Shown piece by piece: positions 1-64,000 of a DNA stretch of 64,000 nucleotides (positions are counted from its first letter, which is position 1; the number at the start of each line of letters is the position of its first letter). The stretch is from contig NZ_JAGKTL010000001.1 in the NCBI RefSeq assembly GCF_017908595.1, positions 372,001-436,000 of the forward strand, written 5' to 3'. Below the pieces are notes generated by a model that saw only the letters and a list, made by a program, of their open reading frames with translations, was not told the origin of the DNA and ran no database searches. Origin of the DNA: Rhodothermus bifroesti. Lineage in GTDB: Bacteria; Bacteroidota; Rhodothermia; Rhodothermales; Rhodothermaceae. A program made the translations under genes and the position numbers.

Positions 1-440
1 CCTTCGCATTCAAAGGGCTTGGTCACAACGGCCACTGTTAGAATACCCAGCTTGCGCGTAATGGCAGCGACCACCGGAGCCCCTCCCGTACCGGTACCGC
101 CTCCCATCCCTGCCGTGATAAAGACCATATCATAGCCCTTTAGCGCCTGCTCGATCTCGTCGCGGCTTTCTTCAACAGCTTGAGCCCCAACCGCTGGGCG
201 CGCACCTGCGCCCAAGCCTTTGGTCAAGTTACGCCCTACTTGAATCTTGATGGGAGCTTGGTTGGCTGCCAGGGCTTGGGCATCGGTATTAATCGCAATA
301 AAGTCTACCCCACGAATGCCTCGCTCTAACATGTTGTTAATGGCATTGCCGCCCCCACCGCCGATGCCCACCACGCAAATTTTGGCTTCGCTGGGTACCG
401 AATCGTCAAAAGCGAAGCGTGAGCTAATAGAGTTTTCCAT
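1..440 (-). CDS. ftsZ: Cell division protein FtsZ (N-terminal part, cut by window edge)
   Basis: This is the tubulin-like GTPase that polymerises into the Z ring at midcell. About 146 N-terminal residues are visible, reading from ATG at 440 off the left edge of the window. The glycine-rich nucleotide-binding segment ([15 protein letters not shown]) lies near residues 23-37, and the tubulin/FtsZ signature [10 protein letters not shown] lies near residues 110-120. It is the last gene of the dcw run and starts 72 nt after ftsA, the usual ftsA-ftsZ order. The rest of the GTPase domain and the C-terminal peptide that binds FtsA fall outside the window. The identity is secure, but the gene is incomplete because of the window boundary and not because of mutation. 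Confidence 0.95.
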
Positions 441-512
441 AAGTCCCCCCTTAGATTGTGGTTCAGCGGATGAAAGCCACCGGGCCGAGCCTACCCGGCA
501 GCACCGTCAAGT

Positions 513-1781
513 TCAAAGTTCGTCAAACCAAGCTTTCATGCGGCTGGCAATTTTGCGCAGCAGGGTTTCTCCCGGGATGGCTTCGCCAACGCTACGCGCT
601 TGCACCTCGCTGCTGAGCCCCGGCGTACCGATCAATTCAGGCCGCAGGCCGTAGAGCACCAAGCCAACAGCCGTAGAAAACTTCGGATCACTCACCTCGG
701 CCACCATCCCACCCGACAGACCCATAGGGGCACCCAAACGCGCCTCCATACCCAACACATCGGCAGCCAATTCGACTGTGCCTGGAATTAGGGCTCCTCC
801 ACCCGTCAGCACCGCTCCAGCAGCTAAATGCCGGGCATACCCACTGCGTTTAATTTCAATGGCTGCAATTTCTAAAATTTCTTCCATCCGCGGCTGGATA
901 ATTTGCGCTAAGGTCGTGCGGCTAATGCGCTTTTCTGGACGTCCACCAATGCCAGGGATCGTAATCTCCTCATCCTCCTCAATAAGGTCAACGAGCGCCA
1001 CGCCAAAGCGACACTTGAGCCGCTCGGCCTGATCGCGCATGATGCCCAATCCTTTGCGGATGTCATCGGTTACCTTGTTGCCGGCCACCGCAATCACTCC
1101 GGTATGCCGGATGGTATGGTCTTCAAAAACAGCGATATCGGTTGTGCCACCGCCAATGTCGATTAGGGCAACGCCAATTTCTTTCTCATCCGGATGCAAC
1201 ACGGCAAACGAAGAGGCCAACGGCTCGAGCACCAAATCGGCTACCTCGTAGCCCGCCTTTTCCACGCACCGATAAATGTTGCGGGCTGCCGAAACCAGGC
1301 CGGTGATGATGTGCACGTTGGCTTCCAAGCGAATGCCGCTCATCCCTACGGGATCGGCTACCCCGTCCTGTCCATCCACAATAAATTCCTGAGGAATTAC
1401 GTGCAGGATTTCGCGATCGGCCGGCAAGGCCACATGCGTGGTGTCCTCAAGCAACCGTTCTACATCACGCTGGGTGATCTCGCCCTCACGGTTAGAGATG
1501 GTGATCACTCCGCGACTTTGAAAGCTTTGGATATGATCCCCCGCAATTCCTACAATAACGTTGCGTACCTGAATGCCTGCGGCCCGTTCAGCCTCACTGA
1601 CAGCAGCTCGGAGTGAAGCCACGGTTTTGTCGATATTGACCACCACGCCCCGGTTTAGGCCGTCCGATTCGGCCACTCCTACACCTAAAATGTTGACCCG
1701 ATGCATTTCATCGGCCGCAGCGACTACGGCACACACCTTTGTGGTGCCGATATCGACGCCTACGACAATCCGCTCGTTCAT
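513..1781 (-). CDS. ftsA: Cell division protein FtsA
   Basis: This is the actin-like ATPase that tethers FtsZ filaments to the membrane and recruits later divisome proteins. The 422-residue product starts with the phosphate-1 motif VGVDIGTTKVCAVV and has the phosphate-2 motif IDIGGGTTDIAVF near residue 205. The adenosine-binding segment GAVLTGGGALIPG lies near residue 320. The last residues (KIASRMKAWFDEL) form a short basic amphipathic helix like the FtsA membrane anchor. Length is normal for the family. It lies between ftsQ (39 nt upstream) and ftsZ (72 nt downstream) and is surely co-transcribed with them. Confidence 0.95.
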   Translation of the reverse strand: MNERIVVGVDIGTTKVCAVVAAADEMHRVNILGVGVAESDGLNRGVVVNIDKTVASLRAAVSEAERAAGIQVRNVIVGIAGDHIQSFQSRGVITISNREGEITQRDVERLLEDTTHVALPADREILHVIPQEFIVDGQDGVADPVGMSGIRLEANVHIITGLVSAARNIYRCVEKAGYEVADLVLEPLASSFAVLHPDEKEIGVALIDIGGGTTDIAVFEDHTIRHTGVIAVAGNKVTDDIRKGLGIMRDQAERLKCRFGVALVDLIEEDEEITIPGIGGRPEKRISRTTLAQIIQPRMEEILEIAAIEIKRSGYARHLAAGAVLTGGGALIPGTVELAADVLGMEARLGAPMGLSGGMVAEVSDPKFSTAVGLVLYGLRPELIGTPGLSSEVQARSVGEAIPGETLLRKIASRMKAWFDEL

Positions 1782-1820
1782 GACCGATCCCAGGTTAAGG
1801 GTTTTTAGATTACACCTGCC

Positions 1821-2606
1821 TTAGGAACGCAGGCGTTCATGCACGACCACCTGGCCATTAAATCGCAAATCTATAAACAAAAACATCTTGCCTGGTTGGG
1901 TTAAAACAGCCTGCTGCCAAAAGGCGGCAAGGGTGCGCAAGCGCTTGCCAAACTCCTCCTGCCCTAGGCGGACCGGGATGCTGCCTTGACCCGCGGCCGG
2001 TGTTGTATACAGCCAGAATTCACGTGCTGGCGTATAAACAATCTCGGATATCAAGGCGCGTTCTGGATCTGGCATGGTAGCCAGTGCACGTAAAAGCGCC
2101 CGCACACGCTCGTCCTGCAAGGGACGCATAGGATGCACTGGACCTTGCACCCCATGCAGCAGGGGCACGTCGATGGCTGGCTCCTTGCCTAGCGGCATGC
2201 CATATCCCTCGGCGTCTAGATAACGCATCGGTCGCCCTGCAGCATCCATCTGCAACACTACCGGCACGCGTTCCTCCACGTGGATCAGGAGGGTTCCTGT
2301 AGGCAATCGCGTTACCGACGCTTTGCGTACCCATGGGTGGCGCGCGACGCGGTCGGCAATCAGTTCAGGATCCAGCCTGAACAGCACAGCACCCGAATCC
2401 ACCGCTGCCAGCGTTTGCAGCAGCTCGGCATCGGCATGGCGTGCGCCCTTGATTTCAATGCGTGCTAGCCGCACACTACTGAGCCATAGCCAGGCCAATA
2501 GGCACACCAAACCTATCGGCAGCCCCAGCCAAAGGTGCCGGAGGCGCCAACGTCGCGACGCTGGCCGGGAGGCATGTCGTGCAGTTTGGGCCTTACGAGG
2601 CGGCAT
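1821..2606 (-). CDS. ftsQ: Cell division protein FtsQ/DivIB
   Basis: This bitopic divisome protein links cytoplasmic and periplasmic division proteins. I chose ATG 2606 (MPPRKAQTARHAS), which gives 261 residues and overlaps the murC stop by 14 nt. The longer reading from 2696 would lie deep inside murC. It has a basic cytoplasmic tail, one transmembrane helix near residues 22-42 (LPIGLVCLLAWLWLSSV), and a POTRA domain that begins with RIEIKGARHADAELLQTL. An FtsQ/DivIB-type beta domain follows. Position between murC and ftsA agrees with the assignment. FtsQ diverges quickly, so the call rests on architecture and position more than on conserved residues. Confidence 0.88.
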   Translation of the reverse strand: MPPRKAQTARHASRPASRRWRLRHLWLGLPIGLVCLLAWLWLSSVRLARIEIKGARHADAELLQTLAAVDSGAVLFRLDPELIADRVARHPWVRKASVTRLPTGTLLIHVEERVPVVLQMDAAGRPMRYLDAEGYGMPLGKEPAIDVPLLHGVQGPVHPMRPLQDERVRALLRALATMPDPERALISEIVYTPAREFWLYTTPAAGQGSIPVRLGQEEFGKRLRTLAAFWQQAVLTQPGKMFLFIDLRFNGQVVVHERLRS

Positions 2607-4050
2607 GGCTTGGAGATATCGATTGAGATTTTGGCCACGCCCAGTGGGGTAGGGTCTCCAAAAGTGCTCGGGCTGCACGCCAGATATCCCCCGCACCTAA
2701 AAACAGCACAGCATCTCCAGGTCGCAACACGTGCTCTTGAAGATAGCGGGGGAGCTGCGTTAGCTCGGGCACGTAGTGCACATCGCGATGCCCGAAGCGC
2801 CGTGCCAAATCGGCAATCAATGCGCCACTGACACCTGGAATAGGCGCTTCCCGCGCTCCGTAGATTTCGGTTACCACGAGCACGTCGGCATCCACAAATG
2901 CCCGTGCAAACGCTTCTTGAAAATCCCGCGTGCGCGAGTACAGGTGCGGCTGAAACACCGCCACAAGCCGCCGATCAGGCATGGCGGTGGTTGCAGCCTC
3001 TAGCGTAACCCGGATTTCCGTTGGGTGATGGGCGTAGTCGTCGATCACCAAAATGCCCTGCACTTCACCCAACCGCTCAAAGCGTCGACGTACACCGGTA
3101 AAACGCTCCAGACCTGCCCGAATGCGCGCAAACGGAATGTCCAGCTCAAGCCCCACGGTGACCGCCGCCAGCGCATTGCGCACGTTATGCAATCCTGGAA
3201 CTTGAAGGTGCATCTCGCCTAGCGACACACCTTCGACCATCACCTCGAACGAAGATCCAAAGCCTTCAAAACGAACGTTTTCCGCCCGCACTTCGGCTTG
3301 CCGGGCCAATCCATAGGTCCGTATGCGTCGGTCCAGCTTCCCCATCAATGCCTGCACGTTAGGGTCATCCAAGCAAAGAATCGCGGCACCAAAAAAGGGT
3401 ACGCTGGAAGCAAACTGGCGGAAAGCCTCAAGCAGATCGTCCAGATCCCGATAGATGTCCAGGTGCTCAGCTTCAATGCTGGTAACCACAGCCCAGGTGG
3501 GCGTCAGCCGCAAAAAGGTACGGTCGTATTCATCCGCTTCAATGACGATAAGGTCACCTTCACCTGCAACAGCATTGGAGTCAAAGGCCGTTACCTTTCC
3601 ACCCACGATGATGGTCGGGTCAAAACCACCTTCGGCCACAACCAGCCCGACCATCGATGTGGTGGTGGTTTTGCCATGCGTGCCGGCAACGCCAATGCCG
3701 AGCTTCATCCGCATCAGTTCGCCCAGCATTTCGGCCCGCGGGATGAGCGGGATGCGGCGCCGCAGCGCCTCGAGGGTCTCCGGATTGTCCTGGGGACGCA
3801 CGGCCGAGGAATAGACGACCACATCAGCCCCTTCAATGTGCTCTGGCCGATGGCCTTCATAGACCGTGGCCCCAAGCTGCTCCAGGCGATCGGTAATTTC
3901 ACTGCGCTTAAGGTCCGAGCCGGTCACGCGAAATCCTCGAAGCAAGAGGATCTCGGCAATCGAGCTCATGCCAATCCCTCCAATACCTACCATATGCACG
4001 TGGCGCACGCGCCCAAACAAAGGCGGTCGCCGCCATTTCGGTTCAGTCAT
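2593..4050 (-). CDS. murC: UDP-N-acetylmuramate--L-alanine ligase MurC
   Basis: This cytoplasmic ATP-dependent ligase adds L-Ala to UDP-MurNAc, the first amino acid of the peptidoglycan stem. The start is ATG 4050, preceded by AGGAGGGACT, which gives 485 residues and overlaps the end of murG by 8 nt. An earlier in-frame ATG at 4125 lies inside murG and was rejected. The N-terminal UDP-binding segment HMVGIGGIGMSSIAEI is near residue 20, and the Mur ligase P-loop GTHGKTTTTSM is near residue 123. The central EADEYDRTFL and the C-terminal FQPHLYSRTRDF are MurC-type motifs. The genes on both sides belong to the same pathway. Confidence 0.96.
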   Translation of the reverse strand: MTEPKWRRPPLFGRVRHVHMVGIGGIGMSSIAEILLLRGFRVTGSDLKRSEITDRLEQLGATVYEGHRPEHIEGADVVVYSSAVRPQDNPETLEALRRRIPLIPRAEMLGELMRMKLGIGVAGTHGKTTTTSMVGLVVAEGGFDPTIIVGGKVTAFDSNAVAGEGDLIVIEADEYDRTFLRLTPTWAVVTSIEAEHLDIYRDLDDLLEAFRQFASSVPFFGAAILCLDDPNVQALMGKLDRRIRTYGLARQAEVRAENVRFEGFGSSFEVMVEGVSLGEMHLQVPGLHNVRNALAAVTVGLELDIPFARIRAGLERFTGVRRRFERLGEVQGILVIDDYAHHPTEIRVTLEAATTAMPDRRLVAVFQPHLYSRTRDFQEAFARAFVDADVLVVTEIYGAREAPIPGVSGALIADLARRFGHRDVHYVPELTQLPRYLQEHVLRPGDAVLFLGAGDIWRAARALLETLPHWAWPKSQSISPSHAAS

Positions 4051-5227
4051 AGTCCCTCCTAGCGGGACGTGCCCGCCGCGTTGCAGCCCAGCGAAGCACT
4101 TCAGCAGCAATGGTTGTTGCTGCATGGGGACGCGCCATACGGCGGGCCGCCTCGGCCATTGTAGCCCGCCGCGCCGAATCGGCCATCAAAGCCTGGACTA
4201 CCGCCTGCAGCTGCTCGTTCAGCACTGTTTCAGGCAGATGAAGTGCTGCTCCAGCATGGGCCATGCTTTCGGCATTTCGCGTCTGATGATCGGCGGCCAC
4301 CCGGGTGGCGGGGACCAGAATAGCTGGCGTGCCCGTCACCATGAGTTCACTGCAGGTTAAAGCCCCAGCGCGACACACAACCAGGTCAGCTGCAGCATAG
4401 GCCGCTGCCATATCGTCGATGTAAGGCCATAGATGCACCCGATCAGGAAGCGGCTCTAGACGCTCGTGAAGCGCCTTATAATGCCGCGGACCTGCCTGCC
4501 AAAGCACATAAAACCTTGCATCTTGCAGCCAGGCCGGAAGCGCCCGAACTACGGCTTCGTTTAGCACCGTGCTGCCCAGGGATCCGCCAAACACGAGCAG
4601 CACGCGTGCCTCTAGAGGCAGCTTTAACCGGCGCCTGGCTTCAGCTCGCGACACTTGCCCTAGCGTAGCCCGCACGGGATTACCGCTGAGCACGCAACGC
4701 TCAGCTGGGAAATAGGCTTGCGCCTCTGGGAACGCCACAAATACGCGTACTGCCCAGCGCCCTAAGATCCGGTTGGTGATTCCTGGATACGCGTTTTGCT
4801 CTTGAAGTACTAAAGGTCGCCGCAGCAAATGCGCCGCCAGTAGTACTGGACCAGATACATAACCACCGGTGCCTACAACCACATCAGGATCGAAGGCCCG
4901 AACAAGTTGCAGGCTTTCGTAGAGGCCACGCATGAGCTGCCAAGGCAGGCGCAGCATCTGGGGCGTGGGTCGGCGCGGCAAAGCCGCGGCCGTAATCGAA
5001 TGGATTGGATAGCCAGCCGCAGGTACGGCGGTCCACTCTAAACGGGCTTGGGTACCGGCAAAGGCAATGACGGCATCAGGACGTTGGGCGCGAAGCGCAT
5101 CGGCAATCGCCAGCGCAGGGTAAACATGTCCCCCTGTACCTCCACCCGCAAACAACACGCGCGGTGCCACCTTAACGGCAGCCCGCTTTGGCACCCAAAC
5201 GCTCGGTGTACGCAGCAGCGTGGTCAT
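4043..5227 (-). CDS. murG: UDP-GlcNAc:lipid I N-acetylglucosaminyltransferase MurG
   Basis: This peripheral membrane GT28 enzyme converts lipid I into lipid II. Start ATG 5227 follows a strong ribosome site (AAGGAGAGG) and overlaps the ftsW stop as ATGA, which indicates translational coupling. The product is 394 residues. The acceptor-site loop is FAGGGTGGHVYPALAIA near residue 25, and a second glycine loop is GTGGYVSGPVLLA. The donor-binding region contains VFGGSLGSTVLNEAV and, later, CRAGALTCSELMVTG. A longer reading into ftsW has no ribosome site and was not used. Confidence 0.96.
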   Translation of the reverse strand: MTTLLRTPSVWVPKRAAVKVAPRVLFAGGGTGGHVYPALAIADALRAQRPDAVIAFAGTQARLEWTAVPAAGYPIHSITAAALPRRPTPQMLRLPWQLMRGLYESLQLVRAFDPDVVVGTGGYVSGPVLLAAHLLRRPLVLQEQNAYPGITNRILGRWAVRVFVAFPEAQAYFPAERCVLSGNPVRATLGQVSRAEARRRLKLPLEARVLLVFGGSLGSTVLNEAVVRALPAWLQDARFYVLWQAGPRHYKALHERLEPLPDRVHLWPYIDDMAAAYAAADLVVCRAGALTCSELMVTGTPAILVPATRVAADHQTRNAESMAHAGAALHLPETVLNEQLQAVVQALMADSARRATMAEAARRMARPHAATTIAAEVLRWAATRRARPARRDYD

Positions 5228-6414
5228 CCAACCTCTCCTTTTTCCGTTTGCAGAACGATCCGCCGGGAGACGCTCAAAAGGAGTCCGGCCAGCACGCCGT
5301 TGGCCACAAGGGACGACCCCCCATAAGAGACAAACGGAAACGGCAGCCCCGTTACCGGTAGTAAACCACAATTTACAGCGGCATGCACCCATCCCTGCAG
5401 CACTAAAAGCGTTGTAGCCCCAAAAGCCAGGAAAAATCCTAGAGGATCTGGCGCATGTCGGGCAATACGCAAAAATCCCCGAAGCAATAAGACCGCAAGT
5501 GCGGCCAGTAAGCCTAAAGCGCCAATAAAGCCGTATTCTTCGGCCACAATAGCAAAAATGAAGTCGTTATAGGGCGCTGGCAGAAAGTCTCGTTGTACAC
5601 TTTTGCCCGGCCCCACGCCCGTAAGTCCACCCATAGCGAGTGCAATACGTGCTTGACGGGCCTGATAGCCTTCCCCTTGGGGGTCGAACACTTCTTCGGC
5701 CTGCGTGTGAGGGAACAGCTTCACGCCCCAAAATGCCTCGATGCGTGCAGCCCGTTGCGGCGAGCTCAGCAAAAGTAGCACCGCTAGCACCACTCCCGTA
5801 GCCGCTAGCCCCCCTAAATGCAGCACTCGTACCCGACCCACAAAACACATCAGCAACGTTCCGGCCGTCAACAGCGCAGCGGTGGAAAGGTTTTCGATGC
5901 CAATCAAAACCGCTGTTACGAGGATCCAGAACAAAAGCGGCAGAAAGCCTCGGTCAAATGAGGTGATGTAGGCCTGCTTACGCGTCAAAAGTACCGCAAC
6001 GTGCAACAGCAGCGCCAGCTCGGCCAGCTCAGAGGGCTGAAAAACTACCGAGCCAATGCGCAGCCAACGCGTAGCTCCACCAAAAGCCACACCCGCCACC
6101 TGCACCACCAGCAGCAAACCCAAAGACCCCATCAGCAAGGGAAGGCTCCAGCGCGCTAACCGCCGGTAATCGATGCGGGCCACAACCCACATGGCCCCTA
6201 CTGCCAACCCAACCCGCACCAGATGGCGCAGCAGCAGTCGATCCGGATCGCCTCCAGCTTTCGTTTCGGCCAGAAACGATACGGCGCTGTAGACGGCAAC
6301 CACCCCGAAAGCCAGGAGCGCCCCCACAACAAGCTGGATGTAGCGGTCGACGCCAGGTTTAGCTGGCGCCGGCGCTGTTTTCCGACGCTTCCGCGATGCG
6401 ACAAACGTAGCCAT
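5224..6414 (-). CDS. ftsW: Lipid II polymerase / division protein FtsW (SEDS family)
   Basis: This SEDS-family integral membrane glycosyltransferase polymerises lipid II at the septum together with the class B PBP. It is 396 residues long with about ten predicted membrane segments after a short basic N-terminus. The hallmark C-terminal segment TGLPFPFVSYGGSSLVANG is intact. The periplasmic loop contains QARIALAMGGLTGVGPGKS, typical of FtsW/RodA. FtsW is preferred over RodA because the gene lies between murD and murG in the dcw order and the cognate transpeptidase is in the same operon. The start is 5 nt after the murD stop. Confidence 0.94.
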   Translation of the reverse strand: MATFVASRKRRKTAPAPAKPGVDRYIQLVVGALLAFGVVAVYSAVSFLAETKAGGDPDRLLLRHLVRVGLAVGAMWVVARIDYRRLARWSLPLLMGSLGLLLVVQVAGVAFGGATRWLRIGSVVFQPSELAELALLLHVAVLLTRKQAYITSFDRGFLPLLFWILVTAVLIGIENLSTAALLTAGTLLMCFVGRVRVLHLGGLAATGVVLAVLLLLSSPQRAARIEAFWGVKLFPHTQAEEVFDPQGEGYQARQARIALAMGGLTGVGPGKSVQRDFLPAPYNDFIFAIVAEEYGFIGALGLLAALAVLLLRGFLRIARHAPDPLGFFLAFGATTLLVLQGWVHAAVNCGLLPVTGLPFPFVSYGGSSLVANGVLAGLLLSVSRRIVLQTEKGEVG

Positions 6415-6418
6415 TAGC

Positions 6419-7783
6419 CTACAAGCTCATTACCAAGCGGCGAAACGTATCGCCACGCTCTTCGTAGTTTTCAAACATGTCAAACGAGGCACAAGCCGGG
6501 CTAAGCAGCACAACGTCGCCAGGCTCGGCAAACAAACGGGCATAGCGGATCGCTTCTTCCATGCTTTGGGCCTTGACCGCATGGGGTACTAGGGGTCCTA
6601 GCTCCGCCATCAACTTGTCGGCACTCTCCCCAATAGCCACCAAAGCTCGGACTTTCTCGGCTACCAACGGCTTGAGCACCGTGTAGTCGTTTCCTTTGTC
6701 CCGCCCGCCAGCGATCAGCACAATAGGGCAGGAGAAGCTTTCAAGCGCATACCAAACCGCGTTGACATTGGTGGCCTTCGAGTCGTTGATATAGCGCACC
6801 CCATCAAGCTCGCGTACAAACTCCAACCGATGCGGCACCCCTTCGAAGCTTGCCAAGCTTTCGCGCACTACATCGTTGCGCACTTCCATTACCCGGGCTG
6901 CTACAGCGGCCGCAAGCGAGTTGTACAGGTTATGTCGCCCACGCAAGGCCAGTTTGTCCGCATGCATAAGGACTTCCTCCTGCTTGTCAATCCGAAAAAC
7001 CAGGTACCCTTCGCGCACAAAGGCTCCTGCTGAGAGCTCTTCTTTTTGGCTAAAGCCCAGGATTCGGAGCCCGCGTTTTTGGTGCGCGCGCTCTGCTGCC
7101 GACCGGATCAGGACGTCGTCGTGGTTATAGACCAGCACGTCTTGGTCACACTGGTTCGCAAAAATGCGGAATTTGCTCTGTGCATATTCGTTAAAGCTGT
7201 AGTTGTAGCGATCGAGGTGGTCGGGGGTCAGGTTGAGCAGCACGCTCACGCGCGGCCGAAACGTCGCCACGTGGTCGAGCTGGAAGCTAGAGACTTCGAG
7301 CACTACGACATCGTCGGGTGTCGTATCGAGCACGTAATCGGAAAACGGATATCCAATATTACCGGCCACAATCGTCCGCCGCCCAGACTGCCGAAAGATA
7401 TGGCCAATAAGGCTTGTGGTTGTGGTTTTGCCGTTGGTGCCGGTTACGGCAACTATCGGTGCTTGGCAAAACCAGGAGGCCACTTCGATTTCGGAATACA
7501 CCGGGATGCCCGTCCGTAGGGCCTGCACAACCAAAGGAATCGTCGAAGGAACTCCTGGACTTACCACCATCAAATCGGCCTCTAAGGCGCGAACCGTGTG
7601 GCCCCCAAACTCGTAGCGCACGCCTAACGCATCGAGCATAGCCTCAAGGCCTGCTGCCGCTGCCTTTTGCTCGGTAAGAAACACCTGCGCTCCGGCCTTG
7701 CGCAGCAGCCGCGCTACCGCTAAACCACTACGCGCCCCCCCGACTACCGTCACACGCTTTTTATATAAGGCTTCTGGACGCAT
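6419..7783 (-). CDS. murD: UDP-N-acetylmuramoylalanine--D-glutamate ligase MurD
   Basis: This cytoplasmic ATP-dependent ligase adds D-Glu to UDP-MurNAc-L-Ala. It has 454 residues, normal for the family. The Rossmann-like N-terminus VTVVGGARSGLAVARLL is followed by the Mur ligase P-loop VTGTNGKTTTTSLIGH near residue 113. The central motif LNLTPDHLDRY and the C-terminal segment YINDSKATNVNAVWYAL, which precedes AGGRDKGNDY, are MurD-specific. It sits 12 nt after mraY, within a tightly packed operon. Confidence 0.96.
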   Translation of the reverse strand: MRPEALYKKRVTVVGGARSGLAVARLLRKAGAQVFLTEQKAAAAGLEAMLDALGVRYEFGGHTVRALEADLMVVSPGVPSTIPLVVQALRTGIPVYSEIEVASWFCQAPIVAVTGTNGKTTTTSLIGHIFRQSGRRTIVAGNIGYPFSDYVLDTTPDDVVVLEVSSFQLDHVATFRPRVSVLLNLTPDHLDRYNYSFNEYAQSKFRIFANQCDQDVLVYNHDDVLIRSAAERAHQKRGLRILGFSQKEELSAGAFVREGYLVFRIDKQEEVLMHADKLALRGRHNLYNSLAAAVAARVMEVRNDVVRESLASFEGVPHRLEFVRELDGVRYINDSKATNVNAVWYALESFSCPIVLIAGGRDKGNDYTVLKPLVAEKVRALVAIGESADKLMAELGPLVPHAVKAQSMEEAIRYARLFAEPGDVVLLSPACASFDMFENYEERGDTFRRLVMSL

Positions 7784-7795
7784 CGCTGACCCCGC

Positions 7796-8941
7796 TTATC
7801 GGATACGAAGCGTCAACAGTGTGGCTAGCACAGTCAACGCTGTCACAATCCAAAACCGAATAACGATTTTCGATTCGTGTAGCCCCATGGCCTCAAAGTG
7901 GTGGTGCAACGGCGCAATCCGAAACACGCGTCGGCCTTGGCCCGTACGCCACCGCGTATATTTGAAATACGTTGTCTGAAGGATCACCGAAAGCGCCTCT
8001 ATGAAATAGACTGCCCCCAACAAGGGGAGCAATAATTCTTTTTTTACCATAAGCGCCAGCGTACCCACAGCAGCACCCAATGCCAGTGCACCTGTGTCGC
8101 CCATAAACACCTGAGCTGGATAGCCGTTGTACCACAGAAACCCCAGACAGGCCGCAGCCATTGCCGCAGCAAACACGGTCAGCTCACCTGCGCCAGGCAG
8201 ATACAGGTCGTCAAGAAAGTCGGCTAAAATGGCATTGCCGGAGATATAGGCAAACACCATAAGCCCGGCAGCGACAAAAGCGGTCGTACCCGCTGCCAGA
8301 CCATCAAGCCCATCGGTAATATTGACCGCATTCGAAACCGCCGTCACAATAAAAATGGCCACCGGTAGATAAACGAGCCAGCCTATATCGACGGACAGCT
8401 TTTCGCCAAAGAAGTAGTAATCAAAAACCTTGTCTTTTAGAAAGGGGACGTAGGTGATCGTGTGGATCTCGGCAAACTGGGGATGGAAATACAGCACGCT
8501 GCCCACAATAAGACCAAGGCTGACCTGGCCGGCCAGCTTGATGCGGGGCGTAAGGCCACGTTTGTCCCGTTTGACGGTTTTGATATAGTCGTCTACAAGA
8601 CCGAAAAGCCCCATCCAGGCCGTTGCCAGCAGCGCCAACCAGACGTACACCTCGGCAATTGCTCCCCAGAGCAGCACCGACCCAAGCAAAGCCAGCAAGA
8701 TGATCAGGCCGCCCATTGTTGGCGTACCGGCTTTGTGGGCATGGCTGATGGGCACGTCGTCTCGCACATGCTCCCCTAATTGCTTTCGTTTCAGCCAGCG
8801 AATAATCCGCCGTCCTAAAAACAGCGAAAGCGCCAGCGCCGTCAGCGCTGCCAAAGCTGCCCGTACGGTGATAAACCGAAACACCTGAAAGCCAGGGGGC
8901 TCAAACGTAGCTTCTAGGTATTGGAGTAAATAGTAGAGCAT
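7796..8941 (-). CDS. mraY: Phospho-N-acetylmuramoyl-pentapeptide transferase MraY
   Basis: This polytopic membrane enzyme transfers phospho-MurNAc-pentapeptide to undecaprenyl phosphate to make lipid I. It has 381 residues and about ten membrane helices. Motifs visible in order are HKAGTPTMGGL near residue 70, LVDDYIKTVK, NAVNITDGLDGLAAG, and NGYPAQVFMGDTGALALG. The C-terminal APLHHHFE histidine cluster is also present. It starts 3 nt before the murE stop, so the two genes are probably translationally coupled. The murF gene that often sits between murE and mraY is absent here. Confidence 0.97.
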   Translation of the reverse strand: MLYYLLQYLEATFEPPGFQVFRFITVRAALAALTALALSLFLGRRIIRWLKRKQLGEHVRDDVPISHAHKAGTPTMGGLIILLALLGSVLLWGAIAEVYVWLALLATAWMGLFGLVDDYIKTVKRDKRGLTPRIKLAGQVSLGLIVGSVLYFHPQFAEIHTITYVPFLKDKVFDYYFFGEKLSVDIGWLVYLPVAIFIVTAVSNAVNITDGLDGLAAGTTAFVAAGLMVFAYISGNAILADFLDDLYLPGAGELTVFAAAMAAACLGFLWYNGYPAQVFMGDTGALALGAAVGTLALMVKKELLLPLLGAVYFIEALSVILQTTYFKYTRWRTGQGRRVFRIAPLHHHFEAMGLHESKIVIRFWIVTALTVLATLLTLRIR

Positions 8942-8943
8942 GG

Positions 8944-10479
8944 TCAGGCAAATCCCAAAAGCCGGGCACGCCCCGGCGAATGATGGTATTCGAAGTATTC
9001 TTGCACCAACTGGCGATCGTCAAAGGGGATCTTCTCCATACCTATAACCTGGTAGGTCTCGTGCCCTTTGCCGGCCACCAGGACCACATCACCTGGGCGG
9101 CAGCGACGCGCTACGGTTTCAATAGCTTTGGCGCGATCTATCTCCCATAAGGCTGCTTCAGGGTGCTGCATACCGCGCCGAATGTCCTCGAAAATCTGTC
9201 GCGGATCTTCTGAGCGGGGATTATCGCTAGTGACCACGACACAGTCGGCCAGGCGCTCTGCAATTGCCCCCATCATGGGCCGCTTACCACGGTCCCGTTC
9301 TCCACCACAGCCGAAGATGCACCACAACCGGGCCGATGCGGGTTTGATTTCACGAAGCGTGCGCAGCACGTTTTCTAAAGCATCCGGCGTATGGGCATAG
9401 TCGACCACTGCTGTTGTGCCATCTGGAAAGGTAAACCGCTCAAAACGGCCTGGCACTTGCGGGCTTTGCGCCAAAACCTGCAGGAGCAGCTCTGGGTCTT
9501 TCCCCATCACACGCCCTACACCATAAGCGGCCAACAGATTATAGGCATTAAAGCGCCCTACCAAGGGGAAACGCTGCAGCCGCCCATCGATATTGAGCGT
9601 TAGCCCTTCTAAACTGTGGTGGATAATGCGCATGCGCAACTGGGCCTCGGGACACTGGCCATAGCTGAGACAACAGGCCTTGGTGTCGGCTACCATAGCC
9701 GGACCATTGGGGTCATCCAGGTTGTAAAGCGCCGTTGCCCGAAAACTGAGTTGATCGAAGAGCTTCTTCTTAGCCCTTAAGTAAGCTTCAAACGTACCGT
9801 GATAGTCCAAGTGATCTCGCGTCAGGTTGGTGAACACCGCAATCGAAAACGACAGTCCGGCTACCCGCTCCTGGTCTAACGCATGAGAAGAGACCTCCAT
9901 CACACAGCTCTTGCAATGCATCCCGGCCATGCGCCGTAGCAAGTAGTTGAGCTCAATAGGACCGGGGGTGGTATGGGAGGCCGGTAGTTCATGCCGCCCA
10001 AAGCGATAGCTAATGGTGCCAATCAGCCCAGTATCTTCCCCCAGGGCGTTCAGCATGTGGTACACCAGAAACGCTGTTGTGGACTTACCATTGGTCCCGG
10101 TAATGCCAATGAGGCGCAGCCGCCGGGCTGCATTGGCTTGAAACAGTACCGCCAGCAAGCCCAGTGCACGTCGACTGTCTGTAACCTGGAGAAACGTCAC
10201 GTTTGGGAATTGCGCCTTGAGCGCATCAGGGATCGCTTCGCCCACAACGACCGTAGCGCCACGCTCGATGGCCTGAGGGATAAATCGATGGCTATCTACG
10301 TGCTCACCGCGTATAGCCACAAAAAGCCCATTAGCCTCTACTTCCTGGCTGTTGTCAGCTAGGTGCGTCAACACGCGGCGTTCAACAGGTCCTTCAATGG
10401 CCCTGAGCAACCGCTCCCGTTCCAGGTATTTAAGTACCTGGGATAGAGGTAAGGGGTGGTGTGGGATAGCTACTGGCAT
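8944..10479 (-). CDS. murE: UDP-MurNAc-tripeptide synthetase MurE
   Basis: This enzyme adds the third stem residue to UDP-MurNAc-L-Ala-D-Glu. ATG 10479 (MPVAIPHHPLPLSQVL) gives 511 residues and a 10-nt overlap with the upstream PBP gene. The upstream in-frame ATG at 10584 would extend 35 residues into that gene and was rejected. The P-loop is GITGTNGKSTTAFLV near residue 120. The carboxylated-lysine region follows, and the C-terminal domain has VTSDNPRSEDP. The DNPR motif is the pattern associated with meso-diaminopimelate specificity, so an A1-gamma type peptidoglycan is inferred. Confidence 0.95.
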   Translation of the reverse strand: MPVAIPHHPLPLSQVLKYLERERLLRAIEGPVERRVLTHLADNSQEVEANGLFVAIRGEHVDSHRFIPQAIERGATVVVGEAIPDALKAQFPNVTFLQVTDSRRALGLLAVLFQANAARRLRLIGITGTNGKSTTAFLVYHMLNALGEDTGLIGTISYRFGRHELPASHTTPGPIELNYLLRRMAGMHCKSCVMEVSSHALDQERVAGLSFSIAVFTNLTRDHLDYHGTFEAYLRAKKKLFDQLSFRATALYNLDDPNGPAMVADTKACCLSYGQCPEAQLRMRIIHHSLEGLTLNIDGRLQRFPLVGRFNAYNLLAAYGVGRVMGKDPELLLQVLAQSPQVPGRFERFTFPDGTTAVVDYAHTPDALENVLRTLREIKPASARLWCIFGCGGERDRGKRPMMGAIAERLADCVVVTSDNPRSEDPRQIFEDIRRGMQHPEAALWEIDRAKAIETVARRCRPGDVVLVAGKGHETYQVIGMEKIPFDDRQLVQEYFEYHHSPGRARLLGFA

Positions 10480-12554
10480 CGCAAGTAGGCTTCTGCGGGT
10501 AAAGCAGCTCCTGGGGTTGGCCACTGGGCTACAACACGGCCATGTCCTTCGAGGCGCACGCGGGTGCCATAGGTTTGTAGCCAATAGACCGCCTGACGTG
10601 CACTCAGGCCTATCAGGTTCGGCATTTTCGGGGCAAGCGAATCCAGTGCAGCCAACTCAAGTCGCACATCAGTCCTAAGCGGCACCGAATCTGCAGGCGC
10701 AGGACGCTGACGTGCTACCAGCAACGGATCCATGGCTGAGGTGCTTACCTCTAGCCCTTCAGCCCATAGGCGGGTTGCTGCAACAGCCATGGGTTGTCCT
10801 ATCACCGAAGGCACTGGACGCACTGGGCGTTTAGGCAGTTCTTGGGTTAGCGCCATTCGTTCTGCAATTTTCGGGAAAGTGCCAATCCAGCGCTCTGCTA
10901 CGCGGCGGAAAATCGGCGCAGCCACCTGCCCCCCATAAATGCTGCGTTTAGGTTCATCCAGCACCACAATAAGCGCCACTAGAGGGTCATCAGCCGGGAA
11001 AAATCCCACAAACGAAGCCCGATAGGCGCCGCTTTGGTAGCGTCCCCCAACGGCTTTGAACGCTGTCCCCGTCTTACCAGCTACCGGAAGTCCCTCAATA
11101 TGGGCTGCTTTGCCTGTGCCTTCGTTGACCACGCGTTCAAACACGGGCAGCAACTGCTGTGCTGTTTCGCGCCGGAAAGCCCTTCGGATAGAGTCTGGCC
11201 GCATGCGCCAAACCACTTCGCCGGTAAGGGTGCGACGCTCGGCTACGACATAGGGTTGCACCAGTAAACCTCCATTGGCCAAGGCGCAATAGGCCGTGAG
11301 CACTTGCAAAGGCGTAGCATCGACCTCATAGCCAATGCTCATCGAGGTCAACGTGGTGCCACTCCATTGTGCCGGGCGCTTCAAGGTGCCCGTTACTTCA
11401 CCGGGCAGGTCAATCCAGGTAGGCTGGCCAAAGCCCAGGTTGCGCGCGTACTGGTAAAGCACACCCCGTTTCAGCCGGGTAGCGACCTTAGCGATACCTA
11501 CATTGCTGGAAACCACTAAGGCTTCTGCAAAAGAAATACGGCCGTAGGCATGTACGTCGCGCATCATGCGCCCGCCAAACACTGCCCATCCCGCGCCTGT
11601 GTCAATGACTTCATCGAGCGAAGCCACGCCTTGCTCTAGCGCAGCCACGGCGGTTACGAGTTTAAACGTAGAGCCTGGCTCTAGTCGATCTGTGATGGCC
11701 CGGTTACGCCGCGCCTCTTCGGATGCAGCGGTAGGTTGGTTAGGATCAAAATCCGGCACGTTGGCTAGAGCCAAGACAGCACCGGTGCGGGGGTCCATAG
11801 CGATCGCGGTACCCCAATTGGCACCTGCTTCCCATACGCCGCGCTGGAGCTCTTCTTCTAAAATGGTCTGGCGAATCAGATCGATTGTCAGTACGAGCGT
11901 TTGGCCATGCTCGGGTTCAACCACTTCGCCCCCAACCATAGGCTTAAGCACACCCCGGCGATCCCGCTGCACCACGCGGCGTCCGGGGTGCCCTTGCAGA
12001 TAACGATCATACTGCAACTCTACACCGGCCAGACCTCGCCCATCGGTTCCCACATACCCCAACACATGCGCGGCCAAGCTGCCATAAGGATAGTACCGGC
12101 TAAAATGCGGCTCTAAGATCACGCCCGGGATGTCCCAGTGCTCGATTTCTGTTTTTTGGGCTTCACTGAGACCCCGCCAAAGCACGACATAACGTGGGCT
12201 TTTGCGCCTAGCGACACGCTGGCGGAAATAAGCTGCAGGCTGACCGGTCAGGCGCGCCAGTCGTTCATAGAGCACCCGAGCCCGGGCTTCGGTAAACCCT
12301 TCTTCTTCGGGATCCAGAGCCAGATCATAGCGCGCCACGTTGACGGCCAGAGCCCGTCCCGTCCGATCTAGGATTTCTCCTCGCATCGCCGGGATGGGGA
12401 CCACTGCCCGTATCTGGCGCTGCCCCTGGGCACGCAGCATCTCGCCTTCCCCTAATTGGATGCGAAGCATTTGGCCTGCGATGGCCAGAGGGACCGCAGC
12501 CAACAGGGCCAGCACCAGGTACATCCGAACCAGCATCTGATCGCGCGCTTCCAC
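10470..12554 (-). CDS. ftsI: Division-specific class B penicillin-binding protein (FtsI/PBP3-like) with two PASTA domains
   Basis: This peptidoglycan DD-transpeptidase is the partner of FtsW at the septum. The 694-residue product has an N-terminal signal-anchor near residues 8-28 and a PBP dimerisation domain (MRGEILDRTGRALAVN near residue 58). The transpeptidase domain shows SxxK as EPGSTFKL, SxN as SSN and KTG as KTGTA. After it come two PASTA-like repeats, starting at VPSVIGQPMAVAATRL and MPNLIGLSARQAVYWL. PASTA repeats on a division PBP are less usual in Gram-negatives and may sense lipid II or glycan. It lies between the ftsL-like gene and murE, as expected for ftsI. Confidence 0.93.
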   Translation of the reverse strand: MEARDQMLVRMYLVLALLAAVPLAIAGQMLRIQLGEGEMLRAQGQRQIRAVVPIPAMRGEILDRTGRALAVNVARYDLALDPEEEGFTEARARVLYERLARLTGQPAAYFRQRVARRKSPRYVVLWRGLSEAQKTEIEHWDIPGVILEPHFSRYYPYGSLAAHVLGYVGTDGRGLAGVELQYDRYLQGHPGRRVVQRDRRGVLKPMVGGEVVEPEHGQTLVLTIDLIRQTILEEELQRGVWEAGANWGTAIAMDPRTGAVLALANVPDFDPNQPTAASEEARRNRAITDRLEPGSTFKLVTAVAALEQGVASLDEVIDTGAGWAVFGGRMMRDVHAYGRISFAEALVVSSNVGIAKVATRLKRGVLYQYARNLGFGQPTWIDLPGEVTGTLKRPAQWSGTTLTSMSIGYEVDATPLQVLTAYCALANGGLLVQPYVVAERRTLTGEVVWRMRPDSIRRAFRRETAQQLLPVFERVVNEGTGKAAHIEGLPVAGKTGTAFKAVGGRYQSGAYRASFVGFFPADDPLVALIVVLDEPKRSIYGGQVAAPIFRRVAERWIGTFPKIAERMALTQELPKRPVRPVPSVIGQPMAVAATRLWAEGLEVSTSAMDPLLVARQRPAPADSVPLRTDVRLELAALDSLAPKMPNLIGLSARQAVYWLQTYGTRVRLEGHGRVVAQWPTPGAALPAEAYLRCQ

Positions 12555-12568
12555 GGTGCGCTGCAGGA

Positions 12569-13000
12569 CTAAGGGTTAGCGTGAATCACTACTGGACCGT
12601 AGGTAAAGCCCTCGGTCAGGCCCAGGGCGCGTGCCCGCTCGTAAATCACGGCTGGGCTGGTGGCACGGTCCAGTTCACCGCGCAGTCGGTTGTAGCGTAG
12701 CACGAGTTGCAGCTGCTCGCTCCGCAAACGCTGCACCTCTTCTAGCGCGGCCCGCGTGGCATACACATGACCGACGTAAAGCGTAAAGGCCAGCGCAGCC
12801 AACAACACGTAGGCCAGCAGCCGTCGCACGGGCAGCCGCATGCTACCTTCGGGTGCCCAGCGCTCGGCTGGCTGATTGGTGCGTGCAAGCTCCCGCCACG
12901 TCGGCCAGCGCACCGCGGTCGGCGACCGTCGGCTGGCACGAGGCCTTGCGGGCTGCCAGCCACGTTTTCTTTGAGCATAGATGGGGCGGTGCGTGGACAT
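12569..13000 (-). CDS. ftsL: FtsL-like bitopic divisome protein
   Basis: This small (143-residue) protein has a long, basic, Arg-rich cytoplasmic N-terminus and one membrane helix near residues 60-80 (LLAYVLLAALAFTLYVGHVY). A short periplasmic coiled-coil-like helix follows (ALEEVQRLRSEQLQLVLRYN). FtsL proteins are barely conserved in sequence, so the call is made from this architecture and from position between rsmH and the division PBP, the canonical ftsL place. The expected role is to bridge FtsQ/FtsB to FtsW-FtsI and activate septal synthesis. The basic tail of about 55 residues is longer than in E. coli FtsL. Confidence 0.8.
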   Translation of the reverse strand: MSTHRPIYAQRKRGWQPARPRASRRSPTAVRWPTWRELARTNQPAERWAPEGSMRLPVRRLLAYVLLAALAFTLYVGHVYATRAALEEVQRLRSEQLQLVLRYNRLRGELDRATSPAVIYERARALGLTEGFTYGPVVIHANP

Positions 13001-13015
13001 AGCACTGCAAGATTT

Positions 13016-13963
13016 TTAGTCCATACGTTCAGCCAGGCGCAAGCGAGCGCTGCGGGCCCTTGGGTTTGCTGCCACTTCATCGTTCGAAGGCCGAATAGGC
13101 CGGCGCGTTAGCGGCCGCCACGGCGCTACTAGTTGTCCATACACGTCACGCACCGGCCTCCCTTCCAAGTTGCCATAGCGCAAAAAGCGCTTGACGCGCC
13201 GGTCCTCTAGGGAGTGATAACTGATCACAGCCAGGCGTCCTCCTGGCCGAACGCGTCGCGTGGCAGCCTCAAGTACCTGCTCCAGGGCCTGCAGCTCGTC
13301 GTTGACCGCAATGCGAAGTGCCTGAAAAACCCGCGCTAGCGTTTTTGTGGCTTCCTTTGGAGGCACTTCGCGACGGATGATCTCGGCCAAGGCCGCTGTT
13401 GTGGTAACCGGACGAGCTTCGCAGATGGCTCGCGCTAGCTTTGCCGCGCGTGGCTCTTCGCCATAGCGCCGCAGCACCTCAGCCAATTCCTGCGGACTCC
13501 AGCGCATAAGCAGCTGCTGCGCTGTTGGCCCCTTCGAAGGATCCATGCGCATATCGAGTGGCCCCTCAGCTTGGAAGCTAAACCCTCGCGCCGCTTTATC
13601 GAGCTGGTGCGAAGAGACCCCCAGGTCGAGCAAAAGCCCATCGATCAACTCCACCCCCAAGCTATCCAACAGCGCTTCTAGGTCAGCAAAGTTACCTTGA
13701 ACAAGCCGCAAGCGTCCCTCAGCTAGCGCTTGGGCCAGGCGACAGGCTGCTGCCTCCAGTGCCTCAGGATCTCGATCGATGCCTATGAGCCTTCCTTCAG
13801 GCGACAGCGCCTCCAGCAGCGCAGCCGCATGCCCTCCGCCGCCAATCGTAGCGTCGACGTAGCAGCCGGCCGGATTGGTCACGAGGCCTTCGACGACAGC
13901 CTTATAAAGAACAGGCACGTGGTAAGCCGTGCCATAGTTATGTGTGGCGTGCGGCGCGTTCAC
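13016..13963 (-). CDS. rsmH: 16S rRNA (cytosine1402-N4)-methyltransferase RsmH
   Basis: This SAM-dependent enzyme methylates C1402 of 16S rRNA in the ribosomal decoding centre. It has 315 residues, normal for the family. The SAM-binding motif is [19 protein letters not shown] near residue 38, with [12 protein letters not shown] after it. The family-specific segments [20 protein letters not shown] and [15 protein letters not shown] are all present. Its start overlaps the mraZ stop by 4 nt, the usual mraZ-rsmH coupling at the head of dcw operons. Confidence 0.97.
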
Positions 13964-14403
13964 ACCCCCATCACCTGTTCTGCCAAGGTTTCATAATCAG
14001 CCGGTTGCGCATTCACGTACTGGTCGAAGACCACTGGATTCCAAATTTCTATATGGTCTAATGCGCCAATAATCAGCGCCCGGTCTGTGATATCAGCATA
14101 CTCCATGAGCGGCTTAGGCAACACAATGCGCCCCTGCTTGTCCAACACGACTTCTTCAGCCCAGCGTAAAATGAGCCGGACAAAGTCGCGCACTTCGCGA
14201 TGATACAAGTTGAGCGACATCATTTGGGCCTCCATGTGCGCCCAACGGTCGAGCGGATAAGCAAAAATGCACCGCTCAAAACCGCGCGTCACCACAAACG
14301 TCCCTTTGGCCTCTGGCTTTAAGACCGCCCGCATTTTGGCTGGGATAGCTACCCGGCCTTTCTCATCTACCGCGTATTCTGCCTGTCCTTTAAAGCCCGC
14401 CAT
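13960..14403 (-). CDS. mraZ: Transcriptional regulator MraZ
   Basis: MraZ is a DNA-binding ring-forming regulator of the dcw operon and the first gene of this cluster. The 147-residue protein has two SpoVT/AbrB-type half-domains, [25 protein letters not shown] at the N-terminus in outline and a second with [16 protein letters not shown] near residue 95. Each carries the conserved DxxGR core. ATG 14403 is the only sensible start. Upstream lie direct repeats of the MraZ-box type, which suggests autoregulation of the whole cluster. Confidence 0.95.
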
Positions 14404-14443
14404 CTAAAGGTTGCTGCATCTTACGCCGAGGCATGGGACAATT

Positions 14444-14458
14444 CCCCACTTTTCCCCA
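14444..14458 (-). promoter_or_regulatory. Two MraZ-type boxes upstream of mraZ
   Basis: On the minus strand the sequence reads TGGGG-AAAAG-TGGGG: two identical boxes with an exact 10-bp period, 40-55 nt before the mraZ start. MraZ is known to bind arrays of TGGGN boxes spaced by 5 nt in front of its own gene. Only two clear boxes are visible, whereas three or four are common. Binding is inferred from the pattern. Confidence 0.65.
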
Positions 14459-14466
14459 CCGCGCAG

Positions 14467-14496
14467 ATAAGGTATAGCATTTTTTCAAAAAGTCAA
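14467..14496 (-). promoter_or_regulatory. Candidate promoter of the dcw operon
   Basis: On the minus strand TTGACT (14496-14491) is followed after 16 nt by TACCTTAT (14474-14467). The second element fits the Bacteroidota -7 consensus TAnnTTTG loosely. The predicted start point would fall close to the MraZ boxes. It lies in an AT-rich gap otherwise without genes. This is a visual match only. Confidence 0.4.
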
Positions 14497-14586
14497 GATA
14501 TTACGCAGTTAAAAGAAGGTTTTCTTTTCCTTAGAAGACCAATTGCAGCTCTTTTTTGTGCGGTTTTTTGCTAATTCTATAGGATA

Positions 14587-14636
14587 GGTGAAAATATTTT
14601 CAGTATGTCTACGGGCTTGGTAAAAATATTTTCACC
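14587..14636 (+). promoter_or_regulatory. Pair of palindromic operators in front of the lexA-like gene
   Basis: GGTGAAAATATTTTCAGT (14587-14604) contains a perfect 14-bp palindrome. GGTAAAAATATTTTCACC (14619-14636) is a near-copy, 32 bp further on. The two share the core AAAATATTTTCA. Their position, 35-85 nt before the chosen start of the LexA-like gene, suggests autoregulation. The motif differs from the E. coli (CTGT-N8-ACAG) and Bacillus LexA boxes. Operator function is inferred. Confidence 0.6.
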
Positions 14637-14670
14637 CCCTATCTTTGCCTGCAAAGCGTCATGGAATGCC

Positions 14671-15318
14671 ATGAAAGGACGCCTGACTGCCCGACAAAAC
14701 GAGGCCTACGAATTCATTCGGGCTTATCAGCGCCGGCATCATAAACCGCCCACGCTTCAAGAGATCGGCGAAGCCTTAGGCATTCGCTCAACTAACGGCG
14801 TTTTCAAGCTGCTTCAGACCTTAGAAAAAAAAGGGTACCTGCGCCGAGACCCTGGTGCTGCGCGCGGACTGCACCTGCTCGACAGCGAAGACCCGTTTGC
14901 CCTGACTGAGGCGGCCCCTTCTATCCCTGTGATTAGCCGAACAGCCAGCCATGAACCCGAGCGTCTGCGCCAGCGTCCTTCTGGTTTTTTATCGGTCGAT
15001 CCATTCTTCTTACCTCGTGGCCTGGACCCAGACGCTTGCCTGATCGGACGGGCGGGCGACGACGGCATGAGTGGTGATGGCATCTTTAAAGGGGATTTGC
15101 TGCTTATTGAAGAAACCCCCTGGCGCCAGCTTGCCAATCGGGAGCTGGTGGCCTGCCTGATCGGTGAGTTGCTTTTGGCCCGACGCTTTGTATTTGCCAA
15201 CAACCGAATTCATCTGCAGCCGGCCAACCGAACATACCTCGAAGAAATTTTTTCGCCTGAAGATCCGAGCTGTTACGTTATTGGGCGTGTGCATGCCGTA
15301 TTTCGCCGCCTGGCATAA
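14671..15318 (+). CDS. lexA: LexA-like repressor with degenerate self-cleavage site
   Basis: The 215-residue protein has a LexA winged-helix N-terminus (LTARQNEAYEFIRAY, PPTLQEIGEALGIRSTNGV) and an S24-type C-terminal domain. I start it at ATG 14671 (MKGRLTARQ) because that matches the usual LexA N-terminus. The earlier ATG 14605 would place coding sequence over the second operator. By eye-alignment to E. coli LexA, the Ala-Gly scissile bond is Ser-His here (RTASHEP). The nucleophile Ser119 position is Gly (GDDGMSGDG), and the Lys156 position is Ala (LLLARRF). It may therefore be a repressor that cannot self-cleave. Whether it controls an SOS regulon is unknown. Confidence 0.85.
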   Translation: MKGRLTARQNEAYEFIRAYQRRHHKPPTLQEIGEALGIRSTNGVFKLLQTLEKKGYLRRDPGAARGLHLLDSEDPFALTEAAPSIPVISRTASHEPERLRQRPSGFLSVDPFFLPRGLDPDACLIGRAGDDGMSGDGIFKGDLLLIEETPWRQLANRELVACLIGELLLARRFVFANNRIHLQPANRTYLEEIFSPEDPSCYVIGRVHAVFRRLA

Positions 15319-15378
15319 AACCCTTGTTCAAACCCTTGATGCTTCAGATATTCCTGCGGCTAAAGACAAAGCCTGCTT

Positions 15379-18410
<3,032 letters not shown>

Positions 18411-18539
18411 CTAGGGGCGCCGACAACGTAGGGACAGGCCCTATCAAGATACGCTAAAGTCTATATTGGGATCAACGCTTGCTATGGATTCTCCGCCAAA
18501 AGACACCACACGTTGCGTGCGCGTCATTAGAGGCCAGTC

Positions 18540-19379
18540 TCAACGCGTTGAAACTGTAGTGTGGGGCTTTTGCGCCACCACAAGCAAGCCGGTCCCGCGC
18601 CGATTGTCTTGGTATAGATCTAGGACATGCAGCACAAGTCCTATAGGCAGCACCAGGGCGTAATAGAGTGGCAGCAGCAGGTAGGCCGCACGGCTACGGT
18701 TCAACCACAGCATAGGGCGTTTAACCAACAGACGCCAGGCAAGCGATCCAAAGGGGCCATAGCTGTAGTGGCTCTCGAGGGGTTCTAGCCCGGCCTCACG
18801 CAACCGTGCTTCAAGCAGCTCACGGCTATAGCCCTCGCGCACGTGCTCCGAGATAAAGCTTTGCATGCCCGGCGCGTGCACGTCGGAGCCGCCTTGATCC
18901 GAAGGGGTATGGATCACCACAAAACCGCCAGGCTGCAGCACACGGGCAAAGTGGCGCAGTACCGCCTGGTCATCCGGGATATGTTCCAGCACATCAACCG
19001 CGAGAATAAGGTCAAAGGGACCTTCGGTGCGCAGTTGGGTCAGATCGTCGACCTCAAACCGCACCCGTGCTGCTAAGGGAGTATGGGCAAAAAAACGGCG
19101 TGCCCGCTCTAGGTACTCGGCTTTGACATCGACCCCCACCACTTCCGCCTGAGGATAGCGTCGAGCAATGTAGTAGGCATATTGGCCAAAGCCCGTACCG
19201 GCATCCAGTACGCGCACTGGCTGATCCGATGGCCACCGGATCAAGATGCGGCGCAGCGCCCGTCGCACATGCCAACTCCGCAAGAAAATCAAGTGCAACA
19301 GCGCAAAGAACACCCGCTCCAGCAGCGGATGCCGACCCAAAATGCGCCCCAGTTGATCTTTAACCGGATCGTAACGCAT
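18540..19379 (-). CDS. Class I SAM-dependent methyltransferase, unknown acceptor
   Basis: The 279-residue protein (from MRYDPVKDQ at 19379) has motif I VLDAGTGFGQYAYYIAR near residue 75, motif II VGVDVKAEYLERA, and the post-I segment LILAVDVLEHIPDD. The C-terminal third has a membrane-associated stretch (AAYLLLPLYYALVLPIGLVLH). The start overlaps the upstream glycosyltransferase by 20 nt. Together with the two glycosyltransferases it forms a three-gene unit, so the acceptor may be a surface glycan or a polyprenyl-linked sugar. That is inference; no specific family was recognised. Confidence 0.8.
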   Translation of the reverse strand: MRYDPVKDQLGRILGRHPLLERVFFALLHLIFLRSWHVRRALRRILIRWPSDQPVRVLDAGTGFGQYAYYIARRYPQAEVVGVDVKAEYLERARRFFAHTPLAARVRFEVDDLTQLRTEGPFDLILAVDVLEHIPDDQAVLRHFARVLQPGGFVVIHTPSDQGGSDVHAPGMQSFISEHVREGYSRELLEARLREAGLEPLESHYSYGPFGSLAWRLLVKRPMLWLNRSRAAYLLLPLYYALVLPIGLVLHVLDLYQDNRRGTGLLVVAQKPHTTVSTR

Positions 19380-20508
19380 GAGCAGGTTGGAGCATCTGTT
19401 CAAGGGCCTCGCAAAGCGGCGCCCAGCCATAGCGCGGCCGTAAGCGACGCACCCCTTCGGTTAGTCTGTCAGCCCAATTTTCCCGAAAGAACCGCACAAT
19501 AGCCGCGGCCAGGGCCTCGGCATCCCCCGGAGGCACCACAAAACCCGCCACTTCATCAGGCACAACTTCTGGTAAGCCGCCCACCGCAGTGACAACCACC
19601 GGCCGCTCAAAGTGGAAGGCCATGGGGACTACCCCACTTTGCGTGGCTGAAAGATACGGCTGCACCACTAGGTCGGCTGCCGAAAAATACCAAGCTACTT
19701 CTGACTCAGGAATATACCGACGGTGCACGGAAACGGAATCCTTCAACCCTAGCGCCTGCAGGCGCTCTTGGTAACGTGCTGCGTCTTCGTAGAATTCACC
19801 AGCCACCACAAGCTGCACGCCGGGCAAGGCCGCTTGCACGGCAGGCATAGCCTCCAAGAGCACCTCCAACCCTTTGTAGGGTCGCACAAACCCAAAAAAA
19901 AGCAGCACCGGTGCCTCAAGCGGCAAGCCCAATCGACGTCGTGCTTCAGGCTTAGACTGCGGCGGACCGTAGCGAAAGTCAATGGGATGCACCAGCTGCG
20001 CCTCCACCGACACACCCAGCTGCTGCAACTGCTGGGCCACGGTCTGAGAAAGCACCAAGCGTGCAGTACAACGCTTCAGGAAAAAACGGCTCAGGCGCTT
20101 GTCAAAAGCATGGCGTTCATGCGGGAGGGCGTTATGCACCAAGGCCACCGTAGGCACAGCCCATCGTTTGAGGCAACTGCTGATGACTCCATAGGCCGGA
20201 GCAAAAAACGGCATCCAGTACTGAAACACCACCAAGTCTGGCGCCAGCTGTCGGGCAGCACGCGCTGCGCGCTGCCAAGTCCAGGGCTGCAACGGATCAA
20301 TCACATAAGTTGCCGGCATCGCAGACATCGCCGGCTCTGGTTCGGTCTGCTGCTGCCCGGGGAAAAGCCATCGCGGATATTGTCGCCGAAAGCTCAGGGC
20401 ATGTACCACGTGCCCTCGCTCCTGCAGCGCACGCCCCAAAGCTTCGCTAAAGTGCGCAATGCCACCGCGGTAAGGGGCCACCGGACCAATAACTACGATG
20501 CGCGCCAT
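19360..20508 (-). CDS. GT4-type glycosyltransferase
   Basis: This 382-residue glycosyltransferase has the GT-B fold. The N-terminal domain opens with RIVVIGPVAPYRGGIAHFSEAL. The C-terminal donor domain has VLLFFGFVRPYKGLEVLLEAM near residue 205, followed by SATQSGVVPMAFHFERPVV and the E(x7)E region typical of GT4. It probably uses a nucleotide sugar on a surface polysaccharide or glycolipid. It starts 6 nt after the GT2 gene and overlaps the methyltransferase gene. The sugar and acceptor are not deducible. Confidence 0.85.
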   Translation of the reverse strand: MARIVVIGPVAPYRGGIAHFSEALGRALQERGHVVHALSFRRQYPRWLFPGQQQTEPEPAMSAMPATYVIDPLQPWTWQRAARAARQLAPDLVVFQYWMPFFAPAYGVISSCLKRWAVPTVALVHNALPHERHAFDKRLSRFFLKRCTARLVLSQTVAQQLQQLGVSVEAQLVHPIDFRYGPPQSKPEARRRLGLPLEAPVLLFFGFVRPYKGLEVLLEAMPAVQAALPGVQLVVAGEFYEDAARYQERLQALGLKDSVSVHRRYIPESEVAWYFSAADLVVQPYLSATQSGVVPMAFHFERPVVVTAVGGLPEVVPDEVAGFVVPPGDAEALAAAIVRFFRENWADRLTEGVRRLRPRYGWAPLCEALEQMLQPAHALRSG

Positions 20509-20514
20509 AGCTGC

Positions 20515-21474
20515 TTAGGCAACACGAACCGCCAGGGGCTGCTGCTCTTCGGCAATCTGATAGAGCGGTGCCCGCTCCATGCGCTCCCGAATGAGCAACT
20601 CGCCCAAAAGCCCTGTGGTGAACATCTGCACGCCTACCAAGATCATAAGCACGCCTAAAAGCAGCAAAGGACGGTTAGTCAGCGGCTGGTTCCAGAGCAG
20701 CTTTTCGAGCGTTAGCCAAAAACTGATTGCCAACCCTGCCAAAAACGCCAGCACGCCAAAGCTACCGAAAAAGTGCATAGGCTGCGACATGAAACGCGTT
20801 AAAAACAGCACGGTAATGAGATCCAGAAAGCCGCGCACAAAACGCTCAAGTCCAAACTTTGTGCGGCCATACTTGCGTGGCCGATGATGGACAGGCTTCT
20901 CCGTAATTCGGCTAAATCCTTCCCAGTAGGCCAAAAGCGGAATGTACCGGTGCAGCTCTCCGTAGACGCGAACCGCTTTAACCACCTCCTGACGGTAGGC
21001 TTTAAGCCCGCAGTTAAAATCATGGAGGGGGATGCCCGACAGCTTTCGGGTGACAAAATTGAAAAAGCGGCTGGGAATGGTTTTACTTAAGGGATCCTGC
21101 CGCTTTTTTTTCCAGCCGCTTACCAAGTCGTATCCTTGCTCCAAAAGGGCAATCAAGGCGGGAATTTCGGCCGGATCGTCTTGCAAATCTGCGTCGAGGG
21201 TAACCACATAGCGCCCACGCGCACGCGCAAATCCCACGGCTAAAGCAGCACTTTTGCCGTAGTTGCGGCGCAGGCGCACGCCGGCAAAGCGCGGATCTTG
21301 TTCATGCAGCCGCGAGATCACTGCCCACGAGTCGTCCTTAGAACCATCATCTATCAGCCATACCTCAAACATGTAGCCCTGCGCCTCACAGACCATACGA
21401 ATCTCTTCAGCCAGCTCTGGCAGCGAAGCGGCTTCTTCATAGACGGGAACGACGATACTCACATCGGGCATCAT
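20515..21474 (-). CDS. GT2 family polyprenyl-phosphate glycosyltransferase (DPM1/ArnC/GtrB-like)
   Basis: The 319-residue enzyme has a GT-A catalytic domain (VSIVVPVYEEAASLPELAEEI at the N-terminus in outline, LIDDGSKDDSW, VTLDADLQDDPAEI). A C-terminal pair of membrane helices lies near residues 230-290. This layout is that of enzymes that load a sugar onto undecaprenyl phosphate for use on the outer face of the membrane. With the GT4 and methyltransferase genes downstream it forms a small surface-glycan modification operon. The closest relatives (ArnC, GtrB, DPM1) cannot be distinguished here. Confidence 0.88.
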   Translation of the reverse strand: MMPDVSIVVPVYEEAASLPELAEEIRMVCEAQGYMFEVWLIDDGSKDDSWAVISRLHEQDPRFAGVRLRRNYGKSAALAVGFARARGRYVVTLDADLQDDPAEIPALIALLEQGYDLVSGWKKKRQDPLSKTIPSRFFNFVTRKLSGIPLHDFNCGLKAYRQEVVKAVRVYGELHRYIPLLAYWEGFSRITEKPVHHRPRKYGRTKFGLERFVRGFLDLITVLFLTRFMSQPMHFFGSFGVLAFLAGLAISFWLTLEKLLWNQPLTNRPLLLLGVLMILVGVQMFTTGLLGELLIRERMERAPLYQIAEEQQPLAVRVA

Positions 21475-21492
21475 AAAAGCAGCCCTGAGGCT

Positions 21493-23451
<1,959 letters not shown>

Positions 23452-23519
23452 TTATCCTTCGCTAATGCGAAGCAGGTTCTTTAGCCACAGCAAATCGAAA
23501 ATGTAACGTCCCGCTACAA

Positions 23520-23987
23520 CTATGGTTCTCTTTTGCTCGCCTGCTCGAGCACGCGCCTAACGTGACGAAGTAGCCTTTGGCTACGCCGAATCCAGACTGG
23601 CCAAGTGCTCAGAGGTGCACGATCAACCTTCCTGCAGTAGCCCTCCTTGCGCACAGCTTCGATCATGGAAGCAGGGACTTCTGGATATAGGGCAAGTAAA
23701 TCCTGGTGCAACACTTGCCAGGCATCGTCGACTTCTCGCGCCAAAAGCAACAGGTTAAACTGGCGTAGCAACGCGGCCTCCAAGGTCTGGTCGCGCATGA
23801 CTTGGACGTGCAGCAGTGCAAGCTGCAGGCGGTCGAGTTGTTGCCCAAGGTGTTCAACTGTTTGGCGTGCCCTGGACCATGCAGAAAGACGCTGGTGGCG
23901 CTTTGCCTCAGCCATGCGCGCAACAACACGCACCGTACTCAGAAGCAACAGCGCTTCGCTGACTTCAGCTCGCAGCGGGAACGACAT
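23520..23987 (-). CDS. Hypothetical helical protein, 155 residues
   Basis: I do not recognise this protein. From MSFPLRAEV at 23987, the ATG preceded by AAGGG, it is almost wholly alpha-helical by eye. It has many Leu/Arg/Gln repeats (LGQQLDRLQLALLHVQVM, LLRQFNLLLLAREVDDAW) and no signal peptide or membrane helix. A longer reading from 24182 would overlap the divergent amidohydrolase gene. It resembles four-helix-bundle proteins of the 23S-rRNA intervening-sequence type only in general look. It lies between gyrB and a divergent secreted hydrolase. Confidence 0.6.
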   Translation of the reverse strand: MSFPLRAEVSEALLLLSTVRVVARMAEAKRHQRLSAWSRARQTVEHLGQQLDRLQLALLHVQVMRDQTLEAALLRQFNLLLLAREVDDAWQVLHQDLLALYPEVPASMIEAVRKEGYCRKVDRAPLSTWPVWIRRSQRLLRHVRRVLEQASKREP

Positions 23988-24098
23988 ACCCTTATCGTTT
24001 GATGCACGCAAGGCAAAATGCACCCTGCCAAGATGGGTTCCTTTTATGCAGGCTAGATTGTAAGCTATAGGATCCCTGTTAACCAACAAAGTGCAGCC

Positions 24099-25421
24099 AT
24101 GCGTAGTGGTCTTTTGCTCCTTGTATTTGGGATCTGTGCCCCTATCCTCTGGGCACAACCTGCCGAACGGGTCTTGGTGCACTGCGGCACGGTGATCGAT
24201 CCAGGAGTTTCGTCACAACCGATGCAGGAGCGCACTATTATAATCCGTGGCCAGCGGATCGAAGCCGTCGTAGCGGGTTTTGTTACGCCTCAAGCAACCG
24301 ATCGGGTGGTAGACCTGCGTGCAGCCTACTGCTTGCCTGGACTGATCGACATGCACACGCATTTGTCGTCTGAAAGCCGAAAAGCAGGCTACTTGGATCG
24401 GTTTCAGCAGTCTCCAGCATTGCAGGCCCTGCGGGCCAGCGTGCATGCGTATCGCACGCTCATGGCTGGGTTCACCACGGTTCGCGACCTAGGCGGCAGC
24501 GAGGGCATCGACCTGGCGCTGCGCGATGCCATCAACCAGGGATGGATCTGGGGACCACGTATGTTCACAGCTGGCAAAAGCCTAGCCGTTACAGGCGGCC
24601 ATGGAGATCCCACGAATGGATTTCGTGAAGACATTCTTGGCGTGCCTACAGAAGCTCAAGGCGTTGTGGATGGCGTAGAAAGTGCGCGCCGAGGTGTGCG
24701 CTTGGCCATCAAACGCGGGGCGGATGTGATCAAAATTACGGCTACGGGAGGTGTGCTTTCTATTGCGCGCGACGGCTCTTCCCCCCAGTTTACAGAAGAC
24801 GAAATCCGTGCGATTGTCGAAGTAGCGCGCGATTTTGGCTTGAAAGTAGCCGCCCATGCCCATGGTGACGAAGGAATGCAGCGGGCTATCCGGGCGGGGG
24901 TGGCTTCGATCGAGCATGGGACCTTTATGAGCGAAGCCACCATGCGCCTGATGAAAGAAAAAGGCGTCTATCTGGTCCCCACCCTCACTGCAGGTCGCAG
25001 CGTAGCCGATTCGGCCCAGATTCCCGACTACTACGTACCCGTTGTAGCCGAAAAGGCTCGGCGCATTGGACCCGTACTTCAAGAAACGTTCGCTCGTGCT
25101 TACCGGATGGGGGTGCCGATAGCCTTTGGCACTGATGCCGGCGTTTTCCGGCATGGCCGCAATGCCGTGGAGTTCGTCTACATGGTCGAAGCCGGAATGC
25201 CGCCCATTGAGGCAATTAAGGCAGCCACCTACAATGCCGCCGACCTTCTAGGTCAGCTAGACCACCTAGGCACGCTCGAGCCAGGAAAGTGGGCTGATGT
25301 GATTGCTGTCCTACGCAACCCCTTAGAAGACATCTTCGCGCTCCAAGAGGTAGACTTCGTCATGAAGGCAGGGGTCATCTACAAGCAGCACGGCCAACCG
25401 CTCCCGCGACCCCTACCTTAA
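24099..25421 (+). CDS. Secreted amidohydrolase-superfamily protein
   Basis: This metal-dependent hydrolase is probably exported: residues 1-19 (MRSGLLLLVFGICAPILWA) form a signal peptide. The 440-residue product has the HxH metal motif GLIDMHTHLSSES near residue 82 and a lysine in DVIKITATGGVLS that is probably carboxylated. Further metal ligands lie in VAAHAHGDEGMQRAI, SIEHGTFM and AFGTDAGVFRHG. This pattern fits the imidazolonepropionase-like/Xaa-Pro dipeptidase branch of amidohydrolases (COG1228). The C-terminal LEPGKWADVIAV is the usual closing beta segment. It stands alone; the substrate is unknown. Confidence 0.88.
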   Translation: MRSGLLLLVFGICAPILWAQPAERVLVHCGTVIDPGVSSQPMQERTIIIRGQRIEAVVAGFVTPQATDRVVDLRAAYCLPGLIDMHTHLSSESRKAGYLDRFQQSPALQALRASVHAYRTLMAGFTTVRDLGGSEGIDLALRDAINQGWIWGPRMFTAGKSLAVTGGHGDPTNGFREDILGVPTEAQGVVDGVESARRGVRLAIKRGADVIKITATGGVLSIARDGSSPQFTEDEIRAIVEVARDFGLKVAAHAHGDEGMQRAIRAGVASIEHGTFMSEATMRLMKEKGVYLVPTLTAGRSVADSAQIPDYYVPVVAEKARRIGPVLQETFARAYRMGVPIAFGTDAGVFRHGRNAVEFVYMVEAGMPPIEAIKAATYNAADLLGQLDHLGTLEPGKWADVIAVLRNPLEDIFALQEVDFVMKAGVIYKQHGQPLPRPLP

Positions 25422-25464
25422 TTCAACACCGGAAGGGACCGCAGCCCTTTTTCCGCCCAACTGC

Positions 25465-26124
25465 TTAAACCTCTAAGTAGCGCATAAAAGCTTCAATGCG
25501 CTGACGGAGTTCTTCATCGTCTTCTTCACTGTAGGCCGCCGTCACATGGAAGCCATGATGTTCAAGGACGTGTCGAATGCGGGCCGTATCCTGCACGTTT
25601 AGACGCATGGTCACACGCAGTCGACCTTCGACATTTAAGGGTTGGGCGATAATGGCCATGATTTTCGCATCGCACTGCTCTACGCAGTAGACCAAGCGCG
25701 AAAGCGCATAGTCGCGCGCGTCGACCTCCAACTCCAAAATCGCTCCTGCTTCAGGCATAGCCAGCATATGGACCAGCTGTTCCAACAATTGCTGGCTGGA
25801 TACGGTGCCTCGATAGTGGCGATTGGCTTCCACAACCGGAAGCGTAGTCAAACCGTGTTGGACGAGAATTTTTCCAGCGTCAAGTACATGCATGTCGGGG
25901 GCAACACTGATGGGCTCACCTTGCAGCAGTGTCACCACAGGGGTGGTAGGATCTGCAATGGTTTGCAGCTGCCCTTCCGAGACGACTCCCAGAAGTACCC
26001 CTTCGGCATCCACTACAGGAAGATGCCGGACTTGCTGGAGGGTCATTTGGGCCAATGCCTGAGCGACCGTGTCGCCTGGCTTTAGAGGTTGCCGCCCTCC
26101 TTCGATCAGTTGTTCGATACGCAT
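25465..26124 (-). CDS. CBS-pair (and ACT-like) domain protein
   Basis: The 219-residue cytoplasmic protein starts at ATG 26124 (MRIEQLIEGGRQPL). Two CBS motifs are visible, with VRHLPVVDAEGVLLGVVSEGQL near residue 35 and LTTLPVVEANRHYRGTVSSQQL near residue 95. They are followed by an ACT-like half (AILELEVDARDYALSRL to VTMRLNVQD). Such proteins usually sense adenine nucleotides, but no catalytic domain is attached. An earlier ATG at 26211 would add 29 residues without conserved features. Confidence 0.8.
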   Translation of the reverse strand: MRIEQLIEGGRQPLKPGDTVAQALAQMTLQQVRHLPVVDAEGVLLGVVSEGQLQTIADPTTPVVTLLQGEPISVAPDMHVLDAGKILVQHGLTTLPVVEANRHYRGTVSSQQLLEQLVHMLAMPEAGAILELEVDARDYALSRLVYCVEQCDAKIMAIIAQPLNVEGRLRVTMRLNVQDTARIRHVLEHHGFHVTAAYSEEDDEELRQRIEAFMRYLEV

Positions 26125-26334
26125 AGTTGCGTTGCCCTTAACGGGCCTGGGTCTACTATTGAATACCCAGCACCACGGTTCCCGTTTCCTATACCTTGCA
26201 AGAACATGCACCCGGTGCGGGTTCCCAAGAGGGAAAGCATGCTTTTCACCTAAGATTTACGTTAAACATCGGCCAAAGACAAGGGATTTTTTAGCCCCCT
26301 TGCTACGTAGTTCTGGCGCATAACTTCAGCGTGT

Positions 26335-27684
26335 TTACCTAGCAGGTATCGGTTGCAGGGCTCGGAATTGCGCTAGCAGCCGTTCAACAGCTGGCTGGCG
26401 ATGGATTGGAATGCGCAGCCGAAGCTGGGCCACGGGCAACGGCGTCTCACTGTAACCGTTGCGCGCGTAGAGATAGGCTTCTTCGAGCACATCGGCCACT
26501 TGGTAGAGATAGGCTAGTGTGCGGCCTTCGGTAAGCGGCACGCAAACGACCAGCTCGGTTGCTTCCGCCTCGATCCGCTCCTTCAGGCGATGTTTGAGTG
26601 TTTCCACCCCAATGCCGCGCAGCGCTGAAATAAAAACAGCTTCAGGATATTCTGCCCGTAGGGCCTTCAGCAAGCCCAAATCCTCTAGCCGGTCAACTTT
26701 GTTAAACACCAGCAAAGTAGGCTTATCCTTAGCTCCTAGCTCGGCCAGCGTGTCTTGCACCACCTGGATGTGGTCTTCAAAGCGCGGGTGTGTGGCATCG
26801 ACCAGGTGGAGGAGTACGTCGCTTTCGCGCACTTCATCGAGTGTACTTTTGAAACTTTCGATGAGGCGATGGGGAAGCTTGCGAATGAATCCGACCGTGT
26901 CGGAAAGCAATACGGGTTTTCCGGGCTCTAGGTATACCAGGCGCGTTGTAGCGTCTAAGGTGGCAAAGAGCCGGTCTTCAGCCAGCACATTGGTGCCTGC
27001 CAACGTATTCATCAGGGTCGACTTACCCGCATTGGTATAGCCGACCAATGCTACACGCGTATAACGTTGGCGTTTTTTGCGCTGGATTGTACGCTGACGG
27101 TCGATTTGCTCCAGCCGCTCTCGCAGCACCGCAAGGCGCCGGGCAATCAGTCGGCGGTCGGTTTCAATCTGGGTCTCACCTGGACCTTTAGTCCCGATGC
27201 CGCCTTTTTGGCGCGACAAGTGCATCCACTGACGGGTCAGCCGCGTGCGCAAGTATTCCAGCTGCGCCAGTTCTACCTGGGTTTTGGCTACCGCCGTCTT
27301 TGCCCTGCGGGCGAAAATATCCAGGATGAGCCCTGTTCGGTCAAGCAATTTACACCCGAGCATTCGCTCGAGGTTACGCATTTGTACCGGCGACAGGTCG
27401 TCGTCAAAAATAACCAAGTCACTTCGGCGTACACTGACCAGGTGCTTCAGCTCTAGGACCTTGCCCTTACCAATATACGTAGCGGCATGTACCTGCTTGA
27501 GTACTTGCAGAACCCGATCCGTCACTTCCGCACCCGCTGTACGCGCCAACTGCGCCAGCTCTTCCAGCGAATCCTCAACGTCCCAGCGCGTCGCGCCTGG
27601 CGTTACAACGCCAACCAAAATAGCGGTCTCTGGACGTGACAACTGTGCTGCGTGCAACGCAGAAATCCAGGTTGTAAATGACAC
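26335..27684 (-). CDS. hflX: Ribosome-associated GTPase HflX
   Basis: HflX is a GTPase that binds the 50S subunit and splits stalled ribosomes. The 449-residue product has the HflX N-terminal domain ([20 protein letters not shown], then the coiled-coil linker [15 protein letters not shown]). The G domain has G1 as [16 protein letters not shown] near residue 215, G3 as [17 protein letters not shown] and G4 as FNKVD. The [15 protein letters not shown] linker motif is diagnostic for HflX. It is monocistronic by position. Confidence 0.95.
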
Positions 27685-27740
27685 TTACGTTTCCTCCACA
27701 CCCCCTTACTAAACGCACAAAACCCTGTCCTGTGCCGCCG

Positions 27741-28304
27741 TCATTCTTCTAGCGCTTTTTTACCATAGCACTGCTGCATCGTCAACTCAAAACGGCTGTC
27801 CAGATGCCGCTCTAGCATCTGGTGAAACGCCCATTGCTGCGCTGGAGGGACAGCCAAATTCAACCGCCGGCGCTTTCCGTGCAAATCCACAAACAAAAAC
27901 ACAAATCCTCGCAGCCGCCCTTTCTCATCTTGCCAAGGAAAATAGTCTACAATCTGTCCCCATCCAATGCTTCGCTCTGAGCGGCTTAACCCCCCAATAA
28001 TGCCACATTCCGTAACTAAAACCTGTGCCGACAGCACCGAGGCAGCCAACCAAAACATCCCTCCACTAAAGTACAGGCCAAGCCGCAGCACGGGAATGGC
28101 TTGTCCCTCAAGCGCCGCATACACGCCTAACCCGATCACCAACAGCAGAAAGCCTGTAGGCAGCAGTGGCCACCGACCTACCCATTGAAGCCGTACCCGC
28201 TTGACTTGCCAGCGGTGAAGCAACGTCACCAGTAGAAAAAGCAGCGTTACCCCAAAAAAACAAACTGGCAGCACACCATGTAACATGCGAAGCAGCTCTG
28301 CCAT
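27741..28304 (-). CDS. Hypothetical membrane protein, 187 residues
   Basis: I cannot name this protein. Residues 10-30, 47-67 and about 75-100 look like membrane segments. The C-terminal half (ECGIIGGLSRSERSIGWGQIVDYF, GRLRGFVFLFVDLHGKRRRLNL) resembles a bacterial PH-like or DUF5673-like soluble domain at the membrane face. Length is complete, with a clear start at 28304. It lies between hflX and the BatA-like gene on the same strand; co-transcription with the latter is possible (40-nt gap). Confidence 0.55.
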   Translation of the reverse strand: MAELLRMLHGVLPVCFFGVTLLFLLVTLLHRWQVKRVRLQWVGRWPLLPTGFLLLVIGLGVYAALEGQAIPVLRLGLYFSGGMFWLAASVLSAQVLVTECGIIGGLSRSERSIGWGQIVDYFPWQDEKGRLRGFVFLFVDLHGKRRRLNLAVPPAQQWAFHQMLERHLDSRFELTMQQCYGKKALEE

Positions 28305-28344
28305 AGGGGTACAAGGCTTGGGGAAACGCGATCTTTAGAGGAAG

Positions 28345-30474
28345 CTACGCCCCTTGTAGGGTTACAGTTTCCATCCGCGTGCGCAGCGTAACCCACATTT
28401 CCAGGACTAAAAACCCCAACGCCAGCCATAAAAAGACGTTCCACAGCGCTCTGCCTGTTTGGGCTTGCTGGAGCACGGCAACCACCTCTTTTGCCGTGGG
28501 CTGCGCCACGTGCAGCAGCGTTACCGGCCCTTCCAAGGCTGCCTGCAACCACTGCACCGCCTCCTCAGCTTCTATCGGGCGCAAATCGGATTCTTCGGGG
28601 GCCAGGTGCACAGCCAGCTTCCGTTGCCAGGAATCCCCTGCCCGCAGCTGATACACGCCAGGATACGAGGGCCCAGGATCAAACCGCAACACCCCAGTGC
28701 CTGCATGATACTCCGGCGTAGCCCGATACACCAGCCCCTCAGGGCTGACCAGCTCTGGCACGGCATTGGCCGGTAAGTCTACTATGCGCAGGGTAGCCGG
28801 CCGGCCGGCCAACAGCGCTTCCGAAGATTCGTTTGGGGCAGAGAGGTAAAATACCGTGCGATAAAGCAGAGGCACAAAAAGGCCTCGCAATGGCAATTCA
28901 CTCCAGCTCAGATCTGGTCCTATAGTCCACAATAGTACCCTCCCGCGGCCATGACGGATTTCTTGAAGCAGCGGAAGACCATTGCTAAGCTGTATCAACG
29001 TATGCTCGTCCCCTTCCCCGGCCACATAGTGCAACGCCGCATATACCGCCGGCCGCTCGATACGCACGGCTTGCTGTCCTGGAAGACGCACAAACAAATG
29101 TTCAAAAACAGGATGCCCTAGGTCTACACGGTCAAACGTGGCCATAGGCACCGAGGCATTCCACCGACCGCGTAAGCCACGTAGCTGTCCCCCTTCAAGC
29201 TGACGCAGCAACGCCTGATACGCTTCTAGCTGGATCTCTTGGCCCGGAAACAAAAGCAGCCCGCCACCTTCAGCCACATAGCGGCTTAGCTGCGCCAGTT
29301 CACCACTGGAAAGATCTTGCACACCAGCCAGCACAACTACGTCATAATCCTGAAGTGCGGTAGCAGCTAAAGCAGCCTCCTCAATACGCGTCACCTCAAA
29401 GGGCACTCGGTCTTGACGCAACGCAGGCGACAAGGCCAGCTCCAAATATTCCGTTTGGGCCTGCCGACCAGCTACAAGCAACAAACGTCGCACTTCGGGC
29501 ACGTGCAAAACCAACGCGCGCACGTTATCGTCGGGAAACGCATCCGGCTGCAGCACTCGCACCGTACCCTCCAGCCATCCGCGTCGCACAGGGACAGCAG
29601 CAAGCGCGACACGCGTTGTGCCGCCTGCCGGCAGATCTGCGGTCGCCTGGGCCACCCGTTGCCCGTCCAACTCTAGCACAGTCAACACGTTACCTACCGG
29701 GGCTGCACCATAATTGGCCAGCGTAGCCACAATATGCACAGGCTGCCCCTGCTCGATAATTTGGCTTTCAACACGCACTTCGACAACCGCCAGGTTAGCG
29801 GGGGTCTGCCCGCCTACAGGAATCAGCACGGTAGGCACGGGATCCTGCAGTGGCTGCGCAAGGGAGTCGCGTAAGGCGGTAGCTTGCAGGTCGCTGATGA
29901 CATACACGATCCCTGAAGCCCCTGTCTGCTTCAAACAGTCCTGCGCCCTGCGGATGCTCGTTGAAAGTTTTTCTGCCCCATAGTGCACCGTTAATCCTTC
30001 CAGACGCTCAAGCGCTACTGCACGCGGCAACGGCGATGCGGTGCTAGCCGCCCCAGCTACAGGAACCAAACAGACTGAACCCTCGGCTTCTACCTGCTCC
30101 AAAATCCCACGTGCTACCGCCTTAGCTTGCTCCAAATAGGCCCCCAAAGCATCACGCACCTGCATTGAAGGGGAATTGTCTACCACCAGCCCCACAGCTG
30201 CAGCCGAACTGCCTCCCATCCATGCGGCCAATGGACCGCGCACAACAGGCTGTGCAAACGCTAACACAAGACACACCAGCGCCAACACGCGCAATAAAAG
30301 CAAAAGCCATTGCCGAATGCGCAGCCGTTCTAACGCATTTTGCTGCAAAGATTTCAGAAAAGCCAGCGAGCTAAACGGAAGCGATTGAGGCCGCCGAAAA
30401 TGGAAAAGATGCACGACAATGGGGATTACTGCCGCGGCTAATGCCAAAAGGATCAACGGGTTTAAAAACGTCAT
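28345..30474 (-). CDS. BatA-domain / VWA-like membrane protein
   Basis: The 709-residue protein starts with the aerotolerance-regulator (BatA) N-terminal segment MTFLNPLILLALAAAVIPIV plus HLFHFRRPQ. A second membrane helix lies near residues 57-77, and a von Willebrand A-like domain carries the MIDAS-type VGLVVDNSPSMQVRD near residue 95. The large middle part contains a glutamine-amidotransferase-like flavodoxin segment (DYDVVVLAGVQDLSSGELAQL). A final membrane helix is close to the C-terminus (WNVFLWLALGFLVLEMWV). Such proteins are widespread in Bacteroidota and are thought to act at the cell envelope; the exact function is unknown. Confidence 0.8.
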   Translation of the reverse strand: MTFLNPLILLALAAAVIPIVVHLFHFRRPQSLPFSSLAFLKSLQQNALERLRIRQWLLLLLRVLALVCLVLAFAQPVVRGPLAAWMGGSSAAAVGLVVDNSPSMQVRDALGAYLEQAKAVARGILEQVEAEGSVCLVPVAGAASTASPLPRAVALERLEGLTVHYGAEKLSTSIRRAQDCLKQTGASGIVYVISDLQATALRDSLAQPLQDPVPTVLIPVGGQTPANLAVVEVRVESQIIEQGQPVHIVATLANYGAAPVGNVLTVLELDGQRVAQATADLPAGGTTRVALAAVPVRRGWLEGTVRVLQPDAFPDDNVRALVLHVPEVRRLLLVAGRQAQTEYLELALSPALRQDRVPFEVTRIEEAALAATALQDYDVVVLAGVQDLSSGELAQLSRYVAEGGGLLLFPGQEIQLEAYQALLRQLEGGQLRGLRGRWNASVPMATFDRVDLGHPVFEHLFVRLPGQQAVRIERPAVYAALHYVAGEGDEHTLIQLSNGLPLLQEIRHGRGRVLLWTIGPDLSWSELPLRGLFVPLLYRTVFYLSAPNESSEALLAGRPATLRIVDLPANAVPELVSPEGLVYRATPEYHAGTGVLRFDPGPSYPGVYQLRAGDSWQRKLAVHLAPEESDLRPIEAEEAVQWLQAALEGPVTLLHVAQPTAKEVVAVLQQAQTGRALWNVFLWLALGFLVLEMWVTLRTRMETVTLQGA

Positions 30475-30539
30475 AGGCTAAACCTACCCCGGGGAAAACC
30501 TCCCAACACCAAACCGCAGCAGCAAGCTTACGTTCCAGT

Positions 30540-31343
30540 TCACTCCCAGCTAAAGTATACCGCCGCCCCCCGCTCCTCGGGCACAAACCGAAGCCGAAAG
30601 CGATCTCCAACACGCGGCGTCCACACGTACGGCCAGTTTGGGCAGTGCCCGGCCTGGCAGATTAGTCGATCGCCATGAAAGATCTGCAACCCCAAATATA
30701 ACAAATCCCCTTCACGCCCACGCAGATCACATACGACTTCTCGCTCGACTTCGCCAAAAGCCCAACGCGCAACGGGAAACTGAAGCTGTAGCCCTCCCTC
30801 ATCCAAAAGCCCAGCCACCAACGCTCCCTTAAGCTGTCGGACCACAGCCGGCGTAACCGTTGCATCGGCTACGTTTTCAATCCACGTCAACCCTCCCATC
30901 AGCACGGCCCGATTAGGCAGCACAAGCCGAGGCCGAAAGCGCAACGCTTCAAGCACATGCAGGTCTTCATCGTACAGTAACGGCCCAAAGAAGTCATGAA
31001 CCAGCACGTCAACGGGCTCTTCAGGAATAAAGTGCTGCACCTCGGCCTGCACACAGATCACCTCCGGATAGCGTGCCAATCGCTCGGCAGCAAGCGCATA
31101 CAAATGGGCATTTGCTTCAACAGCATAAACGCGCCGTGCACCTAACCGAACCATCTCTTCAGCGAAGTAACCCATACCACAACCAGCATCTACGCACACA
31201 GCCCCCGCAATACGTGCACGATAAGCGTGCAACAAACGCAAATAGGCCCGCGTGCGGCGGCGATCGTCATAAATGCTGATAAACGTCAGCAAATCATCTA
31301 AAGCAGCAAAAGCAGCTTCAGGAAGCACGTTGAGTATATCCAT
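30540..31343 (-). CDS. SAM-dependent methyltransferase, PRMT-like
   Basis: The 267-residue protein has motif I VCVDAGCGMGYFAEEMVRLGA near residue 48 in outline, an acidic motif II (VYAVEANAHLYALA), and VDVLVHDFFGPLLYDEDLHVLE. The last segment resembles the double-E/HDFFG region of protein arginine methyltransferase-like proteins. The C-terminal half is beta-rich (WAFGEVEREVVCDLRG), also in keeping with PRMT barrels. The substrate is unknown. It begins on the far side of a short gap from the endonuclease-fold gene. Confidence 0.7.
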   Translation of the reverse strand: MDILNVLPEAAFAALDDLLTFISIYDDRRRTRAYLRLLHAYRARIAGAVCVDAGCGMGYFAEEMVRLGARRVYAVEANAHLYALAAERLARYPEVICVQAEVQHFIPEEPVDVLVHDFFGPLLYDEDLHVLEALRFRPRLVLPNRAVLMGGLTWIENVADATVTPAVVRQLKGALVAGLLDEGGLQLQFPVARWAFGEVEREVVCDLRGREGDLLYLGLQIFHGDRLICQAGHCPNWPYVWTPRVGDRFRLRFVPEERGAAVYFSWE

Positions 31344-31620
31344 AGCCCAGATCTTCTACACTACAGCAAAAAAATAGCAACAAGGTTTGAAAGACAAAGC
31401 ACACTTGCTGTAAGAAACCATACCCAACGTATCTCCTTGTCGGGGAAGGTTCGTCTGGTTTGCGCTGCAGCACAGCGAAGCCATGCCTCAGTTATGTGGC
31501 TCCCTACCCCCCACGATAGCAAGATCACTGGCAGTGCTTGCAAGACGGGCTTTAGCACCACTTTTTCCCTGTAAGGAAAGCCTATGTATATTACCCCAAA
31601 CCCTCGATCCTGGAGGAATG

Positions 31621-32460
31621 ATGCGGTTTTACCTTACGCTATTTTTGCTGGCCGCAACCCCTGCGCTTTCCCAGCCACTCCCGTTGCGGATCGTCACCTA
31701 CAATCTGCGCTACGACAATCCGGCCGATGGACCGAATGCCTGGCCCCACCGCATCGATCGCATCGCCGCTTTCGTGCGTTTTTATGAACCCGAAGTCATG
31801 GGTGTCCAAGAAGCGCTGCGTTCGATGCTCGACAGCTTACAAACGCGCCTCCCTGGCTACCATTGGGTTGGCGTGGGCCGCGCTGATGGCCGCAATGCGG
31901 GAGAATTCAGCGCTATTTTTTATAGAACAGACCGGCTCGAATTGCTCAAAACCCACACCTTTTGGCTCTCACCCAATCCAGAAGTCCCCGGCAGCAAAGG
32001 CTGGGACGCTGCCTTCGAGCGCATCTGCACCTGGGCCCTTTTTCGTGATCGTCAAAACAGCCAGGAGTTCTTTGTCTTTAACACCCATTTCGACCATGTA
32101 GGCGTGCAGGCCCGCTTAGAAAGCGCCCGACTGCTTCATCACGTGATTGCCCAAAACGCCCGCACCGCGCCCGTAATGCTCATTGGCGATTTCAACACCA
32201 CGGAAGATACCCCACCCTACCAGGTATTGACAAGCGACGGCCTACTTTATGATGCCCTGTATCGCGCTGAACATGGCCACTACGGCCCACGTACGACTTG
32301 GAATGGTTTTAAGGCACTCGAACCCGGCCAGCGCATCGACTTTATCTTCGTTACCGAAAACATTCGCGTGCTACGCCACGCCATCTTGGTCGACCTCGAC
32401 GAAGCCGGCCGCTTTGCCTCCGATCACCTGCCTGTGGTAGCCGACGTACTACTACCCTAA
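31621..32460 (+). CDS. Secreted endonuclease/exonuclease/phosphatase-family protein
   Basis: The 279-residue protein has a signal peptide (MRFYLTLFLLAATPALS). The EEP fold shows VTYNLRYDNPADG near residue 25, MGVQEALRSMLDSL, NTHFDHVG, IGDFNTTEDTPPY and the closing SDHLPVVADV. These carry the Asn, Glu, Asp and His active-site residues. The tandem ATG at 31618/31621 leaves one codon of doubt, and the GGAGG at 31612 favours the second. Substrates may be phosphodiesters, nucleic acid or lipid phosphates; family members of this type are often annotated as secreted hydrolases. Confidence 0.85.
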   Translation: MRFYLTLFLLAATPALSQPLPLRIVTYNLRYDNPADGPNAWPHRIDRIAAFVRFYEPEVMGVQEALRSMLDSLQTRLPGYHWVGVGRADGRNAGEFSAIFYRTDRLELLKTHTFWLSPNPEVPGSKGWDAAFERICTWALFRDRQNSQEFFVFNTHFDHVGVQARLESARLLHHVIAQNARTAPVMLIGDFNTTEDTPPYQVLTSDGLLYDALYRAEHGHYGPRTTWNGFKALEPGQRIDFIFVTENIRVLRHAILVDLDEAGRFASDHLPVVADVLLP

Positions 32461-32705
32461 CCTAGCTGCTGCCCCGAGCCTGCGGCAGAACACGCTGCTA
32501 AGCCAATCTACCACACCAAAGCAGAAATCACCTGAAGAAATACTGGCTTTTCTTTTGAAAGAGAAATTACCGCATTTTTAGGGTTTATCTCCAAAGTTAC
32601 AATGTGTTAAGGCTTTATGTTCGGGTAGAGGACTTGATTACAAAAAATAATGAATTTATGTTTAAACTATGTCTCCCCCCTTTTTCCACCAAACCCTAGC
32701 CTGCC

Positions 32706-33089
32706 ATGAACTTCTCAACACTCAAAATCGGCCGACTGCTTTATGGCCTGGTATTCATTGTATTCGGACTAAATCATTTTATAAACGTTTCTGCGCTTAG
32801 TGGAATAGTTCCTATTCCAGGAGGCGCTTTTTGGGTATACGTCACAGGTCTGGCCATACTGGCTGCTGCGATAGCCATTTTGACGGGCAAGCAAGCACGT
32901 TTGGCCTGTCAGCTACTGGGCATTTTGCTATTTATCTTTGCCCTGACGATTCACCTGCCGGCCATGATTAACCAAGGAGTGATGGCTGGGCTGTCGAACT
33001 TTCTTAAAGACACAGCCCTAGGCGCAGCAGCATGGGTCATCGCGGAAACCTACGCAGCCCAGCCCAAACAGGCCGCAGCTACAAGCTGA
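32706..33089 (+). CDS. DoxX-like four-helix membrane protein
   Basis: The 127-residue integral membrane protein has four hydrophobic segments near residues 10-28, 42-58, 68-86 and 98-116. The N-terminal LKIGRLLYGLVFIVFGLNHFIN resembles DoxX/DoxD family proteins in outline. These are small quinone- or redox-associated membrane proteins of uncertain function. The preceding 245-nt gap is AT-rich, with TTGATTACAAAA and TTTATGTTT stretches that could hold a promoter. It is followed directly by a strong terminator. Confidence 0.75.
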   Translation: MNFSTLKIGRLLYGLVFIVFGLNHFINVSALSGIVPIPGGAFWVYVTGLAILAAAIAILTGKQARLACQLLGILLFIFALTIHLPAMINQGVMAGLSNFLKDTALGAAAWVIAETYAAQPKQAAATS

Positions 33090-33106
33090 AGCCATAAATA
33101 ACATTC

Positions 33107-33138
33107 AAGGCCGCCCCCAACGGGGCGGCCTTTGTTTT
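33107..33138 (+). terminator. Rho-independent terminator after the DoxX-like gene
   Basis: AAGGCCGCCCC (33107-33117) pairs perfectly with GGGGCGGCCTT (33122-33132) around a 4-nt loop and is followed by TGTTTTT. It marks the end of the core-gene segment before the cassette region. Confidence 0.9.
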
Positions 33139-33405
33139 TACAACCAAGCCTGGAGCAGTCAGGACCGCCGCGCCTCTACCCCTTTGTGCCGGTTAGGCGT
33201 ACACGCCACTTTGCCTTACCCTCTGTTTGGGTATACTCAGCACTTCCTGCTGAAAAATCCATCCTCTTTGGTGAGCCTGAGGGCACCACCTCTCTGAGCT
33301 GGGGGGGTTATATTTTGGGTAGCACACCCCAAAGGCCACGCAAAAACACTAGCGCTTGAGGCCTACCGATGCCTCTGCAAGTGGAGGAAGCTGGGGTGCA
33401 GCACC

Positions 33406-33740
33406 TTAAGCCCTCTCCAACTTCACCAGGGTCTCGTAAAACACCACGCTCGCGCCAACCGGGTCGCTCAGTGGGGTATTCTGCAACACAGGGTCGATAC
33501 GCATAGCGGCGTTGAGGTGTGCGCCCTTTGCGCGCCGCTCGTCGGCAGGGATGCGCTGGCCGTCAATGACAATGTCGCTGGCGCCATAGGCCCAGTGCCC
33601 GTAGCCCAACGCAAAGGTCACCGTGCCTGGTCGGATGCCCTCGATCACCCTGACACGCAGAACGAGGGACTGGCGCTTTCCGTTGCCCAGATCCCATTCG
33701 CCGTCGGGGTTCGATGCCAGGCTGTTATCCGTAGCGATAG
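33406..33740 (-). pseudogene. 3' fragment of a molybdopterin oxidoreductase
   Basis: About 110 codons with no start read [20 protein letters not shown], then [19 protein letters not shown], then [20 protein letters not shown]. This is the end of the molybdopterin-dinucleotide-binding domain of a DMSO-reductase-family catalytic subunit (TtrA/PsrA-like). The frame opens abruptly near 33740 and nothing upstream continues the protein. So the rest, about 85-90% of the gene, has been lost. It forms the left edge of the accessory block. Confidence 0.75.
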
Positions 33741-34099
33741 TTTTCTACGGTTTTTAGGTTGGTGGAAGATTGCCCCTCTAGTGTAGCCCCGGCATTTTAG
33801 GTCCGCAAAGTTATAACTGACCTCCTTTGCAAAGCCGATGATGTTTGCTGCTTAGGGCGAAGGTATGGGCAAGAGGTAGCCCTGCTTCTGGAGTTAGGGT
33901 TTGGCCTTGTAGCTGACGATGGACTGCGGGTACGTTGCTTTTTGATGTTCCACAAGCCATCCGGATATGGTTCAGAGTGCCCGTGCGCTGCAGCGGACCG
34001 TGCAGTGCCATGCACCAAAACCAGTGATTCGGCGATCTGTCAATCGCCGCAAACCCGCAGGGGGCTTTCAATCGTCTCTACGCCGTGTGCGCAACTCCT
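33741..34099. other. Gene-poor gap with degenerate attC-like sequence
   Basis: No convincing gene is present. Short minus-strand frames exist but have no recognisable similarity. Around 33965-34045 the minus strand has CGCCGAATCACTGG followed by a GC-rich imperfect palindrome with CACGGTCCGCTGCAGCGCAC. This looks like a decayed attC after the neighbouring VOC gene. The rest appears to be scrambled debris. Confidence 0.35.
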
Positions 34100-34480
34100 T
34101 CAGTGAACCTGGCAAGCCTCGAGAAGATTGCCGTCGACATCACGAAAGGTGAAGTAGGTTACGCCTCCGCTATCGACCACCTGTCCGACATCCACACCAC
34201 GATCTCGCAACAGGGCCCATGTCTGACGGGCATCCACGACTGAAAAGATCGGGAACGTCCCCGCATGGTCAGAAGGGCACAGAATCTCGCCCAGCTTCAG
34301 TTCCCACAGCGTGAGGCTTGTCGTCCCACCGAGGTCGAAGACGGCAAGGCGTTCCGCCGGATCAAAATAGGGCTCAGCGAACCCAAGCTTTTCCACATAC
34401 CAGCGCTTTGCCACCTCAATGTCCTGAACACGCACAAGCACTGTGTCAAGCCCTTGAAACACATTCGCAAGTGTTGTCAT
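34100..34480 (-). CDS. VOC (glyoxalase/bleomycin-resistance fold) family protein
   Basis: The 126-residue protein starts at ATG 34480 behind AAGGAGAGACG. It has the paired beta-alpha-beta-beta-beta modules of the vicinal-oxygen-chelate fold: LDTVLVRVQDIEVAKRWYVE plus KLGFAEPYF at the N-terminus, and TYFTFRDVDGNLLEACQVH at the end. The latter carries the usual metal-ligand region. The substrate is unknown. VOC proteins are among the commonest integron cassette products, and this gene fits that context. Confidence 0.85.
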   Translation of the reverse strand: MTTLANVFQGLDTVLVRVQDIEVAKRWYVEKLGFAEPYFDPAERLAVFDLGGTTSLTLWELKLGEILCPSDHAGTFPIFSVVDARQTWALLRDRGVDVGQVVDSGGVTYFTFRDVDGNLLEACQVH

Positions 34481-34595
34481 CGTCTCTCCTTTGGGTTGCT
34501 TATTAGAGCTATTGTCACCTGTCCGCCTTTTATAGAAGGCACCACCTAAATCCCTGTTTCGGAGGGGAATGTTGTGCAATCCTCTGCATCAAAGC

Positions 34596-38060
<3,465 letters not shown>

Positions 38061-38115
38061 GGCATGCCTCCAAGTTGTATAACGATTAACACTGGCCCTT
38101 ACGCGGCCACTAGCC

Positions 38116-38970
38116 TCAAGCGACAAATCGCTCTATGGTCCTGGCCATCTCGTCGGGGACTTCGTACATCGGGAAGTGGCTCCGCGCCTGGAGCTTCACC
38201 ACCTGGAACCACGGATGCGTGTCGCTGAATGACCGCTGCGCCTCCAGATATCCCGCATCTTCCGGCTGCGCATACAGATGTAGCACCGGCACGGCAGGGT
38301 CCAGGCTGGCCAGGGCCTGAAGCGGGCTCCCAGCCTTCGCATACGCAGCAGCGATCTCTCGACCTGCACGGGCCCACATCGCAAAGGGGTACGAGCCCAT
38401 ATCCTCGCGCACAAAATGGGCCAACGCCGGAAGGTCCAGTCCCTGAAGCCACATGGAGAAGAGTCGTTCACGCACTTGCTGCCACTGGGCCGGATCCTGG
38501 AGCGCTTGCAATGCCCCAAGAAAAGGCGGCGGCGCTTCGAGGACGATCCAGTCGAGCAGCACCAGCTTGGGAATACGCGCACCCAACCGACGACGCAGCT
38601 CAATGGCAACCCAGCCGGCGTGGGACAGCGCAACTGGCACCACCCGGTCCGCCTGGCTCGCCTCGATCACAGCAAGGGCATCGTCAACGAGGCTGTCAAA
38701 TCCGAAGTCAATGTCGGGGTGTGCCTCCTCGCCCGTAAAACCACCATTGTCGGCGAGCCTGTCAAATCCCAAATCCTCGGTAGGCCTCTCCGACTCTCCA
38801 TGCCCCCGCCAGTCAAGGGCCAGCGTGCGCCTCCATCGGGCGCAGCGCCGAGTGAGTTCGGCAAAGACCCTGCGGCTAGCACACCAGCCAGGCAGGAACA
38901 GAAGTGCCGGCTCTCCCTGACCCTGGTCGTCGTAGCGGATGCGTATCCCGTGGGATTCAACCTCTGGCAT
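38116..38970 (-). CDS. Alpha/beta hydrolase-fold protein (cassette gene)
   Basis: The 284-residue protein has the alpha/beta hydrolase core. The oxyanion region is [18 protein letters not shown] near residue 28. [17 protein letters not shown] follows, then the nucleophile elbow region [21 protein letters not shown] near residue 112 in outline. The expected GxSxG is LSHAG, so Ser is present but the first Gly is replaced. [11 protein letters not shown] and a C-terminal [19 protein letters not shown] supply the Asp and His regions. The start ATG 38970 follows GGGGGGAAGC. Its 5' end is duplicated twice elsewhere in the array. Confidence 0.85.
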
Positions 38971-39008
38971 ATGCTTCCCCCCCTAGATTTGTTGAATGGT
39001 CATAAGCC

Positions 39009-39028
39009 GTCTAACATGCATGTTAGGC
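39009..39028 (-). repeat. Collapsed attC site
   Basis: On the minus strand GCCTAAC is followed by ATGC and then GTTAGAC, so both attC core half-sites are kept with only 6 nt between them. The inner 16 bp are a perfect palindrome. It overlaps the stop of the 122-residue gene, the place where an attC is expected. The structured arm has been lost. Confidence 0.6.
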
Positions 39029-39391
39029 CGCGCCCACCCACTCCGGAAGCTTGGCTTCGAACATATCGAGGAAGCGGGGAAGGTCGACGCTGGGTTCCAA
39101 GGCGACCGACACATGGCCACCCGCAACGGGAAACACACACTGGAAGAAATTACCGTAGCGAATCACAACATAGCGAAGCCCGCCGCAGTCGATGTTGCCT
39201 CGCTGCCGGACCAGCGTCAGCACGGACGGATTCACGAAGAGCTCCTCGTACTTATCTGATTCGCCCGAGCTGGCGCCTGCCAAGCCGGGCCGCTCCCGGT
39301 ACCGAAGTAACTCGTCTCTATATACAGCGACGTAGCGAACCTCAGGGCTCAACGCCAGGCAATGGTCGATTATGGCATCGTGGCTAAGCAT
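39023..39391 (-). CDS. Hypothetical cassette protein, 122 residues
   Basis: I do not recognise this protein. It is a compact soluble alpha/beta product (MLSHDAIIDHCLALSPEVRY, LEPSVDLPRFLDMFEAKLP) with no signal peptide. A Roadblock/LC7-like or small regulatory fold is possible but unproven. Start ATG 39391 has AAAGGTGG 4 nt upstream. Its stop TAA lies within the following attC core, a typical cassette arrangement. Confidence 0.65.
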   Translation of the reverse strand: MLSHDAIIDHCLALSPEVRYVAVYRDELLRYRERPGLAGASSGESDKYEELFVNPSVLTLVRQRGNIDCGGLRYVVIRYGNFFQCVFPVAGGHVSVALEPSVDLPRFLDMFEAKLPEWVGAA

Positions 39392-39407
39392 CGGCCACCT
39401 TTCTGCG

Positions 39408-39465
39408 GTCTAACCTCCGATTCAGCGGCGGGCGCATGCGCGTCTGCTGCAGCACCTTGTTCGGT
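39408..39465 (-). repeat. attC recombination site
   Basis: In minus orientation the R'' half is ACCGAAC and the R' half is GTTAGAC, 58 bp overall. Between them lies an imperfect palindrome (GCTGCAGCAGACGCGCATGC / GCCCGCCGCTGAATC). It separates the chimeric hydrolase gene from the 122-residue gene, as expected for cassettes. Confidence 0.75.
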
Positions 39466-39492
39466 ACGAAAAGCGACCACCCATCCGAGGCC

Positions 39493-39741
39493 TTACCCGA
39501 GTTGTACGTTATGCTCACGAATGATGACTGGCAGTTGACTCATGTCAAACTCCAAGTTGTACCGCTGCGCAAGTGCTATCACCGCCTGCATATCTGGTAG
39601 GCCATCAGGTGGGAACAGGGCTGCCAGTTCGGCAAAGACCCTGCGGCTAGCACACCAGCCAGGCAGGAACAGAAGTGCCGGCTCTCCCTGACCCTGGTCG
39701 TCGTAGCGGATGCGTATCCCGTGGGATGGAACGTCTGGCAT
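39493..39741 (-). pseudogene. Chimeric cassette ORF: alpha/beta hydrolase N-terminus joined to an unrelated (cupin-like) tail
   Basis: The first 40 residues ([35 protein letters not shown]) match the hydrolase at 38116-38970. Of these, 102 nt (39626-39727) are identical to 38855-38956. After FAEL the sequence changes to FPPDGLPDMQAVIALAQR and ends REHNVQLG, which looks like the C-terminus of a cupin-domain protein. The ORF is open and has a strong ribosome site (GAGGAGGG), but the fusion lacks a complete domain of either parent. Function is unlikely unless the peptide itself is useful. Confidence 0.7.
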
Positions 39742-39924
39742 GTGCCCTCCTCTTTCTCAAGACGCCGACCCCATCGTCTAGCAGCAAAGTATCTTTTTTT
39801 AACTTAACATGCAAGCTCTTTTTTTAAAGGATCTTAACTAACTATTCAAGTATTTTGGAGAAGTTATAGAATCGCCACCGAACACGTACAGGTCATTGCC
39901 CACTGCCCCCGACTGAACTTTTGA

Positions 39925-39987
39925 CACCTCGACCGCTACAATTCAGCTGCGGTGTGCAGCACCACCTGCTGCATGCTGTTGTCAGGC
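39925..39987 (-). repeat. Probable degenerate attC
   Basis: After the frameshifted VOC gene the minus strand reads GCCTGAC, then a CAGCATGCAGCAGGTGGTGC / CACACCGCAGCTG imperfect palindrome. The R'' half has one mismatch to RYYYAAC, and the opposite R' half is not clear. Confidence 0.4.
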
Positions 39988-40355
39988 GTTCTTGCTCGAT
40001 GGTTCTATGAAACGCAACTGGTTACCGTCGGGGTCGGTGATGATCATGTTGCGGAAGCCGAGGTCGTTGTTCGGGGCTTCGGCTACGCTCCCCCTCGCTC
40101 CCGAAACTCACTGTACCACGCATCCACGTCTGGAATCACAAAGTAGACTAACCCACCCACTTGGCAATCGCCGCTGTGCTGCGTCAAGTAGATCTGCATG
40201 CCATCACAAACGATGGACATGAAGGCTGGAATGTGAGGCCCAAAGCGGTGCTCCCATTCCACAGTAAAACCGAGCCTCTCGATGCAATACGCCTTGCTGC
40301 GCTCATAATCTGTGATCCGCAGGGCAGGGACGACACGCTGTTTGGGCAACTTCAT
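39982..40355 (-). pseudogene. VOC / bleomycin-resistance-like gene with one frameshift
   Basis: The 90-residue open part (PALRITDYERSKAYCIERLG, LTQHSGDCQVGGLVYFVIPD) is the VOC dioxygenase/bleomycin-binding fold. It stops at ERGGA within a run of G's near 40090. In the next frame the expected ending follows at once: EAPNNDLGFRNMIITDPDGN and FIEPSSKNA, with a stop at 39982. One indel in a GGGGG tract therefore breaks the gene. Start ATG 40355 has GAGGTGAATTC upstream. A sequencing error is possible. Confidence 0.75.
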
Positions 40356-40397
40356 GAATTCACCTCGCGATTTGCTTTCTGTGGCCTAACGACTGGC

Positions 40398-40471
40398 GCC
40401 TAACCCGCGCGCCGAGGCGCTGGCGTTGTAGCACGGCAGTGTCGCGCGTCGGGTTCACGCGCGGGTTAGGC
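40398..40471 (-). repeat. attC recombination site with an extra tandem core site
   Basis: The minus strand has GCCTAAC-CCGCGCGTG at one end and CGCGCGG-GTTAGGC at the other, a near-perfect textbook attC of 74 bp. A second GTTAGGC follows 14 nt further (40384-40390). It joins the 251-residue membrane-protein gene to the VOC gene. Confidence 0.9.
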
Positions 40472-40542
40472 GGCCCCTGTTGAAACGCTGGTGCGGTTGA
40501 AACAAGGCAAGACTCCGAAGCCGCAACAAAGCTCACGTGCGG

Positions 40543-41298
40543 CTAGCCAAGCAGCCCGGTCGCCCACCGCGCGAACACGAGCCAGCCCTCAGTATTCGAC
40601 ACGACGAGCCGAAGGGGCTGTGAAACGATGATAAGCAAGCCTCCCCACAGGGTGACCGGATGCAGCCGGCCGCGTGCGTAGAAATCCCAGATCGCCAGCG
40701 CTAACACGAACACGTCCGTTAGAGCGAAGAACGCAGGCAGGCCCAAGGGACCTACGCCCGGCCAACGCGCGATAGCGGCGGTGACCAGGTTAACGGTGGC
40801 AAGCAACATCCACCGCTTGTGGGTTTGGGGGTTTCGCCGCTGAGCAATCCCCAGCCATGTGAATGCTGCGAACAAGGCGATGTCGAATAACGGGGTGGCG
40901 AGGAACTGAAGCGGTGGAGTAGAAATGCCCACAAAACCCGTAGGGCGACGAGCAGCGATCAGCGCCCCTAGCGTGCCAAGCACGACCATCGCAGCGGCCA
41001 GTACGACGCTGAAGGGGCCGATCTTGCGATGCAGGCTGGTTCGTCTGCTTGCGACGAGTGAGGTCTGTACGACCAAAAGCACGATCCACGCGGTGAACAC
41101 TGCGCCATGCACATAGAAGATTGTCTCGGGGGGCGAAGGCCAACCCGGGAATAGCGGCCGCAAGAAGAAGCTAGGTGTGAAGCCGACGATGACCGTTGCC
41201 AGGATTGCAAGCGCCATCCCCGTAAAGAAGCGGTGCTCGGCCGATGCGCGCCTGGAGGATGCCATCCCTGTTGCTATTGATTCCTCCTTTGTGTCCAT
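40543..41298 (-). CDS. Hypothetical seven-helix membrane protein (cassette gene)
   Basis: The 251-residue integral membrane protein has about seven hydrophobic segments (MALAILATVIVGFTPSFFL, FTAWIVLLVVQTSLVA, VVLAAAMVVLGTLGALIAA, LFDIALFAAFTWLGIA, and others). His residues lie in FYVHGAVFTAW and TSLHRKIGP, and KRWMLLATVNL is further on. The layout is reminiscent of small haem-type membrane proteins such as the DUF2306 group, but I cannot assign a family. ATG 41298 has GGAGGACATC upstream. A well-formed attC follows the gene. Confidence 0.7.
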   Translation of the reverse strand: MDTKEESIATGMASSRRASAEHRFFTGMALAILATVIVGFTPSFFLRPLFPGWPSPPETIFYVHGAVFTAWIVLLVVQTSLVASRRTSLHRKIGPFSVVLAAAMVVLGTLGALIAARRPTGFVGISTPPLQFLATPLFDIALFAAFTWLGIAQRRNPQTHKRWMLLATVNLVTAAIARWPGVGPLGLPAFFALTDVFVLALAIWDFYARGRLHPVTLWGGLLIIVSQPLRLVVSNTEGWLVFARWATGLLG

Positions 41299-41356
41299 GA
41301 TGTCCTCCGTTGGTTTATAATCGGGATGCCATCACTGTTGCCATTGATTCCTCCTT
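41257..41356 (+). repeat. 33-bp near-perfect direct repeat spanning a gene start
   Basis: 41257-41289 and 41324-41356 match at 31 of 33 positions. On the coding strand each reads AAGGAGGAATCAAT, then GCAACAG, then GATGGCATCC. The upstream copy has AAGGAGGAATCA directly before an ATG. In the copy inside the gene that ATG has become ATA. The repeat looks like a short duplication that displaced the original start. Confidence 0.75.
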
Positions 41357-41705
41357 CCTTGTCCAGGGCGCATGTAGACGCGGTCAGCATTGGCATACAC
41401 GGCGCAAACCACGGCCTTCCCGCTGTGCACAATGGCCGCCTGGTTGACCCCAGCCCTAGAGTTACCACGCCACGAGGCCTCGATGCTCGGCAAGACGAAG
41501 GGACAGGCGACCTCGCCCTCTCCCACCAGCGCTCCAGGTTCGGACAACGCTCCCAGATGCGGCGGGATAGCGTCGGGTGGCGAAAGCGGCATCGAGCGCC
41601 GCACCGAAAAGCGACAAGCACACCTGCTCCACGTAGGCTGCCCAGTCCTGAGCACGCGCTCCCCAGAGTTGATCTTGAATTGTTACGCTCCCCAAGAGTA
41701 TTCCT
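41330..41705 (-). pseudogene. Internally deleted SAM methyltransferase gene
   Basis: The 5' part reads TIQDQLWGARAQDWAAYVEQ, the typical start of small class I methyltransferases, and runs to about ALDAAFATRR. The 3' part in another frame reads FVLPSIEASWRGNSRAGVNQ and AAIVHSGKAVVCAVYANADR, a typical end of the same family. The SAM-binding core between them is missing, and the halves are out of frame. GGAGGAATACTC precedes a possible TTG start near 41700. Confidence 0.65.
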
Positions 41706-41794
41706 CCTTGCATGCTAAAGGCACGCGCATCCCCCACCGTGAGCCAAGCGGAGCGAGGAGGGCAGTTGGGCGCATGCGCTGATCGGGCGACGTT

Positions 41795-42586
41795 TTACGC
41801 TCCCAACGCTCGAAGCAGCAACCATATCCCCCATCCAACCGCAAGCCCACCGATCGCGCGACTGATCCATTGTCCGGCTGGGGCTACTTTCTCAACCAAA
41901 ATATACCCGGCGATGAGGGCGACCCACAGCAAATTCATCACTCCCGCTACAAAGAGCAAGGTCATCAGCATCCAGCAACAGCCGACGCAGTAGAGGCCAT
42001 GTCGCACACCCATGATGAGCGCACCCCTTATTCCTTCTCGCCATTCGGTCATGAGAAAACCGAGGGGCGTGCGGCACTGCGACAGGCAGATGTGCTTGAG
42101 CGGCGTAAACTGATATACGCCAGCCAGGATGAGCAACATCCCGCCCAAGGCAGGACTGATGCGGATGAGCTCAGGCGAAAGCAACGCGGCGGAATGCAAA
42201 CCCCACTGAACCAAAGTGGCTCCAGCGCTAAACGAACCCCACAGGATCAAGTAGCCAAGCAAGAAAGCCATCGTGCCAAGAAGGGGCATTCGGTCCGCCT
42301 GTCGCTGGCGACTGACCCTGGCAAACAGGAGAATCATAGGTGTGGCTGAGGGCGTCATCATTGCCACCATCATGACGGCCCACATCAGGAAGGTGAGGAG
42401 AACGTCTCCACTTCGCCAGGCTTGCGTGGTGGGCATGGACATCCCTATCGCGTTGATGTCCATGCCCGTCATGCTGGAAGCGAACTGAATCACATATGCC
42501 CATGCCAGCGCAGTAACGGCGGTGAGACCGGCGATCACAATGATGCGGTCTCGTTTCAGCGCGGCCACGACAATTTCGGTCAGCAT
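41795..42586 (-). CDS. DUF2182 integral membrane protein, putative metal-binding
   Basis: The 263-residue protein has about six membrane helices. Family hallmarks are WAVMMVAMMTPSATPMILLFARV near residue 70 in outline, TPLKHICLSQCRTPLGF near residue 155, and MGVRHGLYCVGCCWMLM near residue 188. Met and Cys/His clusters line the presumed membrane sites, which is why the family (COG5486) is described as predicted metal-binding. It lies 179 nt downstream of the DUF1326 gene; I recall the two families being found together. No reaction is known. Confidence 0.85.
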   Translation of the reverse strand: MLTEIVVAALKRDRIIVIAGLTAVTALAWAYVIQFASSMTGMDINAIGMSMPTTQAWRSGDVLLTFLMWAVMMVAMMTPSATPMILLFARVSRQRQADRMPLLGTMAFLLGYLILWGSFSAGATLVQWGLHSAALLSPELIRISPALGGMLLILAGVYQFTPLKHICLSQCRTPLGFLMTEWREGIRGALIMGVRHGLYCVGCCWMLMTLLFVAGVMNLLWVALIAGYILVEKVAPAGQWISRAIGGLAVGWGIWLLLRALGA

Positions 42587-42765
42587 CCTTCAATCTCCTG
42601 ACACACCGATCTCCCTAGGGATTATTTTGGGCCTAGGCAAAGACTCCAGACCCGATTCAACCAATTTTGCCGGGATCCCAGCACGCGATAGCCAGAACAC
42701 TGGCTCGCCCAGACTGCCTGCGGGAAATCCGTGTGACATGTAAATGGCGCGGAAAACTCGTTCGG

Positions 42766-43374
42766 CTAATTGCCGTGTTCCACCGTGCAATAGAAGCCGT
42801 ATTTCCCAGGCGCAATGATCTTGAGCTCTTTGCTGAAGATCGAAAGAACTTTGGTCGCTGTGGCCTCGAGTCGTTTTGTGATTAATCCATCAGGCAGCAC
42901 AACCGAGGCACGGGTTTCTGCGCCTGTGACCGGGTTCCGCATGGCGTCTAGCACCACTTGGACTTCGTTTCCCGCTTTGCAGTAGCTCAGGTGTTCATCA
43001 TACGTCCACTCGAAGGGGACATAAGTGGTCGTAAGCCACTGGTCAATCGTGGCAGCAAGGATGCCCCAGGGCTTGCCTCCATGCTGGCCTTTCAATATCT
43101 CTTCCACTGCCCGCCGTTGTGGCTCGGACGCGGTCTGGTCGATCCAGATTTTGCACACGCCGCCTCCTTCATGGATGGCACCAGGCCATTTGGCGGCCAA
43201 TGCCCACTTGACGCCATCTAATCGTGTCTCACCACACACACCTGCGGTGATGTGACCGGCATACATCCCCTCGCAGTACCCTTGTGTTGGTTTGGCGTTA
43301 AAGTTACACGGGCAACCCCAGTCACAGATACACGCAGCGATCAGCTCGGCTTGATAATTCCATTGCGCAGGCAT
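42766..43374 (-). CDS. DUF1326 cysteine-rich protein
   Basis: The 202-residue soluble protein begins with the DUF1326 signature ELIAACICDWGCPCNFNAKP, a CxC-x3-CxC cluster, followed by GYCEGMYAG and AGVCGETRLDG. Further Cys residues are at GGVCKIW, SYCKAGN and FYCTVEHGN. The C-terminal PGKYGFYCTVEHG segment is also typical. The Cys pattern suggests metal or redox chemistry. ATG 43374 has AAGGAGAACAAACT upstream. With the DUF2182 gene it forms a likely two-gene functional unit. Confidence 0.85.
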   Translation of the reverse strand: MPAQWNYQAELIAACICDWGCPCNFNAKPTQGYCEGMYAGHITAGVCGETRLDGVKWALAAKWPGAIHEGGGVCKIWIDQTASEPQRRAVEEILKGQHGGKPWGILAATIDQWLTTTYVPFEWTYDEHLSYCKAGNEVQVVLDAMRNPVTGAETRASVVLPDGLITKRLEATATKVLSIFSKELKIIAPGKYGFYCTVEHGN

Positions 43375-43607
43375 AGTTTGTTCTCCTTTTTAGATTTGGG
43401 ACTTATATGTCACTCGTGCTTCATCCATTTTTGTTTTGAGGATAGATATGGGATGGCGAGGGCCAACGGCCCCCCTTGATCCCCTCCCCACGGCCTAAAG
43501 GGCCGCGATTCCGTATGATGGACATCTGGCATGGGCTTTCCTCCGTGTATGTGTACCTATTGAGTTTGCGGTTTCTATCCACCAAGTCTTATGCGTCCAC
43601 GTGATGG

Positions 43608-44627
43608 CTATGCCTTCCTTCCCTCCACCACCCCCAGCATCTTGGACACAGGGTACCACGCCTGCCGGTACGTCCACCCCGCTGCTTCCAGCAGTCCAGC
43701 ATACTCCTCGGCGGTCCTCTCCCGTCCGGTCAGCATGACAAGCATGTGAATATCGAAAAGCTTGGAAAGATGGGAGGTGTCCGGGCCAGGGACCACGGCT
43801 TCCATGATAAAGATCCTCCCATCCCGGGGTGCGGCCTCGTGAGCGTTGGAGAGAATCTGGATACACGCCTCATCGTTCCAGTCATGAAGGACGCGCTTCA
43901 GCATATAGGCGTCTGCCGGGGGGACCTCGCGGAACATGTCCCCGGGCACGTAGGCGCACCGATCTCCCACACCCATCTTGTCAGCCCACAACAACTCTTT
44001 TTGTTCGATCACACCGGGGAGCTCCAAGACTGTCCCTCGCAGGTGGGGGTATTTTGCCAAAAGGCTGCACAGAGTCAAGCCGTGGCCGCCGCCGATGTCA
44101 CAGAGATGGGAGATGTTGGAGAAGTCGTAGCTCTCCAGGGCTTCCAGCACCAACGCGTTATCCATGCTGGACAAGCTGCTCATGGCCTCGTTGAAAACTT
44201 CTCCATGACTCGGGTTCTGGCTGAGATACTCAAAGAGAGGCCGGCCAAACTCCCTGACAAAGCCGTCCTGCTTTCCCTCTTTGATCAGGTCAGGGAGGTG
44301 CCACCAGGCGAAGTAGGTCAAGGGGCCTTCTTCCCACAGGGTTATGCCGCGCAGTGTTTGCGGGTGGTCCCTACGGAGCAACTCGCCCATGGGGGTCAGG
44401 GAGAAAGTCCCGGTGTGGTCTTCTTTTAAGAGTTCTAGAGAACCCAAGGCCCGCATGAGCCGATAGAGTAGGCCCGCATCCACACCCAGCTCTCTGGCCA
44501 CACGGACGGCGTTCTTGGGACCGTGAGCCAGAGCATCGAACACACCCAGCTTGACTCCCGCATACAGTATTTGGCTACGCCATCTCCCCGAAATCAGGTC
44601 GATGAGCCTAGCATTTGCATCTTCCAT
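43608..44627 (-). CDS. O-methyltransferase family 2 (winged-helix dimerisation + SAM domain)
   Basis: The 339-residue enzyme has an N-terminal dimerisation winged helix (LGVFDALAHGPKNAVRVARE, then LYRLMRALGSLELL). The SAM fold has motif I LCDIGGGHGLTLCSLLAKYP near residue 190, VLELPGVIEQKELL, and the active-site region MLKRVLHDWNDEACIQILSN. The HDWND motif contains the catalytic His typical of plant-type and polyketide O-methyltransferases. ATG 44627 has AAGGAGGCCACTCATC upstream. No attC separates it from the DUF1326 gene 233 nt downstream. Confidence 0.85.
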   Translation of the reverse strand: MEDANARLIDLISGRWRSQILYAGVKLGVFDALAHGPKNAVRVARELGVDAGLLYRLMRALGSLELLKEDHTGTFSLTPMGELLRRDHPQTLRGITLWEEGPLTYFAWWHLPDLIKEGKQDGFVREFGRPLFEYLSQNPSHGEVFNEAMSSLSSMDNALVLEALESYDFSNISHLCDIGGGHGLTLCSLLAKYPHLRGTVLELPGVIEQKELLWADKMGVGDRCAYVPGDMFREVPPADAYMLKRVLHDWNDEACIQILSNAHEAAPRDGRIFIMEAVVPGPDTSHLSKLFDIHMLVMLTGRERTAEEYAGLLEAAGWTYRQAWYPVSKMLGVVEGRKA

Positions 44628-44660
44628 GATGAGTGGCCTCCTTTTTTATAGACAGCCTCT

Positions 44661-44790
44661 CTTGCCGTCCGCAGCGCCAGGCGAGTTTGTCGAAGACCCC
44701 ACGGCTGGCGCACTAGTCAGGCAGGAAGAGGAGTGTCGGCTCTCTCTGGCCGTGGTTGCCGTAATTTTTGTGTGATTGCACTTCGGCCAT
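44661..44790 (-). pseudogene. Degenerate 5' fragment of the alpha/beta hydrolase gene
   Basis: The minus strand encodes MAEVQSHKNYGNHGQ, REPTLLFLPD, a stop, then CASRGVFDKLAWRCG. This is a diverged third copy of the N-terminus seen at 38970 ([35 protein letters not shown]). A stop codon replaces the Gly-Trp position and nothing follows the fragment. It lies just in front of the O-methyltransferase gene. Confidence 0.7.
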
Positions 44791-44873
44791 GCGTCGTTCT
44801 TACCTGTGATGTTTTCCATTTTCTCTGGCATGATTTTGCTTCTTTCTTGAGATTGGTCCTATGGTTATGTGCA

Positions 44874-45062
44874 GGCGAACTTCTCGTCGACAGCAATGTC
44901 TGAATGTGCCCGGACCGCTGTCACAAGTGTACATGGGCTGTGGTGGTCGTTCGCTGCCGATACCTTGCCGCATGGGCCGAAGCGATGCTGCCTGAGGCGC
45001 CGTGCGCTGCATTGGTCACACCAGCTGCCACAGGTGCCGGCCGCTACCGCCGGTTGTTAGCT
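44874..45062 (-). repeat. Possible long or composite attC
   Basis: After the haemoglobin gene the minus strand starts with AGCTAAC-AACCGGCGG, a clear R'' half. The partner half is weak (GTTCGCC near 44880). The GC-rich interior has several imperfect inverted repeats. It may be a decayed or double site. Confidence 0.35.
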
Positions 45063-45075
45063 GGTGCACTGTCGC

Positions 45076-45564
45076 TCACTTGTCGTCCTTGGACACCACG
45101 ATATCAGCCTTCGTCGAGCCAACGAGGGCAAGGAGCTCTTCAGTCTCCTTCGCCGGCACTTTGTGCTTCGCGAGAATCTCTTTGAAGATGGTGACCATTC
45201 GGTCCCACTCGCCCTCCGTAATGTTGAGATGCCCGTGGGCCTCCTTCATCGTACGGCCATGGTACTGGCACGGACCGCCAGTTGCCTGACAGACGAGCGC
45301 AGTCACATGGTACTTGAGGTACGGTGCAGGCACGCGCTTCCTTGCCGCATCGATCTCAGGATTCGCATTGAGAACAGCATCTGGCATAAGGGCATCTATG
45401 AAGTCGCTGACAACGACCGAAATCGGCGCGAGACCACCCAGTCGGTCGTATAGGGACACCTGCTTCTCTTCTGCACTGTCCTGAGCGAAGACCGTGTGGG
45501 AGCCGGATGCCATCGGAGCGACGATCGTAAGGATGGCCCACAGTTTCAAAATACGTGTTGTCAT
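45076..45564 (-). CDS. Exported group-1 truncated haemoglobin-like protein
   Basis: The 162-residue protein has a signal peptide (MTTRILKLWAILTIVAPMA). A truncated globin follows, starting with the family motif SLYDRLGGLAPISVVVSDFI near residue 37. The proximal His region is KYHVTALVCQATGGPCQYHG, and the C-terminal helices are in EGEWDRMVTIFKEILAKH. Export is unusual: group-1 truncated haemoglobins are normally cytoplasmic. A role in periplasmic O2 or NO chemistry is inferred. ATG 45564 has GAGGGCAGGC upstream. It is a likely cassette gene. Confidence 0.85.
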   Translation of the reverse strand: MTTRILKLWAILTIVAPMASGSHTVFAQDSAEEKQVSLYDRLGGLAPISVVVSDFIDALMPDAVLNANPEIDAARKRVPAPYLKYHVTALVCQATGGPCQYHGRTMKEAHGHLNITEGEWDRMVTIFKEILAKHKVPAKETEELLALVGSTKADIVVSKDDK

Positions 45565-45724
45565 GCCTGCCCTCTTTCTGTTTGTGAGGATTTTGTTGGT
45601 AAGGAGGGCGTTTCCACCCCACTGTTTCGCTGCCCCGACGCAGGTCGGCTCGATGTTCTGGGTCAGCGGCGGTGCGCTAGCGCCGTCCGCTCTGATCGCT
45701 TCAGCAGCTCAATACGATCCCCTC

Positions 45725-45997
45725 CTACTCAGCTGTAGTCGGATCGATCACCGACCACACTCGTGACACTCTGTTGGCAGGGAACCCGCCTTGCTTTGCG
45801 TGCTCGCGCACCGCCTCTTCGTTCGGAGCAACGTATATACAGTAGATCTTGTCGTCCGTGACGTAGCTCTGAACCCACTGGATCTGCGGACCCATCTCAC
45901 TCAAGACACTGCACGACTTCTGTGAGATGGCCTGCAACTCCTGAGGCGATAGCTTCCCTGCACCAGGAATCTCTCTCTCGATTACAAACTTAGGCAT
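45725..45997 (-). CDS. DUF4242 (SCO4226-like, nickel-binding fold) protein
   Basis: The 90-residue protein is a small ferredoxin-like alpha/beta fold. PKFVIEREIPGAGKLSPQEL opens it, VQSYVTDDKIYCIYVAPNEE is central, and HAKQGGFPANRVSRVWSVID is the end. This matches the DUF4242 family, whose best-known member binds nickel. Start ATG 45997 has GAGGAGG 9 nt upstream. An out-of-frame ATG four codons long overlaps it. An attC lies immediately upstream, so this is a single-gene cassette. Confidence 0.8.
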   Translation of the reverse strand: MPKFVIEREIPGAGKLSPQELQAISQKSCSVLSEMGPQIQWVQSYVTDDKIYCIYVAPNEEAVREHAKQGGFPANRVSRVWSVIDPTTAE

Positions 45998-46046
45998 AAC
46001 TCATAACCTCCTCTTGTTTGATTACGTGATTCGACAGCTTGGCGCC

Positions 46047-46107
46047 TGCTAACGCTCCGCTTCAGCGGCGCGCGCGGCGGACTGTCTGCCGCATACTGTT
46101 GTTGGGC
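46047..46107 (-). repeat. attC recombination site
   Basis: In minus orientation R'' is GCCCAAC and R' is GTTAGCA, 61 bp overall. The arms TATGCGGCAGACAGTCCGCC and GCGCGCGCCGCTGAAGCGGA form an imperfect palindrome. It lies between the 354-residue methyltransferase gene and the DUF4242 gene. Confidence 0.85.
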
Positions 46108-46119
46108 CGCCAATCGAGA

Positions 46120-47184
46120 TTAAGACCGCGCGACGTAAATGGCGTGCATCGGGTCGCCTTCCAGATGATGGACCTGGACATGGGAGAATCCAGCTTCTTT
46201 CAGATAGTCCTGCGCCATCTGTTCCCCCCACATCGTTCCCAGCCCTTCGCCACCCTGCGCTAGTGAGACGGTCATGCAATGCATCACCGACACCCCGTAC
46301 AGCGCAGGACCGAACGGGTGGTCGAGGTTCTCTTCCAAGCGACTGGAGGCTGCCATGTCCATCATCAGGAAAACGCCTTCTGGACGCAGGGCGCGGGAGA
46401 TGTTGGCCAGAACGACCTTGGGCTTGGCGAGATCGTGGATGACGTCGAACGCGGTCACGAGGTCAAATTCCCCAGGCAACTCGGCGGCGACGTCGGCGAC
46501 CTCGAAGCGCGCGTTCGGAAGCTTCCAATCGGCCGCTTCGGCGCGCGCGGCCTCGATGCCTTCTGCCGAGAAATCCACGCCCACAAAACGGCTGTTGGGA
46601 AACGCACGGGCCATCACATTGACGGCATGGCCTTGTCCGGTGCCCAGATCGATCACGTCAATGCCAGAACGCAAGCGCTCCACGACCCCGTCCGCCAAGG
46701 GCAAGATCGCCTCCACCAACGCCGTGTCGAACAGCGCGGCGCTCTCCTCGGCCTGAAGCCGTTGAAAGTCGGGATACTTGTCGTAGCCGACGCCACTACC
46801 TTCGCGGAACGCACGGATGACATCCCCCTCAACGGCGGAAAGCAGCCGGATGTATTGCGTGAAAAAGGCGAGATTGTTCGCGCCGGCGGATCGCGTGAGA
46901 AAAGCAGCGTGTTCGGGAGGAAGCACGTACGTCTGGGTGGCTGGGTCGTACGAGACGATCCGCGCCACAACCATGCCCCCGAGCCACTCCCGCACGTAGC
47001 GCTCCTGAAGCCTAGTGGCTTGGGCAATGGCCTCACTGGTTGCCGGTGGCATTTCAGCCATGGTATCGAAGAGGCGGGTCTGATGCCCGATGCTCACGAG
47101 CATTCCCAGGAACGCGTCATTGAGCAGCGCCATCATCCTTCCGGCGAACGCCTCAGCCTTCGCTTGATCCATCGTTTCACTCAT
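46120..47184 (-). CDS. SAM-dependent methyltransferase with N-terminal winged helix (354 residues)
   Basis: The N-terminal third is a winged-helix-like region (LVSIGHQTRLFDTMAEMPPA, TRLQERYVREWLGGMVVARI). The Rossmann methyltransferase domain has VIDLGTGQGHAVNVMARAFP near residue 180, FVGVDFSAEGIEAARAEAAD, and FDLVTAFDVIHDLAKPKVVL. This is the Rv2258c-like group of class I methyltransferases, whose substrates are mostly unknown. ATG 47184 has AGAGGTAGACG upstream and follows an attC directly. It is a complete cassette gene flanked by attC sites on both sides. Confidence 0.85.
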   Translation of the reverse strand: MSETMDQAKAEAFAGRMMALLNDAFLGMLVSIGHQTRLFDTMAEMPPATSEAIAQATRLQERYVREWLGGMVVARIVSYDPATQTYVLPPEHAAFLTRSAGANNLAFFTQYIRLLSAVEGDVIRAFREGSGVGYDKYPDFQRLQAEESAALFDTALVEAILPLADGVVERLRSGIDVIDLGTGQGHAVNVMARAFPNSRFVGVDFSAEGIEAARAEAADWKLPNARFEVADVAAELPGEFDLVTAFDVIHDLAKPKVVLANISRALRPEGVFLMMDMAASSRLEENLDHPFGPALYGVSVMHCMTVSLAQGGEGLGTMWGEQMAQDYLKEAGFSHVQVHHLEGDPMHAIYVARS

Positions 47185-47202
47185 CGTCTACCTCTAAGAA
47201 TT

Positions 47203-47261
47203 GGTTTACCGTGCATGGGCGGCCTCCGGCGAAGCCGGTCTGCCGTAGTCGTTTGTTAGGC
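47203..47261 (-). repeat. attC recombination site
   Basis: The minus strand has GCCTAAC at one end and GTAAACC at the other, with ACGGCAGACCGGCTTCGCCG and GAGGCCGCCC forming the stem. The R' half deviates from GTTRRRY at one position. The site lies 18 nt before the 354-residue methyltransferase gene. Confidence 0.7.
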
Positions 47262-47352
47262 CGCGACCTATCATGGCGCTTTCCGGTGAGGAGACCACAA
47301 TCCGGACCTGACAATCCGCCTAGCGGTTAGAGCCTCCAGTCGCTGTCTCCGC

Positions 47353-47463
47353 TCAACAGGGGTGAAAGCCACCCCATGGGCTCAGAAGTACAACCGAATC
47401 TGCAAACGACCAGTGTTTAACAAGCTTGCCCTCCCCAACACAAAAAATCGCCACCACCTTAAC
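47353..47463 (-). pseudogene. 3' remnant of a SnoaL/NTF2-like (ester cyclase) gene
   Basis: In frame with GTT at the repeat edge the minus strand reads VKVVAIFCVGEGKLVKHWSF, then ADSVVLLSPWGG and a stop. VVAIFxVxxGKLVxHW is the typical C-terminal motif of SnoaL-like polyketide cyclases. The remnant starts exactly at the GTTAAG that ends the 405-bp repeat, so its 5' part has been replaced by the repeat sequence. Confidence 0.65.
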
Positions 47464-47865
47464 GTCTAAGTCGTTACCAGAGAAGGGAATTGCCTCCTAA
47501 AGAAGCTGCCATATGCTTTACCGACATCGCTCAGGCAGCTCACAACCTTGTCACCTTCAGCAATCTGGTTTCGATTAGGCGATGGCTGGGCGTAGCCTTC
47601 CGCACAGCCTATGTATACACCTTTGCCTCTACTCTGTTGGTAGCGTACATCTTTACAGTTTAGCTATCAAGTTCTTTTTTTACAGATTAACTTATGGATT
47701 ATTTTCATGAAGTTAGCCTCTAACCCGCAACGATCTGTACTTATATCCTTTTAACATTGTTTGCTCTCCAACACTTCCATTTTCAGAAAAGCCTTGCGGT
47801 AAGATGACCTGGCAGTAGCGTTCGGCTTATCCAATCCAAATAAGCAATTCCCTCTTGACACAAGG
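47461..47865. repeat. 405-bp perfect direct repeat, copy 1
   Basis: It is identical to 57343-57747 over 405 bp, or 408 if the shared CTT at one edge is counted. The segment is more AT-rich than its surroundings and holds no convincing gene. On the minus strand it ends CTTAGACGTTAAG, and this GTTAAG touches the SnoaL remnant. The other end is TTGACACAAGG, 7 nt from the stop of the P-type ATPase. There are no terminal inverted repeats and no transposase. Confidence 0.97.
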
Positions 47866-47871
47866 TAGCCC

Positions 47872-50028
47872 TCAACCAGTAGATACCACCGCCGATAGGT
47901 GCTCGCCGCGCAGCAGTTGGGCGTTGATGGCGACAATGACCGTGCTGAGCGACATGAAAAGCGCTCCAAGGGCCGGGGAGAACAGGATGCCCCAGGGAGC
48001 CAGGACGCCTGCCGCCAGCGGCAGCGCAAGGATGTTGTAGCCCGCCGCCCACCACAGGTTCTGAACCATCTTGCGGTAGCTGGCGCGGCTCAGGGCGATA
48101 ACCTTGACCACATCCAGCGGGTTGCTCTTGACCAGGATCACTCCGGCCGATTCAATGGCTACGTTCGTGCCGCCGCCGATGGCAATGCCGACATCGGCTT
48201 TGGTCAAGGCAGGAGCATCGTTGATGCCATCGCCAACCATGGCAACCCGCTTGCCCTGCGCCTGCAGCTCAGCGATTTTCTGAACTTTGTGCTCTGGCAG
48301 CACTTCGGCAAAGAAGCGATCAATGCCCAATTCGGCAGCAACGGCCTGGGCCACCTCGCGGCTGTCACCGGTCAGCATCGCGACCTCAACGCCCATCTCG
48401 TGCAGCCAGCGGACGGCTTCCTTGCTTTCGGGGCGCACGACGTCGGCCACGGCAAAGGCGGCGACCACCTGCCCATCGGCCACCAAATAGACTACCGACT
48501 GCGCCTTCTCCCCCGCAGTCTGGGCAAAGGCGTTGAGGTGCGCAGGCGGGCGCAAGTCCAGCATCTCCAGCAAGCGCGGGCCGCCCACATAAACCGGCTT
48601 GCCCTCCAAGGAGGCTTGCACGCCGCGTCCTTTCAAAGCGGTGAACCCGCTCACCGATGGCAGCGCCAGCCCCCGGTCCTGCGCCGCCCGGCGAAGGGCT
48701 TGGGCGATCGGATGCTCCGAGTCGCCTTCGATGGCAGCAGCCAGGGCGAGCGCGTCGTCCTCATTCCACCCCTCAGCCACCGCCATGCCCACCACCCCGA
48801 ACTTGCCTTCGGTCAGCGTCCCGGTCTTATCAAAGACCACCACGTCAATATCGCGAGCAGCTTCCAACGCCAGCCGGTCACGCACGAGGATACCGTTCTT
48901 AGCCCCCAGTGCCGTGGTGATGGCAATTACCAGCGGTACGGCTAGACCGAGCGCATGCGGGCAGGCGATGACCAGCACGGTAACGACGCGCTTGAGGACT
49001 TCGACGTTGAAACCGACGGCGACGGCCCACCCGACGGCAGCCAGAGCGGCCACGGCCAAGGCGATGTAAAACAGCCAGCCGGCGGCCCGGTCGGCGAGCA
49101 CCTGAGTGGGAGACTTGGACTGTTGGGCTTGCTCCACGAGGCGCATAATGCCTGCCAGGGCCGTCTGATCGCCGGTGGCGGTGACGCGGATGCGCAAACT
49201 GCCATCGCCGTTGATGGTGCCGGCGATGACGTTGGCGCCGGGTTGCTTACGGACAGGACGGGATTCGCCGCTGATCATCGCCTCGTTGACGCTGGACTCG
49301 CCCTCAACCACTTCGCCATCGGCCGGTATGCTTGCACCCGGACGTACCAGCACGAGGTCCCCTACGTGCAACGCAGAGGTGGGTACGGTTTCCACGCGGC
49401 CGTCAGGCAAAAGGCGCTCGGCGGTATCGGGCATGAGCTTGGCCAGTTCGTTCAGCGCGCCGGAGGCCTGACGCACCGAACGCATCTCCAGCCAATGACC
49501 GAGGAGCATCACATCGATCAGGGTGACCAGCTCCCAAAAGAACCCTTCCCCCAACTGGGCAAGTTGCGCCAAAAGGCTGTAGACAAAGGCAATGGAAATC
49601 GCCAGCGAGATCAAGGTCATCATGCCAGGCCGGCGCTGGCGTAGCTCGGGAACGGCCATTTGGAGGAAGGGTACGCCACCATAGCCAAAGATGACCAGCG
49701 AGAACACGAAAGGAACCCACTCGCTGCCGGGGAAGGTCGGCGCGCTGAAGCCCAACCAACGTTGCAGCGCGGGGCTGAAGATCAGCACCGGCAGGCTGAG
49801 CACCAGGCAGACCCAGAAGCGGGTGCGAAACATCCGCTCGTGTCCGGTGTGGTCGATGTGGCTTTTGCCGTGCCCGGCGTGAGTGGCATGCCGGGCGGGC
49901 GGTTTGGGCATGGCATGGGCAGAGTGGTCCTCGGGAGCGCCCGCTGCCGGGTGCATGGGTTCATGGGACATCGGGTGCGTCTCGTGGGCATCAGCTTGCC
50001 CCTTATGTTCGGTCGAAGATGGGCTCAT
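47872..50028 (-). CDS. CopB-type heavy-metal (copper) translocating P1B ATPase
   Basis: This inner-membrane ATPase probably exports copper or silver. The product is 718 residues from ATG 50028 ([11 protein letters not shown]). The N-terminus of about 60 residues is a His/Met-rich metal-binding tail ([26 protein letters not shown]). It has eight membrane helices. The ion site is [17 protein letters not shown], and the CPH motif (in place of CPC) marks the CopB class. The phosphorylation site is [14 protein letters not shown], with MLTGD and [12 protein letters not shown] further on. It is far larger than a usual cassette and ends 7 nt before the direct repeat. It may belong to the same metal-resistance import as the mer operon. 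Confidence 0.95.
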
Positions 50029-50144
50029 AGGGTACCTCGTCAGTTGGATCCATCTTTTTCTTGGACCTTTGCGACTTCGTGGTCCGGCACGGGTTTGAGG
50101 GCACATTAGCTAGTATCACGCATTAGCGCCCTACGGCAGGCGCT

Positions 50145-50666
50145 TTAGCTGCAGCGCAGAGCAAAGCGGAGCAGCGGCGTGTGCATCCGCTGTAATCCAA
50201 TAGCAATCCGCTCGAGCTCTTCGATGGCACCATCCCCAGCGCGCTCTGGCAGGAGCGCGCTTCTTCCCAATCTGAGCTGCTTCGCCAGCCAGAGTGAACC
50301 ATATGGATGCGTGTTCCCGAAGTTTCAGACACAAACGACCACCATATGCGTCAAGGGATCGGGACCGTTGGCGAAGGTCCTGAACCGCTTTGGAAGGCGC
50401 CATTGGAATGCAAAAAGCTGGTTTGCCTCGATCGCAGTGATCCGACAACCGATCGTGCTGTTGTTTTCACGGGCGGTTGGCTCCCAGAACAGTTCGTATT
50501 TTCCACTGACCTTCGGATCTACTTCGGCAGCCGCAGTAAGCCATTCGGTCAAAAGATCGGCCCTGGTGAAGTATTCGAACGCACGTGCTGGCGGGACAGA
50601 GAGAAGCGCGTTCACATAAATCACGCGGTCTGTAACTGGGGCGATCAAACTACGGCTGGGGTTCAT
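50145..50666 (-). pseudogene. AHSA1/SRPBCC-family gene with multiple frameshifts
   Basis: The open part reads TDRVIYVNALLSVPPARAFE, then TRADLLTEWL and KYELFWEP, an Activator-of-Hsp90-like SRPBCC domain. It leaves frame at THMVVV. Continuations appear in the other frames: GTRIHMVHSGWRSSSDWEEA, then DGAIEELERIAIGLQRMH and TPLLRFALRCS before a stop at 50145. At least two indels are needed to rebuild the protein. It lies immediately upstream of the copper ATPase. Confidence 0.7.
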
Positions 50667-50745
50667 GGACTTTTTCTGTGTAGTCGAGCACGTAACCAAT
50701 GGCATCCAGGAGAACAACATCGCATGGCGTGCCTCTCTCTACGAC

Positions 50746-50850
50746 GCTCGACTGGTTTCCACATAAAACGCATGTACCTTTGTCGGTCGGCATAACGGCC
50801 TGCCGACAGCTTCATGGGCTTGTCAGCCAACATCCGCGTTTCAGCTCATG
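50746..50850 (-). repeat. attC-like remnant related to the site at 51.55 kb
   Basis: The minus strand contains GTCGGCAGGCCGTTATGCCG, a strong hairpin. Then comes ACCGACAAAGGTACATGCGT and TTTATGTGGAAACC. The run TTATGCCGAC, GACA and TTATGTGG recurs in the 51529-51615 site, so the two ends of the 204-residue gene cassette carry homologous elements. Core half-sites are degenerate. Confidence 0.45.
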
Positions 50851-50893
50851 GAACTCCACCTGCGGATCACTTGAACACGACCGGCCCCCAAAG

Positions 50894-51508
50894 TCACTCG
50901 TGAAGATCCAGACCACCTCCCGCGACAACGTGCGCTATGATCGGGAGCAGCAACAGCAACGCTGCGGCGTGAATCCACACTACGCGCGCCCACCTCGGTC
51001 TCTTCTCAGGAGCTTCCCGTCCTAACGGGGTCAGGCCCCGGGGCTTGTATACGTTCAAGGTAGCGATCCCGAGTAATATTACCAACCCGACGCCGGCATG
51101 AAGTAGTTCTCCCTGCAGCGCAGGGTACAAGACGTCGCGAACGTTCGTAATCGCCGTGTCAGCAGCGATGGCTGCAACCGGCGTAACCACCGACGACATG
51201 TGCTGCAGTAACACAGTCACCGCAACCAGCGTAAGGTGCCAGGAAACGACGACCCAATAGTGTCGAAACAGTCCCCAGGGGGTGGCGAGCGAGATGGTAA
51301 TCCCGGTGATCAAGGCAGATAAAGCGAGTGGCACGATAACGTACGACCCAATCACCCCCAGCGCGATCCACGCAGCGCGCAGGAGCTGATCAGACGGGTC
51401 CATCATAGCGGCTATGACGAGCGCAAGATAGGCGAGGGCTGCCCCAATCCACCCCACGGAGACAGTAATGTGCGTTGTGAGAAGAAGCTTTCGAACCTTT
51501 CGATCCAT
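50894..51508 (-). CDS. Hypothetical membrane protein, DUF2269-like (cassette gene)
   Basis: The 204-residue protein has five hydrophobic segments (ITVSVGWIGAALAYLALVIA, IALGVIGSYVIVPLALSALI, HYWVVVSWHLTLVAVTVLLQ, LLHAGVGLVILLGIATLNVY, and a C-terminal one). Conserved His residues in LLTTHITVS, FRHYWVVVSWH, WIHAAAL and IAHVVAG could bind haem. The look is that of predicted membrane proteins of the DUF2269 kind, without certainty. ATG 51508 has AGGAGGCGGCG upstream, right after GTTAGCC of an attC. Confidence 0.65.
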   Translation of the reverse strand: MDRKVRKLLLTTHITVSVGWIGAALAYLALVIAAMMDPSDQLLRAAWIALGVIGSYVIVPLALSALITGITISLATPWGLFRHYWVVVSWHLTLVAVTVLLQHMSSVVTPVAAIAADTAITNVRDVLYPALQGELLHAGVGLVILLGIATLNVYKPRGLTPLGREAPEKRPRWARVVWIHAAALLLLLPIIAHVVAGGGLDLHE

Positions 51509-51528
51509 CGCCGCCTCCTGCGAATGCT

Positions 51529-51615
51529 GGCTAACTATTGTTTATATGGGTTCCCACATAAGACGCCTACACCGCTGTCTGTCGGCATAAGACGCTATGT
51601 GGGTAAGCTGTTAAG
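51529..51615 (-). repeat. attC (or attI-like) site downstream of the integrase remnant
   Basis: In minus orientation it opens with ACTTAAC and closes with GTTAGCC, 87 bp. The arms CCCACATAGCGTC and GGCGTCTTATGTGGG pair across a loop with TGCCGACAGACAGCGG. It follows the integrase C-terminal remnant by about 90 nt and precedes the next gene by 20 nt. It resembles the element near 50.8 kb. Confidence 0.6.
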
Positions 51616-51701
51616 TTCTTTGATTCCAACATCTTCAACCTGTTCCTTTACGCCTTCGGGTTCTTGTACAGTTTAAGCATAACATGCCATCATTGTCTGG
51701 G

Positions 51702-51794
51702 TTACAACGTGTCAATCAGACTATGGAGACTTTTCCCGCCACGGTTCAGAAGGTGCGTATAAATAATGGTTGTCTGCACGTCTTTGTGTCCTAA
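51702..51794 (-). pseudogene. C-terminal remnant of an integron integrase (IntI)
   Basis: Thirty codons and a stop read LGHKDVQTTIIYTHLLNRGG then KSLHSLIDTL. This is the conserved end of IntI tyrosine recombinases (LGHxDVxTTMIYTHVL). It includes the nucleophile Tyr and the residues after it. It begins exactly at TTAGGACAC of an attC core (GTTAGGA), and nothing upstream continues the protein. The catalytic Arg/His residues and the IntI-specific insert are missing, so it cannot be active. It is on the same strand as the cassette genes. Confidence 0.85.
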
Positions 51795-51847
51795 CGGCTC
51801 GGATTCAGCCGCACGCGGAGCGTGTCGGCTACAACCCGTTGTTAGCC
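51789..51847 (-). repeat. attC recombination site fused to the integrase remnant
   Basis: R'' is GGCTAAC and R' is GTTAGGA, with GTTGTAGCCGACACGCTCCG and CGTGCGGCTGAATCCGAGCC pairing between them. It follows the ABC permease gene by 10 nt. The R' core doubles as the first codons (Leu-Gly) of the IntI C-terminal remnant. Confidence 0.88.
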
Positions 51848-51853
51848 CGCCCG

Positions 51854-52642
51854 TTAGTATGTGTGATCTGCCAGCTCCCACCAGACAAGTGTTCCTATCA
51901 ATCCAACAAGACTCGTAACAATCACAATCACGTAACTGATCCCTCCAAGATCTGCATACTGTGGACCGGCCATCCCAGCATATAGTGCTGGCACACACCA
52001 GGGGAAATACTCACCCCATCCTGCTGCGGCGACCACTTGTGCTAGCACTACGGCGAGTATCGCCGCGCCCAGCGCCGGCAGATAGCCAGGCCCTGTGCTC
52101 GCGAAGAAAGATACAGGGGTGGTGACGGCAATCGTCAAACATGCCGTAACCACTATGGTGATTGTACCTTGCCGAAATACTTGTGCTGATGCAGCCGGAA
52201 GGGCAATGGCTGCGCCAACACCGAGACCGATGAGGTATATGAGTGCTACCAAAATTGTTGACCACAGGATAAAAACGACGAATTTGGCAAGCACGATGGT
52301 GGAGCGCGATGTGGGCAACGCAAGCAAGTCTGTGATCGTGTGGTCTGAATACTCTCGACCAAAGATCCAACTGCACACGAACGCAAACACCATAAAGCCG
52401 CCGACCGCAGTCGCCTGAGCAAGAAATCCCAGGTAGGTTTGCCAATCGGCAGAACCCGCCAGAATCTGGGCTTTTGCACTAATGATTCCCATACGGCGGG
52501 CCAGGTCGGGATCTTTCATGACAATCATAAAAAAGCCACCTGCAAATGGAGCCAACGAGAAACCCAAAGCAGTCAGTAAGGGCATCTTGGAACGGCGTGC
52601 TTTCAGTAGTTCTACCCCAATGGCTTGTGTGATGTTACTCAT
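51854..52642 (-). CDS. ABC-2 type transporter permease
   Basis: This 262-residue membrane subunit of an ABC exporter starts at ATG 52642 (MSNITQAIGVELLKARRSKM), overlapping the ATPase gene by 8 nt. It has six hydrophobic segments. The N-terminal cytoplasmic helix IGVELLKARRSKMPLLTALG and SWIFGREYSDHTITDLLALP near residue 95 are typical of ABC-2/BcrB-like permeases. The substrate is unknown; drug, peptide or lipid export are possibilities. It is the second gene of a two-gene cassette closed by an attC. Confidence 0.85.
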   Translation of the reverse strand: MSNITQAIGVELLKARRSKMPLLTALGFSLAPFAGGFFMIVMKDPDLARRMGIISAKAQILAGSADWQTYLGFLAQATAVGGFMVFAFVCSWIFGREYSDHTITDLLALPTSRSTIVLAKFVVFILWSTILVALIYLIGLGVGAAIALPAASAQVFRQGTITIVVTACLTIAVTTPVSFFASTGPGYLPALGAAILAVVLAQVVAAAGWGEYFPWCVPALYAGMAGPQYADLGGISYVIVIVTSLVGLIGTLVWWELADHTY

Positions 52643-53576
52643 AGTACTCTTGATTTGGCTGCCGACTGTCCACACCGACGAGTCGCAAAAAATAATCTTC
52701 CAGATCTTCTTCTTCGACGTTGAGCATCGTCGGTGCGTGCCCTGCATTGACCAATAACGTTGCTACGTCATCTGGCCGCTCAAGTGCAATACCGTCTTTC
52801 ACCTCAATTACGTTGTTGGGCATAAGTGTTGCCGAAAATCCTGCGCCAACAAGTACGGCGAGCGCCGCTTTACAATCACGCGTTCGAACCAGCAGCCGTC
52901 GCCGCCGGTTGCGCTCCAATTCAGCCGCATCAAGTTCCTGAATCAAACGACCTTGATGAATAATGCCAATCCGATGCGCTAGCCGCGATACTTCCGCGAG
53001 AATGTGGCTTGACATGAAAACAGTAACCCCCTGCTCTCGCACGAGTGTAAGCAACAGTTCCCGTATTTCAACAATTCCCGCCGGATCCAGTCCATTGGCT
53101 GGTTCGTCCAGGATGAGTAGTTTGGGATTGTGCAATAGTGCCTTGGCAAGCCCTAGACGCTGCCGATTGCCGAGCGATAGTGTGCCAGCGCGCCGGTCAG
53201 CATAGGCAGTCAAACCTAAAAGCTCAATGACCCGCTCAACAGCCTTCGGCTCAATACCAGGACGGAGACGACGCATCGCTTCCAGGTTTTCGCGTACAGA
53301 AAGCTCTGGATATGCAGCTGCTGTCTCAACCAAATAGCCGACGGAATCCCATGGCTTCCTGCTGCCAATTCGAATTCTTTCTCCCAACACCCACACTTCG
53401 CCAGCAGTGGGTTTGACCAATCCAAGCAACATACGAATGGTCGTTGTCTTGCCTGCGCCATTTAGACCAAGGAACGCATAAATTTCACCCGGAGCAACAC
53501 GCAAGGATAATCCGTCTACGGCGATTACATCACCGTATCGTTTCGTCAGGTTGTTGGTCTCGATGGCTGCACGCAT
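52635..53576 (-). CDS. ABC transporter ATP-binding protein (CcmA/BcrA-like)
   Basis: The 313-residue ATPase pairs with the overlapping permease gene. It has Walker A FLGLNGAGKTTTIRMLLG near residue 37, a slightly divergent signature LSLGNRQRLGLAKAL, Walker B LLILDEPANGLDPAG, and the H-loop MSSHIL. The last 90 residues form a regulatory extension (CKAALAVLVGAGFSATLMPN) as in BcrA-type exporters. The signature has LSLGN in place of LSGGQ, which is tolerated in this subfamily. The gene starts about 100 nt after an attC core. Confidence 0.92.
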   Translation of the reverse strand: MRAAIETNNLTKRYGDVIAVDGLSLRVAPGEIYAFLGLNGAGKTTTIRMLLGLVKPTAGEVWVLGERIRIGSRKPWDSVGYLVETAAAYPELSVRENLEAMRRLRPGIEPKAVERVIELLGLTAYADRRAGTLSLGNRQRLGLAKALLHNPKLLILDEPANGLDPAGIVEIRELLLTLVREQGVTVFMSSHILAEVSRLAHRIGIIHQGRLIQELDAAELERNRRRRLLVRTRDCKAALAVLVGAGFSATLMPNNVIEVKDGIALERPDDVATLLVNAGHAPTMLNVEEEDLEDYFLRLVGVDSRQPNQEYYE

Positions 53577-53679
53577 TCTGTCCTGAAGAATGCTGTTAAT
53601 TTATTGGGGATCATAATTTTCGGGCCAAAGGTCTTGAGATGAGTCGCCGGGCCGGCCCAAGGCTAGTATCGTAGGAATT

Positions 53680-53761
53680 GGCTAACCTGGACTGACCGGG
53701 CGGCTCCATCGGGTTGTTTGACGTGCGGCAGTTCATGGTGCTTGGTGATCGGCTGTTAGGT
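53680..53761 (-). repeat. attC recombination site
   Basis: R'' is ACCTAAC, which includes the stop codon of the isoprenylcysteine methyltransferase-like gene, and R' is GTTAGCC, 82 bp. Inner sequence GCCGATCACCAAGCACCATG / GGAGCCGCCCGGTCAGTCC is only weakly palindromic. Confidence 0.75.
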
Positions 53762-54379
53762 GTCTTTGGCTGGCCATTTGGGCTCTCGGCGGAAGCGTGG
53801 GAGGATACGACCGGTTCGTGTGCAGTACTCATGATACTGGTCGCCAAACTGCTCGAGCATCATGTTCTCCTCCTTTGGGACTCTAACACAGTAGAGAAGC
53901 AAGAATGCAAGGAGGCCGCCGAGTCCTGCGATCCAGTTCTGCACAAGGAATGCTTGGGACAAGCCAAAGAGGAACTGGGAAGCGTACATGGGATGGCGGA
54001 TCGACGCGTAGATACCCTCTGTGACAAGTCGATGGCCAGCACTGAGCTCCAAAGAGGGTGACCAATACACACCGAGGTCATGGTGTGCTCGCCAGAAGAG
54101 CCATAGCCCGGCCGTGAGGATGAGGACACCCACGACTCCGAGGACTGTCGTGACGGAGGCCGGGAAGGGGTAGTCCGCGAAAGCCAGCCAGTCAGTTAGT
54201 GCGTAAATGACTGGCAAGACCAGCCCACCAAGAGTCAGAACCCCGAGGACGAGCTGCTCGGAGGCGGTGGTTTGCTTTCGGACCTTCTTAAGCTTACGGG
54301 CACGCGCCGCATAGGGAGCCCGGATGATCAACTGCGCGAGAATCCCGCTGAAGTAAACTACAGTGAGTGCAGACTTCAT
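53756..54379 (-). CDS. Isoprenylcysteine carboxyl methyltransferase (ICMT)-like membrane protein
   Basis: The 207-residue integral membrane methyltransferase belongs to the ICMT/PEMT-like family. Start ATG 54379 (MKSALTVVYFSG) is preferred; a GTG at 54397 directly against the attC is the alternative. It has four or five membrane segments. The family motifs are GHRLVTEGIYASIRHPMYAS near residue 125 and EENMMLEQFGDQYHEYCTRT near residue 175. The RHPxY and EExxL...YxxY elements bind SAM in the family. The substrate in bacteria is usually unknown. Confidence 0.85.
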   Translation of the reverse strand: MKSALTVVYFSGILAQLIIRAPYAARARKLKKVRKQTTASEQLVLGVLTLGGLVLPVIYALTDWLAFADYPFPASVTTVLGVVGVLILTAGLWLFWRAHHDLGVYWSPSLELSAGHRLVTEGIYASIRHPMYASQFLFGLSQAFLVQNWIAGLGGLLAFLLLYCVRVPKEENMMLEQFGDQYHEYCTRTGRILPRFRREPKWPAKDT

Positions 54380-54396
54380 GATCTGTTGCTTATACA

Positions 54397-54470
54397 CACC
54401 TAATGCTCAGCATCAGCGGCAGCGCATCGCGCCGTCCGCTGCATGCTAGAGTACATGTCTTTAGTTGGAC
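54397..54470 (-). repeat. attC recombination site
   Basis: The minus strand starts GTCCAAC and ends CATTAGGTG, so the R' half has one change from GTTRRRY. Arms are ACTCTAGCATGCAGCGGACG and GCTGCCGCTGATGCTGAG. It lies between the reductase and ICMT-like genes. About 130 nt after the reductase stop precede it without a gene. Confidence 0.7.
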
Positions 54471-54608
54471 TTGCAAGCTCTGTTCCGCTGCATGCCGTCG
54501 CTAGTTGCTGACTAGGCCCATCGCGACAACGCCTTCAGGGCCGCAAGCCACGCTACCAGCGCCGCCGCAGGACGAATGTAGCTGAGGCGCACCCACTCCA
54601 GCACCTTG

Positions 54609-55226
54609 CTAGCTGGCACGATCATTTGACCCCGCCTTGCGCACTGGGTAGCGTAGGTGGGTTACGCCAATGCCAGCGATAACCCTCGGACTGCCCAGGA
54701 CGGCTGGCGCGTCCGCGAGGTGGTCAAAGAGTCGAACTCCAGAACCAAGAAGGAGTGCCGCGATATCGACACGGATTGCGTCGAGCAAGCCAGCGTTCAG
54801 TAGCTGCTGGATGGTGTCAGCGCCGTGGACTCCTACGGACTTCCCGCCGGCAGCAGCTTTCGCTTGCTTTACGGCACTTTCGATGCCGTCGGTCACGAAG
54901 TGAACGTTCGGGTTGGGTCGCGGCCATCCGGCAGGGATATGGTGGGTAAGCACGAATGCCGGCCCCCACGCGTGATTGCCACCCCAGCCTTCGGCTTTGT
55001 CGAACGTGCGGCGGCCGGTGAGCACGGCGCCAAGCTCTGACCAGAGAGCGCGTAGGTGCTCGGCGCTCGGTGCGGAGACCTTGAACGTCATGGGGTCTGC
55101 CCCTCCGGCGTGGAATGCGACGTCCCCAGAGTTGAAGTACCAGTCGAACACTTCGGTCACCCCATCGTTGAGGTCGGCGACGTAGCCATCAAGCGACATG
55201 GACATGATTGCGACCACCTTTGACAT
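54609..55226 (-). CDS. RibD C-terminal / dihydrofolate reductase-like domain protein
   Basis: The 205-residue protein has the RibD-C fold. The N-terminal VVAIMSMSLDGYVADLNDG is the family signature in which the substrate-binding Asp-Gly occurs. LGAVLTGRRTFDKAEGW and the NADPH-region VGVHGADTIQQLLNAGLLD are also typical, followed by the C-terminal LLGSGVRLFDH. It probably reduces a small heterocycle using NADPH. ATG 55226 has GGGAGGATCGTA upstream. RibD-C proteins are frequent integron cassette products. Confidence 0.88.
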   Translation of the reverse strand: MSKVVAIMSMSLDGYVADLNDGVTEVFDWYFNSGDVAFHAGGADPMTFKVSAPSAEHLRALWSELGAVLTGRRTFDKAEGWGGNHAWGPAFVLTHHIPAGWPRPNPNVHFVTDGIESAVKQAKAAAGGKSVGVHGADTIQQLLNAGLLDAIRVDIAALLLGSGVRLFDHLADAPAVLGSPRVIAGIGVTHLRYPVRKAGSNDRAS

Positions 55227-55239
55227 TACGATCCTCCCG

Positions 55240-55291
55240 CGTTAACCCGCGCGCCGCTTGCGGTGCGTCGGCGTTGAACGGATTGTTGGGC
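55240..55291 (-). repeat. attC recombination site
   Basis: The minus strand has GCCCAAC-AATCCGTTCAACGC at one end and GCGCGCGG-GTTAACG at the other, 52 bp. The R' half deviates slightly. The stem pairs GCCGACGCACCGC with GCGGCGCGC. It follows the methyltransferase gene at 55374 by about 80 nt. Confidence 0.75.
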
Positions 55292-55373
55292 GACTTCAAT
55301 GGCGGTCGCGCCGCCGTTATGGCACCCGCTGGCGCCGCAGGCTGCGAAGGACGTGAGTGGTCGTCACTGTTGC

Positions 55374-56198
55374 TCACGCGGGCTTAAGGAACACGCCTTG
55401 AACGTACACGATCCGCCCGTCACGCAAGGCACGGCTGGAGTTGCCACGCTTCTCGGCATGTCGCTCGCCGAGCACTAGGTGCATGCCAAGCGGAGGCAGT
55501 GTGCCTGCTGGCGGTCGGTTGGCGTCCTCCCAGGCAAGTACAGTCGCAGAGACATCCCGGAATGTGTGTTCCTTCAGGCCTAATGTACCCAGCAGCATCC
55601 GCAGATCTTCCGGTGGAATCAGGTGGCTCTGGTCCGCTTCGCTGGCCCAGGGTACGGGAAACTCAAGCGGCTGTCCGTTGCCGGCACAGATGTCCTGAAA
55701 AACGAACTGTCCCCCGGCTCGCAGGACGCGCGCGATTTCGCCGTAAAACTGGCGCTTCTCAGCAATGTTCATCTGTACCTGAATCGTCCACACGCAGTCG
55801 AACATGCCTTCATCGAACGGCAGCGCCAACGCATTTCCTTGCCGAAATCGGGTCCGCTCCGCTAGGCGCGTGAGTCGGGAAAGCTCGGTGGCCACGATAC
55901 AAAACTCGGGCATGAGATCAATACCGGTGACATCACAGCCGTACGTCGCGGCGAGAAACCGTGCCGGGCCACCCAAGCCGCTGCCCACGTCAAGCACTCG
56001 TGATCCGGGCTTGAGGGCGGCGAGCGCGGCGAGGTCCTTCGTAGCATGGCGCCCGGCCGAGTGAAACTCATCGGCCGGCGCGAGATCATCCACCGTCGGT
56101 GCGCTAGGGTCCTTGCCCGCCTCGCGCAAACCAGCGACGATGCGATCGAGCAATCCCACAGCACGGTAGTGAGCTTGAACGGAATGTTCATAAGTCAT
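55374..56198 (-). CDS. UbiE/Coq5-like class I SAM methyltransferase
   Basis: The 274-residue protein has motif I RVLDVGSGLGGPARFLAATY near residue 70, motif II VTGIDLMPEFCIVATELSRL, and FDCVWTIQVQMNIAEKRQFY. It has the general form of glycine/sarcosine and sterol-type methyltransferases of the UbiE group (conserved LAxLxPGSRVLDVGSG with a preceding helical lid). The substrate is not deducible. ATG 56198 has GGGAGGTGTCATC directly after the attC core, the cleanest cassette structure in the window. Confidence 0.85.
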   Translation of the reverse strand: MTYEHSVQAHYRAVGLLDRIVAGLREAGKDPSAPTVDDLAPADEFHSAGRHATKDLAALAALKPGSRVLDVGSGLGGPARFLAATYGCDVTGIDLMPEFCIVATELSRLTRLAERTRFRQGNALALPFDEGMFDCVWTIQVQMNIAEKRQFYGEIARVLRAGGQFVFQDICAGNGQPLEFPVPWASEADQSHLIPPEDLRMLLGTLGLKEHTFRDVSATVLAWEDANRPPAGTLPPLGMHLVLGERHAEKRGNSSRALRDGRIVYVQGVFLKPA

Positions 56199-56218
56199 GA
56201 TGACACCTCCCTTCTGTC

Positions 56219-56294
56219 GCCCAACGGCGCGGCGGTTGAGCTGCGCTGGCGGAGGCGCGCAGCGGACCCCGTCTGCTGCAGCCGGTGGTTAGAC
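56219..56294 (-). repeat. attC recombination site
   Basis: R'' is GTCTAAC and R' is GTTGGGC, 76 bp. Arms CACCGGCTGCAGCAGACGGG / CTCCGCCAGCGCAGCTCAACC pair imperfectly with extrahelical bases. It lies between the PhnB-like VOC gene (11 nt) and the methyltransferase gene (20 nt). Confidence 0.9.
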
Positions 56295-56304
56295 CGCCAC
56301 CTTC

Positions 56305-56787
56305 TCACCCCCGCCACGCGGCGTCGATGGCGGCGTGGTCGATCTTCTTCATCGTCAGCATCGCCGCGAAGGCGCGCTTGGCCTCCTCGCCACCCGCGGC
56401 AAGAGCCTCGGTGAGCGTGCGCGGGGTGATCTGCCAGTTCACACCCCAGCGGTCTTTGCACCAACCGCACTCGCTCTCCTGCCCACCGTTGCCAACGATC
56501 GCATTCCAGTAGCGGTCGGTTTCTTCCTGCGTGTCGGTGGCGATCTGGAACGAGAAGGCCTCGGTGTGCGGGAAGGCAGGCCCGCCGTTCAGACCGATGC
56601 AGGGGATGCCGCAGACGGTGAAATGGACGACCAATACATCGCCCGCCTTGCCCGAGGGATAGTCGGCGGGCGCGCGCAAGACGGCTGTCACCTCGCTGTC
56701 GGGAAAGATCGAAGCATAAAATCGTGCAGCTTCCTCGGCCTCTCGGTCGTACCAAATGCAAATCGTGTTCTTTGCGACGTGTGTCAT
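56305..56787 (-). CDS. PhnB-like VOC family protein
   Basis: The 160-residue protein has the PhnB-type VOC fold. NTICIWYDREAEEAARFYAS opens it, GDVLVVHFTVCGIPCIGLNG is in the middle, and WNAIVGNGGQESECGWCKDR with WGVNWQITPRTLTEALAAGG are the diagnostic C-terminal parts. The annotation '3-demethylubiquinone-9 3-methyltransferase' used for this family in databases is misleading. ATG 56787 has AAAGGG upstream. It is a typical single-gene cassette with an attC downstream. Confidence 0.88.
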   Translation of the reverse strand: MTHVAKNTICIWYDREAEEAARFYASIFPDSEVTAVLRAPADYPSGKAGDVLVVHFTVCGIPCIGLNGGPAFPHTEAFSFQIATDTQEETDRYWNAIVGNGGQESECGWCKDRWGVNWQITPRTLTEALAAGGEEAKRAFAAMLTMKKIDHAAIDAAWRG

Positions 56788-56808
56788 ATTGTTTTTCCCT
56801 TTACATGT

Positions 56809-56849
56809 TTAGCTATCAGCGCGTAGGTAATGGCTCTTGCGTGTTAGAC
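56809..56849 (-). repeat. Probable short attC
   Basis: GTCTAAC is followed by ACGCAAGAGCCATTACCTAC and GCGCTGATAGCTAAAC, with an imperfect palindrome in between. The R' half (AGCTAAAC) is degenerate. It lies between the broken hydrolase and the PhnB-like gene. Confidence 0.45.
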
Positions 56850-57000
56850 AGAGATGGTTTTCCGGGTTAGGCATGAGGGGAGCGCGTATCCGATAATCCT
56901 GAGCCAACGTCCTTTTGAGGAATCCGAGGAGCTTCTAGCTACCGAATTCAGGATCGTCCACCACACCGCCCGCGCCGTGAATGAACAGTATTTCTCGCAT
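56850..57000 (-). pseudogene. Truncated alpha/beta hydrolase (RBBP9/YdeN-like) 5' fragment with in-frame stop
   Basis: ATG 57000 with a strong ribosome site (GGAGGTGAT, 57004-57012) opens MREILFIHGAGGVVDDPEFG, then a TAG at 56935. The frame continues LLGFLKRTLAQDYRIRAPLM and PNPENHL. This is the N-terminus of a small alpha/beta hydrolase with the HGAG oxyanion motif. The sequence stops at GTCTAAC, an attC core, so the catalytic Ser, Asp and His are gone. It is a doubly disabled cassette. Confidence 0.75.
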
Positions 57001-57062
57001 AAGATCACCTCCAGCCTGTGTTGCGGTCCAGTGACATAGATTCGTTCCATGTTAGGTACCAT

Positions 57063-57329
57063 TTAAGCCGGCGGAAGGCTCGTACGCGGTGGGCCTTGGC
57101 CATCAAGCCACCGCGCAACCTTGGAGTCGGTTCCGGCCACGTCCGGCACTTCCGCAATCTTGTCGATCACGGCATCCATCTGCGCCACATCCTCCCCTTC
57201 CACGATCGCAACGACATCCGGAGAACCGAAGAGCGCATCCGCATGGATCACCCCTGGAAGCTGCCGAACGGCGCGGAGAACCTTCTTGGGCTGCCGCGTA
57301 GTGATAAAGACGTAAGCCCAGATCTTCAT
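57063..57329 (-). CDS. Lrp/AsnC ligand-binding-domain (stand-alone RAM) protein
   Basis: The 88-residue protein is a single ferredoxin-like RAM domain without a helix-turn-helix. MKIWAYVFITTRQPKKVLRA opens it, and VIHADALFGSPDVVAIVEGE with IAEVPDVAGTDSKVARWLD follow, as in the effector domain of Lrp/AsnC regulators. Its start lies 14 nt inside from the GTTAAG edge of repeat copy 2, making it the first cassette gene next to the putative platform. An attC-like GTTAGGT follows at 57051. Confidence 0.8.
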   Translation of the reverse strand: MKIWAYVFITTRQPKKVLRAVRQLPGVIHADALFGSPDVVAIVEGEDVAQMDAVIDKIAEVPDVAGTDSKVARWLDGQGPPRTSLPPA

Positions 57330-57342
57330 AAGTACCCCACTT

Positions 57343-57747
57343 AACGTCTAAGTCGTTACCAGAGAAGGGAATTGCCTCCTAAAGAAGCTGCCATATGCTT
57401 TACCGACATCGCTCAGGCAGCTCACAACCTTGTCACCTTCAGCAATCTGGTTTCGATTAGGCGATGGCTGGGCGTAGCCTTCCGCACAGCCTATGTATAC
57501 ACCTTTGCCTCTACTCTGTTGGTAGCGTACATCTTTACAGTTTAGCTATCAAGTTCTTTTTTTACAGATTAACTTATGGATTATTTTCATGAAGTTAGCC
57601 TCTAACCCGCAACGATCTGTACTTATATCCTTTTAACATTGTTTGCTCTCCAACACTTCCATTTTCAGAAAAGCCTTGCGGTAAGATGACCTGGCAGTAG
57701 CGTTCGGCTTATCCAATCCAAATAAGCAATTCCCTCTTGACACAAGG
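57343..57747. repeat. 405-bp perfect direct repeat, copy 2 (candidate attI platform)
   Basis: It is identical to 47461-47865. On the minus strand the cassette-side edge CTTAGACGTTAAG leads straight into the first cassette gene. The opposite edge carries TTGACA (57737-57742), pointing toward the mer operon. Inside, GTTAGCCTCTAAC forms a small palindrome. On the minus strand TTGATA-N17-TACGCT could be a promoter reading into the cassettes. The copies lie 9,882 bp apart. Confidence 0.9.
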
Positions 57748-57798
57748 ACTGTTTTCGTGCATCTTTATTTTAGTAATTTCTAAAATACTAATTAAAGT
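57737..57798 (+). promoter_or_regulatory. mer operon promoter and ArsR-type operator
   Basis: TTGACA at 57737-57742 is inside the repeat edge. A perfect inverted repeat TATTTTAG-N6-CTAAAATA occupies 57766-57787, 11 nt before the regulator start. It overlaps the likely -10/-7 region (TATTTTAG). The placement is that of an ArsR/SmtB-family operator. A -35 element donated by the repeat is inference. Confidence 0.6.
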
Positions 57799-58206
57799 AT
57801 GAAAGAAAGCTACATTGAAGGTCAGCGCTGTGTTGGGCCCAATTTTTCCCAAGCTGAGCTGGCCCTCATCAAACGAAATCTTGCCGCGCAGAAGGGACTC
57901 GATACCTTGGCAGAAGTGCTCAGCGCTGTAGGCAACCCGCAACGCCTCAAAATCCTCTACCTCCTCCATGCCCACCGAGAGATGTGCGTGTGCGACCTGG
58001 CAGAGGTCCTCGAGCTAACCGACTCGGCGGTTTCCCAGCACCTGCGCCGGCTCAAGGACAAAAACCTCGTCCAGGCCCGGCGTCAAGGTCAAACTATTTT
58101 TTACACTCTTGTGCCCAACCTCGTCACGACAAAGCTCGAGGAGCTGTTTGCCATGGAAGAAACCAAGCAGCCTTATGCTTTTATTCACAAGGAGGTTACC
58201 TCATGA
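57799..58206 (+). CDS. merR: ArsR/SmtB-family metal-responsive repressor of the mer operon
   Basis: The 135-residue dimeric winged-helix repressor replaces the usual MerR-family regulator. The HTH is in LGNPQRLKILYLL-like and SDAVSQHL-like segments (SAVGNPQRLKILYLLHAH; LTDSAVSQHLRRLKDKNLV). The metal-site motif is MCVCDLAEVL near residue 63, like ELCVCDL of ArsR/CadC. An extra Cys at QRCVGPN near residue 10 could be a third thiolate ligand for Hg(II). It starts 11 nt after a palindrome and overlaps the MerT-MerP gene as ATGA. Hg specificity is inferred from the operon. The symbol is functional, not a claim of MerR-family membership. Confidence 0.85.
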   Translation: MKESYIEGQRCVGPNFSQAELALIKRNLAAQKGLDTLAEVLSAVGNPQRLKILYLLHAHREMCVCDLAEVLELTDSAVSQHLRRLKDKNLVQARRQGQTIFYTLVPNLVTTKLEELFAMEETKQPYAFIHKEVTS

Positions 58207-58802
58207 ACGGGGCAAAGATCACAACCATCGGTGCTGTTGTCGCTGCCATCGGTGCATCGCTCTGCTGCATTGGCCCTGCGGTGGTTGCCCTCATTGGCGT
58301 AGGCAGCATCGGCGCGTTTGCCGCCTTCGAACCCTTCCGCCCCTACCTCATCGGGCTCACAGCTATCCTACTGGGCTTTGCCTTCTGGTGGACGTATCGA
58401 AAGCGCGAAGTGCAATGCGAAGACGGCACTTGTAAGGTCCAAAGGGCCAGCAAATGGAATAAGCGAGCGGTATGGCTAGCCAACTTCCTGGCGACAGGGG
58501 CCATAGCCTTCCCGTATCTGCCCTCCAATGCACCGACCGCTGCTGCGCTCCCCACAGCGCGGGTTGAGTTCCGCATCAAAGGGATGGATTGCCCAGCGTG
58601 CGCGATAGGCCTCGAGGCCACGCTTTCCCGGCGCGAAGGAGTTCGCCAGGCCACGGTGGACTACGAGCGCGGCTGGGCAACTGTCGACTATGATCCGCAG
58701 AAAGTGACGCCAGAACGTCTCCTGGCGGTCATTGCCGACGCTGGCTTTGAAGGGGTGATGATCCAAAAAACCGAGAACCAAAAGCCTGTCCATGGAAACT
58801 AA
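58203..58802 (+). CDS. merT: MerT-MerP fusion: mercuric transport protein with C-terminal HMA domain
   Basis: The 199-residue protein joins an inner-membrane Hg(II) importer to its binding protein. Residues 1-60 hold two membrane helices; the first has the MerT Cys pair in GASLCCIGPAVVALIGVG. A loop with the second pair, CEDGTC, lies near residue 73, and a third helix near residues 90-107. From about residue 115 comes a MerP-like HMA domain with IKGMDCPACAIGLEATLSRR. In classical operons merT and merP are separate genes. ATG 58203 overlaps the regulator stop by 4 nt, and its end overlaps merA by 11 nt. Confidence 0.9.
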   Translation: MNGAKITTIGAVVAAIGASLCCIGPAVVALIGVGSIGAFAAFEPFRPYLIGLTAILLGFAFWWTYRKREVQCEDGTCKVQRASKWNKRAVWLANFLATGAIAFPYLPSNAPTAAALPTARVEFRIKGMDCPACAIGLEATLSRREGVRQATVDYERGWATVDYDPQKVTPERLLAVIADAGFEGVMIQKTENQKPVHGN

Positions 58803-60468
58803 ACATCAGATTACCCTTGAGATTAGCGGGATGATCTGTAATGCCTGCGCACAGCGGGTCCAGCAGGCGCTCCAGTCGGTGCCTGGAGTGGAGCAGGTGA
58901 GGCTCTCGAGCTGGCGCTCCGGTCAAGCATCCCTTGTAGTCCAGGCCTCCGTTACCGACGACCAGCTCCTCGAGGCCGTCTTGCAAGCCAGCCGCGGCAC
59001 GCCCCACGCCTACCACGCGCATGTACGCGAGCGGTCGCCAATGGCATCTCAGCACGTCAGCGCTGGGAGCGCTGAGACGACCCCTGAGCTCTTGATCATC
59101 GGTGGGGGCTCTGCTGCCTTTGCTGCTGCCATCAGAGCACGCGAGCTCGGCGCTACCGTCCTCCTCGTCACATCAGGAACGCTCGGCGGCACCTGCGTTA
59201 ACGTCGGCTGCGTTCCCTCAAAGACCTTGATCCGAGCGGCGCAGCGCGTGCATGCTGCCAGGCGTGGTGCCACCCATAGCACGTCTGCGCTAGCCCCTCT
59301 GGATTGGCAAGCACTCCTCCAGCACAAAGAGGCGCTCATCGCTGCGCTCCGCACGAGCAAATATGAAGGCGTGGCGCAGACGTACGGCATCCCCATCCTT
59401 CACGGCACAGCCAGCTTCGCCGGCCCCCAAACTGTTGTTGTGGACGGCACGGTGTACCGGCCCCGCAAAATCCTGATCGCCACGGGTTCAGCGCCGTGGG
59501 CTCCTCCGATTCCGGGGTTAGCCCAGAGCGGATTTCTCGATAGCACAGCAGCGCTGAGCCTGCCTTCGCTGCCTGCCTCCCTGATCGTGGTTGGAGCAGG
59601 AGCCATTGGCCTTGAGCTGGCGCAGCTGTTTGCGCGGCTTGGCGTTGCCGTCACGGTGCTCGAAGTGCTTCCGCGCATTGCCCCCTTGGAAGAGCCAGAG
59701 CTCAGCGCGATGCTGACAGAAGCACTGCGCCAGGAAGGCCTTGCCATCTACACGAGCGTGGCCATCCGTCGGGTAGAAAGAAAGGAAGGCGCCTACCGAG
59801 TAGAGGTCGAGCGGGAAGGGCGAACCGAAGTCCTCACGGCCGAGCAGCTGCTGCTTGCCACCGGCCGCAGACCGCAGACAGCCCACCTCAAGCTCGAAGC
59901 CGCCGGCGTCGAGACCGGCCCGAAAGGCGAAATCCTCGTCAACGAACTGCTCCAAACCACCAACCCGAAGATCTATGCCGCAGGCGACGTGCTTGGGGAG
60001 CCGATGTTCGTGTACGTGGCAGCCTATGCCGGTGCGCTCGCTGCAGAGAATGCGCTCACGGGCACCAACAAGCGGTATAACCTCTCTGCGCTGCCGCGGG
60101 TTACCTTTACCGATCCGCAAATTGCCAGCGTCGGCTTGACCGAAGCCCAGGCGCGCGCCCACGGGCACGAGGCAAACACAGCCCTCCTCCACGCAGCGGA
60201 TATTCCGGCTGCCCTCGTAGCGGATGCGCCCTACGGACTCATCAAGCTGGTGGCCGACAGCCGCACAGGCAAACTCTTGGGCGCACACGTCCTAGCCCCC
60301 GAAGCCGGAGAGGTGATCCAAGCAGCCACCATCGCAATCCGCTTGGGATTGACGTACAAGGACCTGGCTGACACCTTCCATCCCTATCTCACCTGGGCCG
60401 AAGGTCTCAAGCTGGCCGCCATTGCCTTCGAGAAAGACATCCGCCAGCTCTCCTGCTGCGCAGCGTAG
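58792..60468 (+). CDS. merA: Mercuric reductase MerA with N-terminal HMA domain
   Basis: This cytoplasmic NADPH-dependent flavoenzyme reduces Hg(II) to volatile Hg(0). Of 558 residues, 1-70 form an NmerA metal-binding domain (ISGMICNACAQRVQQALQ). The FAD site is LIIGGGSAAFAAAIRARELG near residue 105, and the redox disulfide is GGTCVNVGCVPSK. The NADPH site is VVGAGAIGLELAQLFARLGV. YAAGDVLGEPMFVYVAAYAG and the C-terminal vicinal cysteines (LSCCAA) that deliver Hg(II) are present. All catalytic elements are intact. It is the last gene of the operon. Confidence 0.97.
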   Translation: METKHQITLEISGMICNACAQRVQQALQSVPGVEQVRLSSWRSGQASLVVQASVTDDQLLEAVLQASRGTPHAYHAHVRERSPMASQHVSAGSAETTPELLIIGGGSAAFAAAIRARELGATVLLVTSGTLGGTCVNVGCVPSKTLIRAAQRVHAARRGATHSTSALAPLDWQALLQHKEALIAALRTSKYEGVAQTYGIPILHGTASFAGPQTVVVDGTVYRPRKILIATGSAPWAPPIPGLAQSGFLDSTAALSLPSLPASLIVVGAGAIGLELAQLFARLGVAVTVLEVLPRIAPLEEPELSAMLTEALRQEGLAIYTSVAIRRVERKEGAYRVEVEREGRTEVLTAEQLLLATGRRPQTAHLKLEAAGVETGPKGEILVNELLQTTNPKIYAAGDVLGEPMFVYVAAYAGALAAENALTGTNKRYNLSALPRVTFTDPQIASVGLTEAQARAHGHEANTALLHAADIPAALVADAPYGLIKLVADSRTGKLLGAHVLAPEAGEVIQAATIAIRLGLTYKDLADTFHPYLTWAEGLKLAAIAFEKDIRQLSCCAA

Positions 60469-60475
60469 GAATGCA

Positions 60476-60506
60476 AGCAGCCCTGCCCGCACTGCGCAGG
60501 GCTGCT
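60476..60506 (+). terminator. Hairpin after merA
   Basis: AGCAGCCCTGC (60476-60486) pairs with GCAGGGCTGCT (60496-60506), an 11-bp perfect stem with a 9-nt loop. No T-run follows, so it is a possible terminator or mRNA-stabilising hairpin between merA and uvrA. Confidence 0.55.
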
Positions 60507-60566
60507 GTGCATCCATTAGGCCGGCCATGCGTTAATGAAACGCATGTCGTAACCGGTCGAAAAGCC

Positions 60567-63455
60567 ATGGAGCTTGCTCCCCCGACGGCCACGCAAACAG
60601 CCGCTGAAGCGCTGCGTCAGAAGGCGCGCACGCACATCGTGCTGCGCGGCGTGCGCCAGCATAATCTAAAAAACATTGACCTTGACCTCCCTAAACGAAA
60701 GCTCATTGTCATTACCGGTCCCAGCGGCTCAGGGAAGTCGAGCCTGGCCTTCGACACCATTTATGCCGAGGGCCAGCGTCGTTATGTGGAAAGCCTTTCC
60801 GCCTATGCCCGCCAGTTCTTAGAGCGCATGGACAGGCCCGATGCGGATCTGATCATAGGCCTAGCTCCAGCCATCGCAATTGAGCAAAAAACGGGTGCAC
60901 GCAACCCCCGGTCGACGGTGGCTACCCAGACCGAGATTTATGACTACTTACGGCTGCTCTACGCCCGCATTGGCCGCACCTACTCGCCCATCAGTGGGGA
61001 AGAGGTGCGGCGCGATTCGCCCTCGACCGTTGCACAAGCCCTACACGAGCGCTTGCCCGATGGTGCACGATGCTTCGTATGCTTTTTCTGCCCTGAACAT
61101 CCAAAGCGCTCCCTAAGAGACGAGCTTGTAGCTCTACGCGAACGCGGCTTTTCGCGGCTAGTGGTGTTGCCTACCGACAAACAGGCGCAGCAGGGCGTGC
61201 AACCAGAGATCCTAGACTTAAGCACCCAGGATCCAGCCACGGTGCGCATTGCACGGGAACGACTCCTGGTGCTCATCGACCGACTGGTGATTCGTCCAGG
61301 CGACGAAGCCAACCGCTCCCGCATTGCCGATGCTGTCGAGCAAGCTTTTCGTGAAGGCGGCGGTCGTTGTGTGATCGTGCGCGTATCGCGCAGCGCAGAG
61401 CGCTTCGACCCCAGTGCCGATCTGCTTTTTTTCAGCGAGCACTTTGAGCGCGACGGGATGGTTTTCGAAGAGCCAACGCCGCTTTTGTTTTCTTTCAACA
61501 GCCCTGTAGGGGCCTGCCCTACCTGCCAGGGCTTCGGGCGCGTGCCCGGCCTCGATCCAGACCTGATCATTCCCAATCCAGATCTATCGATCCGGCAAGG
61601 TGCAATTGCGCCGTTCCGTACCGAAAAGTGGAGCCAGCACTACCACCAGTTAATTCGCCTAGCTGTTGAAGAACGCATCGATATTGATCGGCCCTATCGC
61701 CTCCTTTCTGAACGGGAAAAACGCCTGATTTGGGAAGGTAAAGGGGAATATATCGGCATTTACGGATTTTTCCGCTTTCTGGAAAAGCACAGCTACAAGC
61801 CACACTACCGCATCTTCCATGCCCGCTTTCGGGGCTACACGACCTGCCCGGATTGCCACGGCTACCGGCTACGTAAAGAAGCGCTGTATGTTAAGGTGGG
61901 CGGCTTGCACATCGGCGAAGTGTGCGAAATGACAATTCGGGCTGCACGGGAATTTTTCGATACCTTGGTGCTAACGCCTTTTGAGCAGCAGGTAGCTGGC
62001 GAACTGCTTGAGGCCATCCGCCGCAGGTTACGCTACTTAGACGAGGTAGGGCTCAATTACCTAACGCTCGATCGGCTCAGTCATACGCTTTCAGGTGGTG
62101 AGGCGCAACGTATCCACCTGGCCACTTCACTGGGATCGACCCTAGTGGGAGCCCTGTATGTGCTCGACGAGCCGTCCATCGGCCTTCATCCACGGGACAC
62201 CGATCGACTTATCCGCATCTTAAAGGGGTTACGCGATCTAGGAAATACGGTGATCGTTGTCGAACACGACGCAGCAACTATTCGCCATGCTGACCACATC
62301 GTGGACCTAGGGCCCGGAAGTGGTCACCTGGGCGGAGAGGTCGTCTTTCAAGGCACCTTTGAGGAGCTGCTACGTGCTGAACGCTCGCTGACCGGGGCCT
62401 ATTTAAGCGGCCGAAGGCGCATCGAGGTACCATCGCAGCGCCGTCCGGTTGACCCAGAGAACGTGATCGTTGTGGAAAATGCCCGCCAGCACAACTTAAA
62501 ACGCTTGACTGTCCGCTTCCCCTTGGGCCTGCTGGTGTGCGTAACCGGCGTTTCCGGCTCAGGCAAATCAACACTCGTGCACGATACGCTCTATCAGGGA
62601 CTAGCCCGCATTAAAGGCACGCACGACGGCGAATCGAAGGTGGGACTGCACGATGCCATCCGTGGCCATCATCTGGTTGACCGTGTCGAAATGGTCGATC
62701 AGAGCCCAATTGGCCGCTCGCCGCGCTCTAATCCAGCCACCTATACCAAGGTTTTTGACACAATTCGCGAACTGCTAGCCTCCACACCTCAGGCCCGTCT
62801 ACGTGGCCTCAAGCCAGGCTACTTTTCGTTTAACGTGCCCGGCGGCCGTTGTGAAGTGTGCCAAGGGGAGGGCTTTGTGCGCGTCGAGATGCAGTTTCTG
62901 GCTGATTTGTACTTAGAATGCGAGGCCTGCCACGGCACACGCTATAAGCAGGACGTGCTCGAAATCCACTACCGTGGCAAAAACGTACATGACATCCTCA
63001 ACCTAACCGTAGATGAAGCCCTGGTGTTTTTTGCCGATGTGCCCGAGATTGCCAACCGCCTCCGGGTGCTCGAGGAAATCGGTCTAGGGTACTTGAAACT
63101 AGGGCAGCCAGCAACCACGCTCTCTGGCGGCGAGGCGCAGCGCATTAAACTGGCGGCCCATCTGGACAGCGCCAACCGCGAACGCGTGCTGTACATCCTC
63201 GATGAGCCTACCACCGGGCTGCACTTTGACGACGTGCGCAAGCTGCTGGTTGCTTTAAACCGCCTTGTTGATGCCGGGCACTCGGTGATTGTCGTAGAGC
63301 ATAACCTAGATGTCATCAAATGTGCCGACTGGGTGATCGACTTGGGACCTGAAGGAGGCCACCGAGGAGGCTTTATTGTGGCCGAAGGCACACCCGAGCA
63401 AATCGCCAGCCATCCCGAAAGCCACACCGGCCGCTTCCTGCGCGAAGTGCTGTAA
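60567..63455 (+). CDS. uvrA: Excinuclease ABC subunit A
   Basis: UvrA is the DNA-damage-recognition ATPase of nucleotide excision repair. The product is 962 residues from ATG 60567 (MELAPPTATQ), the ATG nearest the conserved start HIVLRGVRQHNLKNIDLDLP. The first Walker A is ITGPSGSGKSSLAFDTIYAE near residue 52. Zinc-finger cysteines are in ACPTCQGFGR and YTTCPDCHGYR. A second nucleotide site (VTGVSGSGKSTLVHDTLYQG) and GGRCEVCQGEGF / CEACHGTRY follow. ABC signatures read LSGGEAQRIHLA and LSGGEAQRIKLA. It is a core gene resuming immediately after the mer operon. Confidence 0.96.
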   Translation: MELAPPTATQTAAEALRQKARTHIVLRGVRQHNLKNIDLDLPKRKLIVITGPSGSGKSSLAFDTIYAEGQRRYVESLSAYARQFLERMDRPDADLIIGLAPAIAIEQKTGARNPRSTVATQTEIYDYLRLLYARIGRTYSPISGEEVRRDSPSTVAQALHERLPDGARCFVCFFCPEHPKRSLRDELVALRERGFSRLVVLPTDKQAQQGVQPEILDLSTQDPATVRIARERLLVLIDRLVIRPGDEANRSRIADAVEQAFREGGGRCVIVRVSRSAERFDPSADLLFFSEHFERDGMVFEEPTPLLFSFNSPVGACPTCQGFGRVPGLDPDLIIPNPDLSIRQGAIAPFRTEKWSQHYHQLIRLAVEERIDIDRPYRLLSEREKRLIWEGKGEYIGIYGFFRFLEKHSYKPHYRIFHARFRGYTTCPDCHGYRLRKEALYVKVGGLHIGEVCEMTIRAAREFFDTLVLTPFEQQVAGELLEAIRRRLRYLDEVGLNYLTLDRLSHTLSGGEAQRIHLATSLGSTLVGALYVLDEPSIGLHPRDTDRLIRILKGLRDLGNTVIVVEHDAATIRHADHIVDLGPGSGHLGGEVVFQGTFEELLRAERSLTGAYLSGRRRIEVPSQRRPVDPENVIVVENARQHNLKRLTVRFPLGLLVCVTGVSGSGKSTLVHDTLYQGLARIKGTHDGESKVGLHDAIRGHHLVDRVEMVDQSPIGRSPRSNPATYTKVFDTIRELLASTPQARLRGLKPGYFSFNVPGGRCEVCQGEGFVRVEMQFLADLYLECEACHGTRYKQDVLEIHYRGKNVHDILNLTVDEALVFFADVPEIANRLRVLEEIGLGYLKLGQPATTLSGGEAQRIKLAAHLDSANRERVLYILDEPTTGLHFDDVRKLLVALNRLVDAGHSVIVVEHNLDVIKCADWVIDLGPEGGHRGGFIVAEGTPEQIASHPESHTGRFLREVL

Positions 63456-63599
63456 ACGCCAATAACCACGCGCTGTGCGATAGGTCGAGAAAAGCTCAAA
63501 ACCAATCGATTCCTTTTCTCAAAGCTACTGGGCATGCACCCCGCTTGCGCATGAAATGCCCAGGTTTGACCAACGCACGCGTTTCGCCGGCCGCCGATG

Positions 63600-64000
63600 C
63601 TAGCCAAATGGCGGAGGATCGCTCCAGGGCCAGCGACGCGCTTCTGGGCTATTTGGGTAGCGCCTCAGCAAGGCAGACAGGTCTTGGCGAAACTGCCTGC
63701 TGTCGCCACCGGAGTTCAAGTACCGGGCTATGGCCCACCAAAGCATAGCTTGGGCAGCCAAGGGGTGATCCGGAAAGCGCTCCAGTGCTTCGTTAAGCAG
63801 CGCAATCGCCTCTGGGTAACGGCCGCGAGGTACAAGCTCTTTAGCCCTACCCAAGCGTAATACAAGCCAAAAGTCCTCTGGGGGCAGATAGCCCAGCTCT
63901 ACATGGTGCGCTGCGCCACGCACATCGAGCACATAAAACGAAGGCGTCCAGACAGCCGCATACCGCACACGCACCAACCGATCTCGCTGAATGTCCTGCC
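63600..64000 (-). CDS. Thioredoxin-like/TPR protein, C-terminal part (cut by window edge)
   Basis: The visible 133 codons run off the right edge with no start. WTPSFYVLDVRGAAHHVELG is the cis-Pro strand region of a thioredoxin fold. Two TPR-like helical repeats follow (LVPRGRYPEAIALLNEALER, LLRRYPNSPEARRW). The CxxC site, if present, would be outside the window. It is convergent with uvrA. Confidence 0.7.
   Translation of the reverse strand, partial: QDIQRDRLVRVRYAAVWTPSFYVLDVRGAAHHVELGYLPPEDFWLVLRLGRAKELVPRGRYPEAIALLNEALERFPDHPLAAQAMLWWAIARYLNSGGDSRQFRQDLSALLRRYPNSPEARRWPWSDPPPFG

Follow-up and report, generated by a model that had tools for sequence, protein, structure and literature searches.

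In Synechocystis PCC 6803, LexA (Sll1626) carries Gly-Gly instead of the scissile Ala-Gly and Asp instead of the catalytic Ser; this protein is not an SOS regulator and controls many non-SOS genes (PMC3091678; PMC7567884). In Bacteroidetes, a non-canonical LexA has a CI-type N-terminal domain and retains both Ala-Gly and the Ser-Lys pair (PMC8565304). The LexA of Balneolaeota is of the ordinary type and binds the direct repeat TTACACATATTTTWTACATA (PMC7739468). Here, we describe LexA', a LexA relative encoded in a stretch of 64,000 nucleotides (the window) of Rhodothermus bifroesti, whose genome assembly (2.88 Mb, 8 contigs) is 98.7% complete. In the literature within reach, to which most subscription journals do not belong and which was covered for Rhodothermus and Salinibacter, we found no description of the LexA' clade or of a link between LexA and mraZ. 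New here are an order-wide clade, a phased operator pair, an apparently one-locus regulon and a constant adjacency to the division cluster.

Identity of LexA' and its self-cleavage residues

The lexA' gene and the codons discussed below are located as follows.

14671-15318, forward strand: lexA', ATG at 14671, stop codon ending at 15318, 215 amino acids; LexA winged-helix DNA-binding domain at about residues 1-70, apparently inactivated S24 peptidase domain at about residues 84-214
14947-14952, forward strand: Ser93-His94 codons, which align with the scissile Ala84-Gly85 of E. coli LexA
15058-15069, forward strand: codons of Asp130-Asp131-Gly132-Met133, where GDDGM replaces SGxSM and Gly132 stands at the position of the nucleophile Ser119
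15181-15183, forward strand: Arg171 codon, aligned with the general base Lys156

The translated frame begins with MKGRLTARQ. An upstream ATG at 14605 is an unlikely start codon and would fall between the two operators described below. The protein associates a winged-helix DNA-binding domain with the S24 dimerisation/peptidase fold, as do members of the LexA family. It matches Pfam LexA_DNA_bind (PF01726) with 67.6 bits for a cut-off of 23.7 and Pfam Peptidase_S24 (PF00717) with 39.3 bits. A phmmer search matches it to structures of E. coli LexA with an E-value of 2e-19; its score against the NCBIfam model TIGR00498 (lexA), 101.4 bits, is slightly below the curated cut-off of 110.95 bits. Frame, coordinates and identity agree with those of the LexA-like repressor proposed in an earlier note on this DNA. 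An AlphaFold2 model built on six sequences has a mean pLDDT of 79 and a pTM of 0.56, so that little trust can be put in how the two domains are arranged to each other. The domains themselves are mostly confident; pLDDT drops below 50 in some of the linker residues 72-80 and of residues 91-94, the former cleavage loop. The top solved matches are all LexA, of which 3k2z and 3jsp span both domains; the C-domain superimposes on LexA with Z ~14 and 2.8 Å, the N-domain on PDB 1lea with Z 11.3 and 42% identity.

Residues were mapped to E. coli LexA using the phmmer alignment and an alignment of 27 orthologs. The earlier note had placed Ser-His at the scissile bond, Gly at the nucleophilic Ser and Ala at the general-base Lys. 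The first two assignments are borne out, as Ser93-His94 and Gly132, and the third was off by one residue: NRELVACLIGELLLARRF of LexA' aligns without gap with NGQVVVARIDDEVTVKRL of E. coli, where Lys156 corresponds to Arg171 and Ala170 is its neighbour. Hence, all three elements of autoproteolysis are indeed changed, with an identity at the Lys position other than the one claimed. Asp130, Gly132, Met133, Asp142 and Arg171 are invariant in the 27 orthologs; the residues at the scissile-bond position vary among them. LexA' therefore has neither the Ala-Gly (or Cys-Gly) scissile bond nor the Ser-Lys catalytic dyad of an SOS LexA, and within the S24 core of the 27 orthologs no column has at least 70% Ser and no alternative Ser-Lys pair is conserved. 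Since ordinary LexAs from 16 Rhodothermales genomes retain Ala-Gly, SGxSM and Lys (two proteins from one family excepted), these changes cannot be put down to misalignment, nor are they common to all LexAs of the lineage. Judging from these alignments, LexA' should be incapable of self-cleavage. Arg171 might form a salt bridge with Asp130 or Asp131, which we offer as no more than an idea.

Orthologs of LexA' occur in many families of Rhodothermales, with 33-70% identity (88-89% in named Rhodothermus relatives). Outside this order, the rest of the class gives matches only as strong as those given by ordinary LexAs. A single-protein scan of the genome contigs with LexA' returned five loci. LexA' is the sole S24 match in the R. 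bifroesti genome, and each of the seven Rhodothermus genomes has exactly one LexA_DNA_bind match, LexA' itself; the second canonical LexA that the earlier note proposed to look for is thus not found by either search. Many other Rhodothermales genera have a cleavable LexA alongside LexA'. In the phylogenetic tree, LexA' forms a single clade separate from canonical LexA (SH-aLRT 99); L134 and L145, two highly divergent proteins encoded next to mraZ, have long branches and uncertain positions. The median dN/dS of lexA' within the genus is 0.06 (0.017 for the DNA-binding domain and 0.07 for the dead peptidase core). Given this value and the invariant residues, the apparent inactivation is old and the protein under selection rather than in decay; LexA' is, as far as can be read from the sequences, an anciently inactivated and maintained peptidase, a LexA paralog of Rhodothermales. 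Several genomes of the order have no lexA', and one ortholog (G075:C5:356914-357552) contains one in-frame TGA and is possibly a recent pseudogene. Separately, in family f9, the second LexA of two genomes (L132 in G014, L133 in G026) belongs to the ordinary clade and is devoid of Ser and Lys, apparently an independent loss of self-cleavage.

Operators, regulon and the SOS response

Upstream of lexA', the following elements can be recognized.

14587-14604, no strand (palindromic): operator 1, GGTGAAAATATTTTCAGT, kept in the genus and the order
14619-14636, no strand (palindromic): operator 2, GGTAAAAATATTTTCACC, 32 bp from operator 1
14640-14647, forward strand: -7 element of lexA', TATCTTTG, 3 bp past operator 2, from the genus alignment

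The operators are 18-bp palindromes of the form GGTGA-N8-TCACC, near-perfect in R. bifroesti, and such a pair stands upstream of most LexA' orthologs. The spacing within the pair is 22, 31-33, 41-43 or 54 bp among relatives, and the classes 22/32/42/54 fit a 10.5-bp period (resultant 0.94 for four classes, p ~0.01). Because these spacings correspond to whole turns of B-DNA, they suggest that LexA' binds the operator pair cooperatively, on one helix face. Six intergenic regions have just one clear operator, and in Salinibacter-like genera one operator half-site is degenerate. TATCTTTG, of which TATCTT is conserved across the genus, is presumably a -7 promoter element of the Bacteroidota type (TAnnTTTG). 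With this arrangement of sites, LexA' likely represses its own gene.

This raises the question of the reach of the LexA' regulon. Counts of the operator pattern were compared with those of a reversed-pattern control in 19 genomes (seven of the genus and 12 of other families); the multi-genome searches tolerated one mismatch, so that sites with two or more may escape. In R. bifroesti, the strict pattern with up to three mismatches matches operators 1 and 2 only, and a looser pattern gives 12 matches for 15 with the reversed control. The other Rhodothermus genomes have no consistent excess beyond the lexA' locus; with the operators set aside, most genomes of the genus do not exceed the control. 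For the 12 genomes of other families, most strong matches belong to the operator pair of lexA', which in several of these genomes gives the only ones. Three genomes of the genus share a match at rpsI-rpsB, which overlaps the stop codon of rpsI; it does not figure among the R. bifroesti matches and was treated as chance or coding constraint. Overall, strong copies above background were found nowhere else in the 19 genomes, and the regulon appears, by this pattern search, confined to a single locus. A broad regulon like that of the Synechocystis protein, with which the earlier note had compared this one, did not find support among strong sites; weaker sites may exist.

RecA is present in all seven Rhodothermus genomes, and none of them has a good operator match upstream of recA. 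No Y-family polymerase was found in the R. bifroesti genome or in six of the seven genomes of the genus, whereas 67 of 113 Rhodothermales genomes have one; the single genus member with such a gene carries it at G001:C1:1630258-1630695. Thus, the operators at recA and at error-prone polymerase genes that are expected for an SOS LexA are not there. The RecA-independent regulator put forward in the earlier note fits with this picture. As a cleavable LexA is missing and Y-family polymerases are mostly missing, gene content points to a loss of the LexA-type SOS response in the genus Rhodothermus, where other damage responses are possible.

The mraZ neighbourhood

The genes and elements around lexA' are as follows.

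13016-13963, reverse strand: rsmH (mraW), second gene of the division/cell-wall cluster (Pfam RsmH)
13960-14403, reverse strand: mraZ, divergent neighbour of lexA' and first gene of the cluster (Pfam MraZ)
14444-14459, reverse strand: two MraZ-type repeats, GTGGGG, with a 10-bp period, located downstream of the mraZ promoter and before the gene
14469-14496, reverse strand: putative core promoter of mraZ, TTGACT-N16-TACCTT, with a match in 26 of 41 relatives
15379-16686, forward strand: xanthine/uracil-type permease, downstream of lexA', located here only in the genus Rhodothermus
16683-18377, reverse strand: pyrG (CTP synthase), next to lexA' in many relatives and, in those without lexA', next to mraZ

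Pfam families at the locus are MraZ, RsmH, FtsI-type transpeptidase, Mur ligase, permease and CTP synthase. Flanking sequence could be read in about 42 genomes with an ortholog, and in each of them lexA' has mraZ and rsmH as divergent neighbours; the divergent members L134 and L145 are also adjacent to mraZ. This does not apply to L075, which is the second copy of its genome, or to L126, for which the available stretch contains no mraZ. The GTGGGG repeats, which we take to be tied to MraZ, occur in all 41 mraZ-lexA' intergenic regions (1.2 expected). In 16 genomes without LexA', no operator palindrome precedes mraZ (best 9-10 of 14 positions) and the MraZ repeats are usually still present; in four of these, the CTP synthase gene is immediately before mraZ, from which it follows that lexA' sits between pyrG and mraZ. 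In Rhodothermus, the permease between lexA' and pyrG may be cotranscribed with lexA', under its operators.

Some 90 bp separate the operators from the -35 element of mraZ, upstream of which they lie, and there is no overlap with the mraZ promoter. At this distance, nothing points to a direct block of mraZ. An effect of LexA' on mraZ is plausible, though we would not count on it, and the lexA'-mraZ synteny could also be a matter of inertia.

Other elements are found in these intergenic regions outside Rhodothermus. CACATAT or CACATAC occurs, often twice, in 23 of 34 mraZ-lexA' regions from other genera (e.g., L009, L017, L019 and L087; 2.1 expected), and in none of the seven Rhodothermus regions, 14404-14670 of the window included. 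These elements look like a half-site of the Balneolaeota LexA motif; they were rejected as full sites for a cleavable LexA, the published 20-bp motif not being enriched (p = 0.76). DnaA-box matches (TTATNCACA, mostly TTATCCACA) are present in 12 of the 41 regions (L013, L014, L016, L017, L021, L023-L026 and L028-L030; 0.5 expected) and in none from Rhodothermus. A DnaA input to the division cluster through these boxes is possible.

Proposed role and comparison with known systems

Beside the observations made here (residue changes and their invariance, selection, conserved phased operators, restriction to one locus, synteny), we consider it fairly probable that LexA' is a non-cleaving, self-repressing regulator of a single locus, outside SOS and probably tied to the division cluster. 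LexA' dimers would bind the two helically phased palindromes and would repress the lexA' promoter by covering DNA just upstream of the -7 element, which may keep LexA' at a constant level. The protein would control no SOS regulon. Because strong sites are found only between lexA' and its constant neighbour mraZ, the likeliest further output would be a modulation of the mraZ-rsmH-ftsI-murE division/cell-wall cluster. Relief of control would occur without RecA-stimulated cleavage, by a ligand, a partner or turnover. More tentatively, the pseudo-peptidase may be a dedicated regulator of division and cell wall, in which the former active site (Asp130-Gly132-Met133 and Arg171) senses a signal other than RecA and the phased operators set the output of the division genes, in a genus devoid of LexA-type SOS.

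Other explanations can be considered. LexA' might be an autorepressor that works mainly at weak, degenerate sites elsewhere, as a non-SOS regulator of the Synechocystis kind. We regard this as unlikely: Synechocystis LexA did lose Ala-Gly and Ser and does regulate many non-SOS genes (PMC7567884; PMC3091678), and the one-mismatch searches leave room for such sites, but the R. bifroesti sites do not rise above the reversed-pattern control, other families behave likewise, and the one off-locus site common to several genomes of the genus is the rpsI match discussed above. It is quite improbable that LexA' is still an SOS repressor, inactivated by proteolysis in trans or by direct binding of RecA without self-cleavage. 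RecA is present and LexA' is the only LexA of the genus; against this, recA has no operator in any of the seven genomes, the Y-family polymerase is mostly missing, no regulon is seen, and relatives pair LexA' with a cleavable LexA.

The residue and selection data bear on two further proposals. Conservation of palindromy and helical phase in the operators, together with a low dN/dS even in the dead domain, makes it very improbable that LexA' is a functionless, decaying paralog hitchhiking between pyrG and mraZ, as the ortholog with an in-frame stop and the absence of the gene from several genomes of the order might suggest. Self-cleavage by another nucleophile or another Ser-Lys pair is hardly credible. 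Ser134, in the GMSGDG segment to which the earlier note had pointed as a possible partner in such a pair, stands two positions away from the former nucleophile, but it is Ser in only seven of the 27 orthologs (Asn, Ala, Thr, Gln, Ile or Gly in the other 20) and was rejected on this account; moreover, no Ser column is conserved in the S24 core and the former Lys is always Arg.

If LexA' is the division regulator tentatively proposed above, it outlived the cleavable LexA in Rhodothermus, leaving a genus without a LexA-type SOS response. LexA' would be a clear-cut example of how an SOS repressor can be reused as a local regulator, and whether LexA is linked to the mraZ cluster becomes testable. 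The lexA gene name alone is unsafe ground for inferring an SOS response.

With canonical LexA (E. coli, Thermotoga, and the cleavable LexA of Rhodothermales and Balneolales), LexA' shares domains, their order and a similar length. As for the E. coli type, its operator is palindromic and of LexA-like size, and autoregulation would be alike; however, the operator differs, and Ala-Gly, the Ser-Lys dyad and the SOS regulon are missing. To our knowledge, the only other non-cleavable LexA that can be named is from one cyanobacterium. Like LexA', this Synechocystis protein combines the LexA fold with the loss of the cleavage site and of the catalytic Ser. Unlike it, LexA' is changed at Ala-Gly, Ser and Lys, with the changes fixed over an order, and its strong operators are at one locus beside mraZ, where Synechocystis LexA has many targets. 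The non-canonical LexA of Bacteroidetes, from the same wider bacterial group, is likewise a repressor of S24 fold; LexA' differs from it by its LexA_DNA_bind N-domain and by the loss of Ala-Gly and Ser-Lys. Finally, MraZ is a regulator whose gene heads the division/cell-wall cluster and whose own conserved repeats share the intergenic region with the operators; its fold is unrelated to that of LexA', of which it is a neighbour and not a homolog.

What the first reader, a model, noticed from the sequence alone, without database searches (positions are those of the whole stretch)
33406..57343. A 24-kb integron cassette array without an integrase gene (CALIN)
At least eleven attC-like sites with R'' RYYYAAC and R' GTTRRRY halves around imperfect palindromes separate small co-directional genes. 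The clearest are 40398-40471, 46047-46107, 51789-51847 and 56219-56294. All genes are minus strand, start within tens of nt of the R' core, and often end inside the R'' core. No intact integrase is in the window. This is the structure called CALIN (cluster of attC sites lacking integrase). Such arrays are rarely discussed in thermophilic Bacteroidota/Rhodothermota, the likely host.
Basis: partly seen in the sequence, partly recalled or inferred. Interest (0 to 1): 0.8.

Follow-up and report, generated by a model that had tools for sequence, protein, structure and literature searches.

The report
Decayed integron with split integrase gene
A bacterium, probably a heat-loving Rhodothermus, carries the fossil of a gene-capturing device, an integron, in which the gene for the capturing enzyme survives only as a stump joined exactly at the enzyme's own cutting point, hinting that the device may have disabled itself.

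Summary
The cassette array is real. A covariance model built here from 35 attC sites of intI-bearing contigs finds five attC sites at E<0.05, all minus strand, at 39.4-54.5 kb. A whole-genome search with it, which scored only part of its first-look candidates, finds no others. "Eleven" is not supported site by site; further sites are degenerate. No attC support exists for 33.4-39.0 kb. The array and a mer-type operon form a ~27-kb insertion absent from 6 of 6 congeners. No integrase over the curated cut-off exists in the genome. (1) The attC at 51789-51847 is fused, at its G^TTAGGAC crossover point and in frame, to the last 30 codons of an integron integrase (LGHKDVQTT...*), best explained by integrase-mediated recombination at a core inside an integrase gene. 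(2) An identical 408-bp repeat (47458-47865, 57340-57747) ends at a G^TTAAG core before each half of the array; it may be a duplicated attI. By the minimal rule this is a CALIN, in two clusters plus one single site: a decayed integron, not a new kind of element. Self-inactivation of intI is the most novel reading: plausible, not proven.

The parts
33088..60508 (.). Acquired insertion (island): cassette array plus mer-type operon, absent from the same site in 6 of 6 congeners
   Evidence: Flank homology ends at window 33073-33087 and resumes at 60509-60613 in all six; the gap in the relatives is about 0.15-0.6 kb
57340..57747 (-). Direct repeat copy 2, ends in GACG^TTAAG directly before the first cassette gene; candidate attI
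   Evidence: 408 nt 100% identical to copy 1; attI role inferred
47458..47865 (-). Direct repeat copy 1, follows the metal P-type ATPase gene and ends in GACG^TTAAG; candidate second attI
   Evidence: attI role inferred
57063..57329 (-). First cassette gene, 88 aa, Lrp/AsnC ligand-binding domain, start codon 11 nt after the GTTAA core
   Evidence: spacing read
56305..56787 (-). Cassette gene, 3-dmu-9_3-mt family
56219..56294 (-). Weak attC (R1 E=2.6)
55374..56198 (-). Cassette gene, SAM methyltransferase
55223..55291 (-). Degenerate attC (R1 E=3.2)
54609..55226 (-). Cassette gene, RibD_C family
54398..54451 (-). attC with good L''/L' arms; crossover G reads A (ATTAGGT)
   Evidence: R1 E=0.021; arm pattern, 2 matches in the window against 0.03 expected, one of them here
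53756..54397 (-). Cassette gene, isoprenylcysteine methyltransferase family
51854..53576 (-). Two-gene ABC transporter (ATPase 52635-53576, permease 51854-52747)
   Evidence: 75% and 67% identical homologues in order relative G016, with an attC about 0.8 kb upstream of the ATPase gene there and another open frame between
51789..51847 (-). Best attC of the window; the bases after its crossover G are the start of the integrase stump
   Evidence: R1 35.6 bits, E=2e-5; DNA fold z=-2.7
51702..51794 (-). 3' stump of an integron integrase gene, 30 codons and stop: LGHKDVQTTIIYTHLLNRGGKSLHSLIDTL*
   Evidence: TIGR02249 positions 284-315 at 51705-51800; sequence; 43-81% identical over 21-32 aa to 9 of the 11 ORFs extracted from order relatives' loci (the other two ORFs, L007 and L014, were not the integrase frame)
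50894..51508 (-). 204-aa membrane-like protein, cassette-like position
   Evidence: no Pfam hit
47872..50106 (-). P-type ATPase (E1-E2), ends just before repeat copy 1
46120..47184 (-). Methyltransferase cassette gene, followed by a significant attC
46047..46107 (-). attC
   Evidence: R1 E=0.005; fold z=-1.3 only
45725..45997 (-). SCO4226-like cassette gene
45076..45564 (-). Bacterial-like globin gene
   Evidence: 72% identical homologue in G234 with no attC hit at E<=1 in the 17 kb around it
40384..40471 (-). attC with two alternative R' cores (40398-40404 and 40384-40390)
   Evidence: R1 E=7.6e-5; fold z=-4.9
39408..39465 (-). attC
   Evidence: R1 E=1.3e-4; fold z=-0.9 only
39023..39391 (-). 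122-aa cassette gene, start 16 nt after attC; relative (49%) in G016
39009..39028 (-). Minimal palindrome GCCTAACATGCATGTTAGAC, possibly an attC that lost its middle
   Evidence: R1 E=1.1; overlaps the stop codon of 39023-39391

Best explanation
This is a decayed integron: a cassette array of CALIN type, acquired on a ~27-kb island that also holds a mer-type operon, without a working integrase. SHOWN: significant attC sites on one strand, co-directional genes, an empty site in all six congeners, no integrase over the curated cut-off in the genome, and an intI 3' stump fused in frame to an attC at the crossover point. INFERRED: while IntI was active it took up cassettes at an attI, possibly inside the 408-bp repeat. 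It then recombined an attC with an R'-like core (G^TTAGGA) that lies in its own gene where Leu-Gly-His of LLGHKDV is encoded as TTA GGA CAC. This split intI and left the array without an enzyme. In the usual layout (recalled; borne out) intI and cassettes run in opposite directions, so such an event would invert the stretch between them and place the intI 3' end in line behind the cassettes, as seen; a cassette insertion into intI would give the same junction. The 5' part of intI was later lost, and the sites began to decay.
For: attC: with shuffle and left-flank controls. Genome-wide the same five sites are the only hits in G000 at E<=1 (150 of 1151 first-look candidates scored). No integrase over the TIGR02249 cut-off in the genome. 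Stump and junction. Of 7 genomes (of 394 in the phylum) that carry the string GTTRGGNCAY..., the other 6 continue upstream as a tyrosine-recombinase frame, and only G000 has an attC there. A GTTR core at this Leu codon occurs in other integrase genes: 3 of 101 motif matches (some genes counted twice in overlapping loci), and L163, L164, L166. Empty site in 6 of 6 congeners. Inversions by integron integrase at GTT secondary sites are documented (PMC10127599, passages). attI1-aadB-attI1 was excised at 100% frequency by IntI1 (PMC12901181, passages); if the repeats here are attI, their survival fits an inactive system.
Against: No 5' part of intI was found: the other matches lie in two frames of 320 and 326 aa, so neither an inversion nor an insertion can be reconstructed. 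The stump is only 30 codons, and its TIGR02249 score (29.2 bits) is far below the cut-off (265). The attI role of the repeat rests only on its end point; it matches nothing in plasmids or in the fetched loci, and no promoter-like site was found in 57300-57900. Only five sites are significant over 15 kb, and two of them fold little better than shuffles. The segment 33.4-39.0 kb (a 1176-aa protein and a glyoxalase) shows no attC.
Confidence: 0.8

Rival explanations
1. Capture rather than suicide: the 3' piece of some other intI was excised between its internal core and a downstream attC-like site (51529-51616), travelled as a cassette, and was inserted here behind the ABC-transporter cassette.
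For: The stump is followed by a hairpin with R''/R'-like ends at 51529-51616 (fold z=-1.4) and a gene 20 nt later, so it sits in a cassette-sized unit; no 5' intI part was found.
Against: The hairpin at 51529-51616 was not reported by R1 at E<=10; no donor intI was found in the genome. Both routes still need recombination at the core inside an intI.
Confidence: 0.3
2. No platform ever stood here: cassettes were placed in a genomic island by an integrase acting in trans at secondary (attG-like) sites, and the stump came along by chance.
For: 0 of the 7 genomes of the genus has an integrase over the cut-off; attG integration is mentioned in PMC12901181 (passages).
Against: Cassettes run in one direction, two identical repeats end at cores, and the stump joins at the exact crossover base; congeners G003 and G004 carry other intI 5' fragments, so integrons have visited the genus.
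Confidence: 0.12
3. Chance palindromes between ordinary operon genes.
For: Many genes are ordinary enzymes; only 5 sites are significant, and two of them fold little better than shuffles (39408-39465 z=-0.94, 46047-46107 z=-1.31). A first simple grammar showed no strand excess. The ABC pair keeps its order in G016.
Against: Shuffle, strand and flank controls; the arm pattern has 2 matches against 0.03 expected; otherwise only single-gene matches in the class (two candidates a genome scored).
Confidence: 0.02
4. The 408-bp repeat is an unrelated mobile or regulatory repeat, not attI.
For: It carries a short inverted repeat near its ends (GAGGGAATTGC / GCAATTCCCTTC, by reading) and has no match elsewhere.
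Against: Both copies end precisely at G^TTAAG before cassette DNA; no target-site duplication is seen by reading.
Confidence: 0.35

Closest known systems
CALIN (cluster of attC sites lacking integron integrase; definition seen in PMC9024848, passages)
   Same: At least two attC sites, co-directional cassettes, no integrase gene nearby
   Different: Retains an integrase 3' stump fused to an attC, and a duplicated core-ended repeat; sites are sparse (two clusters by a 4-kb rule) and decayed
Integrons of the same order (for example Salinibacter ruber M1, named in PMC9024848; order relatives G011, G016, G028, G037 here)
   Same: attC type recombination sites; integrases over the cut-off in 14 of 40 genomes
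   Different: 23 of 26 attC hits at E<=1 in the 20 loci (25 hits in order relatives, 1 in a congener) are 107-135 nt long; the five of the window are 54-88 nt, which suggests cassettes from another source. Against this, G016 also has attC of 64 and 72 nt, and R1 was built from sites of 54-76 nt
attI-ORF-attI and delta-attI-type cassettes of class 1 and 2 integrons (PMC12901181, passages)
   Same: A gene followed by an attI (or piece of one) instead of an attC, with a second attI upstream
   Different: Here the attI nature of the 408-bp repeat is not proven, and 9.9 kb with many genes separates the copies
Off-target inversions by IntI1 at GTTRRRY-like sites (PMC10127599, passages)
   Same: Integrase recombining a GTT core outside the array
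   Different: There the targets lay in a plasmid transfer region; here it would be an integrase gene itself

Membership tests
CALIN | At least two attC sites by a covariance model | tested here: met
   Five at E<0.05 with R1, not IntegronFinder's own model
CALIN | Neighbouring attC within 4 kb (recalled clustering rule) | tested here: met
   51789-51847 with 54398-54451, and 39408-39465 with 40384-40471; 46047-46107 stands alone
CALIN | No integron integrase gene nearby | tested here: met
   0 matches over the TIGR02249 cut-off in the genome; only a stump
Complete integron | Intact intI | tested here: not met
Complete integron | attI site | tested here: inconclusive
   Core-ended 408-bp repeat; no known attI compared
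Complete integron | Pc promoter before the first cassette | tested here: inconclusive
   No sigma-70-type site in 57300-57900; shuffles give 1.0; promoters of this host may differ
attC site | R''/R' cores pairing, L''/L' arms with extrahelical base | tested here: met
   Alignments for five sites, with mismatches in the R and L arms of several; 54398-54451 lacks the crossover G
attC site | Recombination by IntI in the cell | not testable with these tools
   Needs an excision assay

The most novel reading that the evidence does not exclude
Integron self-inactivation: when the second leucine of the conserved LLGH motif is encoded TTA or TTG after a G, intI carries an R'-like core (G^TTRGGNCAY) in its own reading frame. 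IntI can recombine an attC into that core, by insertion or by inversion of the array, which splits its own gene at the fixed crossover and freezes the array. This would be a built-in, sequence-predictable route from integron to CALIN.
Probability: 0.45. Interest if true: 0.65.

Novelty: new member of a known kind. Interest (0 to 1): 0.42.

Why it matters
CALINs are about as common as complete integrons in a genome survey (2961 against 2760, PMC9024848 passages) and were proposed there to be degraded integrons. Here a possible cause of the loss is visible at base resolution, because the scar in intI coincides with the enzyme's own crossover point. That turns 'degraded integron' into a testable route and predicts which intI genes are at risk from one codon. 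The locus also adds a probably thermophilic genus to the hosts of cassette arrays, placed next to mercury- and metal-transport genes.

Tried and rejected
First hand-written attC grammar with fold z-scores: no excess on the array strand (5 on each strand in the array). It was replaced by a trained scheme and a covariance model.

Rfam at gathering scores gave nothing in the window; tRNA or tmRNA as an insertion target gave none in the window.

Origin of the 408-bp repeat: no match in plasmids with words of 11, in the fetched loci, or, in the genus search that included it, in another species. Single-strand folding of the repeat is unremarkable (z=-0.27).

Plasmid origin of the array: megablast against 72,556 plasmids gives 34 records; the 20 listed all match only the 3-dmu gene (56304-56787) at 75-80% identity, mostly in Sinorhizobium and Azospirillum.

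Papers: 'Rhodothermus' with 'integron' gave 6 papers (listing). I saw passages of one, PMC10295459; those shown do not place an integron in Rhodothermus. Searches for an integrase gene split by a cassette gave 1 and 0 papers; the one was PMC10127599 (passages). This is a narrow search of open-licence papers, so I do not claim that such a scar is absent from print. The paper that introduced attG sites was not seen, only mentions of it.

R1 bias: the model was trained on sites of 54-76 nt and could miss long attC; it still found 107-135 nt ones in order relatives. Its E-values are rough by the tool's own statement.

Training set: 47 candidate sites became 43 after de-duplication. I gave the 35 highest-ranked to the alignment and dropped the 8 lowest, among them two opposite-strand duplicates. 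The 35 were not checked one by one against published attC.

Full report
Setting. The window is bases 372001-436000 of contig 1 of a 2.88-Mb genome in 8 contigs. Six other species of its genus are held; one of them has a main contig of 3,261,604 bases, which is, from recall, the length of the Rhodothermus marinus DSM 4252 chromosome. The genus is therefore taken as Rhodothermus; no call names it.

Are the attC sites real? Eighty named contigs that encode a relative of the integron integrases of the order were fetched. A trained scoring scheme learned attC sites from them; 119 of the 146 sites in the 40 rows printed lie on the strand opposite to intI, as the standard layout demands. On the array's minus strand it gives 3 sites at score 26 or more against 0.05 in shuffles, and 8 at 18 or more against 0.85, although three of the 8 are not at plausible cassette ends or lie in the integrase stump. 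The opposite strand has 3 at 18 or more against 0.90 (all three at places where the minus strand also scores), and the left 33.4 kb is near the chance level. A covariance model from 35 of these sites, run without filters on the whole window, gives five hits at E<0.05, all minus strand, at 39.4-54.5 kb. In a whole-genome search the same five are the only hits at E<=1 in the genome (150 of 1151 first-look candidates were scored), and 2 of 6 congeners have one hit each. Further sites (53624-53722 at E=0.84, 39009-39028 at about 1, 56219-56294 at 2.6, 55223-55291 at 3.2) are degenerate, and one significant site (54398-54451) has lost the crossover G. Three of the five fold better than nearly all shuffles; two do not.

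Gene content. I took 23 minus-strand frames between 34.1 and 57.3 kb as genes, by size and Pfam matches; overlapping plus-strand frames exist but were not tested. They include methyltransferases, glyoxalase-like proteins, a globin, a RibD_C protein, DUF1326 and PpoB2 proteins, an ABC transporter and a P-type ATPase. Several look damaged or partial by reading. A 120-bp start of an alpha/beta hydrolase gene occurs at 38855-38974 and, 97% identical, at 39626-39745 as the start of a shorter frame.

Acquisition. In 6 of 6 congeners the sequence that flanks the island on the left (to about 33087) and on the right (from about 60509) is separated by only about 0.15-0.6 kb. In the one congener read for genes (G001) that gap holds a 131-aa frame, cupin-like by reading. 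Among the genomes held, the 27-kb insertion is therefore particular to this species. It also holds a mer-type operon at 57.8-60.5 kb: an ArsR-family regulator, a MerT/HMA protein and an HMA-flavoprotein disulphide reductase. At DNA level 64 of 244 genomes of the class (own included) have matches at E<=1e-20; outside G000 they are to single genes or pieces, most of the listed ones to the P-type ATPase. That search scored two candidate stretches a genome, so it cannot exclude weaker shared order. One order relative (G016) has counterparts of the ABC transporter, same order but 2.6 kb apart (75% and 67% protein identity), and of the 122-aa gene (49%) within 20 kb. One strong attC (40.6 bits) lies about 0.8 kb upstream of the ATPase gene there, with another frame between. 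That fits cassettes that travel, but one attC is thin evidence. The globin homologue in G234 has no attC near it.

The integrase scar. The genome has no integrase over the curated cut-off. The TIGR02249 model rings on any tyrosine recombinase, in 14 of 14 control genomes, so weak hits alone mean little. One weak hit (29.2 bits), however, matches model positions 284-315 and lies in the array. Its protein, LGHKDVQTTIIYTHLLNRGGKSLHSLIDTL* (30 codons), has an integron-type tail (NRGG...D.L) and aligns to 9 of the 11 ORFs extracted from order relatives' loci with 43-81% identity over 21-32 residues; the two others were not integrase frames. Its first codon, TTA, is the TT that follows the crossover G of the best attC of the window. 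The join is in frame with the natural LLGH context, in which a codon ending in G followed by TTA GGA CAC would contain G^TTAGGA. Of 394 genomes of the phylum, 7 hold the degenerate string GTTRGGNCAY...; in the other 6 a recombinase frame continues upstream (by reading, L163, L164 and L166 integron type, L162 a damaged one, L160 and L161 other kinds), and only this genome has an attC there. Among the fetched loci 3 of 101 motif matches have GTTA or GTTG at this place, so the core is uncommon but not peculiar to this genome. The simplest account is that integrase activity itself joined attC to intI. Whether this was an inversion, an insertion into intI, or the capture of an intI piece as a cassette cannot be told, because the 5' part was not found.

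The repeat. A 408-bp sequence stands twice, identical, 9.9 kb apart, once beside the mer-type operon and once behind the P-type ATPase gene. Each copy ends at GACG^TTAAG, after which array DNA begins. This is what a duplicated attI could look like, possibly made by homologous recombination between two platforms or by an attI-ended cassette of the kind described for class 1 and 2 integrons (PMC12901181, passages). There attI1-aadB-attI1 was excised at 100% frequency under IntI1, so the survival of both copies would fit an array without active integrase. The repeat has no relative in what was searched, so this stays an inference.

Relation to known systems. By definition the array is a CALIN. 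The order has integrases over the cut-off in 14 of 40 genomes searched, but 23 of 26 attC hits in the loci are 107-135 nt long against 54-88 nt here, which suggests that the cassettes came from elsewhere. Against this, G016 also has attC of 64 and 72 nt, and the model was trained on short sites. Congeners G003 and G004 keep 5' fragments of other integrases at other loci. Off-target recombination by IntI1 at GTT cores is documented (PMC10127599, passages).

Verdict. The CALIN call is right and in itself ordinary. What deserves attention is the base-exact scar in intI, which makes a self-inactivation route to CALINs testable.

Noticed in passing
38855-38974, 39626-39745, 44684-44803: The first 120 bp of an alpha/beta hydrolase gene occur again at the start of a shorter frame (97%) and as a weaker copy (61%); gene starts seem to be duplicated without the rest of the gene.
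   Followed up: partly
51540-51610 and 50640-50800: Two similar gene starts (MPTDxGxxVLCGN, small CxxC protein), one apparently complete at about 46 codons and one truncated just behind the integrase stump; seen by reading only.
   Followed up: no
L055 8596-8659 and 9653-9835; L054 7307-7721: Two congeners keep 5' fragments of integron integrases at other loci; in L055 a weak attC-like site (E=0.36) lies 1 kb away on the opposite strand.
   Followed up: partly
L158 (G006 contig 13) 192-261 and 925-1048: Two attC-like sites (E=0.00027 and 0.014) on a 6.4-kb contig of another congener, a possible second CALIN in the genus.
   Followed up: no
57799-60468: mer-type operon (ArsR-family regulator, MerT/HMA protein, HMA-flavoprotein disulphide reductase) divergent from the array and directly beside repeat copy 2.
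   Followed up: partly
34596-38126: 1176-aa protein with DUF11 repeats and a FlgD-type/sorting-like C-terminus inside the island, without a supported attC on either side.
   Followed up: no
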